A stretch of 42,474 nucleotides of DNA, taken from positions 1 through 42,474 of the forward strand of contig JAFZME010000065.1 of NCBI GenBank assembly GCA_017553405.1. The letters run 5' to 3'. Positions within the stretch are counted from its first letter, which is position 1, and every line of letters starts with the position of its first letter. The stretch is from Bacteroidales bacterium (lineage in GTDB: Bacteria; Bacteroidota; Bacteroidia; Bacteroidales; UBA932). The notes beneath the pieces are model-generated. The model was not told the DNA's origin, made no database searches, and was given only the letters and a program-made list of their open reading frames with translations. Position numbers and translations under genes: made by a program. Positions 1 through 42,474 of the stretch are shown piece after piece.

Positions 1-1
1 C

Positions 2-457
2 GCGGCCGATGCCGGAGCCGACGTGACGCACCTCGACTCCGTGAGGCAGGTCGTCACCTGGGCGCGCGACAATATGGAGCGCAGCGGCCTCGACGGTATC
101 CGCTGGGTGGTCGAAGACGCGCTCAAGTTCGCCAGGAGGGAAGCCAAGCGGGGCAATAAGTATCAGGGCATCATCCTCGACCCGCCCGCCTACGGCCACG
201 GCCCCGACGGCGAAAAATGGAAGCTCGACGAGCTTCTCTTCGACCTCCTCAAGACGGTGGCCGCCATCCTCGCGCCCAGGGACAGCTTCCTCGTCCTCAA
301 CCTCTACTCCAACGGCTATTCCTCAGCCCTCGCCGACACCCTCGTCCGCGAAGCCATCAAGGTCGGCGGCGAAGGACTCTCTTCAGGAGAACTGGCACTG
401 AAGGACCGGTTCGGCAAAGTATTGCCTTTATCCGTATTTGTCCGTCTCGTAAGATAA
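2..457 (+). CDS. Class I SAM-dependent rRNA methyltransferase, RlmI-like, C-terminal part
   Basis: The reading frame is open from base 2 and enters from outside the window, so only about the last 151 residues are present. The visible part starts in the SAM-binding Rossmann fold (AGADVTHLDSVRQVVTWARDN, the acidic strand-2 end that holds the ribose of SAM) and continues through IRWVVEDALKF to the catalytic-type motif ILDPPAYG, near residue 57 of the fragment. This pattern is typical of the RlmI/RlmK-like family that methylates 23S rRNA. The exact target base cannot be told from the fragment. The gene ends with TAA at 455-457, and the pgk promoter follows within 30 bases. Any N-terminal PUA domain would lie outside the window. 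Confidence 0.8.
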   Translation, partial: AADAGADVTHLDSVRQVVTWARDNMERSGLDGIRWVVEDALKFARREAKRGNKYQGIILDPPAYGHGPDGEKWKLDELLFDLLKTVAAILAPRDSFLVLNLYSNGYSSALADTLVREAIKVGGEGLSSGELALKDRFGKVLPLSVFVRLVR

Positions 458-460
458 GGA

Positions 461-491
461 TTGCGAAAAACAAGCAGAATTGTTACATTTG
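461..491 (+). promoter_or_regulatory. Bacteroidota-type promoter for pgk-lgt
   Basis: A perfect -7 box TACATTTG (TAnnTTTG) lies at 484-491. A TTG -33 element lies at 461-463, 20 bases upstream, which is the spacing expected for the Bacteroidota primary sigma factor. The pgk ATG is at 527, giving a leader of about 30 bases. Confidence 0.7.
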
Positions 492-526
492 TAGTCCTGC
501 AACAGAGACAACAAAACTAAAACGAT

Positions 527-1780
527 ATGCAAAAATTCATTGACAGCTACGACTTCACCGGCAAGAAAGCCATCGTGAGAGTCGATTTCAACGTTCCCCT
601 CGACGAGGACTTCAACATCACCGACGACACCCGCATCCGCAGGGCGATGCCCACTCTCAAGAAAGTGCTTGAGAAAGGCGGCAGCCTCATCATAATGTCC
701 CACCTCGGACGCCCCAAGAAGGTCGATCCGAAGTTCTCCCTGAAGCACATCGTGGGCCGCGTTTCCGAGTGCCTCGGCGTGCCCGTGCAGTTCGCGGAGG
801 ATTGCCAGAAGGCCGACGCCCAGGCCGCAGCTCTTAAGCCCGGCGAGGCCCTCCTCCTCGAGAACCTGCGCTACTACGCCGAAGAGGAAGGCAAGCCGAG
901 AGGCCTTGCAGAGGACGCCTCCGACGAGGAGAAGAAGGCAGCCAAGGCGGCCGTGAAGGAGAGCCAGAAGGCCTTCGTCAAGAAGCTCGCCTCCTACGCC
1001 GACTGCTACATCAACGACGCCTTCGGCACCGCCCACCGCGCCCACGCCTCGACAGCCCTCATCGCCGACTACTTCCCCGAGGACAAGATGTTCGGCTACC
1101 TGATGGAAGGCGAGATCACCGCCATCGAGAACGTTCTCAAGAACGCCAAGCGCCCCCTCACCGCCATCATCGGCGGCTCGAAGGTCTCCTCCAAGCTCGC
1201 CGTGCTTAAGAACCTCGTCGGCAAGGTCGACAACCTCATCATCGGCGGCGGTATGGGCTACACCTTCATCAAGGCCCAGGGCGGCAAGATCGGCAAGTCC
1301 CTCCACGAGGACGAGCTCATCCCCGACGCTCTCGCCATCCTCGAAGAGGCCAAGGCCAAGGGAGTCAACGTCTCCCTCTCCGTCAAGACCGTCGCAGGCC
1401 AGGCGTTTGAAAACGACACCCCCCGCCGGATTTTCGACACCCACAACATCGATCCCGAGTGGGAAGGTATGGACGCCGCTCCTGAGTCCATCGAGAACTG
1501 GAAGAAGATCATCCTCGCCTCCAAGACCGTCCTCTGGAACGGCCCCGTCGGCGTGTTCGAGCTTCCCAACTTCGCGAAGGGCACGCTCGCAATCGCCGAG
1601 GCCCTCGCCGAAGCGACCGAGAAGGGCGCCTACACCCTCGTCGGCGGCGGCGACTCCGTGGCTGCCGTGACACAGATGGGCTTCGCCGAGAAGGTGAGCT
1701 ACGTCTCCACCGGCGGCGGCGCAATGCTCGAAGCCATCGAAGGCAAGGAGCTCCCCGGCATCGCTGCAATCCGCAAGTAA
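527..1780 (+). CDS. pgk: Phosphoglycerate kinase
   Basis: Cytosolic glycolytic enzyme that moves the acyl phosphate of 1,3-bisphosphoglycerate to ADP. Its 417 residues match the family. Diagnostic motifs occur in order: [10 protein letters not shown] near residue 18, SHLGRPKK near 59, [15 protein letters not shown] near 112, [10 protein letters not shown] near 166, [12 protein letters not shown] near 218, WNGPVGVFE near 338, and the nucleotide-binding GGGDSVAAV followed by STGGGAMLE near the C-terminus. A charged Lys/Glu/Ala-rich insertion at about residues 125-150 lengthens the N-domain, as in other Bacteroidota PGKs. The start ATG sits behind a good promoter. Only 3 bases separate the stop from lgt, so the two are probably co-transcribed. 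The run GGC GGC GGT ATG at about 1248-1259 illustrates the CATG-avoiding codon switch. Confidence 0.98.
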
Positions 1781-1783
1781 GCG

Positions 1784-2662
1784 ATGGGACTCCTCGCCAT
1801 ACACTGGAATATCGACCCGGCCATCTTCCGCATCGGAGGATTTGAGCTAAGATGGTACAGCATACTGTTCGTCTCCGGATTCATCATCGGCTGGTTCATA
1901 TTCAAGAAATTCTTCCGAAGGGAAGGGGTCCCGGAAAAACTCCTGGACCCCCTTCTCTACACGCTTCTCATAGCGACCATCGTCGGCGCCCGCCTCGGCC
2001 ACTGCCTTTTCTACCAGCCCGACTATTACCTGACCAGCTGGAAAGGCTTTGCAGAGATATTTATGCCCTGGAAGGGCGGCCTGGCGAGCCACGGCGGCGC
2101 CATTGCGCTGGTCCTCGCAATGTGGTGGTACGCAGCCCATTACGGCAAGAAGTACGGCTTTGATTTCCTCTGGATAATGGACCGCCTTGTGATCACCGTC
2201 TGCTTCGCAGGCGCGCTGATCCGCCTCGGCAACCTGTTCAACAGCGAGATCTACGGCGACGTGACGACTCTCCCCTGGGGCATCGTCTTCGAGCGCAACG
2301 AAGAGACGCTCCCGAAGCACCCGACTCAGCTCTATGAAGCATTGAGCTACACGATTCTCGGTTTCGGCCTCCTCGCAGCCTACAACAAGAGGCTGGAGAA
2401 GCTCAAGAGGGGCGAGATTTTCGGCATATTCCTGATCTGCCTTTTCGGCATAAGGTTCCTCATCGAATTCATCAAGGAGCCGCAGGTGGAGTTTGAAACG
2501 ACTATGGCGCTCGATATGGGCCAGATCCTTTCAATTCCGTTCATTCTGGCAGGTATCGCCCTGCTTGTCTGGAGCCTGACAAAAGGCGGCCCGGCGATGA
2601 TAACCCCTCCCGAAAAGCCGAAGAAAGAGCCAACCCATTACGCCAAAAGCCTAAAAAATTAA
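1784..2662 (+). CDS. lgt: Prolipoprotein diacylglyceryl transferase
   Basis: Inner-membrane enzyme that transfers diacylglycerol from phosphatidylglycerol to the lipobox cysteine of prelipoproteins. The window itself encodes several clients: the RND adaptor, the GldH-like protein, the Ig-repeat lipoprotein and the DUF5106-like lipoprotein. Of 292 residues, about seven hydrophobic segments can be seen. Family motifs present are GARLGHCLFY (68-77), GGLASHGGAIA (98-108) with the essential His at 103, RLGNLFNSEIYG (147-158) with the conserved Arg, Asn and Glu, and HPTQLYEAL (179-187). The C-terminal tail is Lys/Pro-rich and cytoplasmic. The gene follows pgk after 3 bases, so this ATG is the natural start. 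A strong hairpin follows it. Confidence 0.97.
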   Translation: MGLLAIHWNIDPAIFRIGGFELRWYSILFVSGFIIGWFIFKKFFRREGVPEKLLDPLLYTLLIATIVGARLGHCLFYQPDYYLTSWKGFAEIFMPWKGGLASHGGAIALVLAMWWYAAHYGKKYGFDFLWIMDRLVITVCFAGALIRLGNLFNSEIYGDVTTLPWGIVFERNEETLPKHPTQLYEALSYTILGFGLLAAYNKRLEKLKRGEIFGIFLICLFGIRFLIEFIKEPQVEFETTMALDMGQILSIPFILAGIALLVWSLTKGGPAMITPPEKPKKEPTHYAKSLKN

Positions 2663-2681
2663 AAATTTTTAAAAATTACGT

Positions 2682-2710
2682 AAAAATCGCGCTTGCAAGG
2701 CGTGATTTTT
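2682..2710 (+). terminator. Rho-independent-type terminator after pgk-lgt
   Basis: An 11-bp stem pairs AAAAATCGCGC (2682-2692) with GCGTGATTTTT (2700-2710), with one G-U pair and a 7-base loop. The right arm ends in a T run. It sits between the lgt stop and the TolC start inside a short AT-rich gap. Confidence 0.75.
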
Positions 2711-2746
2711 GCATAAAGGAGCGCGCCTTTGTGAAATAATTTGAAT

Positions 2747-4282
2747 ATGACTTTCAAGAAATATCTGCCGGTTCTTATCGCCCTTCTGCTGCTTCCTGCG
2801 GCAGCAAAGGCGCAATACAGGACCGATTCCCTGTCCACCCGCGGCGACACCCTCGTCCTCACCCTCGACGACGCCCTGCGCATCGCCCTGAGCGAGAACG
2901 TCTCCGTCAAGGTGGCCGACAAGGAGATCCAGCGCCTCAAATACGCGAAAGCGGGCTCCTACTCCGCCCTCTTCCCCCAGATCAACTTCTCCGGATCCTA
3001 CCAGAGGACCATCAAGAAGCAGGTTATGTATATGGGCGGCAGCGACGATGAAGAAGGCGGCGGCGGTATGTCCAGTATGTTCTCCGGCATTATGGAGCCG
3101 ATAATGTACTATATCCAGCAGCTCTATGAGGGCACAAGCGTACCCTATGTGCCCTATGTAGCACCCGAGACCGAGACGTCCTCGTCTTCGAGCGACGGCA
3201 TCGAAGTCGGCCGCTGGAACACCTGGAGCGCCGGCATCTCGGCCTCTATGCCGATAGTCAACGCCCAGCTCTGGGAGAGCATCAAGGTCTCCGGCCAGCA
3301 GGTGGAGCTCGCCGTCGAAAAGGCCCGCGAGTCCCGCCTCGGTATGGTCTCCTCCGTCAAGAACGCCTTCTACGGCGTCCTTCTCGCCAAGGAAGTGTTC
3401 GAGGTCTACAAGTCCGTCTATGAGAACGCTCTCGAGAACCTCCAGCTGACCGAAAAGAAATACGAGGCCCAGAAGGCCTCCGAGCTCGACCTCGCCCGCG
3501 CCAAAACGACCTTCGCCAACGCGATTCCCAACGTCTACAACGCCGAGTCCTCAATCATCCTCGGCCTGTGGCAGCTCAAGGCCGTCATCGGTATGGACCT
3601 CGACGAGAACATCGACATCGCCGGCAGCCTCGACGACTTCGCCGACCATATGTTCTACGACATCCACCAGGCCGACTCCGTCTCCCTGGAGGGCAACACC
3701 ACGATGCGCCAGCTCGAGCTCCAGGCCGAGCAGCTCGCCTCAGCCATCAGGATGAACGCTTTCGCCTTCATCCCCACCCTTTCGGCCACCTTCTCCTACA
3801 GCTACAACGCGATGGCCAACGACTTCAAGTTCAAGCAGTACCAGTGGACGCCCTACTCCTTCGTCGGCATATCCCTCAACATCCCCATCTTCACGGGCGG
3901 CAAGAGGATATTCGACATCAAGCAGTCCAAGCTGCAGGCCGCCGAGCTGGATCTCCAGAAGCAGAACACCGAGCGCCAGCTGCGCATCTCCGTGCGCCAG
4001 AGCGTACAGGCAATGGAGACCGCGATGCAGACCTACACCGCCGCCAAAGACGCCCTCGAGTCTGCCGAGAAGGCCTACGACATCGCGGCCAAGTCCTACG
4101 ACGTGGGCCGCAGCACCCTCACGGACGTCGACAACGCCCAGCTCGGCCTTACCCAGGCCAGGCTCAGCGTCTCGCAGGCCATCTACAGTTTCATCACGGC
4201 GAAGACCGGCCTCGAGCAGACAATCGGCTGCGATTTCCTCGACGACCGCGGCAAGGTCGACCTCAACGGCTCCTACAAATAA
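2747..4282 (+). CDS. TolC-family outer-membrane efflux channel
   Basis: Outer-membrane and periplasmic exit duct of a tripartite RND pump. The ATG at 2747 gives 511 residues beginning MTFKKYLPVLIALLLLPAAA, a clear signal peptide ending near AKA-Q. An in-frame TTG two codons upstream is possible but less likely. The mature protein shows two OEP half-repeats of long amphipathic helices: LTLDDALRIALSENVSV near residue 38, and the second half from about 290 with RQLELQAEQLASAIRMNAF. Each contains a strand segment such as ATFSYSYNAMANDF or FVGISLNIPIFTGGKR. An Asp/Glu/Gly/Met/Ser-rich loop at about 95-155 is unusually long. The adaptor gene follows after 6 bases and the permease after that, so the channel is dedicated to this pump. 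Upstream there is a near-consensus box (TAATTTG) one base short of the usual spacing. Confidence 0.93.
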   Translation: MTFKKYLPVLIALLLLPAAAKAQYRTDSLSTRGDTLVLTLDDALRIALSENVSVKVADKEIQRLKYAKAGSYSALFPQINFSGSYQRTIKKQVMYMGGSDDEEGGGGMSSMFSGIMEPIMYYIQQLYEGTSVPYVPYVAPETETSSSSSDGIEVGRWNTWSAGISASMPIVNAQLWESIKVSGQQVELAVEKARESRLGMVSSVKNAFYGVLLAKEVFEVYKSVYENALENLQLTEKKYEAQKASELDLARAKTTFANAIPNVYNAESSIILGLWQLKAVIGMDLDENIDIAGSLDDFADHMFYDIHQADSVSLEGNTTMRQLELQAEQLASAIRMNAFAFIPTLSATFSYSYNAMANDFKFKQYQWTPYSFVGISLNIPIFTGGKRIFDIKQSKLQAAELDLQKQNTERQLRISVRQSVQAMETAMQTYTAAKDALESAEKAYDIAAKSYDVGRSTLTDVDNAQLGLTQARLSVSQAIYSFITAKTGLEQTIGCDFLDDRGKVDLNGSYK

Positions 4283-4288
4283 TCGGAT

Positions 4289-5335
4289 ATGAAGACTTTA
4301 AGATATATACTCATCACGGTGACCGCTATGGCCGCCGTTTCGTGCGCTTTATTCAGCGGAAAAGAAAAGAAGAACGACGTGGGCCTGACCTTCGAGTCCG
4401 AGGAAGACGACACTCCCGCCAATGTGGAGGTCGTCGTCGCCGCCACCCGCGAGGTCCCGCAGGAGAATGTCTACGCATCCTCCGTACAGCCCTATGCCGT
4501 CAACAATATCGCCCCGCAGTCCGGCGGCCGCATCCAGAAGATCAACGTCAAGGTCGGCGACTACGTCTACAGAGGGCAGATTCTCGCCGAGATGGACAAG
4601 CTCCAGCTCGAGCAGACAAGGCTACAGGTGCGCAACGACTCCATCGAGCTGAGCCGCATCCGCGGTCTCTACGAGAAAGGCGGAGTGTCCAAGAGCGACC
4701 TCGACGCCATCGAGCTCGCCAGCAGCGTACGCCTCGCCACCCTCAAGAACCTTGAGGAGAACACTATCCTCCGTTCCCCCATCACCGGCTATGTGACGGC
4801 GCGCAACTACGACCGCGGCGATATGTACACGATGGCCCAGCCTCTGTACACGGTCCAGCAGGTCGTGCCCGTCAAGCTTCTTGTGGGCATATCCGAAAGT
4901 GAATACACGATGGTCAAGAAAGGCGACAGCGTCTCCCTCACCGCCGACGCTCTCCCGGGCCGCACCTTCACGGGCCGCATCCAGAACCTCTACCCGACCA
5001 TCGACGCCGCAACCCACACCTTCAACGCCGAAGTCATCGTGCAGAACTCCGACAGGGCCCTCCGCCCGGGTATGTACGCCCGCGTGACGGTCACCTTCGG
5101 CAAGCGCAACAGCGTCATAGTCCCCGACAAGTGCATCGTCAAGCAGGAAGGCAGCGGCCAGCGTTTCGTCTACATAGTCAACGGCGACGACAGCACCGTC
5201 TCCTTCGTCCCCGTGACTCTCGGACGCCATATCGGCGACGAGTATGAGATCCGCGAGGGCATTCCCGACGGCGCAACGGTGGTCGTCAAGGGCCAGGTCA
5301 ACCTCCGTGACGGCAAAAAGGTCAACGTGTTATGA
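4289..5335 (+). CDS. RND efflux periplasmic adaptor subunit (membrane fusion lipoprotein)
   Basis: Periplasmic adaptor that joins the inner-membrane permease to the TolC channel. It has 348 residues. A lipoprotein signal ends in AAVSC with Cys19 as the lipidated residue, so the protein is anchored by lipid rather than a transmembrane helix. The first half of the lipoyl domain is visible near residue 72 (APQSGGRIQKINVKVGDYVYRGQ, cut short here), then a short helical hairpin, then the second half ILRSPITGYVTARNYDRGDMY near 155, a beta-barrel domain and a C-terminal membrane-proximal domain (GIPDGATVVVKGQVNLRDGKKV). The short hairpin is typical of AcrA/MexA-type adaptors. Its stop overlaps the permease start as ATGA (5332-5335), indicating coupled translation. 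The substrate is unknown. Confidence 0.94.
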   Translation: MKTLRYILITVTAMAAVSCALFSGKEKKNDVGLTFESEEDDTPANVEVVVAATREVPQENVYASSVQPYAVNNIAPQSGGRIQKINVKVGDYVYRGQILAEMDKLQLEQTRLQVRNDSIELSRIRGLYEKGGVSKSDLDAIELASSVRLATLKNLEENTILRSPITGYVTARNYDRGDMYTMAQPLYTVQQVVPVKLLVGISESEYTMVKKGDSVSLTADALPGRTFTGRIQNLYPTIDAATHTFNAEVIVQNSDRALRPGMYARVTVTFGKRNSVIVPDKCIVKQEGSGQRFVYIVNGDDSTVSFVPVTLGRHIGDEYEIREGIPDGATVVVKGQVNLRDGKKVNVL

Positions 5336-8300
5336 GCATCTACAGAACATCAGTAAACCATCCGGTCACGACGTTCCTGCTCTTCCTGGCGTTCGCGATA
5401 CTTGGCATTTACTCGCTCGTCAAGCTCCCGATCGACTTCTTCCCGGACATCGAGTCCAACACCATTATGGTGATGTCCTCCTACCAGGGAGCCAGCGCGG
5501 AGGATGTCGAGACCAACCTTACAAAGGTCCTGGAGAACTCCCTCAACGGCGTCGCCGACCTTAAGGATATGAGCTCCCAGTCCAAGGAGAACATATCCAT
5601 CATCACCCTCGAGTTCAAATACGGCACCGACATAGAAGTCGCGACCAACGACGTCCGCGACAAGCTCGACCGCGTCAACAGCATCCTGCCCGACGGCGCC
5701 TCCATCCCCATCATCTTCAAGTTCAGTATGGACGATATGCCCATTATGATGATGGCTGCGACCGCCGACCAGAGCGTCCCGGCGCTCGACAAGATCCTCG
5801 ACGACAAGGTCGCCACCCCGCTCGCCCGAGTCTCCGGAGTCGGCACGGTCTCGGTCGTAGGCGCCCCGAAGAGGGAGATTCAGGTCTACTGCGACCCGTC
5901 CAAGCTCAACGCCTACAACCTTTCCATTCCCACGATCTCCCAGATCATCGCCGCGGAGAACCGCAATGTCCCTTCCGGCAGCATCGACATAGGCAGCGAG
6001 ACCTACACCCTCCGTATCAAGAAGGAGTTCAGCGACCCTTCCGAAATCCTCGACCTCGTGGTGGGCTACTCTGCCGGCAAGGCCGTCTATCTGAGGGATG
6101 TCGCGACCGTCAACGACGGGCTTGAAGAGAAGTCGCAGGAGTCCTACACCAACGGCACCCGCGGCGCCCTCGTCATCATCCAGAAGCAGTCCGGTTCCAA
6201 CACCGTGGGCGTGACCAAAGAGGTCAAGAAGACGATGCGCGAGCTCCAGAAGACGCTCCCGTCGGACATCAAGTTCACGGTCGTTATGGACGCCTCGACC
6301 AACATCATCAACACGATCAACTCCCTGAAGGAGACCATCTTCATCACCTTCCTCGTGGTTATGCTGGTCGTCTTCATCTTCCTCGGAAGGTGGAGAGGCA
6401 CCATCATAGTCGTCCTGTCGATTCCTATCGCCCTGCTGGCGTCCCTGATGTACCTGTTCGTGACGGACAACTCTCTCAACATCATCTCGATGTCTTCGCT
6501 GTCCATTGCGATCGGTATGGTCGTGGACGACGCCATCGTCGTGCTGGAGAATGTCTCGACTCATCTCGACAGGGGAGAAAAGCCCAAGGAGGCGGCCGTC
6601 CACGGCACCTCCGAAGTCGGTATCTCCGTCATCGCCTCCACCCTCACGATGCTCTGCGTCTTCCTCCCGCTGACGATGATCAGCGGTATGGCCGGCGTTA
6701 TGTTCAAGCAGCTCGGATGGATCATCTCCATCATTATGATAGTGTCCACGACGGCGGCCCTCACCCTCGTCCCGATGCTCTGCTCGATAATGCTGACCAA
6801 CAAGCCGAAGACCGGCAAGCTCCATATGGCCATCTTCGGCCCCGTCAACAAGTTCCTCGACGGGCTTTCCGGCGGCTACGGCAAGTTCATCGCCTGGTGT
6901 ATGAAGCACAAGACCATCGTCCTGACAAGCGCGCTTGCAGTCTTCGTCCTGACGCTGGTTCTCCTCGTGCCGAGGATCAAGACGGAGTACTTCCCGAAGG
7001 CCGACCAGGGCCGTCTTTCCGCCACCGTCGAGCTCCCCATCGGCACGTCACAGGCCGTCACGGCCGACGTCGCCCACAGAATCTACAAGAAGATTGCGGC
7101 CGACGTGCCGGAGATCAAGGTTCTCAACTACCGCTTCGGCCAGGCCGACACCGACAACGCCTTCGCCTCGATGCAGGCCAACGGCGCCTACCTCATCTCG
7201 ATGAACATCAATCTCGGAAGTATGGAGAACCGTGAACGCTCCGTCTTCGAGATAGCCGACATCATCCGCGCCGACATCGCCTCCTTCCCGGAGATCAGGA
7301 AGTTCAACGTGACTGAAGGCGCCGGCGGAATGGGCGGCGCGACCACCGTCAAGGTCGAGGTCTACGGTTTCGATTTCGACACCACGGAGGACGTGGCTAA
7401 AATGCTCAGGAACAAGATGTCCGAAGATCCGAGCTTCACCCAGGTCAACATCAGCCGCGACCAGTACACCCCTGAATACCAGGTCGACTTCGACCGCGAG
7501 AAGCTCGCCATCAACGGCCTGTCTTCAACGACTGCGGCCGCGGCCTTCAGTTCCGCGATGAACGGCTCGGTGGGCTCGTTCTTCCGTGAGAACGGCGACG
7601 AATACAACATCCGTGTCCGCTATGCCCCCGAGTTCAGAAGAGGCATCGAGGACATCGAGAATATCATAGTCTACAACCCCGCGGGCCGCGGTGTCAGGAT
7701 GAAGGAGCTCGGCCAGGTGGTCGAATCCAAGGTTCCTCCGACCATCGAGAGGAAGAACCGTTCAAGGCTTGTCACCGTGACCGGAGTCGTTTCCAGGGAC
7801 CACGCCCTCAGCGACGCCGTCGCGGCCTGCCAGAAGATCATCGACGAGAGCGAAATCCCCACGGAGATCACCCCTGTCATCGGCGGCGACTATGAAGACC
7901 AGCAGGAAATGTTCTCCGATATGCTCCTGCTTGTCGCGCTCATCATCATCCTCGTCTATATGGTGATGGCCTCGCAGTTCGAGTCCTATCTCGGCCCGTT
8001 CGTCATTATGTTCTCCATCCCCTTCGCCTTCGTCGGCGTCATCCTCGGCCTCTGGACCACAGGGACAGCCCTCGGCGTTATGGGTATGGTCGGTATCATC
8101 ATCCTTCTCGGTATAGTGGTCAAGAACGGTATCGTGCTCATAGACTACACCATACTCTGTCAGGAAAGGGGTATCGGCATCAGGGAATCCTCCGTGACCG
8201 CGGCCAAGAGCCGTCTCAGGCCTATCCTTATGACCACCCTCACGACCGTGCTCGGTATGCTTCCTATGGCCCTCGGCCGCGGAGAAGGTTCCGAAATGTG

Positions 8301-8448
8301 GCGCGGCCTCGGTATGGTGGTCTGCTGGGGTCTTTCCATATCGACCGTCGTCACCCTCGTCATCATCCCGACGCTTTACTGCGGCCTCACCGAAATTCGC
8401 GAGAAACACGCTGCGAAAAAAGCCGCCAAGGCAGCGGCAAAAGCATAA
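5332..8448 (+). CDS. RND-family efflux permease (AcrB-like)
   Basis: Proton-driven inner-membrane pump of 1038 residues, the length of the AcrB/HAE class. TM1 lies at about 12-30, followed by a large periplasmic porter loop. The TM4 signature GMVVDDAIVVLENV contains the proton-relay pair Asp399-Asp400. A second porter loop follows, and the TM10 motif GIVVKNGIVLIDY holds the conserved relay Lys. Two internal halves are evident. The C-terminus is a short Ala/Lys-rich cytoplasmic tail. It overlaps the adaptor by 4 bases and is followed after 3 bases by the PG0541-like gene. The class exports drugs, lipophiles or envelope components, and the specificity cannot be read from sequence. Met-rich stretches such as 5728-5757 use AGT, GAT and ATT before ATG, avoiding CATG. 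Confidence 0.96.
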   Translation: MSIYRTSVNHPVTTFLLFLAFAILGIYSLVKLPIDFFPDIESNTIMVMSSYQGASAEDVETNLTKVLENSLNGVADLKDMSSQSKENISIITLEFKYGTDIEVATNDVRDKLDRVNSILPDGASIPIIFKFSMDDMPIMMMAATADQSVPALDKILDDKVATPLARVSGVGTVSVVGAPKREIQVYCDPSKLNAYNLSIPTISQIIAAENRNVPSGSIDIGSETYTLRIKKEFSDPSEILDLVVGYSAGKAVYLRDVATVNDGLEEKSQESYTNGTRGALVIIQKQSGSNTVGVTKEVKKTMRELQKTLPSDIKFTVVMDASTNIINTINSLKETIFITFLVVMLVVFIFLGRWRGTIIVVLSIPIALLASLMYLFVTDNSLNIISMSSLSIAIGMVVDDAIVVLENVSTHLDRGEKPKEAAVHGTSEVGISVIASTLTMLCVFLPLTMISGMAGVMFKQLGWIISIIMIVSTTAALTLVPMLCSIMLTNKPKTGKLHMAIFGPVNKFLDGLSGGYGKFIAWCMKHKTIVLTSALAVFVLTLVLLVPRIKTEYFPKADQGRLSATVELPIGTSQAVTADVAHRIYKKIAADVPEIKVLNYRFGQADTDNAFASMQANGAYLISMNINLGSMENRERSVFEIADIIRADIASFPEIRKFNVTEGAGGMGGATTVKVEVYGFDFDTTEDVAKMLRNKMSEDPSFTQVNISRDQYTPEYQVDFDREKLAINGLSSTTAAAAFSSAMNGSVGSFFRENGDEYNIRVRYAPEFRRGIEDIENIIVYNPAGRGVRMKELGQVVESKVPPTIERKNRSRLVTVTGVVSRDHALSDAVAACQKIIDESEIPTEITPVIGGDYEDQQEMFSDMLLLVALIIILVYMVMASQFESYLGPFVIMFSIPFAFVGVILGLWTTGTALGVMGMVGIIILLGIVVKNGIVLIDYTILCQERGIGIRESSVTAAKSRLRPILMTTLTTVLGMLPMALGRGEGSEMWRGLGMVVCWGLSISTVVTLVIIPTLYCGLTEIREKHAAKKAAKAAAKA

Positions 8449-8451
8449 AAT

Positions 8452-8745
8452 ATGAAAGCTATATTCATTGCATATAATCAGGCCTACAATCAGGAGATTG
8501 TGGAGCTTCTCGAGGCCCAGGGCCAGCGCGGCTACACCGTCTGGGAGGAAATCGGAGGGCGCGGCAGCGTCGACGGCGAGCCCCATCTCGGCAACCACGC
8601 CTGGCCCACCCAGAACCACGCCATCCTCTCCGCCGTCGACGACAGCCTTGTCGCCGGCATAATGGACGCCCTCCGCAAGAAGGACGAGGCCTACAAAGAC
8701 CTGGGGCTCAGGGCCTACACCTGGTCGATAGAAGAGGCCCTTTAG
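8452..8745 (+). CDS. PG0541-family RND transporter-associated protein
   Basis: Small soluble protein of 97 residues with no signal peptide or membrane segment. It begins MKAIFIAYNQAYNQEIVELL and has a predicted beta-alpha-beta, ferredoxin-like layout. A conserved central stretch reads GYTVWEEIGGRGS followed by EPHLGNHAWPTQNHAIL. Proteins of this type sit directly behind RND permeases in Bacteroidota and are known as the PG0541 family. The fold recalls PII-like signalling proteins, so a role in sensing or regulating the pump is an inference. Here it is the last gene of the operon, 3 bases after the permease stop. It ends just before the trxA promoter. Confidence 0.75.
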   Translation: MKAIFIAYNQAYNQEIVELLEAQGQRGYTVWEEIGGRGSVDGEPHLGNHAWPTQNHAILSAVDDSLVAGIMDALRKKDEAYKDLGLRAYTWSIEEAL

Positions 8746-8755
8746 AAAATTTTAT

Positions 8756-8763
8756 TATATTTG
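8756..8763 (+). promoter_or_regulatory. Putative -7 box upstream of trxA
   Basis: A perfect TATATTTG (TAnnTTTG) starts 10 bases after the PG0541-like stop codon and 33 bases before the trxA ATG. No convincing -33 TTG lies at the expected distance, so the call rests on the -7 box alone. Confidence 0.5.
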
Positions 8764-8796
8764 CGAGGTTAGGACATAAGAGTCCTGCTGTATATT

Positions 8797-9111
8797 ATGC
8801 TTAAAATCATCACCGAGAATAATTTCTCCGAGATAACCGCCACCGGCGGACTCGTCGTTATCGATTTCTGGGCCACCTGGTGCGGCCCCTGCAGAATGCT
8901 TTCCCCCATCGTGGACGAACTGGCCGACGAACTGGCCGGCAAAGTCACCGTCGCCAAGTGCAACGTTGACGACTGCCCCGACATCGCGGCCGACTACGGC
9001 ATCCGCAGCATCCCCACGCTGATATTCCTCAAGGACGGCCAGGCTGTCGAAAGGAGCGTCGGCGTCAGGTCGAAAGAGGAGCTTCTCGGCATCATCAACT
9101 CCCTTCTTTAA
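8797..9111 (+). CDS. trxA: Thioredoxin
   Basis: Cytosolic disulfide reductase of 104 residues, the usual size, with no signal peptide. The active site [10 protein letters not shown] has redox cysteines at 29 and 32. The cis-proline loop is [13 protein letters not shown] near residue 68. The sequence keeps the fold-defining VVIDFWA strand and the final [12 protein letters not shown] helix. It is the first gene of an eight-gene run in which the remaining genes follow with almost no gap. The next gene starts 3 bases later and encodes an outer-membrane barrel, so the grouping looks like housekeeping co-transcription rather than a pathway. Confidence 0.96.
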
Positions 9112-9114
9112 CCA

Positions 9115-9822
9115 ATGAAAAGGTTTCTCACAGTCATCGCTGCCCTCGCAGTGATGATTTCCGCATCGGCGCAGGGCCTCAAGCTCGCCGACGGTATCCA
9201 CTATGGCGTCGTGGGCGGTTTCACATCCTCCCAGACCAACATCAAGAATTTCTCCTCCAAGTCGATAGCCCTCTACCACGCCGGCATCACTGCAAAGTTC
9301 AACCTTGGTATCGGTTTCGCCATCCAGCCGGCCCTCATCTATCAGGTGAAGGGCGCCAGGCTCTATGACGTGATCAACGAAGGGCTGTCCGAAGAAGAGA
9401 GGCACCAGTTCGACTATAAGCTCGGCTACCTCGAGCTCCCAGTCAACATCCAGTGGGGTCCGGACCTTCTGGCCTTCAGGCCTTACGTTTTCGTTGAGCC
9501 GTTTGTCGGCTATGCCGTCAACAACGACCTCATCGACGCCGTCAAGACGGCCGAAATCGAAGACTACACCAACCAGGAAAAGATCAAGAACGGCTGGAAG
9601 GAGTACGGTCTCAAGAGATTCGAGTACGGCCTCGGCCTCGGCGCCGGCTTCGAATTCTGGAGGGTTCAGATCTCCGCCCAGTGGTTCTGGAACTTCGGCA
9701 CGCTCTACAGCCCCACCTCCGACTCCGTCGATGGGCAGAACATTGCCGACAACATCAAGGACGCTTTCACCAAGAACAAGAACTTCCAGGGTGTGAAGGT
9801 GTCCCTCGCAATTATGTTCTAA
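9115..9822 (+). CDS. PorT-like outer-membrane beta-barrel protein
   Basis: A 235-residue exported protein. A signal peptide (MKRFLTVIAALAVMISASAQ) precedes alternating hydrophobic strands: HYGVVGGFTSSQ, IGFAIQPALIYQ, YLELPVNIQWG, FVEPFVGYAVNN, RFEYGLGLGAGFEFW and VQISAQWFWNFG. The protein ends in VKVSLAIMF, and a terminal Phe is the usual signal for barrel insertion by BAM. The layout matches the eight-stranded outer-membrane barrels common in Bacteroidota (OMP_b-brl_2 type, annotated as porin family or PorT). PorT itself belongs to the type IX secretion system, but similar barrels exist outside it and no T9SS gene is nearby, so a specific role is not assigned. Confidence 0.78.
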   Translation: MKRFLTVIAALAVMISASAQGLKLADGIHYGVVGGFTSSQTNIKNFSSKSIALYHAGITAKFNLGIGFAIQPALIYQVKGARLYDVINEGLSEEERHQFDYKLGYLELPVNIQWGPDLLAFRPYVFVEPFVGYAVNNDLIDAVKTAEIEDYTNQEKIKNGWKEYGLKRFEYGLGLGAGFEFWRVQISAQWFWNFGTLYSPTSDSVDGQNIADNIKDAFTKNKNFQGVKVSLAIMF

Positions 9823-10797
9823 GTGGGCGCAGGGCGGGTCAAAGAATTCCTCAAACCAGGACTTGAAAGGGTGAACACTTTGATGTCCACCCTTTTAAGC
9901 AGTGACGTGCAACTCCTTGACCAGGTCAACGCTTCCGTCCTTCAGGGCGGTGGGAAGATGATTCGCCCGATGCTGGCCCTGCTTGCGGCCGGCGCCTGTG
10001 GACGCCGCGACGACGAAGAGGCCGTTAAGGTCGCCGCAATCTCGGAAGTGCTCCACAACGCAACGCTTCTCCACGACGACGTCGTGGACGGCAGTTCCCT
10101 CCGCAGAGGCGCTCCAACGGTGTTCTCGCTGCTCGGCGGCGGCCCGGCGGTCCTGCTCGGAGACTACTGGCTCTCGAAGGCCGTGGACACCATCCTCTCC
10201 ACCAAAGTCAATCCGTCGGCTTTAATCAGGATATTCGCGCAGACGATTTCCGACCTTGCCGGCGGAGAACTCCTCCAGATGGAAAAAGCCGGCACCTGCG
10301 ACACCACGGAAGATGATTATCTCCGCATAATCCACTGTAAGACCGCGTCGCTTTTCGAGGCGACGGCCCGCGGAGTGGCCATTGCCGTCGGAGCGCCGGA
10401 AGCCTCCGTCGAGGCACTCGCTCAATACGGCGCTGCTGTCGGGTGCGCCTTCCAGATCAAGGACGACATCTTCGACTATCTTTCCGATGAATCCATCGGC
10501 AAGCCGGTAGGGATTGACATAGCCGAAAAGAAGATCACCCTGCCCCTTCTCGGAGCGCTCAAGGACTCTCCTGAAGAGGCGCGGATACGCGGCCTTATGC
10601 GCGAGATGGATTCCCATCCGGAGAACGCGGAAAAGATCAGGGAGTTTGCGATCGACGGCGGAGGCGTCGTCTATGCGGAAAAAAGACTGTCGGATTTCAC
10701 GGAAAAAGCGATCGAGGCCCTTTCTCCGCTTCCGGAAACGGAAGAAAAATCGTATCTTGCGGAACTTGCCCTTTACATTGCAGGACGGAAAAAATGA
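9823..10797 (+). CDS. Polyprenyl diphosphate synthase
   Basis: Trans-prenyltransferase that condenses isopentenyl diphosphate units onto an allylic diphosphate, giving the C35-C40 chain used for menaquinone side chains. The menA gene at 22856-23761 would use such a product. The protein has 324 residues. The first aspartate motif DDVVD (85-89) carries the downstream SLRRG, and the second is DDIFD (214-218) inside QIKDDIFDYLSD. GGKMIRP at 43-49 is the typical IPP-binding start. The start codon is GTG directly after the preceding TAA, and no better ATG fits the N-terminal helix. The stop overlaps the next gene as ATGA. Chain length is inferred from the family, not shown. Confidence 0.9.
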   Translation: MGAGRVKEFLKPGLERVNTLMSTLLSSDVQLLDQVNASVLQGGGKMIRPMLALLAAGACGRRDDEEAVKVAAISEVLHNATLLHDDVVDGSSLRRGAPTVFSLLGGGPAVLLGDYWLSKAVDTILSTKVNPSALIRIFAQTISDLAGGELLQMEKAGTCDTTEDDYLRIIHCKTASLFEATARGVAIAVGAPEASVEALAQYGAAVGCAFQIKDDIFDYLSDESIGKPVGIDIAEKKITLPLLGALKDSPEEARIRGLMREMDSHPENAEKIREFAIDGGGVVYAEKRLSDFTEKAIEALSPLPETEEKSYLAELALYIAGRKK

Positions 10798-11816
10798 GAT
10801 TCGCTGACATAAAGGAAAATGAAAATCTGGTGAAGGCCCTTGTCGGGATGGTCGACAGCGGCAGGATCCCCCACGCCATCCTGTTCCACGAGAACGACGG
10901 CGGCGGCGGCATTCCCCTTGTCCTCGCCTTCCTCCAGTACCTTTATTGCCAGCACCGCGCCTCCGGAGACTCCTGCGGCGAATGTCCCGAATGCAACAAG
11001 ATCCACAAGCTCATCCACCCGGATGTCCGCTTCATCTTCCCCGTCGCCGGCAAGGATCTCGCCTCCGCCCACATCGAAGAGTGGCGCGAGCTCGTGACCA
11101 GGGACCCGTGGTTCCGCGAAAGCGATCTCGACGCCGCGCTCGGCATTGAGGGCAAGCAGGGGATCATCTCCGTGGCAGAGTCGAGAGGGATTATCGACTC
11201 GCTCCTGCTCTCGGCCGTGCAGGGAGGCTGGCGCAGCGTGGTCATCTATCTCCCGGAGAAGATGAACCAGCAGGCCGCCAACGCCCTCCTGAAGGTTCTC
11301 GAAGAGCCCTCCGACAGCACCATCTTCCTTCTCGTCACCCATTCCCCCGAGTCGGTGATGAAGACCATCTATTCCAGATGCCTCCTCGTGAGGGTGATTC
11401 CCCTCTCGGAAGAGGAGGAGATGCGCGTCCACCCGGAAAAGAGCCCGGACTACGACACCTTCGGCGACATCTTCCACGACCTTGTCGTAGCGATTGAGGA
11501 GCGCAATCTTTCCGCCGCCATCGAGATCGGCGAGACTATGGCCGCCCTCCCGTCGAGGGAGAAGCAGAAAAACTTCTGCCGCTTCGCCGGGGAGTCGCTC
11601 CGCCGTATTTTCCTCATCCAGCAGGGCCTTGGCGACCTTGCCCGCATCCCCGAAGACGAAAAACTCTTCTACACAGAGTCCGCCGCGAAGCTTCCGAAGA
11701 AGTTCCCGCGCGTGGCCATCTCCCATTTCGACACGGCCGCGAAGCTGGTCGCGTCCAACGTCAACCAGAAAATCCTCTTCTCCGACCTGACCAACAGGTT
11801 ATTTATGATATTGTAA
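10794..11816 (+). CDS. holB: DNA polymerase III delta-prime subunit (clamp loader)
   Basis: Clamp-loader subunit that works with gamma/tau and delta to load the beta clamp. It has 340 residues. The AAA+ core keeps the zinc module Cys52-Cys61-Cys64-Cys67 (CGECPECNK) and the SRC motif at 194-196 that supplies an arginine finger to the neighbouring subunit. The P-loop position reads LFHENDGGGGIPL and lacks the GKT of a real Walker A, so it should not bind ATP, as expected for delta-prime. NQQAANALLKVLEEP near 158-172 is the typical delta-prime/gamma signature. The start overlaps the previous stop (ATGA), and the stop overlaps ricT as TAATG. Confidence 0.88.
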   Translation: MRFADIKENENLVKALVGMVDSGRIPHAILFHENDGGGGIPLVLAFLQYLYCQHRASGDSCGECPECNKIHKLIHPDVRFIFPVAGKDLASAHIEEWRELVTRDPWFRESDLDAALGIEGKQGIISVAESRGIIDSLLLSAVQGGWRSVVIYLPEKMNQQAANALLKVLEEPSDSTIFLLVTHSPESVMKTIYSRCLLVRVIPLSEEEEMRVHPEKSPDYDTFGDIFHDLVVAIEERNLSAAIEIGETMAALPSREKQKNFCRFAGESLRRIFLIQQGLGDLARIPEDEKLFYTESAAKLPKKFPRVAISHFDTAAKLVASNVNQKILFSDLTNRLFMIL

Positions 11817-12955
11817 TGGACAATTCCGATAACGAAAATATAAAATTCGACTGTTTCAGAGGCTGCGCCGTCGTGGATGGACCGGACGGGACTCCCGAGT
11901 GCACCTACCGTCAGGGCTGCTGCAAGCTTGAGGTCTACGACTACCTCAAGGGCATCCCCAGCGAGCAGTGCCGCGACCTCTTCGAAGTCCGCTTCAAAAA
12001 CACCCGCAAGGGCATCTACCGCAACACTTCCGGCCAGAGCATCAAGACCGGCGACCTCGTCATCGTCGAGGCCCAGACCGGCCACGACCTCGGCATCGTG
12101 ACTCTCGAAGGGCCGCTCATCCTCCGCCAGATGAAGGCGAAGGAGATCGACCCCGAGACCACGGAGCTCAAGCGCATCTACCGCAAGGCCCGCCCGTTCG
12201 ACATATCCCGCTGGCAGGAAGCCATAGCACGGGAGCAGGACACTATGATCCGCGCCCGCGAAATCGCCGCCGACCTCGGCCTCGAGATGAAAATCGGCGA
12301 CGTGGAGTTCCAGGGCGACGGCACGAAGGCCATATTCTACTATATAGCCGACGGCAGGGTGGACTTCCGCCAGCTCATCAAGGACTTTGCGGAAGAATTC
12401 CACATCAGGATAGAGATGAAGCAGATCGGCGCTCGCCAGGAGGCCGGCCTCATCGGTGGCCTCGGCGTCTGCGGCCGCGAGCTCTGCTGCGCCAACTACA
12501 TCACGACCTTCAAGTCCATCACCACCGGCGCGGCCCGTATCCAGGACCTTTCCCTCAACCCGCAGAAGCTCGCCGGCCAGTGCGGCAAGCTCAAGTGCTG
12601 CCTCAACTACGAAGTCGACAACTACAACGACGCCCGTTCCCGCCTCCCGCGGGTGGTGGAGCCGCTGGAGTTCGAAGACGGCCCCGCGTGGCTCGTCAAG
12701 ACGGACATCCTCCGCGAAATACTCTATTTCTCCTACGAGAAAGGCTCCCTGACCAATGTCTACCCGCTTTCAGCCGAAGAGGTCAAGGAAATCCTCGAGA
12801 TGAACCGCGACGGCATCAAGCCCGAATCCCTTAAGAACGATTCTCTCGCCCCCGCTCCGGAATTCATATCCGCAGTCGGCGACGACAGCATCTCGCGTTT
12901 CGACGAGGTGAAGCGCAACCGCAAGAAAAAGCGCCGCAAAAAGAACGCCCAATGA
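11816..12955 (+). CDS. ricT: PSP1-domain protein, RicT/YaaT family
   Basis: Cytosolic PSP1-domain protein of 379 residues. In Bacillus the RicT protein joins RicA and RicF in an Fe-S complex that adjusts RNase Y-dependent mRNA processing; the role in Bacteroidota is not established. The PSP1 core is visible from about 62 to 150. It is followed by the cysteine-rich conserved part VCGRELCCANY (Cys219, 224, 225) and GQCGKLKCCLNYE (Cys256, 261, 262), which could ligate a cluster. Further Cys pairs near the N-terminus (13/17, 29, 35/36) are extra compared with Bacillus RicT. The C-terminal tail is very basic (KRNRKKKRRKKNAQ), suggesting RNA or ribosome contact. It is coupled on both sides by overlaps, TAATG before and ATGA after. 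Confidence 0.88.
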   Translation: MDNSDNENIKFDCFRGCAVVDGPDGTPECTYRQGCCKLEVYDYLKGIPSEQCRDLFEVRFKNTRKGIYRNTSGQSIKTGDLVIVEAQTGHDLGIVTLEGPLILRQMKAKEIDPETTELKRIYRKARPFDISRWQEAIAREQDTMIRAREIAADLGLEMKIGDVEFQGDGTKAIFYYIADGRVDFRQLIKDFAEEFHIRIEMKQIGARQEAGLIGGLGVCGRELCCANYITTFKSITTGAARIQDLSLNPQKLAGQCGKLKCCLNYEVDNYNDARSRLPRVVEPLEFEDGPAWLVKTDILREILYFSYEKGSLTNVYPLSAEEVKEILEMNRDGIKPESLKNDSLAPAPEFISAVGDDSISRFDEVKRNRKKKRRKKNAQ

Positions 12956-13380
12956 GAAAGACGGGAGCCGTCATACTGCTTCTGGCCTTCTTTCTGGCCT
13001 GTTCCGCGCCCAAGGGGGCGGAGCAGTTCCTGAAGGGAGCAGGCCCCTGGTCGTTCGAGGTGGATATGACGGACAGCCTGTCCACCTATGACATCTCGTT
13101 CTACACCAGGCGCGACTGCGCCCCTGCCAGGAGAGCGCAGGTAGCGGAGCTCCCGCTGACCGTCGAGTGGGTGTCGCCCGCGGCCGACACCTTGAGAGAG
13201 GTCGTGTACCTGCCTCTTTCGGCAAAGAGCACGTTCTACTCCTCGGAGACCTCGATTCCCTACCGTAATGGCGTGGCTCCGGCCAGCCACGGCGTCTGGA
13301 CACTCGTCGTCACGCCTCACGACACCGTCACCGTCCGCGGCCTCCGCGGCCTCGGCCTGGCTGTCAAACGCCGTAAGTGA
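12952..13380 (+). CDS. GldH-like lipoprotein
   Basis: A lipoprotein of 142 residues. The signal MRKTGAVILLLAFFLAC ends with the lipidated Cys17. The mature part is small and beta-rich, with WSFEVDMTDSLSTYDISFYTRRD, LPLTVEWVSPAADTLREVVYLPLS, and a final HGVWTLVVTPHDTVTVRGL. Position directly behind ricT and size fit the GldH gliding-motility lipoproteins, which occur widely in Bacteroidota including non-gliding species. Sequence identity to GldH is only moderate to the eye, so the name is an inference from context and fold. No other gld or spr gene is present in the window. The start overlaps the ricT stop (ATGA). Confidence 0.6.
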   Translation: MRKTGAVILLLAFFLACSAPKGAEQFLKGAGPWSFEVDMTDSLSTYDISFYTRRDCAPARRAQVAELPLTVEWVSPAADTLREVVYLPLSAKSTFYSSETSIPYRNGVAPASHGVWTLVVTPHDTVTVRGLRGLGLAVKRRK

Positions 13381-14204
13381 TGGGACACGACAAGCTCCGC
13401 AAATTCGCCGAGAACGAGACGTTCTCCTGCCTTAAGCAGCCCTCCTCCGAGGGTGTGGTGCTGAGGACTGGCGAGCCGGGGCTCCATCTGCAGGATCATC
13501 CTTTGAAGGGCCGCTGGGGCGCCGATGTGTTCGGCAACGACCGCCCCATAGTCCTTGAGCTCGGCTGCGGCAAAGGCGACTACACTGTCGCTCTTGCCGA
13601 GCGCTTCCCTTCTATGAACTTTATAGGTGTGGACATTAAGGGCGCCCGCCTCTGGAAAGGGGCCAAATACGTCACGGAGAACAAAATCGCCAATGCGGCG
13701 TTCCTCCGCACGAGGGTGGAATTCCTCGAGGCGTTCTTCGCCCCTGGCGAGGTCGCGGAGATCTGGCTCACCTTCTCCGACCCCCAGCTCAAAAGCCCCT
13801 CAAGCCGGCTTTCCTCCCCGGAGTTCCTTCGCCGCTACTGCCGCTTCCTCGCCCCCGGCGGCACCGTCCACCTCAAGACCGACAGCCGCTTCCTCCACGA
13901 ATACACCAAGGCTGTGGTCAAGGCCTCGGACTACCCGGTTCTCGCCTGCTCGGCCGATGTCTATGTCAAAGGGCTGCCTGCCGGAGCGCCGCCTGCCGCC
14001 CCTCAGCAAGGCAAACTCCCTCCCGTCGTCACGGAAATCCAAACCTTCTACGAGAAGATGTTCCTCGCAGAGGGCTATCCGATAACTTATGTCGCCTTCA
14101 CCCCTTGCGGCGAGCCGGCGGCTCCCGACTTCGACGAGAAGTTCTGGAAGCAGGCCGAAGGCGGCCGCCGTTCCTTCTCCCACGCCCCTCACAAGAAGCA
14201 ATGA
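13380..14204 (+). CDS. trmB: tRNA (guanine-N7-)-methyltransferase
   Basis: Makes m7G46 in the variable loop of tRNAs using SAM. The ATG at 13380 overlaps the preceding TGA as TGATG and gives 274 residues; a GTG one codon earlier is also possible. The SAM motif LELGCGKGDY lies at about 59-68 and the acidic ribose-binding strand is FIGVDIKGARLW. The catalytic loop reads FSDPQLK (132-138) instead of the proteobacterial FPDPWPK, a known Bacteroidota variant. TEIQTFYEKMFLAEG is the tRNA-contacting T-x-x-E-x-x-F segment. The C-terminal tail is about 25 residues longer than usual. It is coupled to miaA by an ATGA overlap. Confidence 0.93.
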   Translation: MGHDKLRKFAENETFSCLKQPSSEGVVLRTGEPGLHLQDHPLKGRWGADVFGNDRPIVLELGCGKGDYTVALAERFPSMNFIGVDIKGARLWKGAKYVTENKIANAAFLRTRVEFLEAFFAPGEVAEIWLTFSDPQLKSPSSRLSSPEFLRRYCRFLAPGGTVHLKTDSRFLHEYTKAVVKASDYPVLACSADVYVKGLPAGAPPAAPQQGKLPPVVTEIQTFYEKMFLAEGYPITYVAFTPCGEPAAPDFDEKFWKQAEGGRRSFSHAPHKKQ

Positions 14205-15154
14205 AACCTGTCCCCGCACCTCTCCCCGATCCCGAGACCATCGACGTAGAAGCCGTCTTCCGTTCCTGGAAGTCCGGCGAGATCGAAATGGTCGTCGTGC
14301 TCGGCCCCACGGCCTCCGGCAAGACACGCTACGCCGTGGAGCTATGCCGCACCTTCAACGCCCTCGCTGGCGAGAAGGTCGCGGAGATCATCTCCGCCGA
14401 CTCCCGCCAGGTCTACCGCGGTATGGACATAGGCACGGGGAAAGACCTTGACGAGTATGGGGACATCCCCTATCACCTTATAGACATCGCCGACGCGGGC
14501 GAGCGCTACGACCTCTACAGCTACCAGGCGGATTTCGAGAAGGTCTTCGCCGAGCTCTCCGCCAAGGGGCAGCTCCCCGTCGTCTGCGGCGGCACTGGGC
14601 TCTATATCCAGGCCGTCACCTCGGCCTACAAGCTTTCCTCCGTCCCGCCGAATCCGGAGCTCCGCGCCGAGCTCGAGCAGGAGGACATCGAAGAGCTTCG
14701 CGAGGCCCTTCTCGAGCGCCGCGAGGCCGACCGTGAGACGCTTCTTTCCAAGCGCCGCCTCATCCGCGCCCTCGAGATCGCCTTCTACGAGGAAGATCAC
14801 CCGGTCGAAAGGACCGAATACCGCGCCAAAAAGGCTTATTTCATCGGCACACTCGTGACAGTGGAGGAAAGGAACGCGCGCATCGACCGCCGCCTCCGCG
14901 AGCGCCTCGAAGGCGGCCTCGTCGAGGAAGTCAAAGGCCTCCTGGACAGCGGCGTACGGCCGGAAGAACTCATCAACTACGGCCTCGAGTACAAGTTCGT
15001 CACCCAGCACGTACTGGGCGTCATCGACTACGACACGATGTTCACCCTCCTCTCCACCGCCATCCACCAGTTCGCCAAGCGCCAAATGACCTTCTTCCGC
15101 GGAATGGAATCCAAAGGCACCCTCATCCACTGGACTATTCCACCAGGTCGATGA
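14201..15154 (+). CDS. miaA: tRNA dimethylallyltransferase
   Basis: Transfers a dimethylallyl group to N6 of A37 in tRNAs that read U-starting codons. The ATG at 14201 overlaps the trmB stop and gives 317 residues; a longer frame upstream lies inside trmB and is not credible. The P-loop GPTASGKT is at 35-42, the substrate loop SADSRQVYRGMDIGTGK at 65-81, CGGTGLYIQAV follows near 129, and QMTFFRGM closes the protein. The usual DSxQ contact reads DSRQ, and there is an extra 25-residue acidic N-terminal stretch. Bacteroidota often carry two MiaA paralogues, and this resembles the DSRQVYRGMDIGTGK type. The last 20 bases overlap the convergent GT117 gene. Confidence 0.92.
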   Translation: MKPVPAPLPDPETIDVEAVFRSWKSGEIEMVVVLGPTASGKTRYAVELCRTFNALAGEKVAEIISADSRQVYRGMDIGTGKDLDEYGDIPYHLIDIADAGERYDLYSYQADFEKVFAELSAKGQLPVVCGGTGLYIQAVTSAYKLSSVPPNPELRAELEQEDIEELREALLERREADRETLLSKRRLIRALEIAFYEEDHPVERTEYRAKKAYFIGTLVTVEERNARIDRRLRERLEGGLVEEVKGLLDSGVRPEELINYGLEYKFVTQHVLGVIDYDTMFTLLSTAIHQFAKRQMTFFRGMESKGTLIHWTIPPGR

Positions 15155-18100
15155 GTTTGGCGAGGGTGTCGGTGAGGGTGTCGGCGATTTCGGCGTCGCC
15201 GCCCTTTTCGAGTTCGTCGGCGAGGTAGTAGATGTACTGGCCCACGAGTTCGAAGTCGGACGAGGCGTAGTCGCTGAATTCAAGATAGAATTTCGCGCTC
15301 TGGAGGAGTTGCTCGCCCATCCTGAGGCCTAGGGCAGCCGCCTTATCGGGCGCTCCGAGCTTGTAGTAGTCGGAGACCATCCTGATGACCATATAGTCAT
15401 TGGAGGTGAAGCCGAGGCAGATCGACTCGAGCGGGAAATTGCTCTCCTTGACGCGCTCCTGGCAGAGGTCGAGAATCTCCAGCGCCTTCTCGTTCTCTCC
15501 GGCATCCATCAGCGCCTGGGCGGTGCTGACGTGGATGGCCCTCTGGGAGAGGACGCCGAGGAAGGTGTAGAGGTTCTGGTAATCCACGAACCAGTCTTCG
15601 CGGCTGAGGGCCTCCCAGGTGTAGACGTCCTTCATCTTGTGATAGAGCTCAAGAGCGTCGACCTTGCCGGGGGCGGTGGAGGAAATCTTGTTCTTGATAG
15701 GAGTCAGCCTGTAGGAGAATCCGTCGTACATCAGGTAGTCCTTGAGGCCGAGCTCGATGTCGCCGCCCATATTGAGGAGGTTGATCTGCCTGTCCCAGTT
15801 GTAGTTGGAAAGCAGGTCGAGCATAAAGAGCTCGGGCTTCGTCAGGTAGTTCTTCCCTTCGGATATATTGATGGTAATCTCCTCGGGAATCTGGTCGGCG
15901 AAGCACTCCGGAACGATGCCGCAGCGGAGGCAGTTCTCCTTATTGACCGGGATGACTATCTTCCTGGCGCAGAGGAAATCCACTTTCCTGCCGCTGGTGA
16001 GCTCCACCCTGTAGGAAGGATCCTTGAAAATGTCCATCACCTCCTTGATTGGGACCGGAGCGCCCTTGTCGCCGGTGATGAAGATATATTCATTGGTCCC
16101 GTAGAGGTACTGCCTGTGGGGGACGGTCAGGTTGAGCGGCTTGCTCTCGTTGACGGCATAGAGCATCTGGTCGATATGCCAGTCGGTGCCGAGAAGCGAA
16201 GTGTTGACTATCCTCACGTCGGTCCTCACGCCTTCCACCTCCTGGGCGTACCAGAGAGGGAAGGTGTCGTTGTCGCCGTGGGTGATGAGTATGCCCTGCG
16301 GCCCGGCGGAATTGAGGTAGTTGCGGGCCATCTCCACCGCGGTGCGGCGGTTGGAACGGTCGTGGTCGTCCCAGTTTTCCTCGGCCATAAGCACCGGAAC
16401 GCCGAGGCAGAGGACACCGGTCGCAATGGCTATCTCCTTCGCGTATTTACCCTTCGACGCTTCCGTGACCCAGCTATAGATGGCGGCAACGGCAAAGCCT
16501 ATCCAGACCGAGAACATATAGAACGAACCGTCATAGGCATAGTCCCTCTCGCGCACCTGGTAGGGTGGCTGATTGAGGTAAAGGACGATGGCGATGCCCG
16601 TCATAAAGAACATAAGGAACACAATCCACGAGCCCCTCTTGTCCTTGTCGAACTGGAACACGAGGCCCAGTATGCCGAGAAGCAGCGGCAGCAGGAAGTA
16701 GTGGTTCTTACCCTTGTTCTCCTTCAGCACATCGGGAGCGTCGGACTGGTCACCGAGGCGGAGCTTGTCGAGAACTCCGATGCCCGACTCCCAGTTGCCG
16801 TAGAACAGCTCGCCCGGGTTGGGCGAATGGATCTCATTCTGCCGTCCGGCGAAATTCCACATAAAGTAGCGCCAGTACATCCAGCCGAGCTGGTAGTCGA
16901 AGAAGTAGCGCAGGTTGGCACCCATAGTCGGCTTGCGGTGCTCCGCGCCGGGGATCTTGCGGCCCTTGCCCTGGGTGTAGGTCTCGTAGAAGTCTATATA
17001 GCGGGGATCGGCCGAAGACCACATACGGGGGAAGAGCATCTTGCCCTCGCTGCGGTAGCTGGCGTCGGCAGGGCTGTCCGCCTTGACGTACTTGCCGTCG
17101 AGCGGGGCCCAGTAGGTCCCGAGTTTGAGGTCGTACGGAGCGTCGAAATACTGCCCGTAGAGGAGCGGAACGCTGCCGTACTGCTCACGGCTGAGGTAGC
17201 GGACGAGGGTGTAGGGGTTGTCAGGCTGGTACTCATTTGTCGGAGTCTTCACCGCGGAGCGGATAATCACGATGGAGAACAGCGAGAAGCCGATGATGAG
17301 CGAAGTCACACAGAGAAGAAGCGTGTTGAAGAACACTTTCTTCTTCTTGAGCGTGGAGAACAGGCCCCAGAAGCAGAGCCCGAGGAGGGCCAGCACGAAG
17401 AACGCCGCACCCGTGTTGTACGGGAGGTGGAATCCGTTGACGAATATACGGTCGAAGAACGCTGCGAGCTTCGGAAGATACGGGATAAACAGGAACACAA
17501 GCAGCCCCTCTATCACGACACCGACCATAAATATGCCCACAAGCTGCCAGAAGGTGTATTTTCCATCCTCCTTCTTGCGGTAGTAGTACATAAACACGAA
17601 GGCCGGAATGGTCAGGAGGTTGAGCAGGTGGACGCCTATGGAAAGGCCCATAAGCAGGGCTATGAGCACTATCCAGCGGTCGGCGTGGGGCTCGTCGGCA
17701 TTCTCATACCACTTTGTCATAGCCCAGAAAACCAGGGCTGTGAAGAGCGACGACATCGCGTAGACCTCACCCTCGACGGCTGAGAACCAGAACGTGTCGG
17801 AGAAGCAGTAGGCCAGCGAGCCGACAACGCCGCTGCCGAAAATGGCGATTGCCTCAGGGAGACTGTATTCTCCGTCCCTGCCCGAAGGCTTGATGAGCCT
17901 CTTGGTGAAAAAGACAATAGTCAGATAGAGGAGGAAAATGGTCAGGGCTGAGCAGATGCCGCTCATCGCGTTGACCGCGACGGCCGCGTGATCAGCGTCG
18001 GCGAACATCGAAAACGCCCGTGCAAACAGCTGGAACACGGGGTTTCCCGGAGGGTGGCCCACTTCGAGTTTGTACGACGAAGCAATGAACTCGCCGCAGT

Positions 18101-18209
18101 CCCAGAAGGATGCGGTCGGCTCGATGGTCATAAGATAGGTCACCGCCGAGATCAGAAATACTGCCAGAGCGGAAACGCGGTTCCAGAGTTTGAATTTTAT
18201 ATTGTTCAT
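15135..18209 (-). CDS. DUF2723 / glycosyltransferase family 117 membrane protein
   Basis: Large integral membrane protein of 1024 residues. The first 600 or so residues hold about a dozen hydrophobic segments. The N-terminal signature MTIEPTASFWDCGEFIASSY carries Glu30, Asp37 and Glu40, and is followed by LEVGHPPGNPVFQL. These acidic residues in the first external loop resemble the catalytic Asp/Glu of protein O-mannosyltransferases, and the family is classed as GT117. The C-terminal 300 residues are soluble and helical, probably periplasmic. The donor and acceptor are unknown; protein O-glycosylation in the periplasm is the family-based inference. The gene is last in the lepA operon, overlapping the EnvC-like gene by ATGA. 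Its 3' end overlaps miaA by 20 bases. Confidence 0.85.
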   Translation of the reverse strand: MNNIKFKLWNRVSALAVFLISAVTYLMTIEPTASFWDCGEFIASSYKLEVGHPPGNPVFQLFARAFSMFADADHAAVAVNAMSGICSALTIFLLYLTIVFFTKRLIKPSGRDGEYSLPEAIAIFGSGVVGSLAYCFSDTFWFSAVEGEVYAMSSLFTALVFWAMTKWYENADEPHADRWIVLIALLMGLSIGVHLLNLLTIPAFVFMYYYRKKEDGKYTFWQLVGIFMVGVVIEGLLVFLFIPYLPKLAAFFDRIFVNGFHLPYNTGAAFFVLALLGLCFWGLFSTLKKKKVFFNTLLLCVTSLIIGFSLFSIVIIRSAVKTPTNEYQPDNPYTLVRYLSREQYGSVPLLYGQYFDAPYDLKLGTYWAPLDGKYVKADSPADASYRSEGKMLFPRMWSSADPRYIDFYETYTQGKGRKIPGAEHRKPTMGANLRYFFDYQLGWMYWRYFMWNFAGRQNEIHSPNPGELFYGNWESGIGVLDKLRLGDQSDAPDVLKENKGKNHYFLLPLLLGILGLVFQFDKDKRGSWIVFLMFFMTGIAIVLYLNQPPYQVRERDYAYDGSFYMFSVWIGFAVAAIYSWVTEASKGKYAKEIAIATGVLCLGVPVLMAEENWDDHDRSNRRTAVEMARNYLNSAGPQGILITHGDNDTFPLWYAQEVEGVRTDVRIVNTSLLGTDWHIDQMLYAVNESKPLNLTVPHRQYLYGTNEYIFITGDKGAPVPIKEVMDIFKDPSYRVELTSGRKVDFLCARKIVIPVNKENCLRCGIVPECFADQIPEEITINISEGKNYLTKPELFMLDLLSNYNWDRQINLLNMGGDIELGLKDYLMYDGFSYRLTPIKNKISSTAPGKVDALELYHKMKDVYTWEALSREDWFVDYQNLYTFLGVLSQRAIHVSTAQALMDAGENEKALEILDLCQERVKESNFPLESICLGFTSNDYMVIRMVSDYYKLGAPDKAAALGLRMGEQLLQSAKFYLEFSDYASSDFELVGQYIYYLADELEKGGDAEIADTLTDTLAKLIDLVE

Positions 18210-19396
18210 TTCAACCAGTTTTCAGGGTTTTGGGGCGTGCGGCCGGACCAGAGTTGGAAGTGGAGGGAGGTCTCGCCGCCGATGGTGTCGACGGTGCCGA
18301 TGAGCTGGCCGGTCTTGACCTTGTCGCCGGAGGAGACATTGACGCTGCCAAGGCGGCAGTAGAAGGTGAAATAGCTCCCGTGGCGCACGAGTACGCATTT
18401 ATTGTAGCCCGGCATCACGACGACCTGGGCGACGGTCCCGTCGAAGACGGCCTTGACCGGCGCCGCCGCGGGGGTGGCTACAGTCACGCCGTTGTTGAAC
18501 GGGAGTTTGACATTCTTGAACACAGGGTGGTTGCGCTCGCCGAAGGAGTCGATGACGGTGCCGTCCACAGGCCAGGGCAGGCGGCCCTTGTTGGCGGCGA
18601 ACTCGCCGCTGAGTTTCTCATCCACCGTGCTCGAGGCGCTCTTGCCGCTCTTCTTTGACGAAGAGCCGGCCGTGGCCTTGCGTATGATCTCGGCGATCTC
18701 GCGGTTGAGGGCCTCGACCTCGCGGCGCTTGGCGGCGAGCTGCTTCTCATAGCGGGCCTTCTCGCCGCTGAGGGCGCTCACGAGCTTCTCGGCGGAGTCC
18801 TCCTCGCTTCTCAGCGAGTTGACGTCGGCCACCCGCTGGGCCCTTATCTCTCTCGCGGCATTCTTGAGCGTCTCGAGGGAGTCACGCTCCCAGGTCAGGG
18901 TGTCGCGCACGGCCCTCACCTGCCTGGCCTGGCGGCTCATCGCCTTGGAGAAGCCCTTGAGGTAGGATGCGCGGCGCCACGCCTGGCCGAGGTTCTCGGA
19001 GGAGAGGATGTACATATACCATATTTTCTCGTCCCTTGTCTTGTAGGCCTTGAGGACGAGGTTGCCGTAAAGCGTCTCAAGGGTGTCGAGACGGCCTTCG
19101 AGGGCCTTGATCTGGCGCTCCTTCGAGCCGATGGCCCTCGACAGGGAGTCTATCTCCCGGTCGCTTTCGCTGATGAGGGATTTGCGAAGCGATATCTGCT
19201 TGCGGACAAGGTCGAGCGAGGAAAGGGCGTTGCGGCTTTTTGCCTCATTGGCTTTCAGCTGGTCATTGATGATATTTATCTCTTTCTGAAGCTTGGCCTT
19301 GCGGTTTTCCTGACGCTTGGTGTTTTGTGCAAAGAGCGGCTGCCCAGCGAGAAATGTCGTCAGGAACATCAACAATATGACAGCGAACCGTTTCAT
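18206..19396 (-). CDS. EnvC-like amidase activator with degenerate M23 domain
   Basis: Exported protein of 396 residues: signal peptide to about residue 24 (FLAGQPLFAQ), then long coiled coil at about 28-240, a Ser/Lys-rich linker, and a C-terminal LytM (M23) domain from about 270. In active M23 peptidases zinc is held by HxGxD and HxH. Here the first site reads NNGVT (301-305), losing both His and Asp, and the second reads SLHF (377-380), keeping only His379. The domain is therefore expected to be catalytically dead and to act like EnvC or NlpD, switching on a periplasmic N-acetylmuramoyl-L-alanine amidase during cell division. It overlaps both neighbours by ATGA. No amidase gene is in the window. 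Confidence 0.88.
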   Translation of the reverse strand: MKRFAVILLMFLTTFLAGQPLFAQNTKRQENRKAKLQKEINIINDQLKANEAKSRNALSSLDLVRKQISLRKSLISESDREIDSLSRAIGSKERQIKALEGRLDTLETLYGNLVLKAYKTRDEKIWYMYILSSENLGQAWRRASYLKGFSKAMSRQARQVRAVRDTLTWERDSLETLKNAAREIRAQRVADVNSLRSEEDSAEKLVSALSGEKARYEKQLAAKRREVEALNREIAEIIRKATAGSSSKKSGKSASSTVDEKLSGEFAANKGRLPWPVDGTVIDSFGERNHPVFKNVKLPFNNGVTVATPAAAPVKAVFDGTVAQVVVMPGYNKCVLVRHGSYFTFYCRLGSVNVSSGDKVKTGQLIGTVDTIGGETSLHFQLWSGRTPQNPENWLK

Positions 19397-21042
19397 TTTT
19401 TCGTCTGCGCATTGCTCCGGTAGACTCTGGCGAGGGCCTCCTCGCCGAGAGCTTCAAGCACTTCCGCATAGTGCTCCATCACCGTCACGTTCTCCTTGCC
19501 GCCGTATAGCATAGCCCTCTTGAAGAACTTCTTCGCCTCGGCGTCGTTGCCCTGGAGGTGGAGGATCCAGCCGTAGGTGTCGAGGTAGGTCGCGTTGTCC
19601 GGGTCCGTTATGACGGTCTGACGGCTCATTTTCTGCGCCTTGGAGAGCTTCTTCCCTTCAAGGGAGAGGAAATAGGCGTAATTGTTCAATACGGGATTGT
19701 AGTCCGGGCGCTTCTTGAGCACCTTTTCATAGGTCTTGAAAGCCTCCTTCTTATTGCCGCCCTGGTAGAGAGCGTCGCCGAGGGACGACATATACGGGAT
19801 GGTGACCGAAGTGTCCTTCGGGTGCATCGAAATGACTTTCCTGCAGGTGGACACCACCCTGTCGTAATCTTCGAGATTATAGTTGGCGATGTTTTCTATC
19901 TCCGGATATATTAGTTCGTCCGGGAATCTATCCCAGGCCGCGGCCGCCCTTTTGCGCGACTCCTCCCATTTCTTACTGTAGACCAGGCTTGTCAGGTAAC
20001 GCGTCGTCTGGGTGCTGCTTTCCGGATAGAGGTCGGCATTTTTTTGCAGGATGGAAAGCCCCTTGTCGTCCCTTCCTGTCGTATAGAAATACGTGCCGGC
20101 CGTGGACAGAGCGAGACTGTCGGAAGGATGGACGGCGAGCAGGGTGTCGAAGACCGAGTCGAACTGCGCCTCCCGGGCCCTGATGTACTGCGGATCCGAT
20201 GTCCTCAGCACATTGGTGAGATACATACTCTTGGGATAGGCCGTGTAGGCCCCGTCAGCAATGAACTCCTTCAGGTAGGGAAAATATTCGGCGGTGTTTT
20301 TCGTCATCCTGTAGACTTCGGCCTTGCCGAGGATGGCGGGAATATACGAACTTTCAAGGGAAAGGGCTTCTTCGAAACTCTCGAGGGCCAGCGAATCGTC
20401 GTACTCCTGAAGGTAATACTCCCCGAGGGCCGTAAGCACCTCCGGGGACGAGAATTTGTCATTGAAATCCTTGAGTGCCTGTGCCGCTTCTTCCAGTTTG
20501 CCCTGCTCACGAAGGATGTCGTGGCGCGTGGTGGCGATGCGCTCGCTCGGGCCTTGCAGGGCCTCGAGGTCATTGAGTGCGTCGAGGGCCTTGTCGAATT
20601 TACCCCACTTGAGATATATGGACAAAAGGTTGTAGACTGCGTCGACCTTGTCGGGATGGCTTTTGAGGATGTCTTCATAAAGCGCCATCACTTCCCTGTC
20701 CTTTCCCAAGGACTCGTAGATAATGGCAAGGCGTTGTTTGTACCAATAATTGGACGGATCCAGATCGACGGCCTTCTTCAGACAGGCCTCCGCAACAATC
20801 TTATTGCCGAGACAGGCTTCGGTGAGGCCGTAATAGTACCAGACGGCGTCCACCTTTGGATTCGCCGCGGCCAGGACCTTCAGTCGGGCCCTGGCGTCGG
20901 CATAACGGCCGGCATTGAAGTCGGCCACCGCGTCAACAAGGGCGCTCTCGACGGCGAGCTTTCCCTGCGCCGCTCCCGGAAGGAGCAGCGCAAAGAACAG
21001 CACCGCTGCGAGCAGCGCCTTTATGAGCGCGGAACGCCTCAT
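19393..21042 (-). CDS. Exported TPR-repeat protein
   Basis: A 549-residue protein with a signal peptide (MRRSALIKALLAAVLFFALL, then LPGAAQG) followed by tandem tetratricopeptide repeats over nearly its whole length. Clear units include DAVADFNAGRYADARARLKV, AVWYYYGLTEACLGNKIVAE, YKQRLAIIYESLGKDREVMA and, near the end, NNYAYFLSLEGKKLSKAQKM and YLDTYGWILHLQGNDAEAKK. The start is set at the ATG that overlaps the transketolase stop (ATGA); the longer frame upstream runs through transketolase and has no signal peptide. TPR proteins of this kind act as periplasmic scaffolds. Position beside the EnvC-like and GT117 genes suggests envelope assembly, but no partner is identifiable. Confidence 0.82.
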   Translation of the reverse strand: MRRSALIKALLAAVLFFALLLPGAAQGKLAVESALVDAVADFNAGRYADARARLKVLAAANPKVDAVWYYYGLTEACLGNKIVAEACLKKAVDLDPSNYWYKQRLAIIYESLGKDREVMALYEDILKSHPDKVDAVYNLLSIYLKWGKFDKALDALNDLEALQGPSERIATTRHDILREQGKLEEAAQALKDFNDKFSSPEVLTALGEYYLQEYDDSLALESFEEALSLESSYIPAILGKAEVYRMTKNTAEYFPYLKEFIADGAYTAYPKSMYLTNVLRTSDPQYIRAREAQFDSVFDTLLAVHPSDSLALSTAGTYFYTTGRDDKGLSILQKNADLYPESSTQTTRYLTSLVYSKKWEESRKRAAAAWDRFPDELIYPEIENIANYNLEDYDRVVSTCRKVISMHPKDTSVTIPYMSSLGDALYQGGNKKEAFKTYEKVLKKRPDYNPVLNNYAYFLSLEGKKLSKAQKMSRQTVITDPDNATYLDTYGWILHLQGNDAEAKKFFKRAMLYGGKENVTVMEHYAEVLEALGEEALARVYRSNAQTKK

Positions 21043-21992
21043 TTCCTCGCGAGAGCCTTTTTGACCGCGGCGACTATGCCGGCGGCGTTGAGCCCGTAGG
21101 CTTCCATAAGGGCAGCCGGGGTGCCGCTTTCTCCGAAGCGGTCGCCTCCGTTGACATACTCGAGGGGCTTCGGGCACTTGGCGGCGAGCACGCCGGCGAT
21201 GGCCTCGCCGAGGCCGCCCGCCATATTGTGCTCTTCAGCCACGACGGCGACGCCGGTCTTCCTGACGGACGCGAGCACAGCCTCCTCGTCGAGGGGCTTG
21301 ATGGTCGCTATGTCCACGACTTCGGCGCTGATGCCTTCCGCCTCGAGGGCTTCCGCGGCGCCGAGGGCTTCCCACACGAGATGGCCGGTGGCGAAGATCG
21401 AGACGTCCTTGCCTTCATTGAAAATGATGGCGGGGCCGATCTCGAACTCCTGGTCGGCCGGGGTGAAGTTGGGTACGCCCGGACGGCCGAACCGCAGATA
21501 GACGGGGCCGTCGAACTTCGCGGCGGCGATGGTCGCGGCCTTGGTCTGGTTGTAGTCGCAGGGGTTGATGACCACCATCCCGGGGAGGGCCCTCATAAGG
21601 GCGATGTCCTCCATCGTCTGGTGAGTCGCGCCGTCCTCGCCGAGGGTGATGCCAGCGTGGGACGAAGCGATCTTGACGTTGGTCTTGCCATAGGCGACCT
21701 CCTGGCGGATCTGGTCGTAGACGCGGCCTGTGACGAACTCCGCGAAGGAGCCCGCGAAGGGGATCTTGCCCGCGATGGCGAGACCTGCAGCCGCGCCAAT
21801 CATATTGGCTTCGGCGATGCCGCACTGGATAAACCTTTCGGGGAACTCGGCGGCGAACTCGTCCATCTTGAGGGAGCCCTTAAGGTCCGCCGTAAGCGCA
21901 ACGACACGGCTGTCACGGCGTCCTGCCTCGAGAAGGCCTGCGCCGAAACCGCTCCTGGTGTCCTTTTTACCTGTATCTATGTACTTTTTCAT
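21039..21992 (-). CDS. Transketolase, C-terminal subunit
   Basis: Second half of a split transketolase, 317 residues, carrying the pyrimidine-binding and C-terminal domains. RFIQCGIAEANMIGAAAGLA holds the catalytic Glu (in AEANM) that activates the thiamine diphosphate aminopyrimidine. SSHAGITLGEDGATHQ and EDIALMRALPGMVV are substrate and cofactor-loop motifs. The C-terminal domain includes DIATIKPLDEEAV. With the N-terminal subunit it forms the enzyme moving two-carbon units between pentose-phosphate sugars. The start ATG is 11 bases after the N-subunit stop; a longer frame overlapping that gene is not supported. The stop overlaps the TPR gene as ATGA. Confidence 0.93.
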   Translation of the reverse strand: MKKYIDTGKKDTRSGFGAGLLEAGRRDSRVVALTADLKGSLKMDEFAAEFPERFIQCGIAEANMIGAAAGLAIAGKIPFAGSFAEFVTGRVYDQIRQEVAYGKTNVKIASSHAGITLGEDGATHQTMEDIALMRALPGMVVINPCDYNQTKAATIAAAKFDGPVYLRFGRPGVPNFTPADQEFEIGPAIIFNEGKDVSIFATGHLVWEALGAAEALEAEGISAEVVDIATIKPLDEEAVLASVRKTGVAVVAEEHNMAGGLGEAIAGVLAAKCPKPLEYVNGGDRFGESGTPAALMEAYGLNAAGIVAAVKKALARK

Positions 21993-22003
21993 AACGGTCT
22001 GTT

Positions 22004-22846
22004 TTAAAAATCTCCTAACGGGGTTTCTCCAAGTTCGGCAAGCGCCTCGGCCACCTGGTCGGCGGACGGGACTTTGCCGTGCCACTTGTGGGTGCCGGCC
22101 ATAAAGCCGACGCCGTGGCCCATATCGGTCTTCCAGAGGATCATCGTCGGGCGGCCGTCGGAGACTTTGGCCTCGGCGAAGGTCTTGAGGATGGCCTCCA
22201 TATCGTGGCCGTCGGCCTCGAGCACTCTCCAGCCCCAGGCAAGCCACTTGGCCTTGAGGTCGCCCTCACCGGCCACCGATGCGACGGGGCCGTCGATCTG
22301 CTGGCCGTTCCAGTCGGTCATAGCGATGAGGTTGCCGAGGGAGTGGTGGACGGCGAACATACCGGCCTCCCAGATCTGGCCCTCCTCGCTCTCGCCGTCG
22401 CCGCAGAGGCAGTAGACTTTGTGGGAGTCGCCGGAAAGCTTCTTGCCGAGGGCAAGCCCTGCGGCTACCGAAAGGCCCTGGCCGAGCGAGCCGGAAGCCT
22501 GGAAGACGCCCGGGAGGCCCTTCTTGACCTCCGGGTGTCCCTGGAGGCGGGCGCCGAAGCGGCGGAACGTCGCGAGCTCGCTGACGGGGAAGTAGCCCCT
22601 GCGGGCAAGCACGGAGTAGTAGACGGGGCTGATGTGGCCGGCGGAAAGGATGAAGGCATCCTGACCTTCCGCATCACGGCGCCAGGTCGCCGGATCATTC
22701 TCCATAACACTGAAATACAGCGCCGTAAGGACGTCGGCGCTGGAGAGGGAGCCGCCCGGGTGACCGGAGCCTGCGAGATTCACCATACGGACGATGTCAC
22801 GCCGTACCTGAGTCGCAATCGTGGAAAGTTTTTCGATGTTTTCCAT
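22004..22846 (-). CDS. Transketolase, N-terminal (ThDP-binding) subunit
   Basis: First half of a split transketolase, 280 residues. It carries the diphosphate-binding domain: GSGHPGGSLSSADVLTALYF near residue 27, the phosphate-contacting ASGSLGQGLSVAAGLAL near 115, and the magnesium motif GDGESEEGQIWE near 148 with its Asn partner in MTDWNGQQIDG. It needs the downstream C-terminal subunit to be active. Two-gene transketolases are common in Bacteroidota, archaea and Firmicutes, where they sometimes serve other ketose or 1-deoxyxylulose-like chemistry. A full-length transketolase elsewhere in the genome cannot be excluded. It sits 9 bases after menA. Confidence 0.93.
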   Translation of the reverse strand: MENIEKLSTIATQVRRDIVRMVNLAGSGHPGGSLSSADVLTALYFSVMENDPATWRRDAEGQDAFILSAGHISPVYYSVLARRGYFPVSELATFRRFGARLQGHPEVKKGLPGVFQASGSLGQGLSVAAGLALGKKLSGDSHKVYCLCGDGESEEGQIWEAGMFAVHHSLGNLIAMTDWNGQQIDGPVASVAGEGDLKAKWLAWGWRVLEADGHDMEAILKTFAEAKVSDGRPTMILWKTDMGHGVGFMAGTHKWHGKVPSADQVAEALAELGETPLGDF

Positions 22847-22855
22847 TATACAGAA

Positions 22856-23761
22856 TTAGAATAGATATACTACAAATCCCAAGCCCGCAAGCAGGGCGAA
22901 GGCGAACGTTGACATAACCAGAAGCGGCAGCATCGGGTCGAGTTCCTTGTCGTGGCGCTTCCACACTCCGACGAGGTGGAGGACATACAACGGGAGGGTG
23001 ACGACGAAGAGGTAGTGCCACGGGTCGAATATGCGCAGACAGCAGAAAGCGACCATCGCCGCCCAGCCGAGGACGATAAGGACGGTCTGATATATCTTCG
23101 CTTTGTGCTCGCCGAGCTTGATTGCTACGGTGACGCGGTTTTCCGCATCGGTTTTCATATCACGGATATTGTTGACATTGAGCACCGCAACAGAGAAGAA
23201 GCCGATGGCCGCGGCAGGGAGGAATATTTTCCAGGAGGATATCTCGTGGGCCGCGACGAAATAGGATCCAGCCACCGACACTATACCGAAGAACAGGAAA
23301 ACAAAAAAGTCTCCTAACCCTCTGTAACCGTACGGGTTGCGGCCGAGGGTGTAGCGCATCGCGGCGACAATGGCGGCGGCGCCGAGCATAAGGACCAGTA
23401 TGGGAGTAAGGTCGAAGAATGTCCCGAACGACACCCAGGTCATCGCCAGGCCGGAGGCCGCGCACAGCACGACGAAGATCTTTATAAGGAGCTTCATCTG
23501 AGGGATGGTCAGCTCGCCGCTGTTGAGCCCGTACTGCGGGCCCTGGCGGTCGGCCGTGTCGGTGCCGTGGAGCACGTCGCCGAGCTCGTTGGAGAGATTG
23601 GACAGGATCTGGAGGTTGACCGTCGTGAGGACTATGAGGAATGCGACCGCCACCGAGATGTGGTAGTCGGCCGCGGCCAGCAGGATGCCGAGCACGACTC
23701 CCGCCGTGGAAAGCGGCAGCGTCCTGAGTCTCATAGATTTTACGGCAGCCTTGATATTCAT
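22856..23761 (-). CDS. menA: 1,4-dihydroxy-2-naphthoate polyprenyltransferase
   Basis: Integral membrane prenyltransferase of the UbiA superfamily that joins the polyprenyl chain to 1,4-dihydroxy-2-naphthoate in menaquinone synthesis. It has 301 residues with eight to nine hydrophobic segments. The first aspartate-rich motif runs NELGDVLHGTDTADRQGP (58-75) with Asp62, Asp68 and Asp71. The second is the NNIRDMKTDAENR region near 200, both typical of MenA. The likely lipid donor comes from the polyprenyl synthase at 9823-10797. It is the second gene of the lepA operon, 4 bases after lepA. No other men gene is present. Confidence 0.92.
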   Translation of the reverse strand: MNIKAAVKSMRLRTLPLSTAGVVLGILLAAADYHISVAVAFLIVLTTVNLQILSNLSNELGDVLHGTDTADRQGPQYGLNSGELTIPQMKLLIKIFVVLCAASGLAMTWVSFGTFFDLTPILVLMLGAAAIVAAMRYTLGRNPYGYRGLGDFFVFLFFGIVSVAGSYFVAAHEISSWKIFLPAAAIGFFSVAVLNVNNIRDMKTDAENRVTVAIKLGEHKAKIYQTVLIVLGWAAMVAFCCLRIFDPWHYLFVVTLPLYVLHLVGVWKRHDKELDPMLPLLVMSTFAFALLAGLGFVVYLF

Positions 23762-23765
23762 ATAG

Positions 23766-25553
23766 TTAGTCGAGTTTAAGTACGGCCATAAAAGCGCTCT
23801 GCGGCACCTGCACGGTCCCGATCTGGCGCATACGTTTCTTGCCCTCCTTCTGCTTCTCGAGGAGCTTGCGCTTTCTGGTCACATCGCCGCCGTAGCACTT
23901 CGCCGTCACGTCCTTGCGGACCTGGCGCACAGTCTCGCGGGCGATGATCTTGGCGCCGATGGCCGCCTGGATGGCGATGTCGAACTGCTGGCGGGGAATG
24001 AGCTCCTTGAGCTTGAGGCACATCCTGCGGCCGAAGTCGTAGGCGTGGTCCTCGTGGATGAGGCTCGACAGAGCGTCGGCCGGGTCGCCGTTGAGGAGGA
24101 TATCGAGCTTGCAAAGCCTCGCGGGGCGGAAGCCGGAGACGTGATAGTCGAACGAGGCGTAGCCCTTGGAGATGGACTTCAGCTTGTCGTAGAAGTCGAA
24201 TACCACCTCCGACAGCGGCAGGTCGTAGCTGAGTTCCACGCGGTCGGTCGTGATGTAGTGCTGGCCGATGAGGGTGCCGCGCTTGTCCATACAGAGTTTC
24301 ATAATGGGGCCGTAGAAATCGGCCTTGGTGATGATCTGGGCGCGGATGAAGGGCTCCTCGATGTGGTCGATGAGCGTCGGGGCCGGGAGGCCGGAGGGGT
24401 TGTGGACATCCACCACGTCGCCCTTTGTCGTGTAGACTTTATAGGACACGTTGGGGACCGTCGTGATGACGTCCATATTGAACTCGCGGAACAGGCGTTC
24501 CTGGACTATCTCCAGGTGGAGCAGCCCGAGGAAGCCGCAACGGAAACCGAAGCCGAGGGCCAGCGAGGACTCGGGCTCATAGACGAAGGCCGCATCGTTG
24601 AGGCGGAACTTCTCGAGGGTGGCGCGCAGCTCCTCGTATTTCGAAGCATCGACGGGATACATACCGGCGAAGACCATCGGCTTCACCTCCTCGAAGCCGG
24701 CGATGGCCTCCTTGCAGGGCTTCTCGACGTGGGTTATCGTGTCGCCCACGCGCACCTCCACGGCGCTCTTGATGCCGGAGATGATGTAGCCCACGTCGCC
24801 CGTCGAGATCCTCTCGCGCGGGCTGAGCTTGAGCTTCAGCACGCCGACTTCCTCGGCCTCGTATTCCCTGCCGGTGGACACGAACTTGACCTTGTCGCCG
24901 ACCGCGATGCTGCCGTTCACGACTTTGAAATACGCTATGATCCCCCTGAAGGAGTTGAACACGGAGTCGAAGATGAGGGCCTGCAGCGGCGCGTCGGGGT
25001 CGCCCACCGGCGCCGGGACCTTGTCCACGATGGCGTCAAGCACGGCCTGCACTCCCTCGCCAGTCCTCGCGGAGACCTTATACACGTCGTCCGGCTCGCA
25101 GCCGAGAAGGTCGCAGACCTGATCGGTCACGACCTCCACCTGCGCCGAATCCATATCTATCTTGTTGAGCACGGGGATAATCTCCAAGCCGTGATCGACG
25201 GCCTGGTAGAGGTTGGAGATTGTCTGCGCCTGGATGCCCTGGGAGGCGTCCACGACCAGCAGCGCCCCTTCGCAGGAGGCGATGCTGCGGGAGACCTCAT
25301 AGGAGAAATCCACGTGGCCGGGAGTGTCAATCAGGTTGAGGAGCCAGGTCTCCCCGTCCCTGCGGTACTCCATCTGGATGGCGTGGCTCTTTATCGTGAT
25401 GCCCTTCTCGCGCTCAAGGTCCATATCGTCGAGCACCTGGTTTTCCATCTCGCGGGAGTTGACCGTGCTGGTAAGCTCCAGCAGGCGGTCGGCGAGGGTG
25501 CTCTTGCCGTGGTCAATGTGCGCGATTATGCAGAAGTTGCGAATATTCTTCAT
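23766..25553 (-). CDS. lepA: Elongation factor 4 (LepA GTPase)
   Basis: Translational GTPase of 595 residues that can back-translocate ribosomes and supports initiation under stress. G-domain motifs: AHIDHGKST (11-19), the switch I region [11 protein letters not shown] (47-57), DTPGHVDF (76-83), and [11 protein letters not shown] near 130. The LepA-specific C-terminal domain is present, ending [20 protein letters not shown], with [19 protein letters not shown] before it. It is the first gene of a seven-gene minus-strand operon. A perfect -7 box ends only 6 bases before the ATG, so the transcript probably has almost no leader. Confidence 0.98.
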
Positions 25554-25559
25554 ATCCTA

Positions 25560-25567
25560 CAAATATA
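25560..25567 (-). promoter_or_regulatory. -7 box of the lepA operon, near-leaderless
   Basis: On the minus strand the sequence reads TATATTTG, then TAGGAT, then the lepA ATG at 25553. The box is therefore 6 bases from the start codon. No clear -33 TTG lies at the expected distance. Confidence 0.6.
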
Positions 25568-25579
25568 CGAAGAATTTAG

Positions 25580-25587
25580 TATTTTTG
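25580..25587 (+). promoter_or_regulatory. -7 box of the YciH/SUI1 gene, leaderless
   Basis: TATTTTTG matches TAnnTTTG and ends 4 bases before the ATG at 25592. Transcription would begin at or within a few bases of the start codon. It is divergent from the lepA box, 12 bases away. No clear -33 element was seen. Confidence 0.55.
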
Positions 25588-25591
25588 CACT

Positions 25592-25936
25592 ATGGACAAC
25601 GACTGGAAAAAACGCCTCGGAGTAGTCTTCTCCACCAATCCCGACTTCCAATATCAGGAAGCGGCCGTGGCCGAGCAGGAGACCCTCCCTCCTTCAAAGC
25701 AGAAACTCATCGTCGGCATCGACCGGCGCAACCGCGGCGGCAAGCAGGTCACCCTTGTGACCGGCTTCGTCGGCACCGACGCCGACCTCAAGGAGCTCGG
25801 CCGCACCCTCAAGGTCAAATGCGGCGTCGGCGGCACCGCCAAAGACGGCGAAATCACCATCCAGGGCGACTTCCGCGACAAAGTCACCTCCCTCCTCCAC
25901 TCCCTCGGCTACCCCCTCGCCAAGCGCGGCAACTGA
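25592..25936 (+). CDS. SUI1/eIF1-family translation factor (YciH-like)
   Basis: Small cytosolic protein of 114 residues. The SUI1 fold occupies about residues 37-112: KLIVGIDRRNRGGKQVTLVT, GFVGTDADLKELGRTLK, the hallmark KVKCGVGGTAKDGEITIQGD, and the final RDKVTSLLHSLGYPLAKRG. The first 35 residues form a less ordered lead. Relatives of eukaryotic eIF1 in bacteria (YciH) bind the 30S subunit and may influence start-codon selection, though their bacterial role is not settled. It is a single-gene unit divergent from lepA. Its own mRNA appears to be leaderless, which is notable for a protein linked to initiation. Confidence 0.9.
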   Translation: MDNDWKKRLGVVFSTNPDFQYQEAAVAEQETLPPSKQKLIVGIDRRNRGGKQVTLVTGFVGTDADLKELGRTLKVKCGVGGTAKDGEITIQGDFRDKVTSLLHSLGYPLAKRGN

Positions 25937-26606
25937 CGCCGACATATTGTCATTTCGACCAAGCTTAGCGCGCGGAGAAATCTATAAATTGTGGAGGCTA
26001 ATCTTTTAATCTTCAATAAATTACCGCATATTGACCTGCCAAATTTTAGGTAGGTCAGAAGTGTCTAATTTACTGATATTTAGACTGTTGTCCTCCACGG
26101 CTATTTTTATGCTGGGCAGACTGAATATCTCACCCCTGCCACTGACACGCCTCAACGGCCGATTGCCGTGGCAGGTGAGCCCATTTTGCCTCACCCTCCA
26201 CGGCCACCCTCAATAAAACCCCCTCCAAACCACATCGCTGTGGCAGGTGAATTTCACGAAGCGCCGAATTATATTTGATTTACTAATACAGCCATAGGAG
26301 GAGTGGAGGCCAACGGCCTGTTAATCAGTAGATTAAATACTTTCTCTCTGCTTGGTTTTATACAGAGAGAAATACAATATCTTACTGATAATCAATGGAA
26401 TACCCTCCACGACAAAAAAGGAGATTTCTCGACTACGCTCGAAATGACAAGCTGGAGCGAAAGCGAAGGGAAGTGTTGGTGCGGAAACCTGTGGCCGCCC
26501 GTGGCCTCATGAACGGGAGGGGCCCGCAGCAAAAGGGTGTGGGAGGGACGAGAACCGAAGGTTCGAAGGGTTTCCGCACCAATACTTCCCGTAGCGAAGC
26601 GACCTG
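25937..26606. repeat. Gene-free repeat region between convergent units
   Basis: This 670-base gap lies between the ends of two convergent genes and has no credible gene. It is more AT-rich than its surroundings. At 25948-25983 there is a copy of a Bacteroidota intergenic repeat (TTGTCATTTCGACC...GAGAAATCT), and an inverted copy lies at 26422-26449 (AGATTTCTCG...AAATGACA). Between them are degenerate short repeats: GTGGCAGGTGAG at 26168-26179, TGTGGCAGGTGA near 26239-26250 and an inverted CTCACCCCTGCCAC near 26129-26142, plus CCTCCACGGC near 26091 and 26196 and CCTCCACGAC near 26404. The stretch 26468-26590 is a separate large hairpin. Origin is unclear; decayed mobile or REP-like sequence is the best guess. 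Confidence 0.65.
26468..26590. repeat. Large inverted-repeat element (about 123 bases)
   Basis: The arm GGGAAGTGTTGGTGCGGAAA plus CC (26468-26489) pairs with its reverse complement at 26569-26590 over 22 bases, with one mismatch that is a G-U pair in RNA. Inside is a smaller hairpin, GAACC-GAA-GGTTC at 26552-26564, and a G-rich stretch. The only CATG in the whole window lies here, at 26508-26511. The element could be a bidirectional terminator, a structured RNA, or a MITE/REP-like mobile repeat. No protein is encoded. Confidence 0.7.
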
Positions 26607-27395
26607 TCAGAAGCTGAACCGGTAGGCGATGCAGAGGGAGGTGTTGAAGGCGCGGTCGTAGGTGAGGGATTTGAGGCGGGTGCCGGAGGCGTTGGTGTCG
26701 ACGTTTTTGTCGTAGCAGTAGTCGCCGAGGAGGTAGAAATCCAGCGAATGCTGCTTCGTTATGTTCCACTCGGCGCCGAGGCAGCCGCGGACGCGGTTGA
26801 TGTAGGCGTGGCGGTAGCCCAGGAATTTGTAGTCCGCATAGGCACGGCTGGCGGTGCTCCAGGTGGCGGAGCAGGAAGGGTCGTTGAAGACGTTGCGCAC
26901 TTCCACGTAGCCATAGGGCGTCACGCTCGCGAATCCCTTATATGACACCTTGAAACGGCTCTTGAGCTCCAGCAGGTTTGGATTGCTCTGGTAGACGTTG
27001 CCGACGTCGCGGTGGGTGTACTGGAAACGCTCCTTGAAGATGAAGCGCCAGTCGCCGGCCCTGAGCGTAGCGCTTGCGTCGGCATAAACCCTGTGGCGGG
27101 GCTTCCACACCGAAGACGAGTTTTTCTTCTCGATAAACTGATAGCCGACGCCGACCTTGAACACTTTGTTGATCTTGTAAGTGAGGCCTATATCCGCCTG
27201 GAAGCGGCCGAGGGAGGTAAAATTGTCGCTAAGACGCATTTCACCGCCGGCCTCGACGTGGAGTCCTTTAACTATCTTCTTGTCGACCGACACGCTCAGC
27301 CGGGCGCCGAAATCCGACTCCAGGGCGTTCTTAGTGCCCTGGGCGAACACGGCCGCCGGAAGAAGGACCGTCAACAGGAGAAGGACTTTTTTCAT
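26607..27395 (-). CDS. DUF2490-type outer-membrane protein
   Basis: Exported protein of 262 residues. The signal peptide MKKVLLLLTVLLPAAVFAQ is followed by alternating strands (DFGARLSVSVDKKIV, GLHVEAGGEMRLSD, FQADIGLTYKINK, FKVGVGYQFIEKK, WRFIFKERFQYTHRD and so on) and the protein ends in IAYRFSF with a terminal Phe, typical of BAM-inserted barrels. The pattern matches DUF2490, a family of unknown function. It is the last gene of the VTC/DUF4956 operon, overlapping DUF4956 by 4 bases, so it could be the outer-membrane partner of that module. Which ligand it handles cannot be inferred. Confidence 0.8.
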   Translation of the reverse strand: MKKVLLLLTVLLPAAVFAQGTKNALESDFGARLSVSVDKKIVKGLHVEAGGEMRLSDNFTSLGRFQADIGLTYKINKVFKVGVGYQFIEKKNSSSVWKPRHRVYADASATLRAGDWRFIFKERFQYTHRDVGNVYQSNPNLLELKSRFKVSYKGFASVTPYGYVEVRNVFNDPSCSATWSTASRAYADYKFLGYRHAYINRVRGCLGAEWNITKQHSLDFYLLGDYCYDKNVDTNASGTRLKSLTYDRAFNTSLCIAYRFSF

Positions 27396-28159
27396 TGCTC
27401 GACGAAATCCTTTGCCCTCGTGAGGGTATCTATGGAGCCGCTCTGGCCGTCCTCGAGGTCGTAGAAGACCTTGATGAAGGCCGCGTCCTTCAGGAAATCC
27501 ACGTGGCCGATCTCCACGTCCCGCACCTTCACGCCGATGCGCTTTTCAAGGTCGGCGATGAGCTCCCCGCGCTTTTCCGGGACAATCAGGTCGATCCGGT
27601 CGTAGAGCACCAGCTTCGCGGAGGTGTGCTTAAGCAGCCTCCTGCTCTCGAGAACCCATATCAAGCATATCACCAGCGCATTGGACAGCAGCATTATTGA
27701 CACCGTGCCGACCGACAGCTCGTAGTGCGGGTTGGCAGAGGCCGCACCGACAAGGCGGTAGACCGGCGCCAGGCCGTTCATCGCGGCAAGGGCGATAATC
27801 ACGAACAGATACGTCATTTCCCGGATAGGGACAGTCTCGGTACGGTAGCGGATAATACCGAAAATGGCGAACAAGCCGAGCGTAAGGCCGACGCCCACTT
27901 CGACGTTGCCCATAATATACAGAAGCATCAGCATCGCCGACGAAAAGACCATAAACGTGAAATAATAGTCGCGGCGGCGGCTCTTGCGGTAATAGAAGAA
28001 CTGGACGATGATCCAGCAGACGACAAGGTTGAGGAAGAACCTGATCGCCAGTTCGGTGACGGACTGGGCGGTGGTCATCATCGCATCGGTTATGGTCTGT
28101 ACATCCATAATGGAGTCGTCGGCAAGAGTGTAGTCGCCGAAATCCTGGGCAGTAATCAT
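27392..28159 (-). CDS. DUF4956 membrane protein
   Basis: A 255-residue inner-membrane protein. Hydrophobic segments lie at about 39-57, 66-83, 88-103, 115-133 and 152-171. The family hallmark FAIFGIIRYRTETVPIREMTYLF spans about 97-119, with charged RYR and PIRE between membrane segments. A cytoplasmic C-terminal domain of about 80 residues (VPEKRGELIADLEKRIGVKV...) follows. DUF4956 has no known biochemical role. It recurs beside VTC-domain polyphosphate polymerases, as here, and may form a channel or regulator for them. It overlaps VTC by ATGA upstream and the barrel gene by ATGA downstream. Confidence 0.85.
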   Translation of the reverse strand: MITAQDFGDYTLADDSIMDVQTITDAMMTTAQSVTELAIRFFLNLVVCWIIVQFFYYRKSRRRDYYFTFMVFSSAMLMLLYIMGNVEVGVGLTLGLFAIFGIIRYRTETVPIREMTYLFVIIALAAMNGLAPVYRLVGAASANPHYELSVGTVSIMLLSNALVICLIWVLESRRLLKHTSAKLVLYDRIDLIVPEKRGELIADLEKRIGVKVRDVEIGHVDFLKDAAFIKVFYDLEDGQSGSIDTLTRAKDFVEQ

Positions 28160-28944
28160 ATCACGTTGATTTTCTTGTTGATTGTCTTTTCTATGGTACG
28201 CACCTTCACCTTGAAACGGCCGCTTTTGACCGAAGGGTCGGTCAGGGTGACGGCAATGCAGTATTTGCTCACGCGGACGGGCTTTACCCTGTGGTTTAGC
28301 AATATCCCTTTCATCGGGCTTGACGAGCGGCCGCTCTGCTTCAGCTCAATTATCACCGCGTCCTCCAGCGAGGCCTTCCGTCCTGTCCGATAGTTGGTAA
28401 ACAGAAGGGACGTGTCGATGGTAAGCCGTTCCGTCCGGGCTGGATTGACCAGCGTGATGCGGCTGAAGGCGGTGGAAAGGACGGGGTTTAGCTCCCCTGC
28501 GGAGAACCACGAATGCCCTGCCAGGTAGTCGCAGGCGGCGGGATCGGCGGCGAAATCCATCATCTCGCCTGGCTCGATTCTGATACGCTTTTTCTTCGTG
28601 CGGCCGTGGTTGTTCTTGCGCTTGATTTCAAGAAATGCGGCGCCGGAAGCCACATACTCCCGCGTACGCACCTTCTGGCGCACCAGACGGCGGTTGTGGT
28701 GATCCAGGAACATCCTCAGGCCCGGAGTGTCGAAATAGACTGAATTGTAGGGACTGACCTTCTCTCCGCCGGCCTCGAGCACGCGGTAGCCCGCCTCAAG
28801 AGCATCTGAAAGCACCTCAAGAAGCGTCGCCTCGTTGGTCAGGTACTTTGTGTCGATGCGGTTAAGCAGCTTCACGCCTTCCATTTCCCCGAGGGTAATG
28901 GAAGGGATGGGCGCCACGGCCGTATGGAGCGTCCGCTCATTCAT
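28156..28944 (-). CDS. VTC-domain polyphosphate polymerase-like protein
   Basis: A 262-residue soluble protein of the VTC/CYTH-like triphosphate-tunnel superfamily. In yeast Vtc4 this domain polymerises ATP gamma-phosphates into polyphosphate. Basic and acidic residues lining the tunnel are all present: NRIDTKY (28-34), SVYFDT (68-73), RQKVRTREY (89-97), EIKRK (106-110), KKKRIRI (117-123), IIELK (198-202) and SKYC (226-229). The polymerase is therefore probably active, though activity and product are inferred. The ATG at 28944 is chosen because it overlaps the upstream gene by 8 bases; the longer frame runs antisense-like through that gene. It has no membrane segment; DUF4956 next door may supply one. 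Confidence 0.87.
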   Translation of the reverse strand: MNERTLHTAVAPIPSITLGEMEGVKLLNRIDTKYLTNEATLLEVLSDALEAGYRVLEAGGEKVSPYNSVYFDTPGLRMFLDHHNRRLVRQKVRTREYVASGAAFLEIKRKNNHGRTKKKRIRIEPGEMMDFAADPAACDYLAGHSWFSAGELNPVLSTAFSRITLVNPARTERLTIDTSLLFTNYRTGRKASLEDAVIIELKQSGRSSSPMKGILLNHRVKPVRVSKYCIAVTLTDPSVKSGRFKVKVRTIEKTINKKINVI

Positions 28945-29356
28945 CGGAGGTGATGTATTCGAACAGTTTGGTTGAAAGGAGCCGGCCCTTGGCGTCGTAG
29001 GTGTATTGCGTCTTTTTCTTCCCGAATTCGTTGTAGTCGAACTTCTTGTAGTTGACAAGGCGGTTGCGCTCGTCATAGACCAGTTCGCGGGCCATCCTGC
29101 CGTTAGCCCCCCACTCGTAGCGCTTGCGCCACTTCTGCTTGCCGGCCGCATCGTATTCGATTTCCTCTATTTTCTTCCCCTCGGGAGAATAGGTGGTCAC
29201 GTGATCCAGGGTACTGGCCACACCTTTGGCGTTGGTGTTCCATTCCTTGACCACGAGGTTCTTCTTGTTGATCTTCGGGCCTGTCTTCTCTGTCTGGGCT
29301 AAAGCCGAAAGGCCCGCAATCGTCAGAAGGAATATGAGCAGTATAATCCTTTTCAT
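28937..29356 (-). CDS. Secreted YD-repeat-like small protein
   Basis: Small exported protein of 139 residues. The signal peptide MKRIILLIFLLTIAGLSALAQ starts from the ATG at 29356; a TTG six codons earlier overlaps the upstream stop and is an alternative. The mature part is a run of short Tyr/Gly/Lys strands resembling Rhs/YD repeats: TYSPEGKKIEEIEYDAAGK, YEWGANGRMARELVYDERN, FDYNEFGKKKTQYTYDAKG, then RLLSTKLFEYITSDE. Such stacked strands usually form a small beta structure. No function is known. It lies between the beta-helix lipoprotein and the VTC gene, so it is probably part of the same surface module. Confidence 0.72.
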   Translation of the reverse strand: MKRIILLIFLLTIAGLSALAQTEKTGPKINKKNLVVKEWNTNAKGVASTLDHVTTYSPEGKKIEEIEYDAAGKQKWRKRYEWGANGRMARELVYDERNRLVNYKKFDYNEFGKKKTQYTYDAKGRLLSTKLFEYITSDE

Positions 29357-29370
29357 CGTCTTTATAATTT

Positions 29371-32226
29371 TCAATGGTGGGGAGGCCAGTTGCCACCACC
29401 ACCGCCGCCGCCACCGCCGGACGAATATGCGGAAACCGTGACACTGTTGCCGCCGGAGATGGTCCCCGGGATATAGGCATTGCTGTCAAAGATGGCTGTG
29501 CCGGAATACGCGACGCCGGACTTAAGCGTCACGCTGCCACCGCCACTATACACAATCAGGGAATTTCCTCTCGAAGGAGTCTTGAAGGCCACTACCGCGT
29601 TCGACGTGCTGTCCCATAGGCCATACCACGTGTTTTTGCTCAAGGATCCGGCCCTGTAGGCGGTGCCGGTGATCTGCGCCCCGCCTTCAAGTCCGCCTAC
29701 GGCTATGAGCGTTCCACCTTCGACAAAGAGTTTCTTACCGCCTTCGGTGTTGGCGTCGAAGCCGACGTCGGGAGTGCCGTGCTCGCATATACCGTAAGCG
29801 ATGCCTCCCTTGACATACAGGTTGCCGTTGGAGTCGAATCCGTCGGCGCCGGTCCTGCTGCCGGCCGTCCAGGCGCAGACATATCCGCCGGTAATGGTGA
29901 TGTCGTTGACGCAGTTGATGCCGTCGTCATAGGAAGAATAGCCGAAGATGTGGCCGCCGCTGATAGTGAGGGTTCCCTTCGCTTCGATACCTTCTCCGCC
30001 GGACGCCTTCACATTGACGTCCCCGCCGGAAATAATCAGGTTGCCGGCATATCCGGTGACGGTGGAGTGTTCGCCTGTGCCGCTCTTAGTGGCCCAGCCG
30101 ATCTTGATGCCCTTGGCGCTCACGTCGTTGGTCTCGCTGCCGCTGCAGGTGACGCTAAGGGTACCTCCGCTGATGTAACTGTCGGACAATGTGTGCTTGG
30201 AACTGTCGAAATCATAGTTTCCGGCACTGATTCCCTTGCCGCCGTTGCCGGTGTTCTTTATAGTGACAGTGCCTCCGGTCATACCGAAATAATTGTCGGC
30301 CTTGATGCCGGCGCTGCCCTTGTATTCAGCCGCCTCGCTGTCGTAGGCCACTCCGCCGGACACCGTAATGTCGGTCGTACCGCCCTCGATGAGGACGAAG
30401 TCGTCGGAGGAAATGCCCTTCTTCATAGCCGCGGAGGCGGAGATGGTCAGCGTGCCGTTCGAGACACGCACATATTCATTGCCGCGGACGCCGTGGCCGG
30501 CGCTGCTGCCCGCCGTGACATTAACCGTCGGGCTCTGCATAAGACGGACATAGTCGTCGGACGTTATGGCGGACTTGCCCTGCTTGTTGTTGGCCGTGAT
30601 CTTCAGCGTGCCGCTTCCCGAGAAACAGAGCTGCCCTTCGGAAAAGAACACTGCCTTCATATCCTCCTCGCCGGAGGAATAGGCCGCCGACGAACCGTCC
30701 GCAAAGGTGTTGGTCCCCTCCACCATCACGAAGCAGCGCTTGCCGCTCTGGATATTGACGGCTGCTCCGGCAGGATTGGTGATGGAGACGCCGTCCAGCA
30801 GGAGCGCCATCTTCTTGGCGCTGTAGAGCTTGAAGAAGCCGTCCGAAGCGGTGCCGGAGAGTTTGTAGACGATATTCTCGTCGCCGGCATTGGTGATGGT
30901 GACGCCGTTGCCGCTGACAGACACGGTGAGGTCGGCCGATGCCTTGTAGCCACTGACGGTAGCGCCGGAGGAAGAATAGGTCACTGTGACCATTCTGGTG
31001 AATGTCGTGTTGACGATATCGTCCTCCGAAGCGCTGTCGCCGGTAGATGGATAATTCCAGGTGCCGGCGCCGTCGTCGGTGTTGGTCTTCACGACGAGGG
31101 TGTAGCCGGCCGATGCCGCCTTATAGTATTCGTCGCCTTCGAACAGGGCGGAAACGGTGGCCGAGCCGGTCGCTACAAGGGTTACGACACCATCATCGGA
31201 TATGGTCGCCACATCGGGATTGGAGGTCTCGAACCTGACATTGGCGGACACGGCCTCGGGATCAACCGTGAGTGCCGGATAGGCGCTTATGTCCTCCTCT
31301 TCCAGCACCTGGCTGCAGGAAGCGGCGCTCCACTCAAGGGTAACATTGTGCTTGACCACCTTGAGTGTGTAGGAAGCGCTGCCGGCGGCATACGTGTCGT
31401 CAGCCTCGGTCGTTGCGATGATGGACACTGTGCCGGCAGCAACGAGCGTCACGGCTCCGTCGCCGTTCACTGTCGCGACATCTTCGTTGGACGAGGAATA
31501 TGTCACGCTGAGATTATGGGGGTTGCTTAATGTAGGGAACTCGTTTTCATCAGAAGCGAGAGTAGCCGTATAGCTTTCGGCGCTCCAGGCGATGCCTGCC
31601 TTCTCAAGATAGCCCTCCACCGTAAGCGTGTAGGACACGCTGGCGCTCTCGAAGGCGTCATTCGCCGCCGAGGTGGCCGTGATGGACGTCTCGCCTTCGG
31701 CAAGTATGCTGACCACCCCGATTTGGGAGACCGTCGCTACGCTTTCGTTGCTGGAAGAATACTCCACCGTCTGCCCGCCCGGGTTGTTGAGAGTCGGGAA
31801 GGAATATGTGCTCTCGTCGCCAAACGTCACGGTACAGGAGCCGGCGCTCCAGGAGATGCCTTCACCTTTACGGACGATTAGCGCATATGATGCGCTGGAA
31901 GCGGAATACTTTCCCGTGGCCGCCGACGATGCCATAATCGAGGTGACTCCGGCGGAAATCAGCGTGATGTTGCCCGTTTCATCAATCGTTGCGACTCCAG
32001 TGTCGGAAGAAGTATACGTAACGCTTACATTTCTGAGATTGGCAAGCGTGGGGAATTCATTAGTGACGCTTCCTATGATGACCTCGCACGAAGAGGCGCT
32101 CCAGCTCAGCTCCGGATCGGTCAGCTCGCTGCTGAAGGGCTGATCCGTGATGAGTATCTCGTCACGGCCGCAGCCGAAAGCAAGTACAAAGGCCAGAGAC
32201 AGGAAGAATATTTGGCGAAGTTTCAT
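29371..32226 (-). CDS. Surface lipoprotein with four Ig-like (BIG2-type) repeats and a Cthe_2159-type beta-helix
   Basis: A 951-residue lipoprotein; the signal ends in AFGC with Cys19 lipidated. Four related Ig-like repeats follow at about 40-118, 123-203, 212-290 and 297-380, each with the pattern W-S/A, FPTL or YPAL, a Val-Ala-Thr strand and SYTL. After a linker (about 380-410) comes a long right-handed beta-helix domain rich in SGGTLSVTCSG, TISGGHIFGYSSYDDGINC and ITGGYVCAWTAGS turns, matching the carbohydrate-binding Cthe_2159 family (PF14262), which binds acidic polysaccharide in Clostridium thermocellum. The C-terminus is odd: nine glycines then NWPPHH. It is the first gene of the five-gene VTC operon, so the carbohydrate contact and the polyphosphate enzyme may be linked. 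The ligand is unknown. Confidence 0.82.
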   Translation of the reverse strand: MKLRQIFFLSLAFVLAFGCGRDEILITDQPFSSELTDPELSWSASSCEVIIGSVTNEFPTLANLRNVSVTYTSSDTGVATIDETGNITLISAGVTSIMASSAATGKYSASSASYALIVRKGEGISWSAGSCTVTFGDESTYSFPTLNNPGGQTVEYSSSNESVATVSQIGVVSILAEGETSITATSAANDAFESASVSYTLTVEGYLEKAGIAWSAESYTATLASDENEFPTLSNPHNLSVTYSSSNEDVATVNGDGAVTLVAAGTVSIIATTEADDTYAAGSASYTLKVVKHNVTLEWSAASCSQVLEEEDISAYPALTVDPEAVSANVRFETSNPDVATISDDGVVTLVATGSATVSALFEGDEYYKAASAGYTLVVKTNTDDGAGTWNYPSTGDSASEDDIVNTTFTRMVTVTYSSSGATVSGYKASADLTVSVSGNGVTITNAGDENIVYKLSGTASDGFFKLYSAKKMALLLDGVSITNPAGAAVNIQSGKRCFVMVEGTNTFADGSSAAYSSGEEDMKAVFFSEGQLCFSGSGTLKITANNKQGKSAITSDDYVRLMQSPTVNVTAGSSAGHGVRGNEYVRVSNGTLTISASAAMKKGISSDDFVLIEGGTTDITVSGGVAYDSEAAEYKGSAGIKADNYFGMTGGTVTIKNTGNGGKGISAGNYDFDSSKHTLSDSYISGGTLSVTCSGSETNDVSAKGIKIGWATKSGTGEHSTVTGYAGNLIISGGDVNVKASGGEGIEAKGTLTISGGHIFGYSSYDDGINCVNDITITGGYVCAWTAGSRTGADGFDSNGNLYVKGGIAYGICEHGTPDVGFDANTEGGKKLFVEGGTLIAVGGLEGGAQITGTAYRAGSLSKNTWYGLWDSTSNAVVAFKTPSRGNSLIVYSGGGSVTLKSGVAYSGTAIFDSNAYIPGTISGGNSVTVSAYSSGGGGGGGGGNWPPHH

Positions 32227-32268
32227 TTTATAAGGACCCTTCTTGCAAAGAATGGTTAATTGCAGCGG

Positions 32269-33621
32269 TTAAATAATCAGATTGGTCACAAATATCACGA
32301 TGACGGCGAGCGGAGCGATGTAGCGGATGAGGAACCAGAGTACGGGGAAAAAGCGGTTGAAATAACGGCCGCCGCTGGTGAGCTCATCGCGGACGTCGTC
32401 TTTTGTAAGGCGCCATCCGACGAATATCGTGAACATCAGGCCCCCGAGGACCATCAGGAAGTTGGAGCAGAGTTTGTCGAAGAACTCGAAGATCGAGCAG
32501 TCGAGGATCCTGACTCCCGAAAGGACGCCGAAGGAGAGCGAACAAAGGACGCCGAGGCCCCAAATGACGGCGAAAACCACCACCGTGGAGGCCTTGCGCG
32601 ACATTTTCTTCTCCTCGCAAAGGTAGGCGACGCCGACTTCCATCATCGAGATGGCCGAGGTGAGCGCCGCGACGAGTATCGACAGGAAGAATATGATCGC
32701 TATAATCGCGCTCAGGAAGGGAACCGAGCCGCCCATCTTATTGAATATGAACGGAAGTGTCTCGAAGACGAGTCCGGGACCGGCGCCGGGCTGGATGCCT
32801 GCGGCGAAGACTGCCGGCATAATCGCGAAGCCGGCCATAAGGGCGAAAAGCAGGTCGGACGCGGCCGTGCCTGCCGAAGAAGCTATGAGATTCTCATCCT
32901 TACGGACATACGAAGCGTAGGTCAGGATGGAGCCGACGCCGAGGGAAAGGGAGTAGAACGACTGCCCTATCGCGGCGGCAACCGCCTCGACGCTGAGTTT
33001 GCTCCAGTCGGGCTTAAGCAGATAATTCACCCCTTCGCGCGAGCCGGGAAGCGTTATGGAATAGACCATTATCGCAACTATCAGGAAGAAAAGGATGGGC
33101 ATAGTGATCTTCGAGAAACGCTCGATGCCCTTCTTCACCCCGGCGAGGATGATGACCGCCACCATCAGCAGGAAGATCGTGTGCATCACCACCGGAGCCC
33201 AGGTGGAAGAAATGAAATTGCCGAACACTCCCGAGACCTCGTCGGCCGGCACTCCTGTAAAATCAAACGCAAGCGACTTGAAAAGGTACTCGACGGACCA
33301 TCCGCCGACCACGCTGTAGTAGGAAAGGAGGATTATCGGGGATATGACCGTGATGAGCCCCAGCCACTTCCACTTGGAGCCGGGCGCAAGGGCCTCCATC
33401 GCGCCGAAGGTGTTGGAACGGCTCCGCCGCCCGATAATCGCCTCCGACATAAAGACCGGAAGGGAGAGAACTATCGTCGAGACTATGTAGACGAGGATGA
33501 ACGCCGCGCCGCCGTACTGGCCGACAATAAACGGGAAACGCCATATATTGCCGAGCCCCACTGCGGACCCCGCCATCGCCATCACCACGGCAAATCTCGA
33601 TGAAAAATTCTCTCTTTTCAT
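32269..33621 (-). CDS. Neurotransmitter:sodium symporter (NSS) family transporter
   Basis: Inner-membrane Na+-coupled solute transporter of the LeuT fold, 450 residues with about eleven hydrophobic segments. The TM1 signature GSAVGLGNIWRFPF (18-31) carries the sodium and substrate-binding unwound stretch; FILVYIVSTIVLSLPVFMSE follows in TM2. TM6 and TM8 features are visible in IGQSFYSLSLGVGSILTYASY and SAIISMMEVG-like segments (here SAISMMEVGVAYL). Bacterial members carry amino acids, often Leu, Trp or Tyr; the substrate here is not determinable. It is a stand-alone minus-strand gene, 42 bases before the lipoprotein gene, with a repeat cluster on its upstream side. Confidence 0.93.
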   Translation of the reverse strand: MKRENFSSRFAVVMAMAGSAVGLGNIWRFPFIVGQYGGAAFILVYIVSTIVLSLPVFMSEAIIGRRSRSNTFGAMEALAPGSKWKWLGLITVISPIILLSYYSVVGGWSVEYLFKSLAFDFTGVPADEVSGVFGNFISSTWAPVVMHTIFLLMVAVIILAGVKKGIERFSKITMPILFFLIVAIMVYSITLPGSREGVNYLLKPDWSKLSVEAVAAAIGQSFYSLSLGVGSILTYASYVRKDENLIASSAGTAASDLLFALMAGFAIMPAVFAAGIQPGAGPGLVFETLPFIFNKMGGSVPFLSAIIAIIFFLSILVAALTSAISMMEVGVAYLCEEKKMSRKASTVVVFAVIWGLGVLCSLSFGVLSGVRILDCSIFEFFDKLCSNFLMVLGGLMFTIFVGWRLTKDDVRDELTSGGRYFNRFFPVLWFLIRYIAPLAVIVIFVTNLII

Positions 33622-33630
33622 TTTTTATTT

Positions 33631-33772
33631 AGATTTCTCGACTTCGCTCGAAATGACATAAGGAGGCTCGAAATGACATAAGGAGGCTCGAAATGACATA
33701 AGGAGGCTCGAAATGACATAAGGTGGATTGAAATGTTGTCATTTCGACCAAGCGAAGCGCGCGGAGAAATCT
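33631..33772. repeat. Inverted pair of Bacteroidota intergenic repeats enclosing the tandem array
   Basis: AGATTTCTCGACTTCGCTCG continuing to AAATGACA lies at 33631-33658. An inverted relative, TGTCATTTCGACCAAGCG continuing to GAGAAATCT, lies at 33736-33772. The arms can pair over most of their length. The right arm touches the folA stop codon at 33772-33774. The same family appears at 25948-25983 and 26422-26449. Confidence 0.75.
33646..33725. repeat. Four tandem copies of a 20-bp repeat
   Basis: The unit GCTCGAAATGACATAAGGAG is repeated head to tail at 33646, 33666, 33686 and 33706, with only one base differing in the last copy. The unit is part of the intergenic repeat GCTCGAAATGACA that flanks it. 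A perfect array this regular points to recent slippage or unequal exchange. Confidence 0.9.
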
Positions 33773-34266
33773 CATTTTCTTTTTAGTACGGTAAATTCAT
33801 ACGTAATGCCGCTGTCAGGGTCGGTCTGGAGGGGGGAACGGGAGACTTCTTCGAAGATCTCCGAGGAGACCTCGGGGAAGAAGACGTCCGCGTCCTGAGG
33901 AGCGTCGTGGACACGCGTGAGATAGAGCGTGTCGGCGGTCTCGAGGGCCTGGGCGTAGGTGTAGGCGCCGCCGATGACAAAGCACTTTTCGGCATCCTCC
34001 GCGGCGGCGAAGGCCTCCGCCAGATTAGGCACGACGACCACCGTGTCCGGGGCGTCCGGCCAGGGGAACTCGCTGATGACGATGTTCTTACGCCTGGGCA
34101 GCGCGCGCCCGATGGACTGGAAGGTCATCCAGCCCATAATGACCGGGTAGCCGGTGGTGGTCTCGCGGAAATACTTCATATCGCCCGGGAGGTTCCAAAG
34201 CAGGGCGTTCTTGCGTCCGATCGCCATATTGTCGGCGACGGCAACTATGATACATTTTTCACTCAT
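33772..34266 (-). CDS. folA: Dihydrofolate reductase
   Basis: Reduces dihydrofolate made by thymidylate synthase back to tetrahydrofolate. It has 164 residues. The active site keeps Trp24 and Asp29 ([13 protein letters not shown]), and [11 protein letters not shown] is the second nucleotide-binding loop. In the first cofactor loop the Escherichia coli VIMGRHTWESIG reads [12 protein letters not shown] here: Arg44, which grips the 2'-phosphate of NADPH, is replaced by Trp46, and His45 by Met. Cofactor preference may therefore differ. The start overlaps the thyA stop as ATGA. A repeat abuts the stop codon. Confidence 0.92.
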
Positions 34267-35057
34267 ACGGCAACAGGGGCTTTGATTGCAGGCCAGGGGT
34301 CATAGCCTTCGAGGGTGAAATCCTCGTAGCGGAAATCGAATATGCTCTTGACTTCGGGATTGATCTTCATCGTCGGCAGGGCGCGGGGCTCGCGGCTGAG
34401 CTGGAGATCGACCTGCTCGAAGTGGTTCTTGTAGATGTGGACATCGCCGAAAGTGTGGACAAACTCGCCGGGCTTCAGGCCGCACACCTGAGCCAGCATC
34501 ATCGTCAGCAGGGCATACGAAGCGATGTTGAACGGAACGCCCAGGAAGACATCCGCGCTCCTCTGGTAGAGCTGGCAGGAAAGTTTGCCGTCGGCCACAT
34601 AGAACTGGAACAGGCAATGGCAGGGCGGAAGCGCCATCTTGTCAATCTCGCCGGGGTTCCAGGCGCAGACTATCATCCTTCTGGAATCAGGATGATTCCT
34701 GATGAGGTCGACAAGGTCGGAAATCTGGTCCACCACCCTTCCGTCGGCCGCCTCCCAGGAGCGCCACTGCTTTCCATAGACCGAGCCGAGGTTGCCGTTT
34801 TCGTCGGCCCACTCGTCCCAGATATGGACACCGTTGTCGGTGAGGAACTTGATGTTGGTGTCGCCCTTCAGGAACCAGAGAAGTTCATATATGACCCCTT
34901 TCAGGAACACCTTCTTGGTGGTCAGGAGAGGAAATCCGTCCTCAAGGTTGAACCTCATCTGGTAGCCGAAGACGCTCTGCGTCCCGACGCCGGTGCGGTC
35001 GGTCTTGATGACTCCGTGCTCACGGATATGCCTCAACAAGTCTAAATATTGCTTCAT
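34263..35057 (-). CDS. thyA: Thymidylate synthase
   Basis: Makes dTMP from dUMP with methylene-tetrahydrofolate as carbon donor and reductant. Its 264 residues equal the length of the E. coli enzyme. The catalytic cysteine is Cys146 in [12 protein letters not shown], and the phosphate-binding Arg residues are visible in KTDRTGVGT (18-26) and HPDSRRMIV (122-130). [20 protein letters not shown] is the dUMP and folate-contact region. It pairs functionally with folA immediately downstream (ATGA overlap). Presence of ThyA implies the genome relies on folate-dependent dTMP synthesis with DHFR recycling. Confidence 0.98.
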
Positions 35058-35986
35058 ATTGTCATTAAATATTCAATTAAAACTTCTTCCGGGGCGTCCT
35101 TCAGGACGACCTTTTTGTCTTTATCAAGCAGGTAGATGGATGGAATCGCGCGAAGGTGATAGACGGTGTCGGCCCGGATTATGCCGGAAGGATCGTAGCC
35201 AAGCGTCCAATCCTTCGGAAAATCCTTCACCGACGCCCTCCAGGCCTCGATATCCTCGTCCACATATATGTCGACGAACGACACGGTCCCTTCCGAGACG
35301 CTGCGGCCGAGGTCCTCGTTGTCCTCAATCATCTCCACCAGCGTGCGGCAGGCCGCGCAGTCCGGGTTGCCGAAAATAAGGACCGTCCATTCGCCGCGGA
35401 GGCCGTGAAGCGTCCTGTGGCGGCCGGCAAGGTCGATGAAATCGAAATCCGGCGCCGTGGTGCCTACGGCCGCAAGCGCGGCGAGCGACGCCCATTTTGC
35501 ATATGGCTCCTTTTCAGCCTCGGTCAGCAGCGGGCTGCCGGACGCGGCGGCGCAGAAAGCGCCGAAAGCGTCCTCGTTGCGCACCGGGCTCTGGGGATCA
35601 TAGAGGTATTTTTCCACGATTGAAGCGACGCCCTTGAACAGGGCCGTGTCGCCTTTTTCGTCCAGTTTGGCCGCAAGGGCATCCAGGGCCTGCGCCGACT
35701 CTCCGGGAGGCACTATCCTCACAAGGCTCGCATAGGTCCCCGCCGCCTTCTCCATATCCGCCATACTCACTCCGGCGACCTTCAGGGAGTCTGTGCTGAA
35801 GCCGTCCGCACCTTTGATAAACGCATCCCAGTAATGAGTCAGGGCATAGCTTATCCTCTCCTCCTCCGGGACCGCCGCCGGCACCTTCATCTCGGGGAAC
35901 GCCCTCGCCGCCTCAACATCCCCGGCCTTCCTGCCTCCGCAGGAGACAAGAATCAATAAAGGTATTAGCAAAGACAAGCGGCGCAT
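35054..35986 (-). CDS. Thioredoxin-like lipoprotein (DUF5106-like)
   Basis: A 310-residue exported lipoprotein; [16 protein letters not shown] places the lipidated Cys at 16. The N-terminal half (about 35-170) is helical and resembles the DUF5106 domain found in Bacteroidales. The C-terminal half is a thioredoxin fold starting [15 protein letters not shown], with redox motif NPDCAACR (Cys210, Cys213) and a cis-Pro loop [11 protein letters not shown]. It probably acts on thiols in the periplasm or at the outer-membrane face. The start ATG overlaps the preceding stop as TAATG and the stop overlaps thyA as ATGA. The longer upstream frame lies within the neighbouring gene and lacks a signal. Confidence 0.8.
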
Positions 35987-38900
35987 TAAATGTCTACACT
36001 GAAAATCAGCTGGGCGGTTACTCTCTTCGTCAGACCGGCGGCGTGCAGGAGGTTGAAACAACTGCCTGCGTTGACGTCGACTCGCGCTCCTATAGAGCAG
36101 GCGAAGGGGAGGAAAAGGATATTGGCAAGCTCTGCCGTTATGTCCACGCCGGCGCTCACGAGGTTGCCTCCCTTGAAAAAGAGGGCGTCGCAGTGGGGCA
36201 CGAGGAGAAAATTCTTTATATACAGGACCGGCGAGAAGCAGGAGATGTCGCCCACATAGACCGGGATGGCGTAGTCGGCGCTCACCTTGAACTGGGTGGG
36301 AGCGAAAGCGAACAGACCGGAAATATCGTTGAAGGAATAGCCTCTCGGAGCCGTCGAGACGTAATTTTCCGGGAACAAAGCAGTGCCGAGATGATGCTGG
36401 ACCATCGCGGAAAGCTTTAGCCCCTGCCTTGTCGTGATGCCCGGCAGGTAGCCGTAAAGATAGCCGTAAAGATTGGGCTCATAGAGACTGCTGACGCCGG
36501 GGCGGAATCCGAAGCCGACCTCCGCGCCGATACCGAGGCGGGGATAGACCTGGCTTTCAGCCCTCGGAAGCATCGCGTAGCCCCTGACCGAGGCCGTGAG
36601 CCTCTGGTAAAGATGGAACGCTCCGTCGCTCGCCCCGATGAAATCCACGTGGTACATCCCCGAAAGGGAGTCCTCGGTGGTGGTGCGAACCTCTATCGTG
36701 CTTATGCGGTCGTTGGTGATGTTGTAATTGATACGCGGGACGAAACCGCTCAGGATGCCGCCCTTGGAGAAGGACAGCGGCAGATAGACGGAGAAGTTGC
36801 CGGAGACCATCGGGTAGCCGAGAAGTTCGCCGGGACGGGAGATGAGCCGCATAGGGCCGCTGACCTGAGTCCGGAGGTTCTGCTGAATGGCGTTGCGGTC
36901 GTTGAAGTCTATGGACGCTTCGAAAGCGGGATAGAGGCCGGTGTAGGTAAACTTCGCGTGGGCGGAGTGCTTCCACTTGCGGCCGGTGAGGGATGAATAT
37001 GGATCCTTATGGGCGGAATAACCTACATAGCCGGTCATTGTGCCGAGGTCGTTCTGGAAGAGGACCGTAGCACCGAGCGAAGCCGTCTCGTAGCTGAAAT
37101 CCATACTCTGGGACGCAATTTTGTCGATATTGAACCACACGGGGGCCCACGAATGGATCTTCAGCAGATGGGGGAACTTGCGGTAGCGTTTCGTGACGGC
37201 TTCCGTCGTGTCGGGGGCCTCCTCGGGGAGCTCCGCTTCCTGGGCCGAAAGGCGGTCCGCCAGGTCGTTTTTATGGGGCTTCGTGAGATCCGCCGGGACC
37301 GGTGTCAGGTCCTTGATTTTGGTGCGGAAAATCATCCTTCCGCCCTCCGAAAGGGCCGAATAGATGAATTCGTCGCCCATTATAGTGTGGTCGGACGAAC
37401 CGAACGGAGTGGAGGTCAGACGCTCCGCCTTGCCGGAGGCGGGATCCCAGGCGTAAAGCTCATTGACTCCGCCAATGTCGGAGACGAACAGGAGCCGGTC
37501 CTCATAACTCCACAGGAAGAATATCCTTGACGGCACCGGTGCGATGTCCTCCTTCCACTGCCCGCCTTCATAATGCCAGACTCCGCAGCCTCCGTCGGCA
37601 ACGCCGAGCGCGTAGAACACTCCCTTGAATATCGTAAACTCCGTAAAAGTGATCCCGGAAGGGGACGGCAGGCTGCTCAGGCGGGAGCCATCCTCCGCTG
37701 AAAGGCCCACGATATTGGACCCACCCTCCGGGGGGAATTCCACCACATAGACCATCTTGCCGTCAGGAGTGGGCTCCGGGTTGAAAAAGCGCCCGTCCTT
37801 GGTAAGGTCGTGGCGGCGGCCTGTGTTGAGGTCGATGTAGCGGATTATGCACTTGTCGGAAAGGCTCCACCTCGGGTCGGGAATCGCCTCCCTCCAGTAG
37901 ATCCTGCCACGGCTGCTGTCAGGAATCAGGACGCCGGAGTTGGAGCCGAACGGCCCAAGACGGCGGACATTGCCGAGGGTGTCTATCTCGACCAGTGAAG
38001 TCGCCCTGTCCTTACCGCTCTGGAGAGCATAGATCTTATCTCCGACGGACGTGAAACGGTCGTAAGCGTTGTAGAACTTCTTGTCGGGAGTGATCTGCTT
38101 CATCGGCATAAACGGCTCACGCTCCTTGAAACCGGCCGCCCAATCAGTGCCCAGACTGTCGAGGATACTGCGGAAAGTCGGCTTCAGCTTCATCCCGGAA
38201 GCTTCCTTTATGGTCTTCTGGAAATTGCCTATGCGAAGCGGGTGGCGGACCACGTTGTCGAAATAGCGCTTGGTAAAGAGCGGATCGTCGTAGTAGCCCC
38301 TGACGCCGCCTACCATAAGATAGCCCGCCCGGTAATGGTCCGGCGTGTAGTGGCGGAACGAGCCATAGCGCCAGCGCCAGAAGTTGCGGTAGTCGCCGTG
38401 GGCAAGCGCGTAAAGGTAATACTCAAGGAATTCCGCGCTTCGCCCCCGGCCTGCCGACGAGAGTGCGGTCTCCGCGACCACCGCGTCTCCTTCCAGGAGC
38501 ACAGGGTCGGGATAGATGCCGTCCACGGCGCCGGCCCACATCTCCCCAAGCACGTAATGGAGCCAGTTGAAGGCGCCGCGATAGGAAAACTGCATTTGCG
38601 CCACGTGGCGGGACTCGTGGATGACGAGTTCCACCGCCCCGGGCATAGCGCTGTCCGGAGTCGACTCCTGCACGGGGTAGAGGGCCATCCTTTTCGGCGC
38701 CCACACCACAAGCCCGTTGGGGTTGATGGAATAGGGGTGAAGGATCACCGGCAGGCGCCCCCACTGAAGGGAGCACGGCTGCATCCCGATGGATTTGCCG
38801 ACCACCGGGCGGTATTTTTCCAAAAGGGTGGAATACAGCGACGGGAGGCTGTCACCTATCGCCTGAGGATAGATGAGACGGTAATTCCGGGATATCTTCT

Positions 38901-39012
38901 GGTCCCATTTCAGGGAACCGGGATCGTCGCCGTCGAGATAGAACTGGGCAGACGAAGGGAGACACCACGCAAGGAGTGCCGCTAAGGACAGTATAATCCT
39001 CCTTGCACGCAT
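35986..39012 (-). CDS. Outer-membrane protein with HExxH peptidase-like domain, propeller and C-terminal barrel
   Basis: A 1008-residue exported protein; signal peptide to about residue 23 (LLAWCLPSSAQ). The N-terminal domain contains HESRH (132-136), an HExxH zinc motif, followed 38 residues later by LLEGDAVVAET with Glu174 as a plausible third ligand, the gluzincin arrangement. The middle (about 310-590) is a run of short strands with DGK and SG turns, like a TolB-type beta-propeller. The last 400 residues alternate strands typical of an outer-membrane barrel (for example LGATVLFQNDLGTMTGYVGYS). It would place a putative metallopeptidase at the cell surface or in the periplasm. Catalysis and substrate are inferences. 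Coupled to pheS (3 bases) and the next gene (TAATG). Confidence 0.72.
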   Translation of the reverse strand: MRARRIILSLAALLAWCLPSSAQFYLDGDDPGSLKWDQKISRNYRLIYPQAIGDSLPSLYSTLLEKYRPVVGKSIGMQPCSLQWGRLPVILHPYSINPNGLVVWAPKRMALYPVQESTPDSAMPGAVELVIHESRHVAQMQFSYRGAFNWLHYVLGEMWAGAVDGIYPDPVLLEGDAVVAETALSSAGRGRSAEFLEYYLYALAHGDYRNFWRWRYGSFRHYTPDHYRAGYLMVGGVRGYYDDPLFTKRYFDNVVRHPLRIGNFQKTIKEASGMKLKPTFRSILDSLGTDWAAGFKEREPFMPMKQITPDKKFYNAYDRFTSVGDKIYALQSGKDRATSLVEIDTLGNVRRLGPFGSNSGVLIPDSSRGRIYWREAIPDPRWSLSDKCIIRYIDLNTGRRHDLTKDGRFFNPEPTPDGKMVYVVEFPPEGGSNIVGLSAEDGSRLSSLPSPSGITFTEFTIFKGVFYALGVADGGCGVWHYEGGQWKEDIAPVPSRIFFLWSYEDRLLFVSDIGGVNELYAWDPASGKAERLTSTPFGSSDHTIMGDEFIYSALSEGGRMIFRTKIKDLTPVPADLTKPHKNDLADRLSAQEAELPEEAPDTTEAVTKRYRKFPHLLKIHSWAPVWFNIDKIASQSMDFSYETASLGATVLFQNDLGTMTGYVGYSAHKDPYSSLTGRKWKHSAHAKFTYTGLYPAFEASIDFNDRNAIQQNLRTQVSGPMRLISRPGELLGYPMVSGNFSVYLPLSFSKGGILSGFVPRINYNITNDRISTIEVRTTTEDSLSGMYHVDFIGASDGAFHLYQRLTASVRGYAMLPRAESQVYPRLGIGAEVGFGFRPGVSSLYEPNLYGYLYGYLPGITTRQGLKLSAMVQHHLGTALFPENYVSTAPRGYSFNDISGLFAFAPTQFKVSADYAIPVYVGDISCFSPVLYIKNFLLVPHCDALFFKGGNLVSAGVDITAELANILFLPFACSIGARVDVNAGSCFNLLHAAGLTKRVTAQLIFSVDI

Positions 39013-39015
39013 AGC

Positions 39016-40050
39016 CTACACTTCCACCGAGGTCTCGAACTGCTTAAGGAAACGGATGTCGTTCTCGAAGTAGTGGCGGAGGTCGTTGACCTGCCACTTG
39101 AGCATCGCGATGCGCTCGATACCCATACCGAAGGCGAAACCGCTGTATTCATTGGGATCTATGCCGCAGGCCTTGAGGACGTTGGGGTCCACCATACCGC
39201 AGCCGAGGATCTCGAGCCAGCCGCTGCCCTTGCAGATGTTGCAGCCCTCGCCGTGGCAGATGTTGCAGCTGACGTCGACCTCCGATGAAGGCTCTGTGAA
39301 CGGGAAATAGGAAGGACGCATACGGATATTGGCGTCGGGGCCGAACATCTCGCGGGCGAAAAGCAGGATGGCCTGCTTGAGGTCGGCGAAGGTCACTCCT
39401 TTATCGACATAAAGTCCCTCGACCTGGTGGAAAATGCAGTGGGCGCGGGCCGAAATGGCCTCGTTGCGGAAGACGCGGCCCGGGCAGATGACGCGGATCG
39501 GCGGCTTCTGCGAGAGCATCGTCCTCACCTGGATGGACGAGGTGTGGGTGCGGAGAAGGAGCGGGTTCTCGTGGCCGGCGGACACGAAGAAGGTGTCCTG
39601 CATATCACGGGCGGGGTGATTCGGGGGGAAGTTGAGGGCCTCGAAGACGTGGAAATCATCCTCGATCTCAGGGCCTTCGGCCACGTCGTAGCCGAATTTG
39701 CGGAATATGTCGACAATCTCCTGACGCACGATCGAGACGGGGTGACGCGATCCGAGAGGAAGGCGGTCGCCGGGCATAGAGAGGTCGTTGCCGGAGGCTT
39801 CGGCCTCGCCGCCGGAGGAGACTTCTTCCTTGAGCTGCTCGATCCTGGCCGCCGCGGCCTTCTTGAGCTCGTTGAGCTTCTGGCCGAACTCCCTTTTCAT
39901 CTCAGGGGCTATGCTCCTGAAATCGTCGAAGAGTTTGGTGACCTTACCGTTCTTTCCGAGATATTTTACCCTGGCTTCTTCAGCCTCCGCAGCCGTCTTT
40001 GCCTTCAGTTCGGCAAGCTCGGCCTTGATCTGTTCGATTTTCTCTTTCAT
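39016..40050 (-). CDS. pheS: Phenylalanyl-tRNA synthetase, alpha subunit
   Basis: Catalytic subunit of the class II alpha2-beta2 synthetase that charges tRNA-Phe. It has 344 residues. The N-terminal coiled coil (about 1-80) contacts tRNA. Motif 2 lies in CPGRVFRNEAISARAHCIFH and motif 3 in GFAFGMGIERIAMLKW near the end. RTHTSSIQVRTM and FVSAGHENPLLL are also characteristic. A Cys-rich insert, SCNICHGEGCNICKGSGW, precedes LEILGCGMVDPNVL; such a zinc-ribbon-like insert is known from Bacteroidota PheS. The pheT gene for the beta subunit is not in the window. The start overlaps the preceding stop as TAATG. Confidence 0.97.
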   Translation of the reverse strand: MKEKIEQIKAELAELKAKTAAEAEEARVKYLGKNGKVTKLFDDFRSIAPEMKREFGQKLNELKKAAAARIEQLKEEVSSGGEAEASGNDLSMPGDRLPLGSRHPVSIVRQEIVDIFRKFGYDVAEGPEIEDDFHVFEALNFPPNHPARDMQDTFFVSAGHENPLLLRTHTSSIQVRTMLSQKPPIRVICPGRVFRNEAISARAHCIFHQVEGLYVDKGVTFADLKQAILLFAREMFGPDANIRMRPSYFPFTEPSSEVDVSCNICHGEGCNICKGSGWLEILGCGMVDPNVLKACGIDPNEYSGFAFGMGIERIAMLKWQVNDLRHYFENDIRFLKQFETSVEV

Positions 40051-40499
40051 TATTTCTTGTTCTTCTTTTTCTTTGACGGTTTCTCAGGGGTGAGGCCGGC
40101 TCGCTTGTCGCGGGCCTGCTTTTCGCGGAGGGCGCCGCCCTTGAGGTATTTCTCCCATTGCTCCGGAGTGAGGAAGCCCTTGAAGGCTTCGTAGGTCTTT
40201 TCATCCCACTTGTCGTGGACGGCTATGTACATATCCACATTCTGCACGCCGGACTTCTGGAGCTTCTCAAGCTCGTCCTGCATCGCGTGAAGGTTATTGT
40301 TGAGGGTGGAATCCGCGTAGAATTCCTGCCAGTACTCGAGCTCGAGCTGGGAGGAGAATTTCTCGACCTGTTTTTCTATATACTCAACCATTTTCTTCTC
40401 CTTCTCCTCAGGGGTGGAAGGCGGAGCATCCTGCTGCTGAGCCCTAAGAAAGGGGATCAGCATAAGGAGCAAAACGGCCGATGCGACTATTCTTTTCAT
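40050..40499 (-). CDS. Secreted Spy/CpxP-like small protein
   Basis: Small exported protein of 149 residues. The signal peptide MKRIVASAVLLLMLIPFLRAQ precedes a helical mature part with heavy charge: EEKEKKMVEYIEKQVEKF, LEYWQEFYADSTLNNNLHAM and AVHDKWDEKTYEAFKG, then LTPEQWEKYLKGG, which resembles the LTxxQ motif of periplasmic Spy and CpxP chaperones. The C-terminus is very basic. No family can be named with certainty. A longer frame runs upstream through the antisense of the next gene and is not real. It is the first gene of a six-gene operon that continues to folA and overlaps pheS by TAATG. The promoter at 40534-40541 fits this start. Confidence 0.7.
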   Translation of the reverse strand: MKRIVASAVLLLMLIPFLRAQQQDAPPSTPEEKEKKMVEYIEKQVEKFSSQLELEYWQEFYADSTLNNNLHAMQDELEKLQKSGVQNVDMYIAVHDKWDEKTYEAFKGFLTPEQWEKYLKGGALREKQARDKRAGLTPEKPSKKKKNKK

Positions 40500-40533
40500 A
40501 CTATTATATAGCTTAGTTAAAAAGCTAATCCTA

Positions 40534-40541
40534 CAAAAGTA
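40534..40541 (-). promoter_or_regulatory. -7 box of the six-gene pheS-thyA-folA operon
   Basis: On the minus strand the sequence reads TACTTTTG, a perfect TAnnTTTG, 34 bases before the ATG at 40499. It lies in the same short gap as the C69 promoter, facing away from it. No certain -33 TTG was seen. Confidence 0.55.
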
Positions 40542-40553
40542 CAAAATTTTAGG

Positions 40554-40561
40554 TAACTTTG
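40554..40561 (+). promoter_or_regulatory. -7 box of the C69 dipeptidase gene
   Basis: TAACTTTG matches TAnnTTTG and ends 19 bases before the ATG at 40581. The leader would be about 15 bases. A -33 TTG is not evident at the expected spacing. Confidence 0.55.
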
Positions 40562-40580
40562 TCCAGATATACCTTGTAGT

Positions 40581-42311
40581 ATGAAGAAAATACTGTTTGT
40601 CCTGACCTGCCTCGCGGCGGTTTTCGCGGCCGTCCCTTCGGACGCCTGCACCAATGTCATTATATCGAAAGGCGCCAGCGCCAATGGCTCCGTGATGGTC
40701 TCCTACGCCGCCGATTCGCATATGCTCTTCGGCGAGCTGTACTTCCACAAGGCCGCCCGCTGGAAGAAAGGCGCGATGCTCTCCGTCAACGAATGGGACA
40801 CCGGCCGCCACCTGACCGAGATTCCCCAGCCGGCGGAGACCTACAAGACCGTCGGCAATATGAACGAGCACCAGCTCATCATCGGCGAGACGACCTACGG
40901 CGGCCGTGAAGAACTTATGCAGGAGGACGGCCTTATCGACTATGGCTCCCTTATCTATATCACGCTCCAGAGAGCCCGCACCGCGCGTGAAGCCATCGCC
41001 ACCATCGTGGAGCTGGCCGACACCTACGGCTACTGCTCGGAGGGCGAAAGCTTCTCCATCGCCGACCGTGAGGAGGCCTGGGTTATGGACCTCATCGGCC
41101 GCGGCGACACCGGGAAGGGCATCGTCTATGTGGCGATGAGGGTTCCCGACGGCGCGATCTGCGCCCACGCCAACCAGTCCCGCATCGGCCGCTTCCCGCT
41201 CAACGATCCGGACAACTGCCTCTATGCGGAGGACGTCATCTCCCTTGCCCGCAGCAAGGGCTGGTTCGACGGCTGCGACGAGGAGTTCAGCTTCCGCGAC
41301 GCCTATTGCCCGGCCGATTTCGGCACGGTCCGCGGCTGCGACGCCAGGGCCTGGAGCGCATTCAACATCCTCACCGGCGGGACCTTCCGCTACAAGGACG
41401 AGAACGGGGAGATGAACGTCTGCGATTCCTACGCGTTCATCGACTATGCGACCGGGATGAACCTGTCCCATCCATTCCCTCTTTTCGTCTATCCGGAAGA
41501 AAAAATCACGGTCAAGCAGGTTGCCGACGTGATGAGGGACCACTATGAGGGCACGCCTATGGATATGACGCAGGACATCGGCGCCGGCGGCAACGCCCTT
41601 CCTTACCGCTGGAGGCCTATGGAGTGGAAGGTCGACGGGGAGACCTACGTCAACGAGAGGGCCATCGCCACGCAGCAGACCGGCTTCTGGTTCGTCGCCG
41701 AGGCCCGCGGATGGCTCCCCCCGGAAATCGGCGGGATCTTCTGGTTCGGCACCGACGATGCCGCCACGTCCTACCTCACGCCAATCTACACTGCGACTTC
41801 AGAGGTTCCCGACTGCTTCCGCGAGGGGAATGGCAACATCCTTCAGTACTCTCCCACGGCCTCCTTCTGGATCAACAACCGTGTCGCCAACGCCTGCTAC
41901 AAGGCCTATAACCTTATGGCCCCGACAGTTGTCGAGGCGGCGAACGCCTTTGAAAACGATCAGATCTTCCGCGCCACGCGGCAGGCCGACAGCACCGCCG
42001 TCGCGATGCTGTCCCGCAGCCTCTGGCACGGCCTCGCCGTCCGCAGGGTCAACCGCTACCTCACCCGCTACACCGTCGAGACGGCCCAGCGGCAGTTCGA
42101 GGCCTGGAAGGCCTTGGAGGAGCTGCTGCTGGTCAAGTTCATCGACGGCAACGTGAAGGACCAGAACCCCGACGGCACCTTCATCACCAGCGAGACGTCC
42201 GACCGGATGCCGGCCAAGATCGGCTGGCCCGGCTACACCGAGCTCTGGAAGCGCGCCGTCGCCGCCTCCGACAAAGGCGCGTTCCTGAAGGTCCCCGCCC
42301 CGGAGGAATAG
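40581..42311 (+). CDS. C69-family dipeptidase
   Basis: N-terminal-nucleophile peptidase of family C69, 576 residues, probably periplasmic. The signal peptide runs from MKKILFVLTCLAAVFAAVPS to SDA; cleavage exposes Cys23 (ACTNVIISKGAS) as both new N-terminus and catalytic nucleophile, the usual arrangement in exported C69 enzymes. ESFSIADREEAWVMDLIG near 155-172 and the YADSHMLFGE region support the family. It should release amino acids from dipeptides, in nutrient uptake or wall-peptide recycling. It stands alone with its own promoter, divergent from the pheS operon, and is followed immediately by a hairpin. Confidence 0.9.
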   Translation: MKKILFVLTCLAAVFAAVPSDACTNVIISKGASANGSVMVSYAADSHMLFGELYFHKAARWKKGAMLSVNEWDTGRHLTEIPQPAETYKTVGNMNEHQLIIGETTYGGREELMQEDGLIDYGSLIYITLQRARTAREAIATIVELADTYGYCSEGESFSIADREEAWVMDLIGRGDTGKGIVYVAMRVPDGAICAHANQSRIGRFPLNDPDNCLYAEDVISLARSKGWFDGCDEEFSFRDAYCPADFGTVRGCDARAWSAFNILTGGTFRYKDENGEMNVCDSYAFIDYATGMNLSHPFPLFVYPEEKITVKQVADVMRDHYEGTPMDMTQDIGAGGNALPYRWRPMEWKVDGETYVNERAIATQQTGFWFVAEARGWLPPEIGGIFWFGTDDAATSYLTPIYTATSEVPDCFREGNGNILQYSPTASFWINNRVANACYKAYNLMAPTVVEAANAFENDQIFRATRQADSTAVAMLSRSLWHGLAVRRVNRYLTRYTVETAQRQFEAWKALEELLLVKFIDGNVKDQNPDGTFITSETSDRMPAKIGWPGYTELWKRAVAASDKGAFLKVPAPEE

Positions 42312-42312
42312 T

Positions 42313-42348
42313 GTGCCCGGTGGTGCTTTTGACGGCACCACCAGGCAC
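42313..42348. terminator. Hairpin after the C69 gene
   Basis: GGTGGTGC (42319-42326) pairs with GCACCACC (42335-42342) around an 8-base loop starting TTTT. One mismatch away, GTGCC (42313-42317) pairs with GGCAC (42344-42348). It begins 1 base after the stop codon and lies between convergent genes. Confidence 0.65.
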
Positions 42349-42355
42349 GAAATCC

Positions 42356-42409
42356 CCGGAAAAACGTAACAGGTGGTGCTTTTTCGAGCACCACCTGTTA
42401 CATTTCCGG
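42356..42409. terminator. Second, stronger hairpin with the same core
   Basis: A perfect 15-bp stem GTAACAGGTGGTGCT (42366-42380) pairs with 42387-42401 around a 6-base loop. An outer stem CCGGAAA (42356-42362) pairs with TTTCCGG (42403-42409), separated by a small internal loop. It shares the GGTGGTGCTTTT core with the first hairpin. Bidirectional termination is plausible. Confidence 0.65.
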
Positions 42410-42423
42410 CTCGGGGCCGGGCC

Positions 42424-42474
42424 CTACTCCAGGCCGCGGCCGCGGAGGAGGGCGGCGGGATCCGGATCGCCGCC
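42424..42474 (-). CDS. C-terminal fragment of an unidentified gene
   Basis: On the minus strand the last 51 bases read GGDPDPAALLRGRGLE followed by a TAG stop at 42424-42426. Codons are GC-ending like the neighbouring genes, and the position opposite a double hairpin fits the end of a convergent gene. Only 16 residues are visible, too few to name the protein, and chance openness of such GC-rich sequence cannot be excluded. Confidence 0.4.
   Translation of the reverse strand, partial: GGDPDPAALLRGRGLE

Follow-up and report, generated by a model that had tools for sequence, protein, structure and literature searches.

Near-absence of CATG from a Bacteroidales contig and its probable origin in type II restriction

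The window, i.e. the whole stretch of DNA that was analysed, is one complete contig of 42,474 nt (G000:C85, where G000 denotes the contig's own genome). It carries housekeeping and envelope genes. The features referred to below are as follows:

1–42474, no strand: whole contig; CATG 1 vs 147 expected, CTAG 1 vs 59 expected
3056–3115, plus strand: codon choice before Met in the gene for an outer membrane efflux protein; after a run of GGC, GGT is used before ATG, then AGT, ATT and ATA stand before ATG
3647–3652, plus strand: His-Met as CAT ATG, read from the sequence
5725–5760, plus strand: codon choice before Met in an AcrB-family gene; AGT, GAT and ATT precede ATG
6823–6828, plus strand: His-Met as CAT ATG, read from the sequence
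15329–15332, no strand: only CTAG of the window, within ORF 15135–18209 (TMEM260-like)
26463–26595, no strand: inverted repeat enclosing the only CATG, with 27-nt arms (89% complementary)
26508–26511, no strand: only CATG of the window, between annotated ORFs and in the 79-nt loop of the inverted repeat

No second exact occurrence of the 14-base core of the inverted-repeat arm turned up in the window or among the 221 loci compared. A Pfam scan of 30 window ORFs gave no DNA methyltransferase and no restriction nuclease, in agreement with a preliminary description of this DNA, according to which no CATG enzyme is encoded here.

A recount returned the same single CATG at 26508–26511 as the preliminary description, compared to 147.2 expected from a maximal-order Markov model. 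Base composition alone predicts 155.8 occurrences (about 150 had been estimated before), and dinucleotide shuffles of the window predict 132 (s.d. 12). For the window genes (28 genes from mechanical ORF calls) we used a codon-aware null model consisting of 30 shuffles of synonymous codons with proteins and codon usage held fixed. It yielded 16.5, 5.7 and 131.7 expected CATGs by frame (about 154 in total), and none was observed. GATC and CCGG are indeed common in the window, as had been stated, with ratios of 0.70 and 0.83. CATG and CTAG are the lowest two of all 256 tetramers; the next word has a ratio of 0.41 in the window and 0.36 in the contig sample described below. CTAG, whose near-absence the preliminary description did not mention, occurs once in the window where the Markov model expects 59, and is about as absent as CATG.

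The genome of origin is an incomplete bin of 177 contigs, 93.6% complete and partly masked. In 20 contigs sampled from the remaining 176 (approximately 218 kb readable, with one sampled contig fully masked) CATG was found 23 times vs 771 expected (0.03) and CTAG 34 times vs 264 expected (0.13). CATG is thus extremely low in the Markov-based tetramer ratios of both the window and the sampled contigs. The avoidance survives the two objections named in the preliminary description: the genome-wide ratio is 0.03 and not near 1, and the codon-aware null predicts many CATGs. The near-absence of the word is confirmed as real.

For comparison across genomes, CATG matches were divided by those of the reversed word as a control, a ratio that is not an observed/expected value. 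The own genome has 454 CATG matches vs 5590 for the control (ratio 0.08). Ten sampled congeners are undepleted, with ratios from 1.18 to 3.01. A second genome, G144, has a ratio of 0.059; of the ten congeners sampled for it, nine range from 1.38 to 2.35 and the tenth (G063) has 0.47. Among 149 genomes of the family, five from five genera have less than one sixth of the median ratio of the family, and 16 have a ratio below 0.6, which defines "depleted" in the family comparisons below. The depletion is therefore specific to lineages: it is absent from the sampled congeners and recurs in other genera. Related genomes deplete other palindromes, e.g. GATC and AGCT. In 80 Bacteroidales loci, an observed/expected ratio below 0.3 (for words with an expected count of at least 15) was seen in 61 of 1196 tests of palindromes and in 6 of 18503 tests of non-palindromes; with CTAG excluded, the strongly depleted palindromes fall to 25. 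Such overwhelmingly palindromic depletion is a mark of type II restriction. CATG itself reads identically on both strands and is known as a type II site; NlaIII and UpaP162 of Ureaplasma parvum recognise it (PMC6191088). We conclude that a type II restriction-modification (R-M) system specific for CATG, resident for a long time and now lost or outside the bin, was probably the cause of the avoidance; its enzyme, specificity, age and place are inferred.

The remaining sites are clustered. Across 260 kb of own sequence, the 24 CATGs occupy 13 two-kb bins, whereas random placement gave a mean of 22.0 and a minimum of 17 in 5000 trials. One cluster consists of a type II methyltransferase gene (PF13651) and an HNH nuclease gene; others lie in TonB-receptor, DUF4595, DUF5696 and similar genes. 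In G144, five stretches chosen blind had CATG counts of 2/239, and two stretches selected because they contained clustered CATGs or matched a methyltransferase model had 17/42 and 14/49, the latter in a run of defence genes. Several of the stretches examined were picked near such matches or clusters (two from G144 and two from G082, three from G037 and at least one from G001), and their CATG content is raised by this choice. The two defence-gene clusters, one in the own genome and one in G144, are probably imports, and the CATG-bearing clusters in general may be imports as well.

A CATG methyltransferase, the search for which the preliminary description had suggested, was looked for with profile models. 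PF02086, PF01555, PF00145, PF02384, PF07669 and PDLC03224 gave zero matches in the own genome; the absence of a cognate methyltransferase is not proven by this, given the bin's completeness of 93.6% and its masked parts. PF13651 matched one protein, which is adjoined by an HNH nuclease, and this family does not track CATG loss (1 of 16 depleted vs 16 of 133 other genomes). PF00145 was searched in the own genome only. None of the tested families separates depleted from undepleted genomes: in hand-picked sets, which did not include G045, we found PF02086 in 1 of 14 depleted vs 2 of 18 other genomes, PF01555 in 7 of 15 (G001 included) vs 8 of 18, PF02384 in 9 of 16 vs 11 of 17 and PF07669 in 13 of 16 vs 11 of 17. 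M.NlaIII is a member of the D12 methyltransferases. An NlaIII-type D12 enzyme was rejected as the present cause, since PF02086 is missing from the own genome and from 13 of 14 other depleted genomes. In another hand-picked set, chosen by the observed/expected ratio at the LepA locus, PF02086 was present in 5 of 11 low-CATG vs 4 of 22 other genomes, and none of these matches is recognisably a CATG enzyme. The five low-CATG cases comprise three Dam-family members, one BsoBI-type enzyme and one RsmD-like protein; the pair in G001 is BsoBI-type. G002, G009 and G010 carry their Dam-family genes next to REase_II genes, and these Dam-family enzymes appear to be GATC-specific.

Two gene pairs were rejected as the CATG system. 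The first is the PF13651 methyltransferase of the own genome together with the adjoining GmrSD_N-HNH partner; matches to the PF13651 family are present in 16 other genomes of the 149, none of them depleted; the closest pair (84% and 88% identical) is found in G167 with a genome ratio of 2.57, and the own gene carries three CATGs. GAATTC is undepleted in the own sample (82 vs 68 expected). An Eco57I-type pair is common to the depleted genomes G037 and G048, but the own genome has no PF07669 match; the short partner of this pair shows a weak, below-cut-off match to a methyltransferase domain and no match to a nuclease family. G144, the strongest avoider (5 contigs, 92% complete), has no match to PF02086 or PF13651 and a single below-cut-off match to PF01555. 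Its only PF02384 match is an MmeI-type enzyme, which also matches PF07669 below cut-off, together with one 325-aa protein at 26.5 bits whose relatives also sit in the undepleted G055. The CATG endonuclease of Ureaplasma is reported to lack homology to known endonucleases (PMC6191088), so that a search by endonuclease sequence may fail anyway.

These results bear on the possibility of restriction without modification, in which a CATG nuclease acts with no methyltransferase and the chromosome is safe only through the absence of the word. The near-total purging, the six unmatched methyltransferase models in the own bin and the lack of PF02086 and PF13651 matches in G144 are in line with this idea. 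However, CATG is tolerated in places, against what should be expected of an active nuclease with no partner: the own genome has four in one gene and three within 205 bases of another, and a 20-kb stretch of G144 has 14. In addition, both genomes are incomplete. We consider this explanation unlikely and disfavoured relative to an R-M system. The same low probability applies to a broader form, in which some Bacteroidales recognise self by absence of a word and CATG-bearing stretches survive by some protection or await purging. If it were true, G001 and the greater part of G144 for CATG, and loci L065 and L079 for AGCT, would each represent a separate case of a near-zero word. Should a methyltransferase never be found, the rule that restriction needs modification would be questioned.

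Codon choice shows how the word was removed. The examples before Met given in the preliminary description, including CAT for His, were verified, with coordinates shifted by a few bases: GGT ATG is at 3065, AGT ATG at 3074, ATT ATG at 3089, ATA ATG at 3101, and AGT ATG, GAT ATG and ATT ATG are at 5725, 5734 and 5743. In the genes of window and sample, C-ending codons make up only 12 of the 616 codons ending in C or T ahead of ATG, and are thus nearly gone there. His is encoded by CAC in 414 of 419 cases preceding G, and NCN codons preceding TG are NCA in 2 of 426 cases. The base that is altered therefore varies with the reading frame and is whichever base is free. In the codon-aware null for 182 genes of window and sample, 5, 2 and 12 CATGs were observed by frame vs 131.9, 43.1 and 641.4 expected. 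At fourfold codons before ATG, T and C have fractions of 0.38 and 0.01 in the own genes and of 0.09 and 0.38 in relatives, whose codon counts include some wrong frames from mechanical ORF calls (His fraction 0.037 vs 0.019 in the own sample). An ortholog comparison, in which conserved CATG was kept in 0 of 19 cases vs 1452 of 2898 for all words, is a weak test, as CGGT (0 of 9) and CTGA (0 of 14) were likewise never kept. Thirteen of the 19 sites changed to TATG.

The last observation and the shift of the missing C mostly to T at fourfold codons would fit a purely mutational process, in which a modified C of CATG is deaminated or a Vsr-like repair rewrites the word without selection. Transition-biased mutation under selection would give the same C-to-T excess, however, and in other frames the T (CAC for CAT before G) or the A (NCA before TG) is lost, beyond the reach of a C-targeted process; PF00145 is also unmatched in the own genome. 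Of the two causes put forward in the preliminary description, avoidance of CATG-cutting restriction is the better supported, by palindrome bias, lineage specificity and loss in all frames; destruction of the word by methylation or repair is improbable because different bases are altered in different frames.

Selection at the RNA level, e.g. by an endoribonuclease cutting CAUG in mRNA, is very improbable. By count the depletion lies mostly in genes, and strand asymmetry is impossible for a palindromic word. Intergenic DNA of window and sample (transcribed and untranscribed regions pooled), however, is strongly depleted too, with 3 CATGs vs 51.6 expected, and the depletion of GATC and AGCT in relatives fits DNA restriction. 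CATG is thus largely missing from coding DNA, by synonymous change, and from noncoding DNA; a loss that spans the three frames and extends to intergenic DNA indicates that selection acts on the word. An artefact of assembly or null model is hardly conceivable even for an incomplete bin in 177 contigs, as long ORFs with full-length Pfam matches run without CATG and with altered codon choice, four null models concur, and the same counting shows no depletion in ten congeners.

Based on these results we propose the following course of events for a CATG-specific R-M system. The lineage would have carried an orthodox type II system, an endonuclease with a separate methyltransferase and NlaIII-like in specificity, for a long time, until recently or still. 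Incomplete methylation would occasionally expose a CATG to cleavage, making one site fewer a small advantage. Over time, synonymous changes would rid genes of the word in every frame, and intergenic DNA would be cleared too. Later imports may keep their CATGs, tolerated thanks to methylation or to the disappearance of the endonuclease. The system itself would have been lost recently or be located on DNA missing from the incomplete bin. A loss must be recent, because CATG has not returned; that recent loss is required in several lineages is awkward.

A chromosome could accordingly be rewritten almost completely by selection against a restriction site, down to the codon before each Met, and a single bacterial family seems to have undergone such purging on several occasions. 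A natural experiment is available in sister species that have or lack CATG, and in a purged majority beside CATG-bearing stretches in one genome. The age of gene acquisitions might be readable from their CATG content.

Restriction-site avoidance is a known kind of phenomenon; its completeness here is unusual. Among the listed matches of an open-access literature search (titles and abstract openings), none dealt with CATG loss in Bacteroidales. Rusinov et al. (2015, PMC4687349) report avoidance for 850 of 1774 orthodox type II site-genome pairs, more frequently for long-resident R-M systems, and describe avoidance that can outlast its system as the trace of a lost one. Our case resembles theirs in the palindromic word, in the lineage-specific depletion and in the cognate-free genomes, which are also reported there. 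The CATG ratios of 0.007 (window) and 0.03 (contigs) are far below the cut-off of Kr 0.78 in that work, which used Karlin's statistic instead of the Markov model used here. The depletion also resembles the low CTAG of many Bacteroidales, CTAG being about as rare as CATG in the window (1/59). Unlike CTAG, however, which is below 0.3 in 36 of the 80 Bacteroidales loci (at least 15 expected), CATG is that low in only 6.

CATG occurs once in the window (position 26508). Trimer and dimer counts predict 147 occurrences, base composition alone predicts 156 and dinucleotide shuffles give 132 (s.d. 12), so that the near-absence noted in the preliminary description holds across null models (1 vs 132–156). 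CTAG is missing to about the same extent (one occurrence at 15329–15332, 59 expected), and the third-lowest tetramer has an observed/expected ratio (O/E) of 0.41. A Pfam scan of ORFs found housekeeping and envelope genes in the window; the closest LepA relatives are uncultured Bacteroidales bins at 91% identity. The source genome (G000, in which the window is contig C85) comprises 2.25 Mb in 177 contigs (93.6% complete). The depletion is genome-wide: 20 sampled contigs (one masked) contain 23 CATG vs 771 expected, and 34 CTAG vs 264, a milder depletion than in the window. In the window and these contigs together, every 5-mer for which 20 or more occurrences are expected has an O/E of 0.51 or higher, and every 6-mer for which 12 or more are expected has one of 0.21 or higher, the lowest being TAACTC (3 of 14). 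The avoidance of CATG is genuine, strong and word-specific, and is best explained by CATG restriction-modification, past or unseen.

Codon usage does not account for the scarcity. Synonymous codons were shuffled 30 times with proteins and codon usage preserved; this codon-aware null predicts 16.5, 5.7 and 131.7 CATG in the three frames of the 28 window genes, where none is found. For 182 genes of the window and the 20 contigs, the counts are 5, 2 and 12 vs 131.9, 43.1 and 641.4 expected for CATG, and 16, 5 and 5 vs 38.0, 83.6 and 11.5 for CTAG. The control words GATC, GTAC, CCGG and TGCA deviate per frame by a factor of about 2 at most. Intergenic DNA of the sample holds 3 CATG (51.6 expected) and 7 CTAG (26.8 expected). 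The proposed bending of codon choice before Met is borne out, the examples originally cited being correct with coordinates off by a few bases: C- and T-ending codons preceding ATG number 12 and 604, against 35468 and 11424 elsewhere. Ahead of a G-starting codon, His is encoded by CAC 414 times and by CAT 5 times, and NCA makes up 2 of the 426 NCN codons preceding TG.

The remaining CATGs are clustered. In 260 kb of own sequence, 24 copies occupy 13 two-kilobase bins vs 22.0 at random (minimum 17 in 5000 trials). Features of note in the window and in other loci are:

Locus L097 (G000:C144), 13403–15702: type II restriction-modification-like pair by Pfam matches, a PF13651 methyltransferase followed by a GmrSD_N-HNH nuclease.
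Locus L207 (genome G144), 5843–16317: defence-gene run with PARIS AriA/AriB-like, Lamassu LmuA/LmuB, MmeI-type IIG and Ditto-like proteins.
Window, 26463–26595: inverted repeat of 27 nt with a 79-nt loop, enclosing the sole CATG.
Window, 26607–32226: run of DUF2490, DUF4956, VTC-domain and Cthe_2159/Big_2 genes (Pfam), at a guess perhaps a polyphosphate- or surface-related cluster.

One cluster of our genome (L097, 13319–14179) lies within and just upstream of the EcoRI-family (PF13651) methyltransferase gene (E = 5e-122); the closest relative of this gene pair, in genome G167, is 84% and 88% identical. Other CATG clusters fall in TonB-receptor, DUF4595, DUF5696 and further genes. The core of the inverted-repeat arm has no second exact copy among the loci compared. 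Two further window ORFs, 35986–39012 (1008 aa) and 40050–41543 (497 aa), have no Pfam match at E = 0.001.

Seven stretches of G144 were inspected. Five picked blind contain 2 CATG vs 239 expected; L202, picked for its CATG cluster, has 17 vs 42, and L207, picked for a methyltransferase match, 14 vs 49, every copy falling at 6.2–15.8 kb, inside the defence run. Outside CATG-bearing clusters this genome is mostly purged of the word. The defence clusters, in L097 of our genome and in L207, are probably later imports. Since CATG is present there, it is not strictly lethal today. This speaks for a system that is methylated or has been lost rather than for a CATG-cutting nuclease without partner methyltransferase.

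The altered base depends on the frame: it is C in xxC|ATG, T in CAT|Gxx and A in xCA|TGx, the synonymous position in all three cases. This is the expected outcome of selection against the word CATG, whereas mutational erosion aimed at a modified C would leave two frames untouched or alter amino acids. In fourfold codons ahead of ATG the missing C is replaced mainly by T, which does not discriminate, because transition-biased mutation under selection also yields C-to-T. A comparison of orthologous sites in four relatives yielded 19 conserved CATG, of which the window retains none and 13 now read TATG; as words overall are retained at 1452 of 2898 sites but CGGT (0/9) and CTGA (0/14) likewise never, we regard this small comparison as no more than supportive.

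Depletion of CATG recurs within the family. Over 80 LepA loci its O/E ranges from 0.00 (L071, 0 of 65) to 1.29, with 0.56–0.64 in the nearest relatives (L001–L003). Across 149 genomes taken from the family, the ratio of CATGN{0,8}GC to its reversed control has a median of 1.33 and is lowest in G144 (0.059) and our genome (0.081); it is below 0.25 in 5 genomes from 5 genera and below 0.5 in 12 from 7 genera, while ten congeners of our genome range from 1.18 to 3.01. With low ratios so scattered and congeners undepleted, the trait was gained several times or lost many times, several gains seeming simpler. Observed and expected CATG counts in smaller samples are 21/165 (G037), 12/145 (G082) and 26/186 (G034), and in undepleted genomes 111/136 (G043) and 40/67 (G110). 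Genome G001, titled Alistipes sp. UBA934, displays the same double absence as the window in four stretches (L071, L214–L216; CATG 1 of 236 expected, CTAG 1 of 86). In G037, six CATGs with exact 12-base spacing lie within a 463-aa ORF (L211, 1191–1251), with a PF02384 gene some 8 kb away.

Our genome, at 93.6% completeness, gave no match to PF02086, PF01555, PF00145, PDLC03224, PF02384 or PF07669, and one to PF13651. The latter family is present in 17 of 149 genomes, our genome being the sole carrier among the 16 with a ratio below 0.6; none of the methyltransferase families tested divides depleted from undepleted genomes. What makes the case interesting is how complete the purge is, that it recurs in a single family and that the enzyme is missing.

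In the 80 loci, strong depletion (tetramer O/E below 0.3, at least 15 expected) was seen in 61 of the 1196 tests made on palindromic tetramers and in 6 of the 18503 made on non-palindromic ones, a bias that is the signature of type II restriction. CTAG accounts for 36 of the palindromic cases, GATC for 12, CATG for 6, CGCG, GGCC and AGCT for 2 each and GCGC for 1. AGCT is fully absent from L065 (45 expected) and L079 (61 expected), the same sort of purge with a different palindrome. CATG-specific enzymes have already been described, and part of one account (PMC6191088) mentions a Ureaplasma enzyme reported to lack homology to the others. Among 1774 site-genome pairs for orthodox type II systems, Rusinov et al. 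(2015, PMC4687349) found the site avoided in 850, and in no pair for types I, III and IIC/G; where a site is avoided in the absence of a cognate system, they consider that a lost system may have left this trace. The CATG depletion described here fits their frame.
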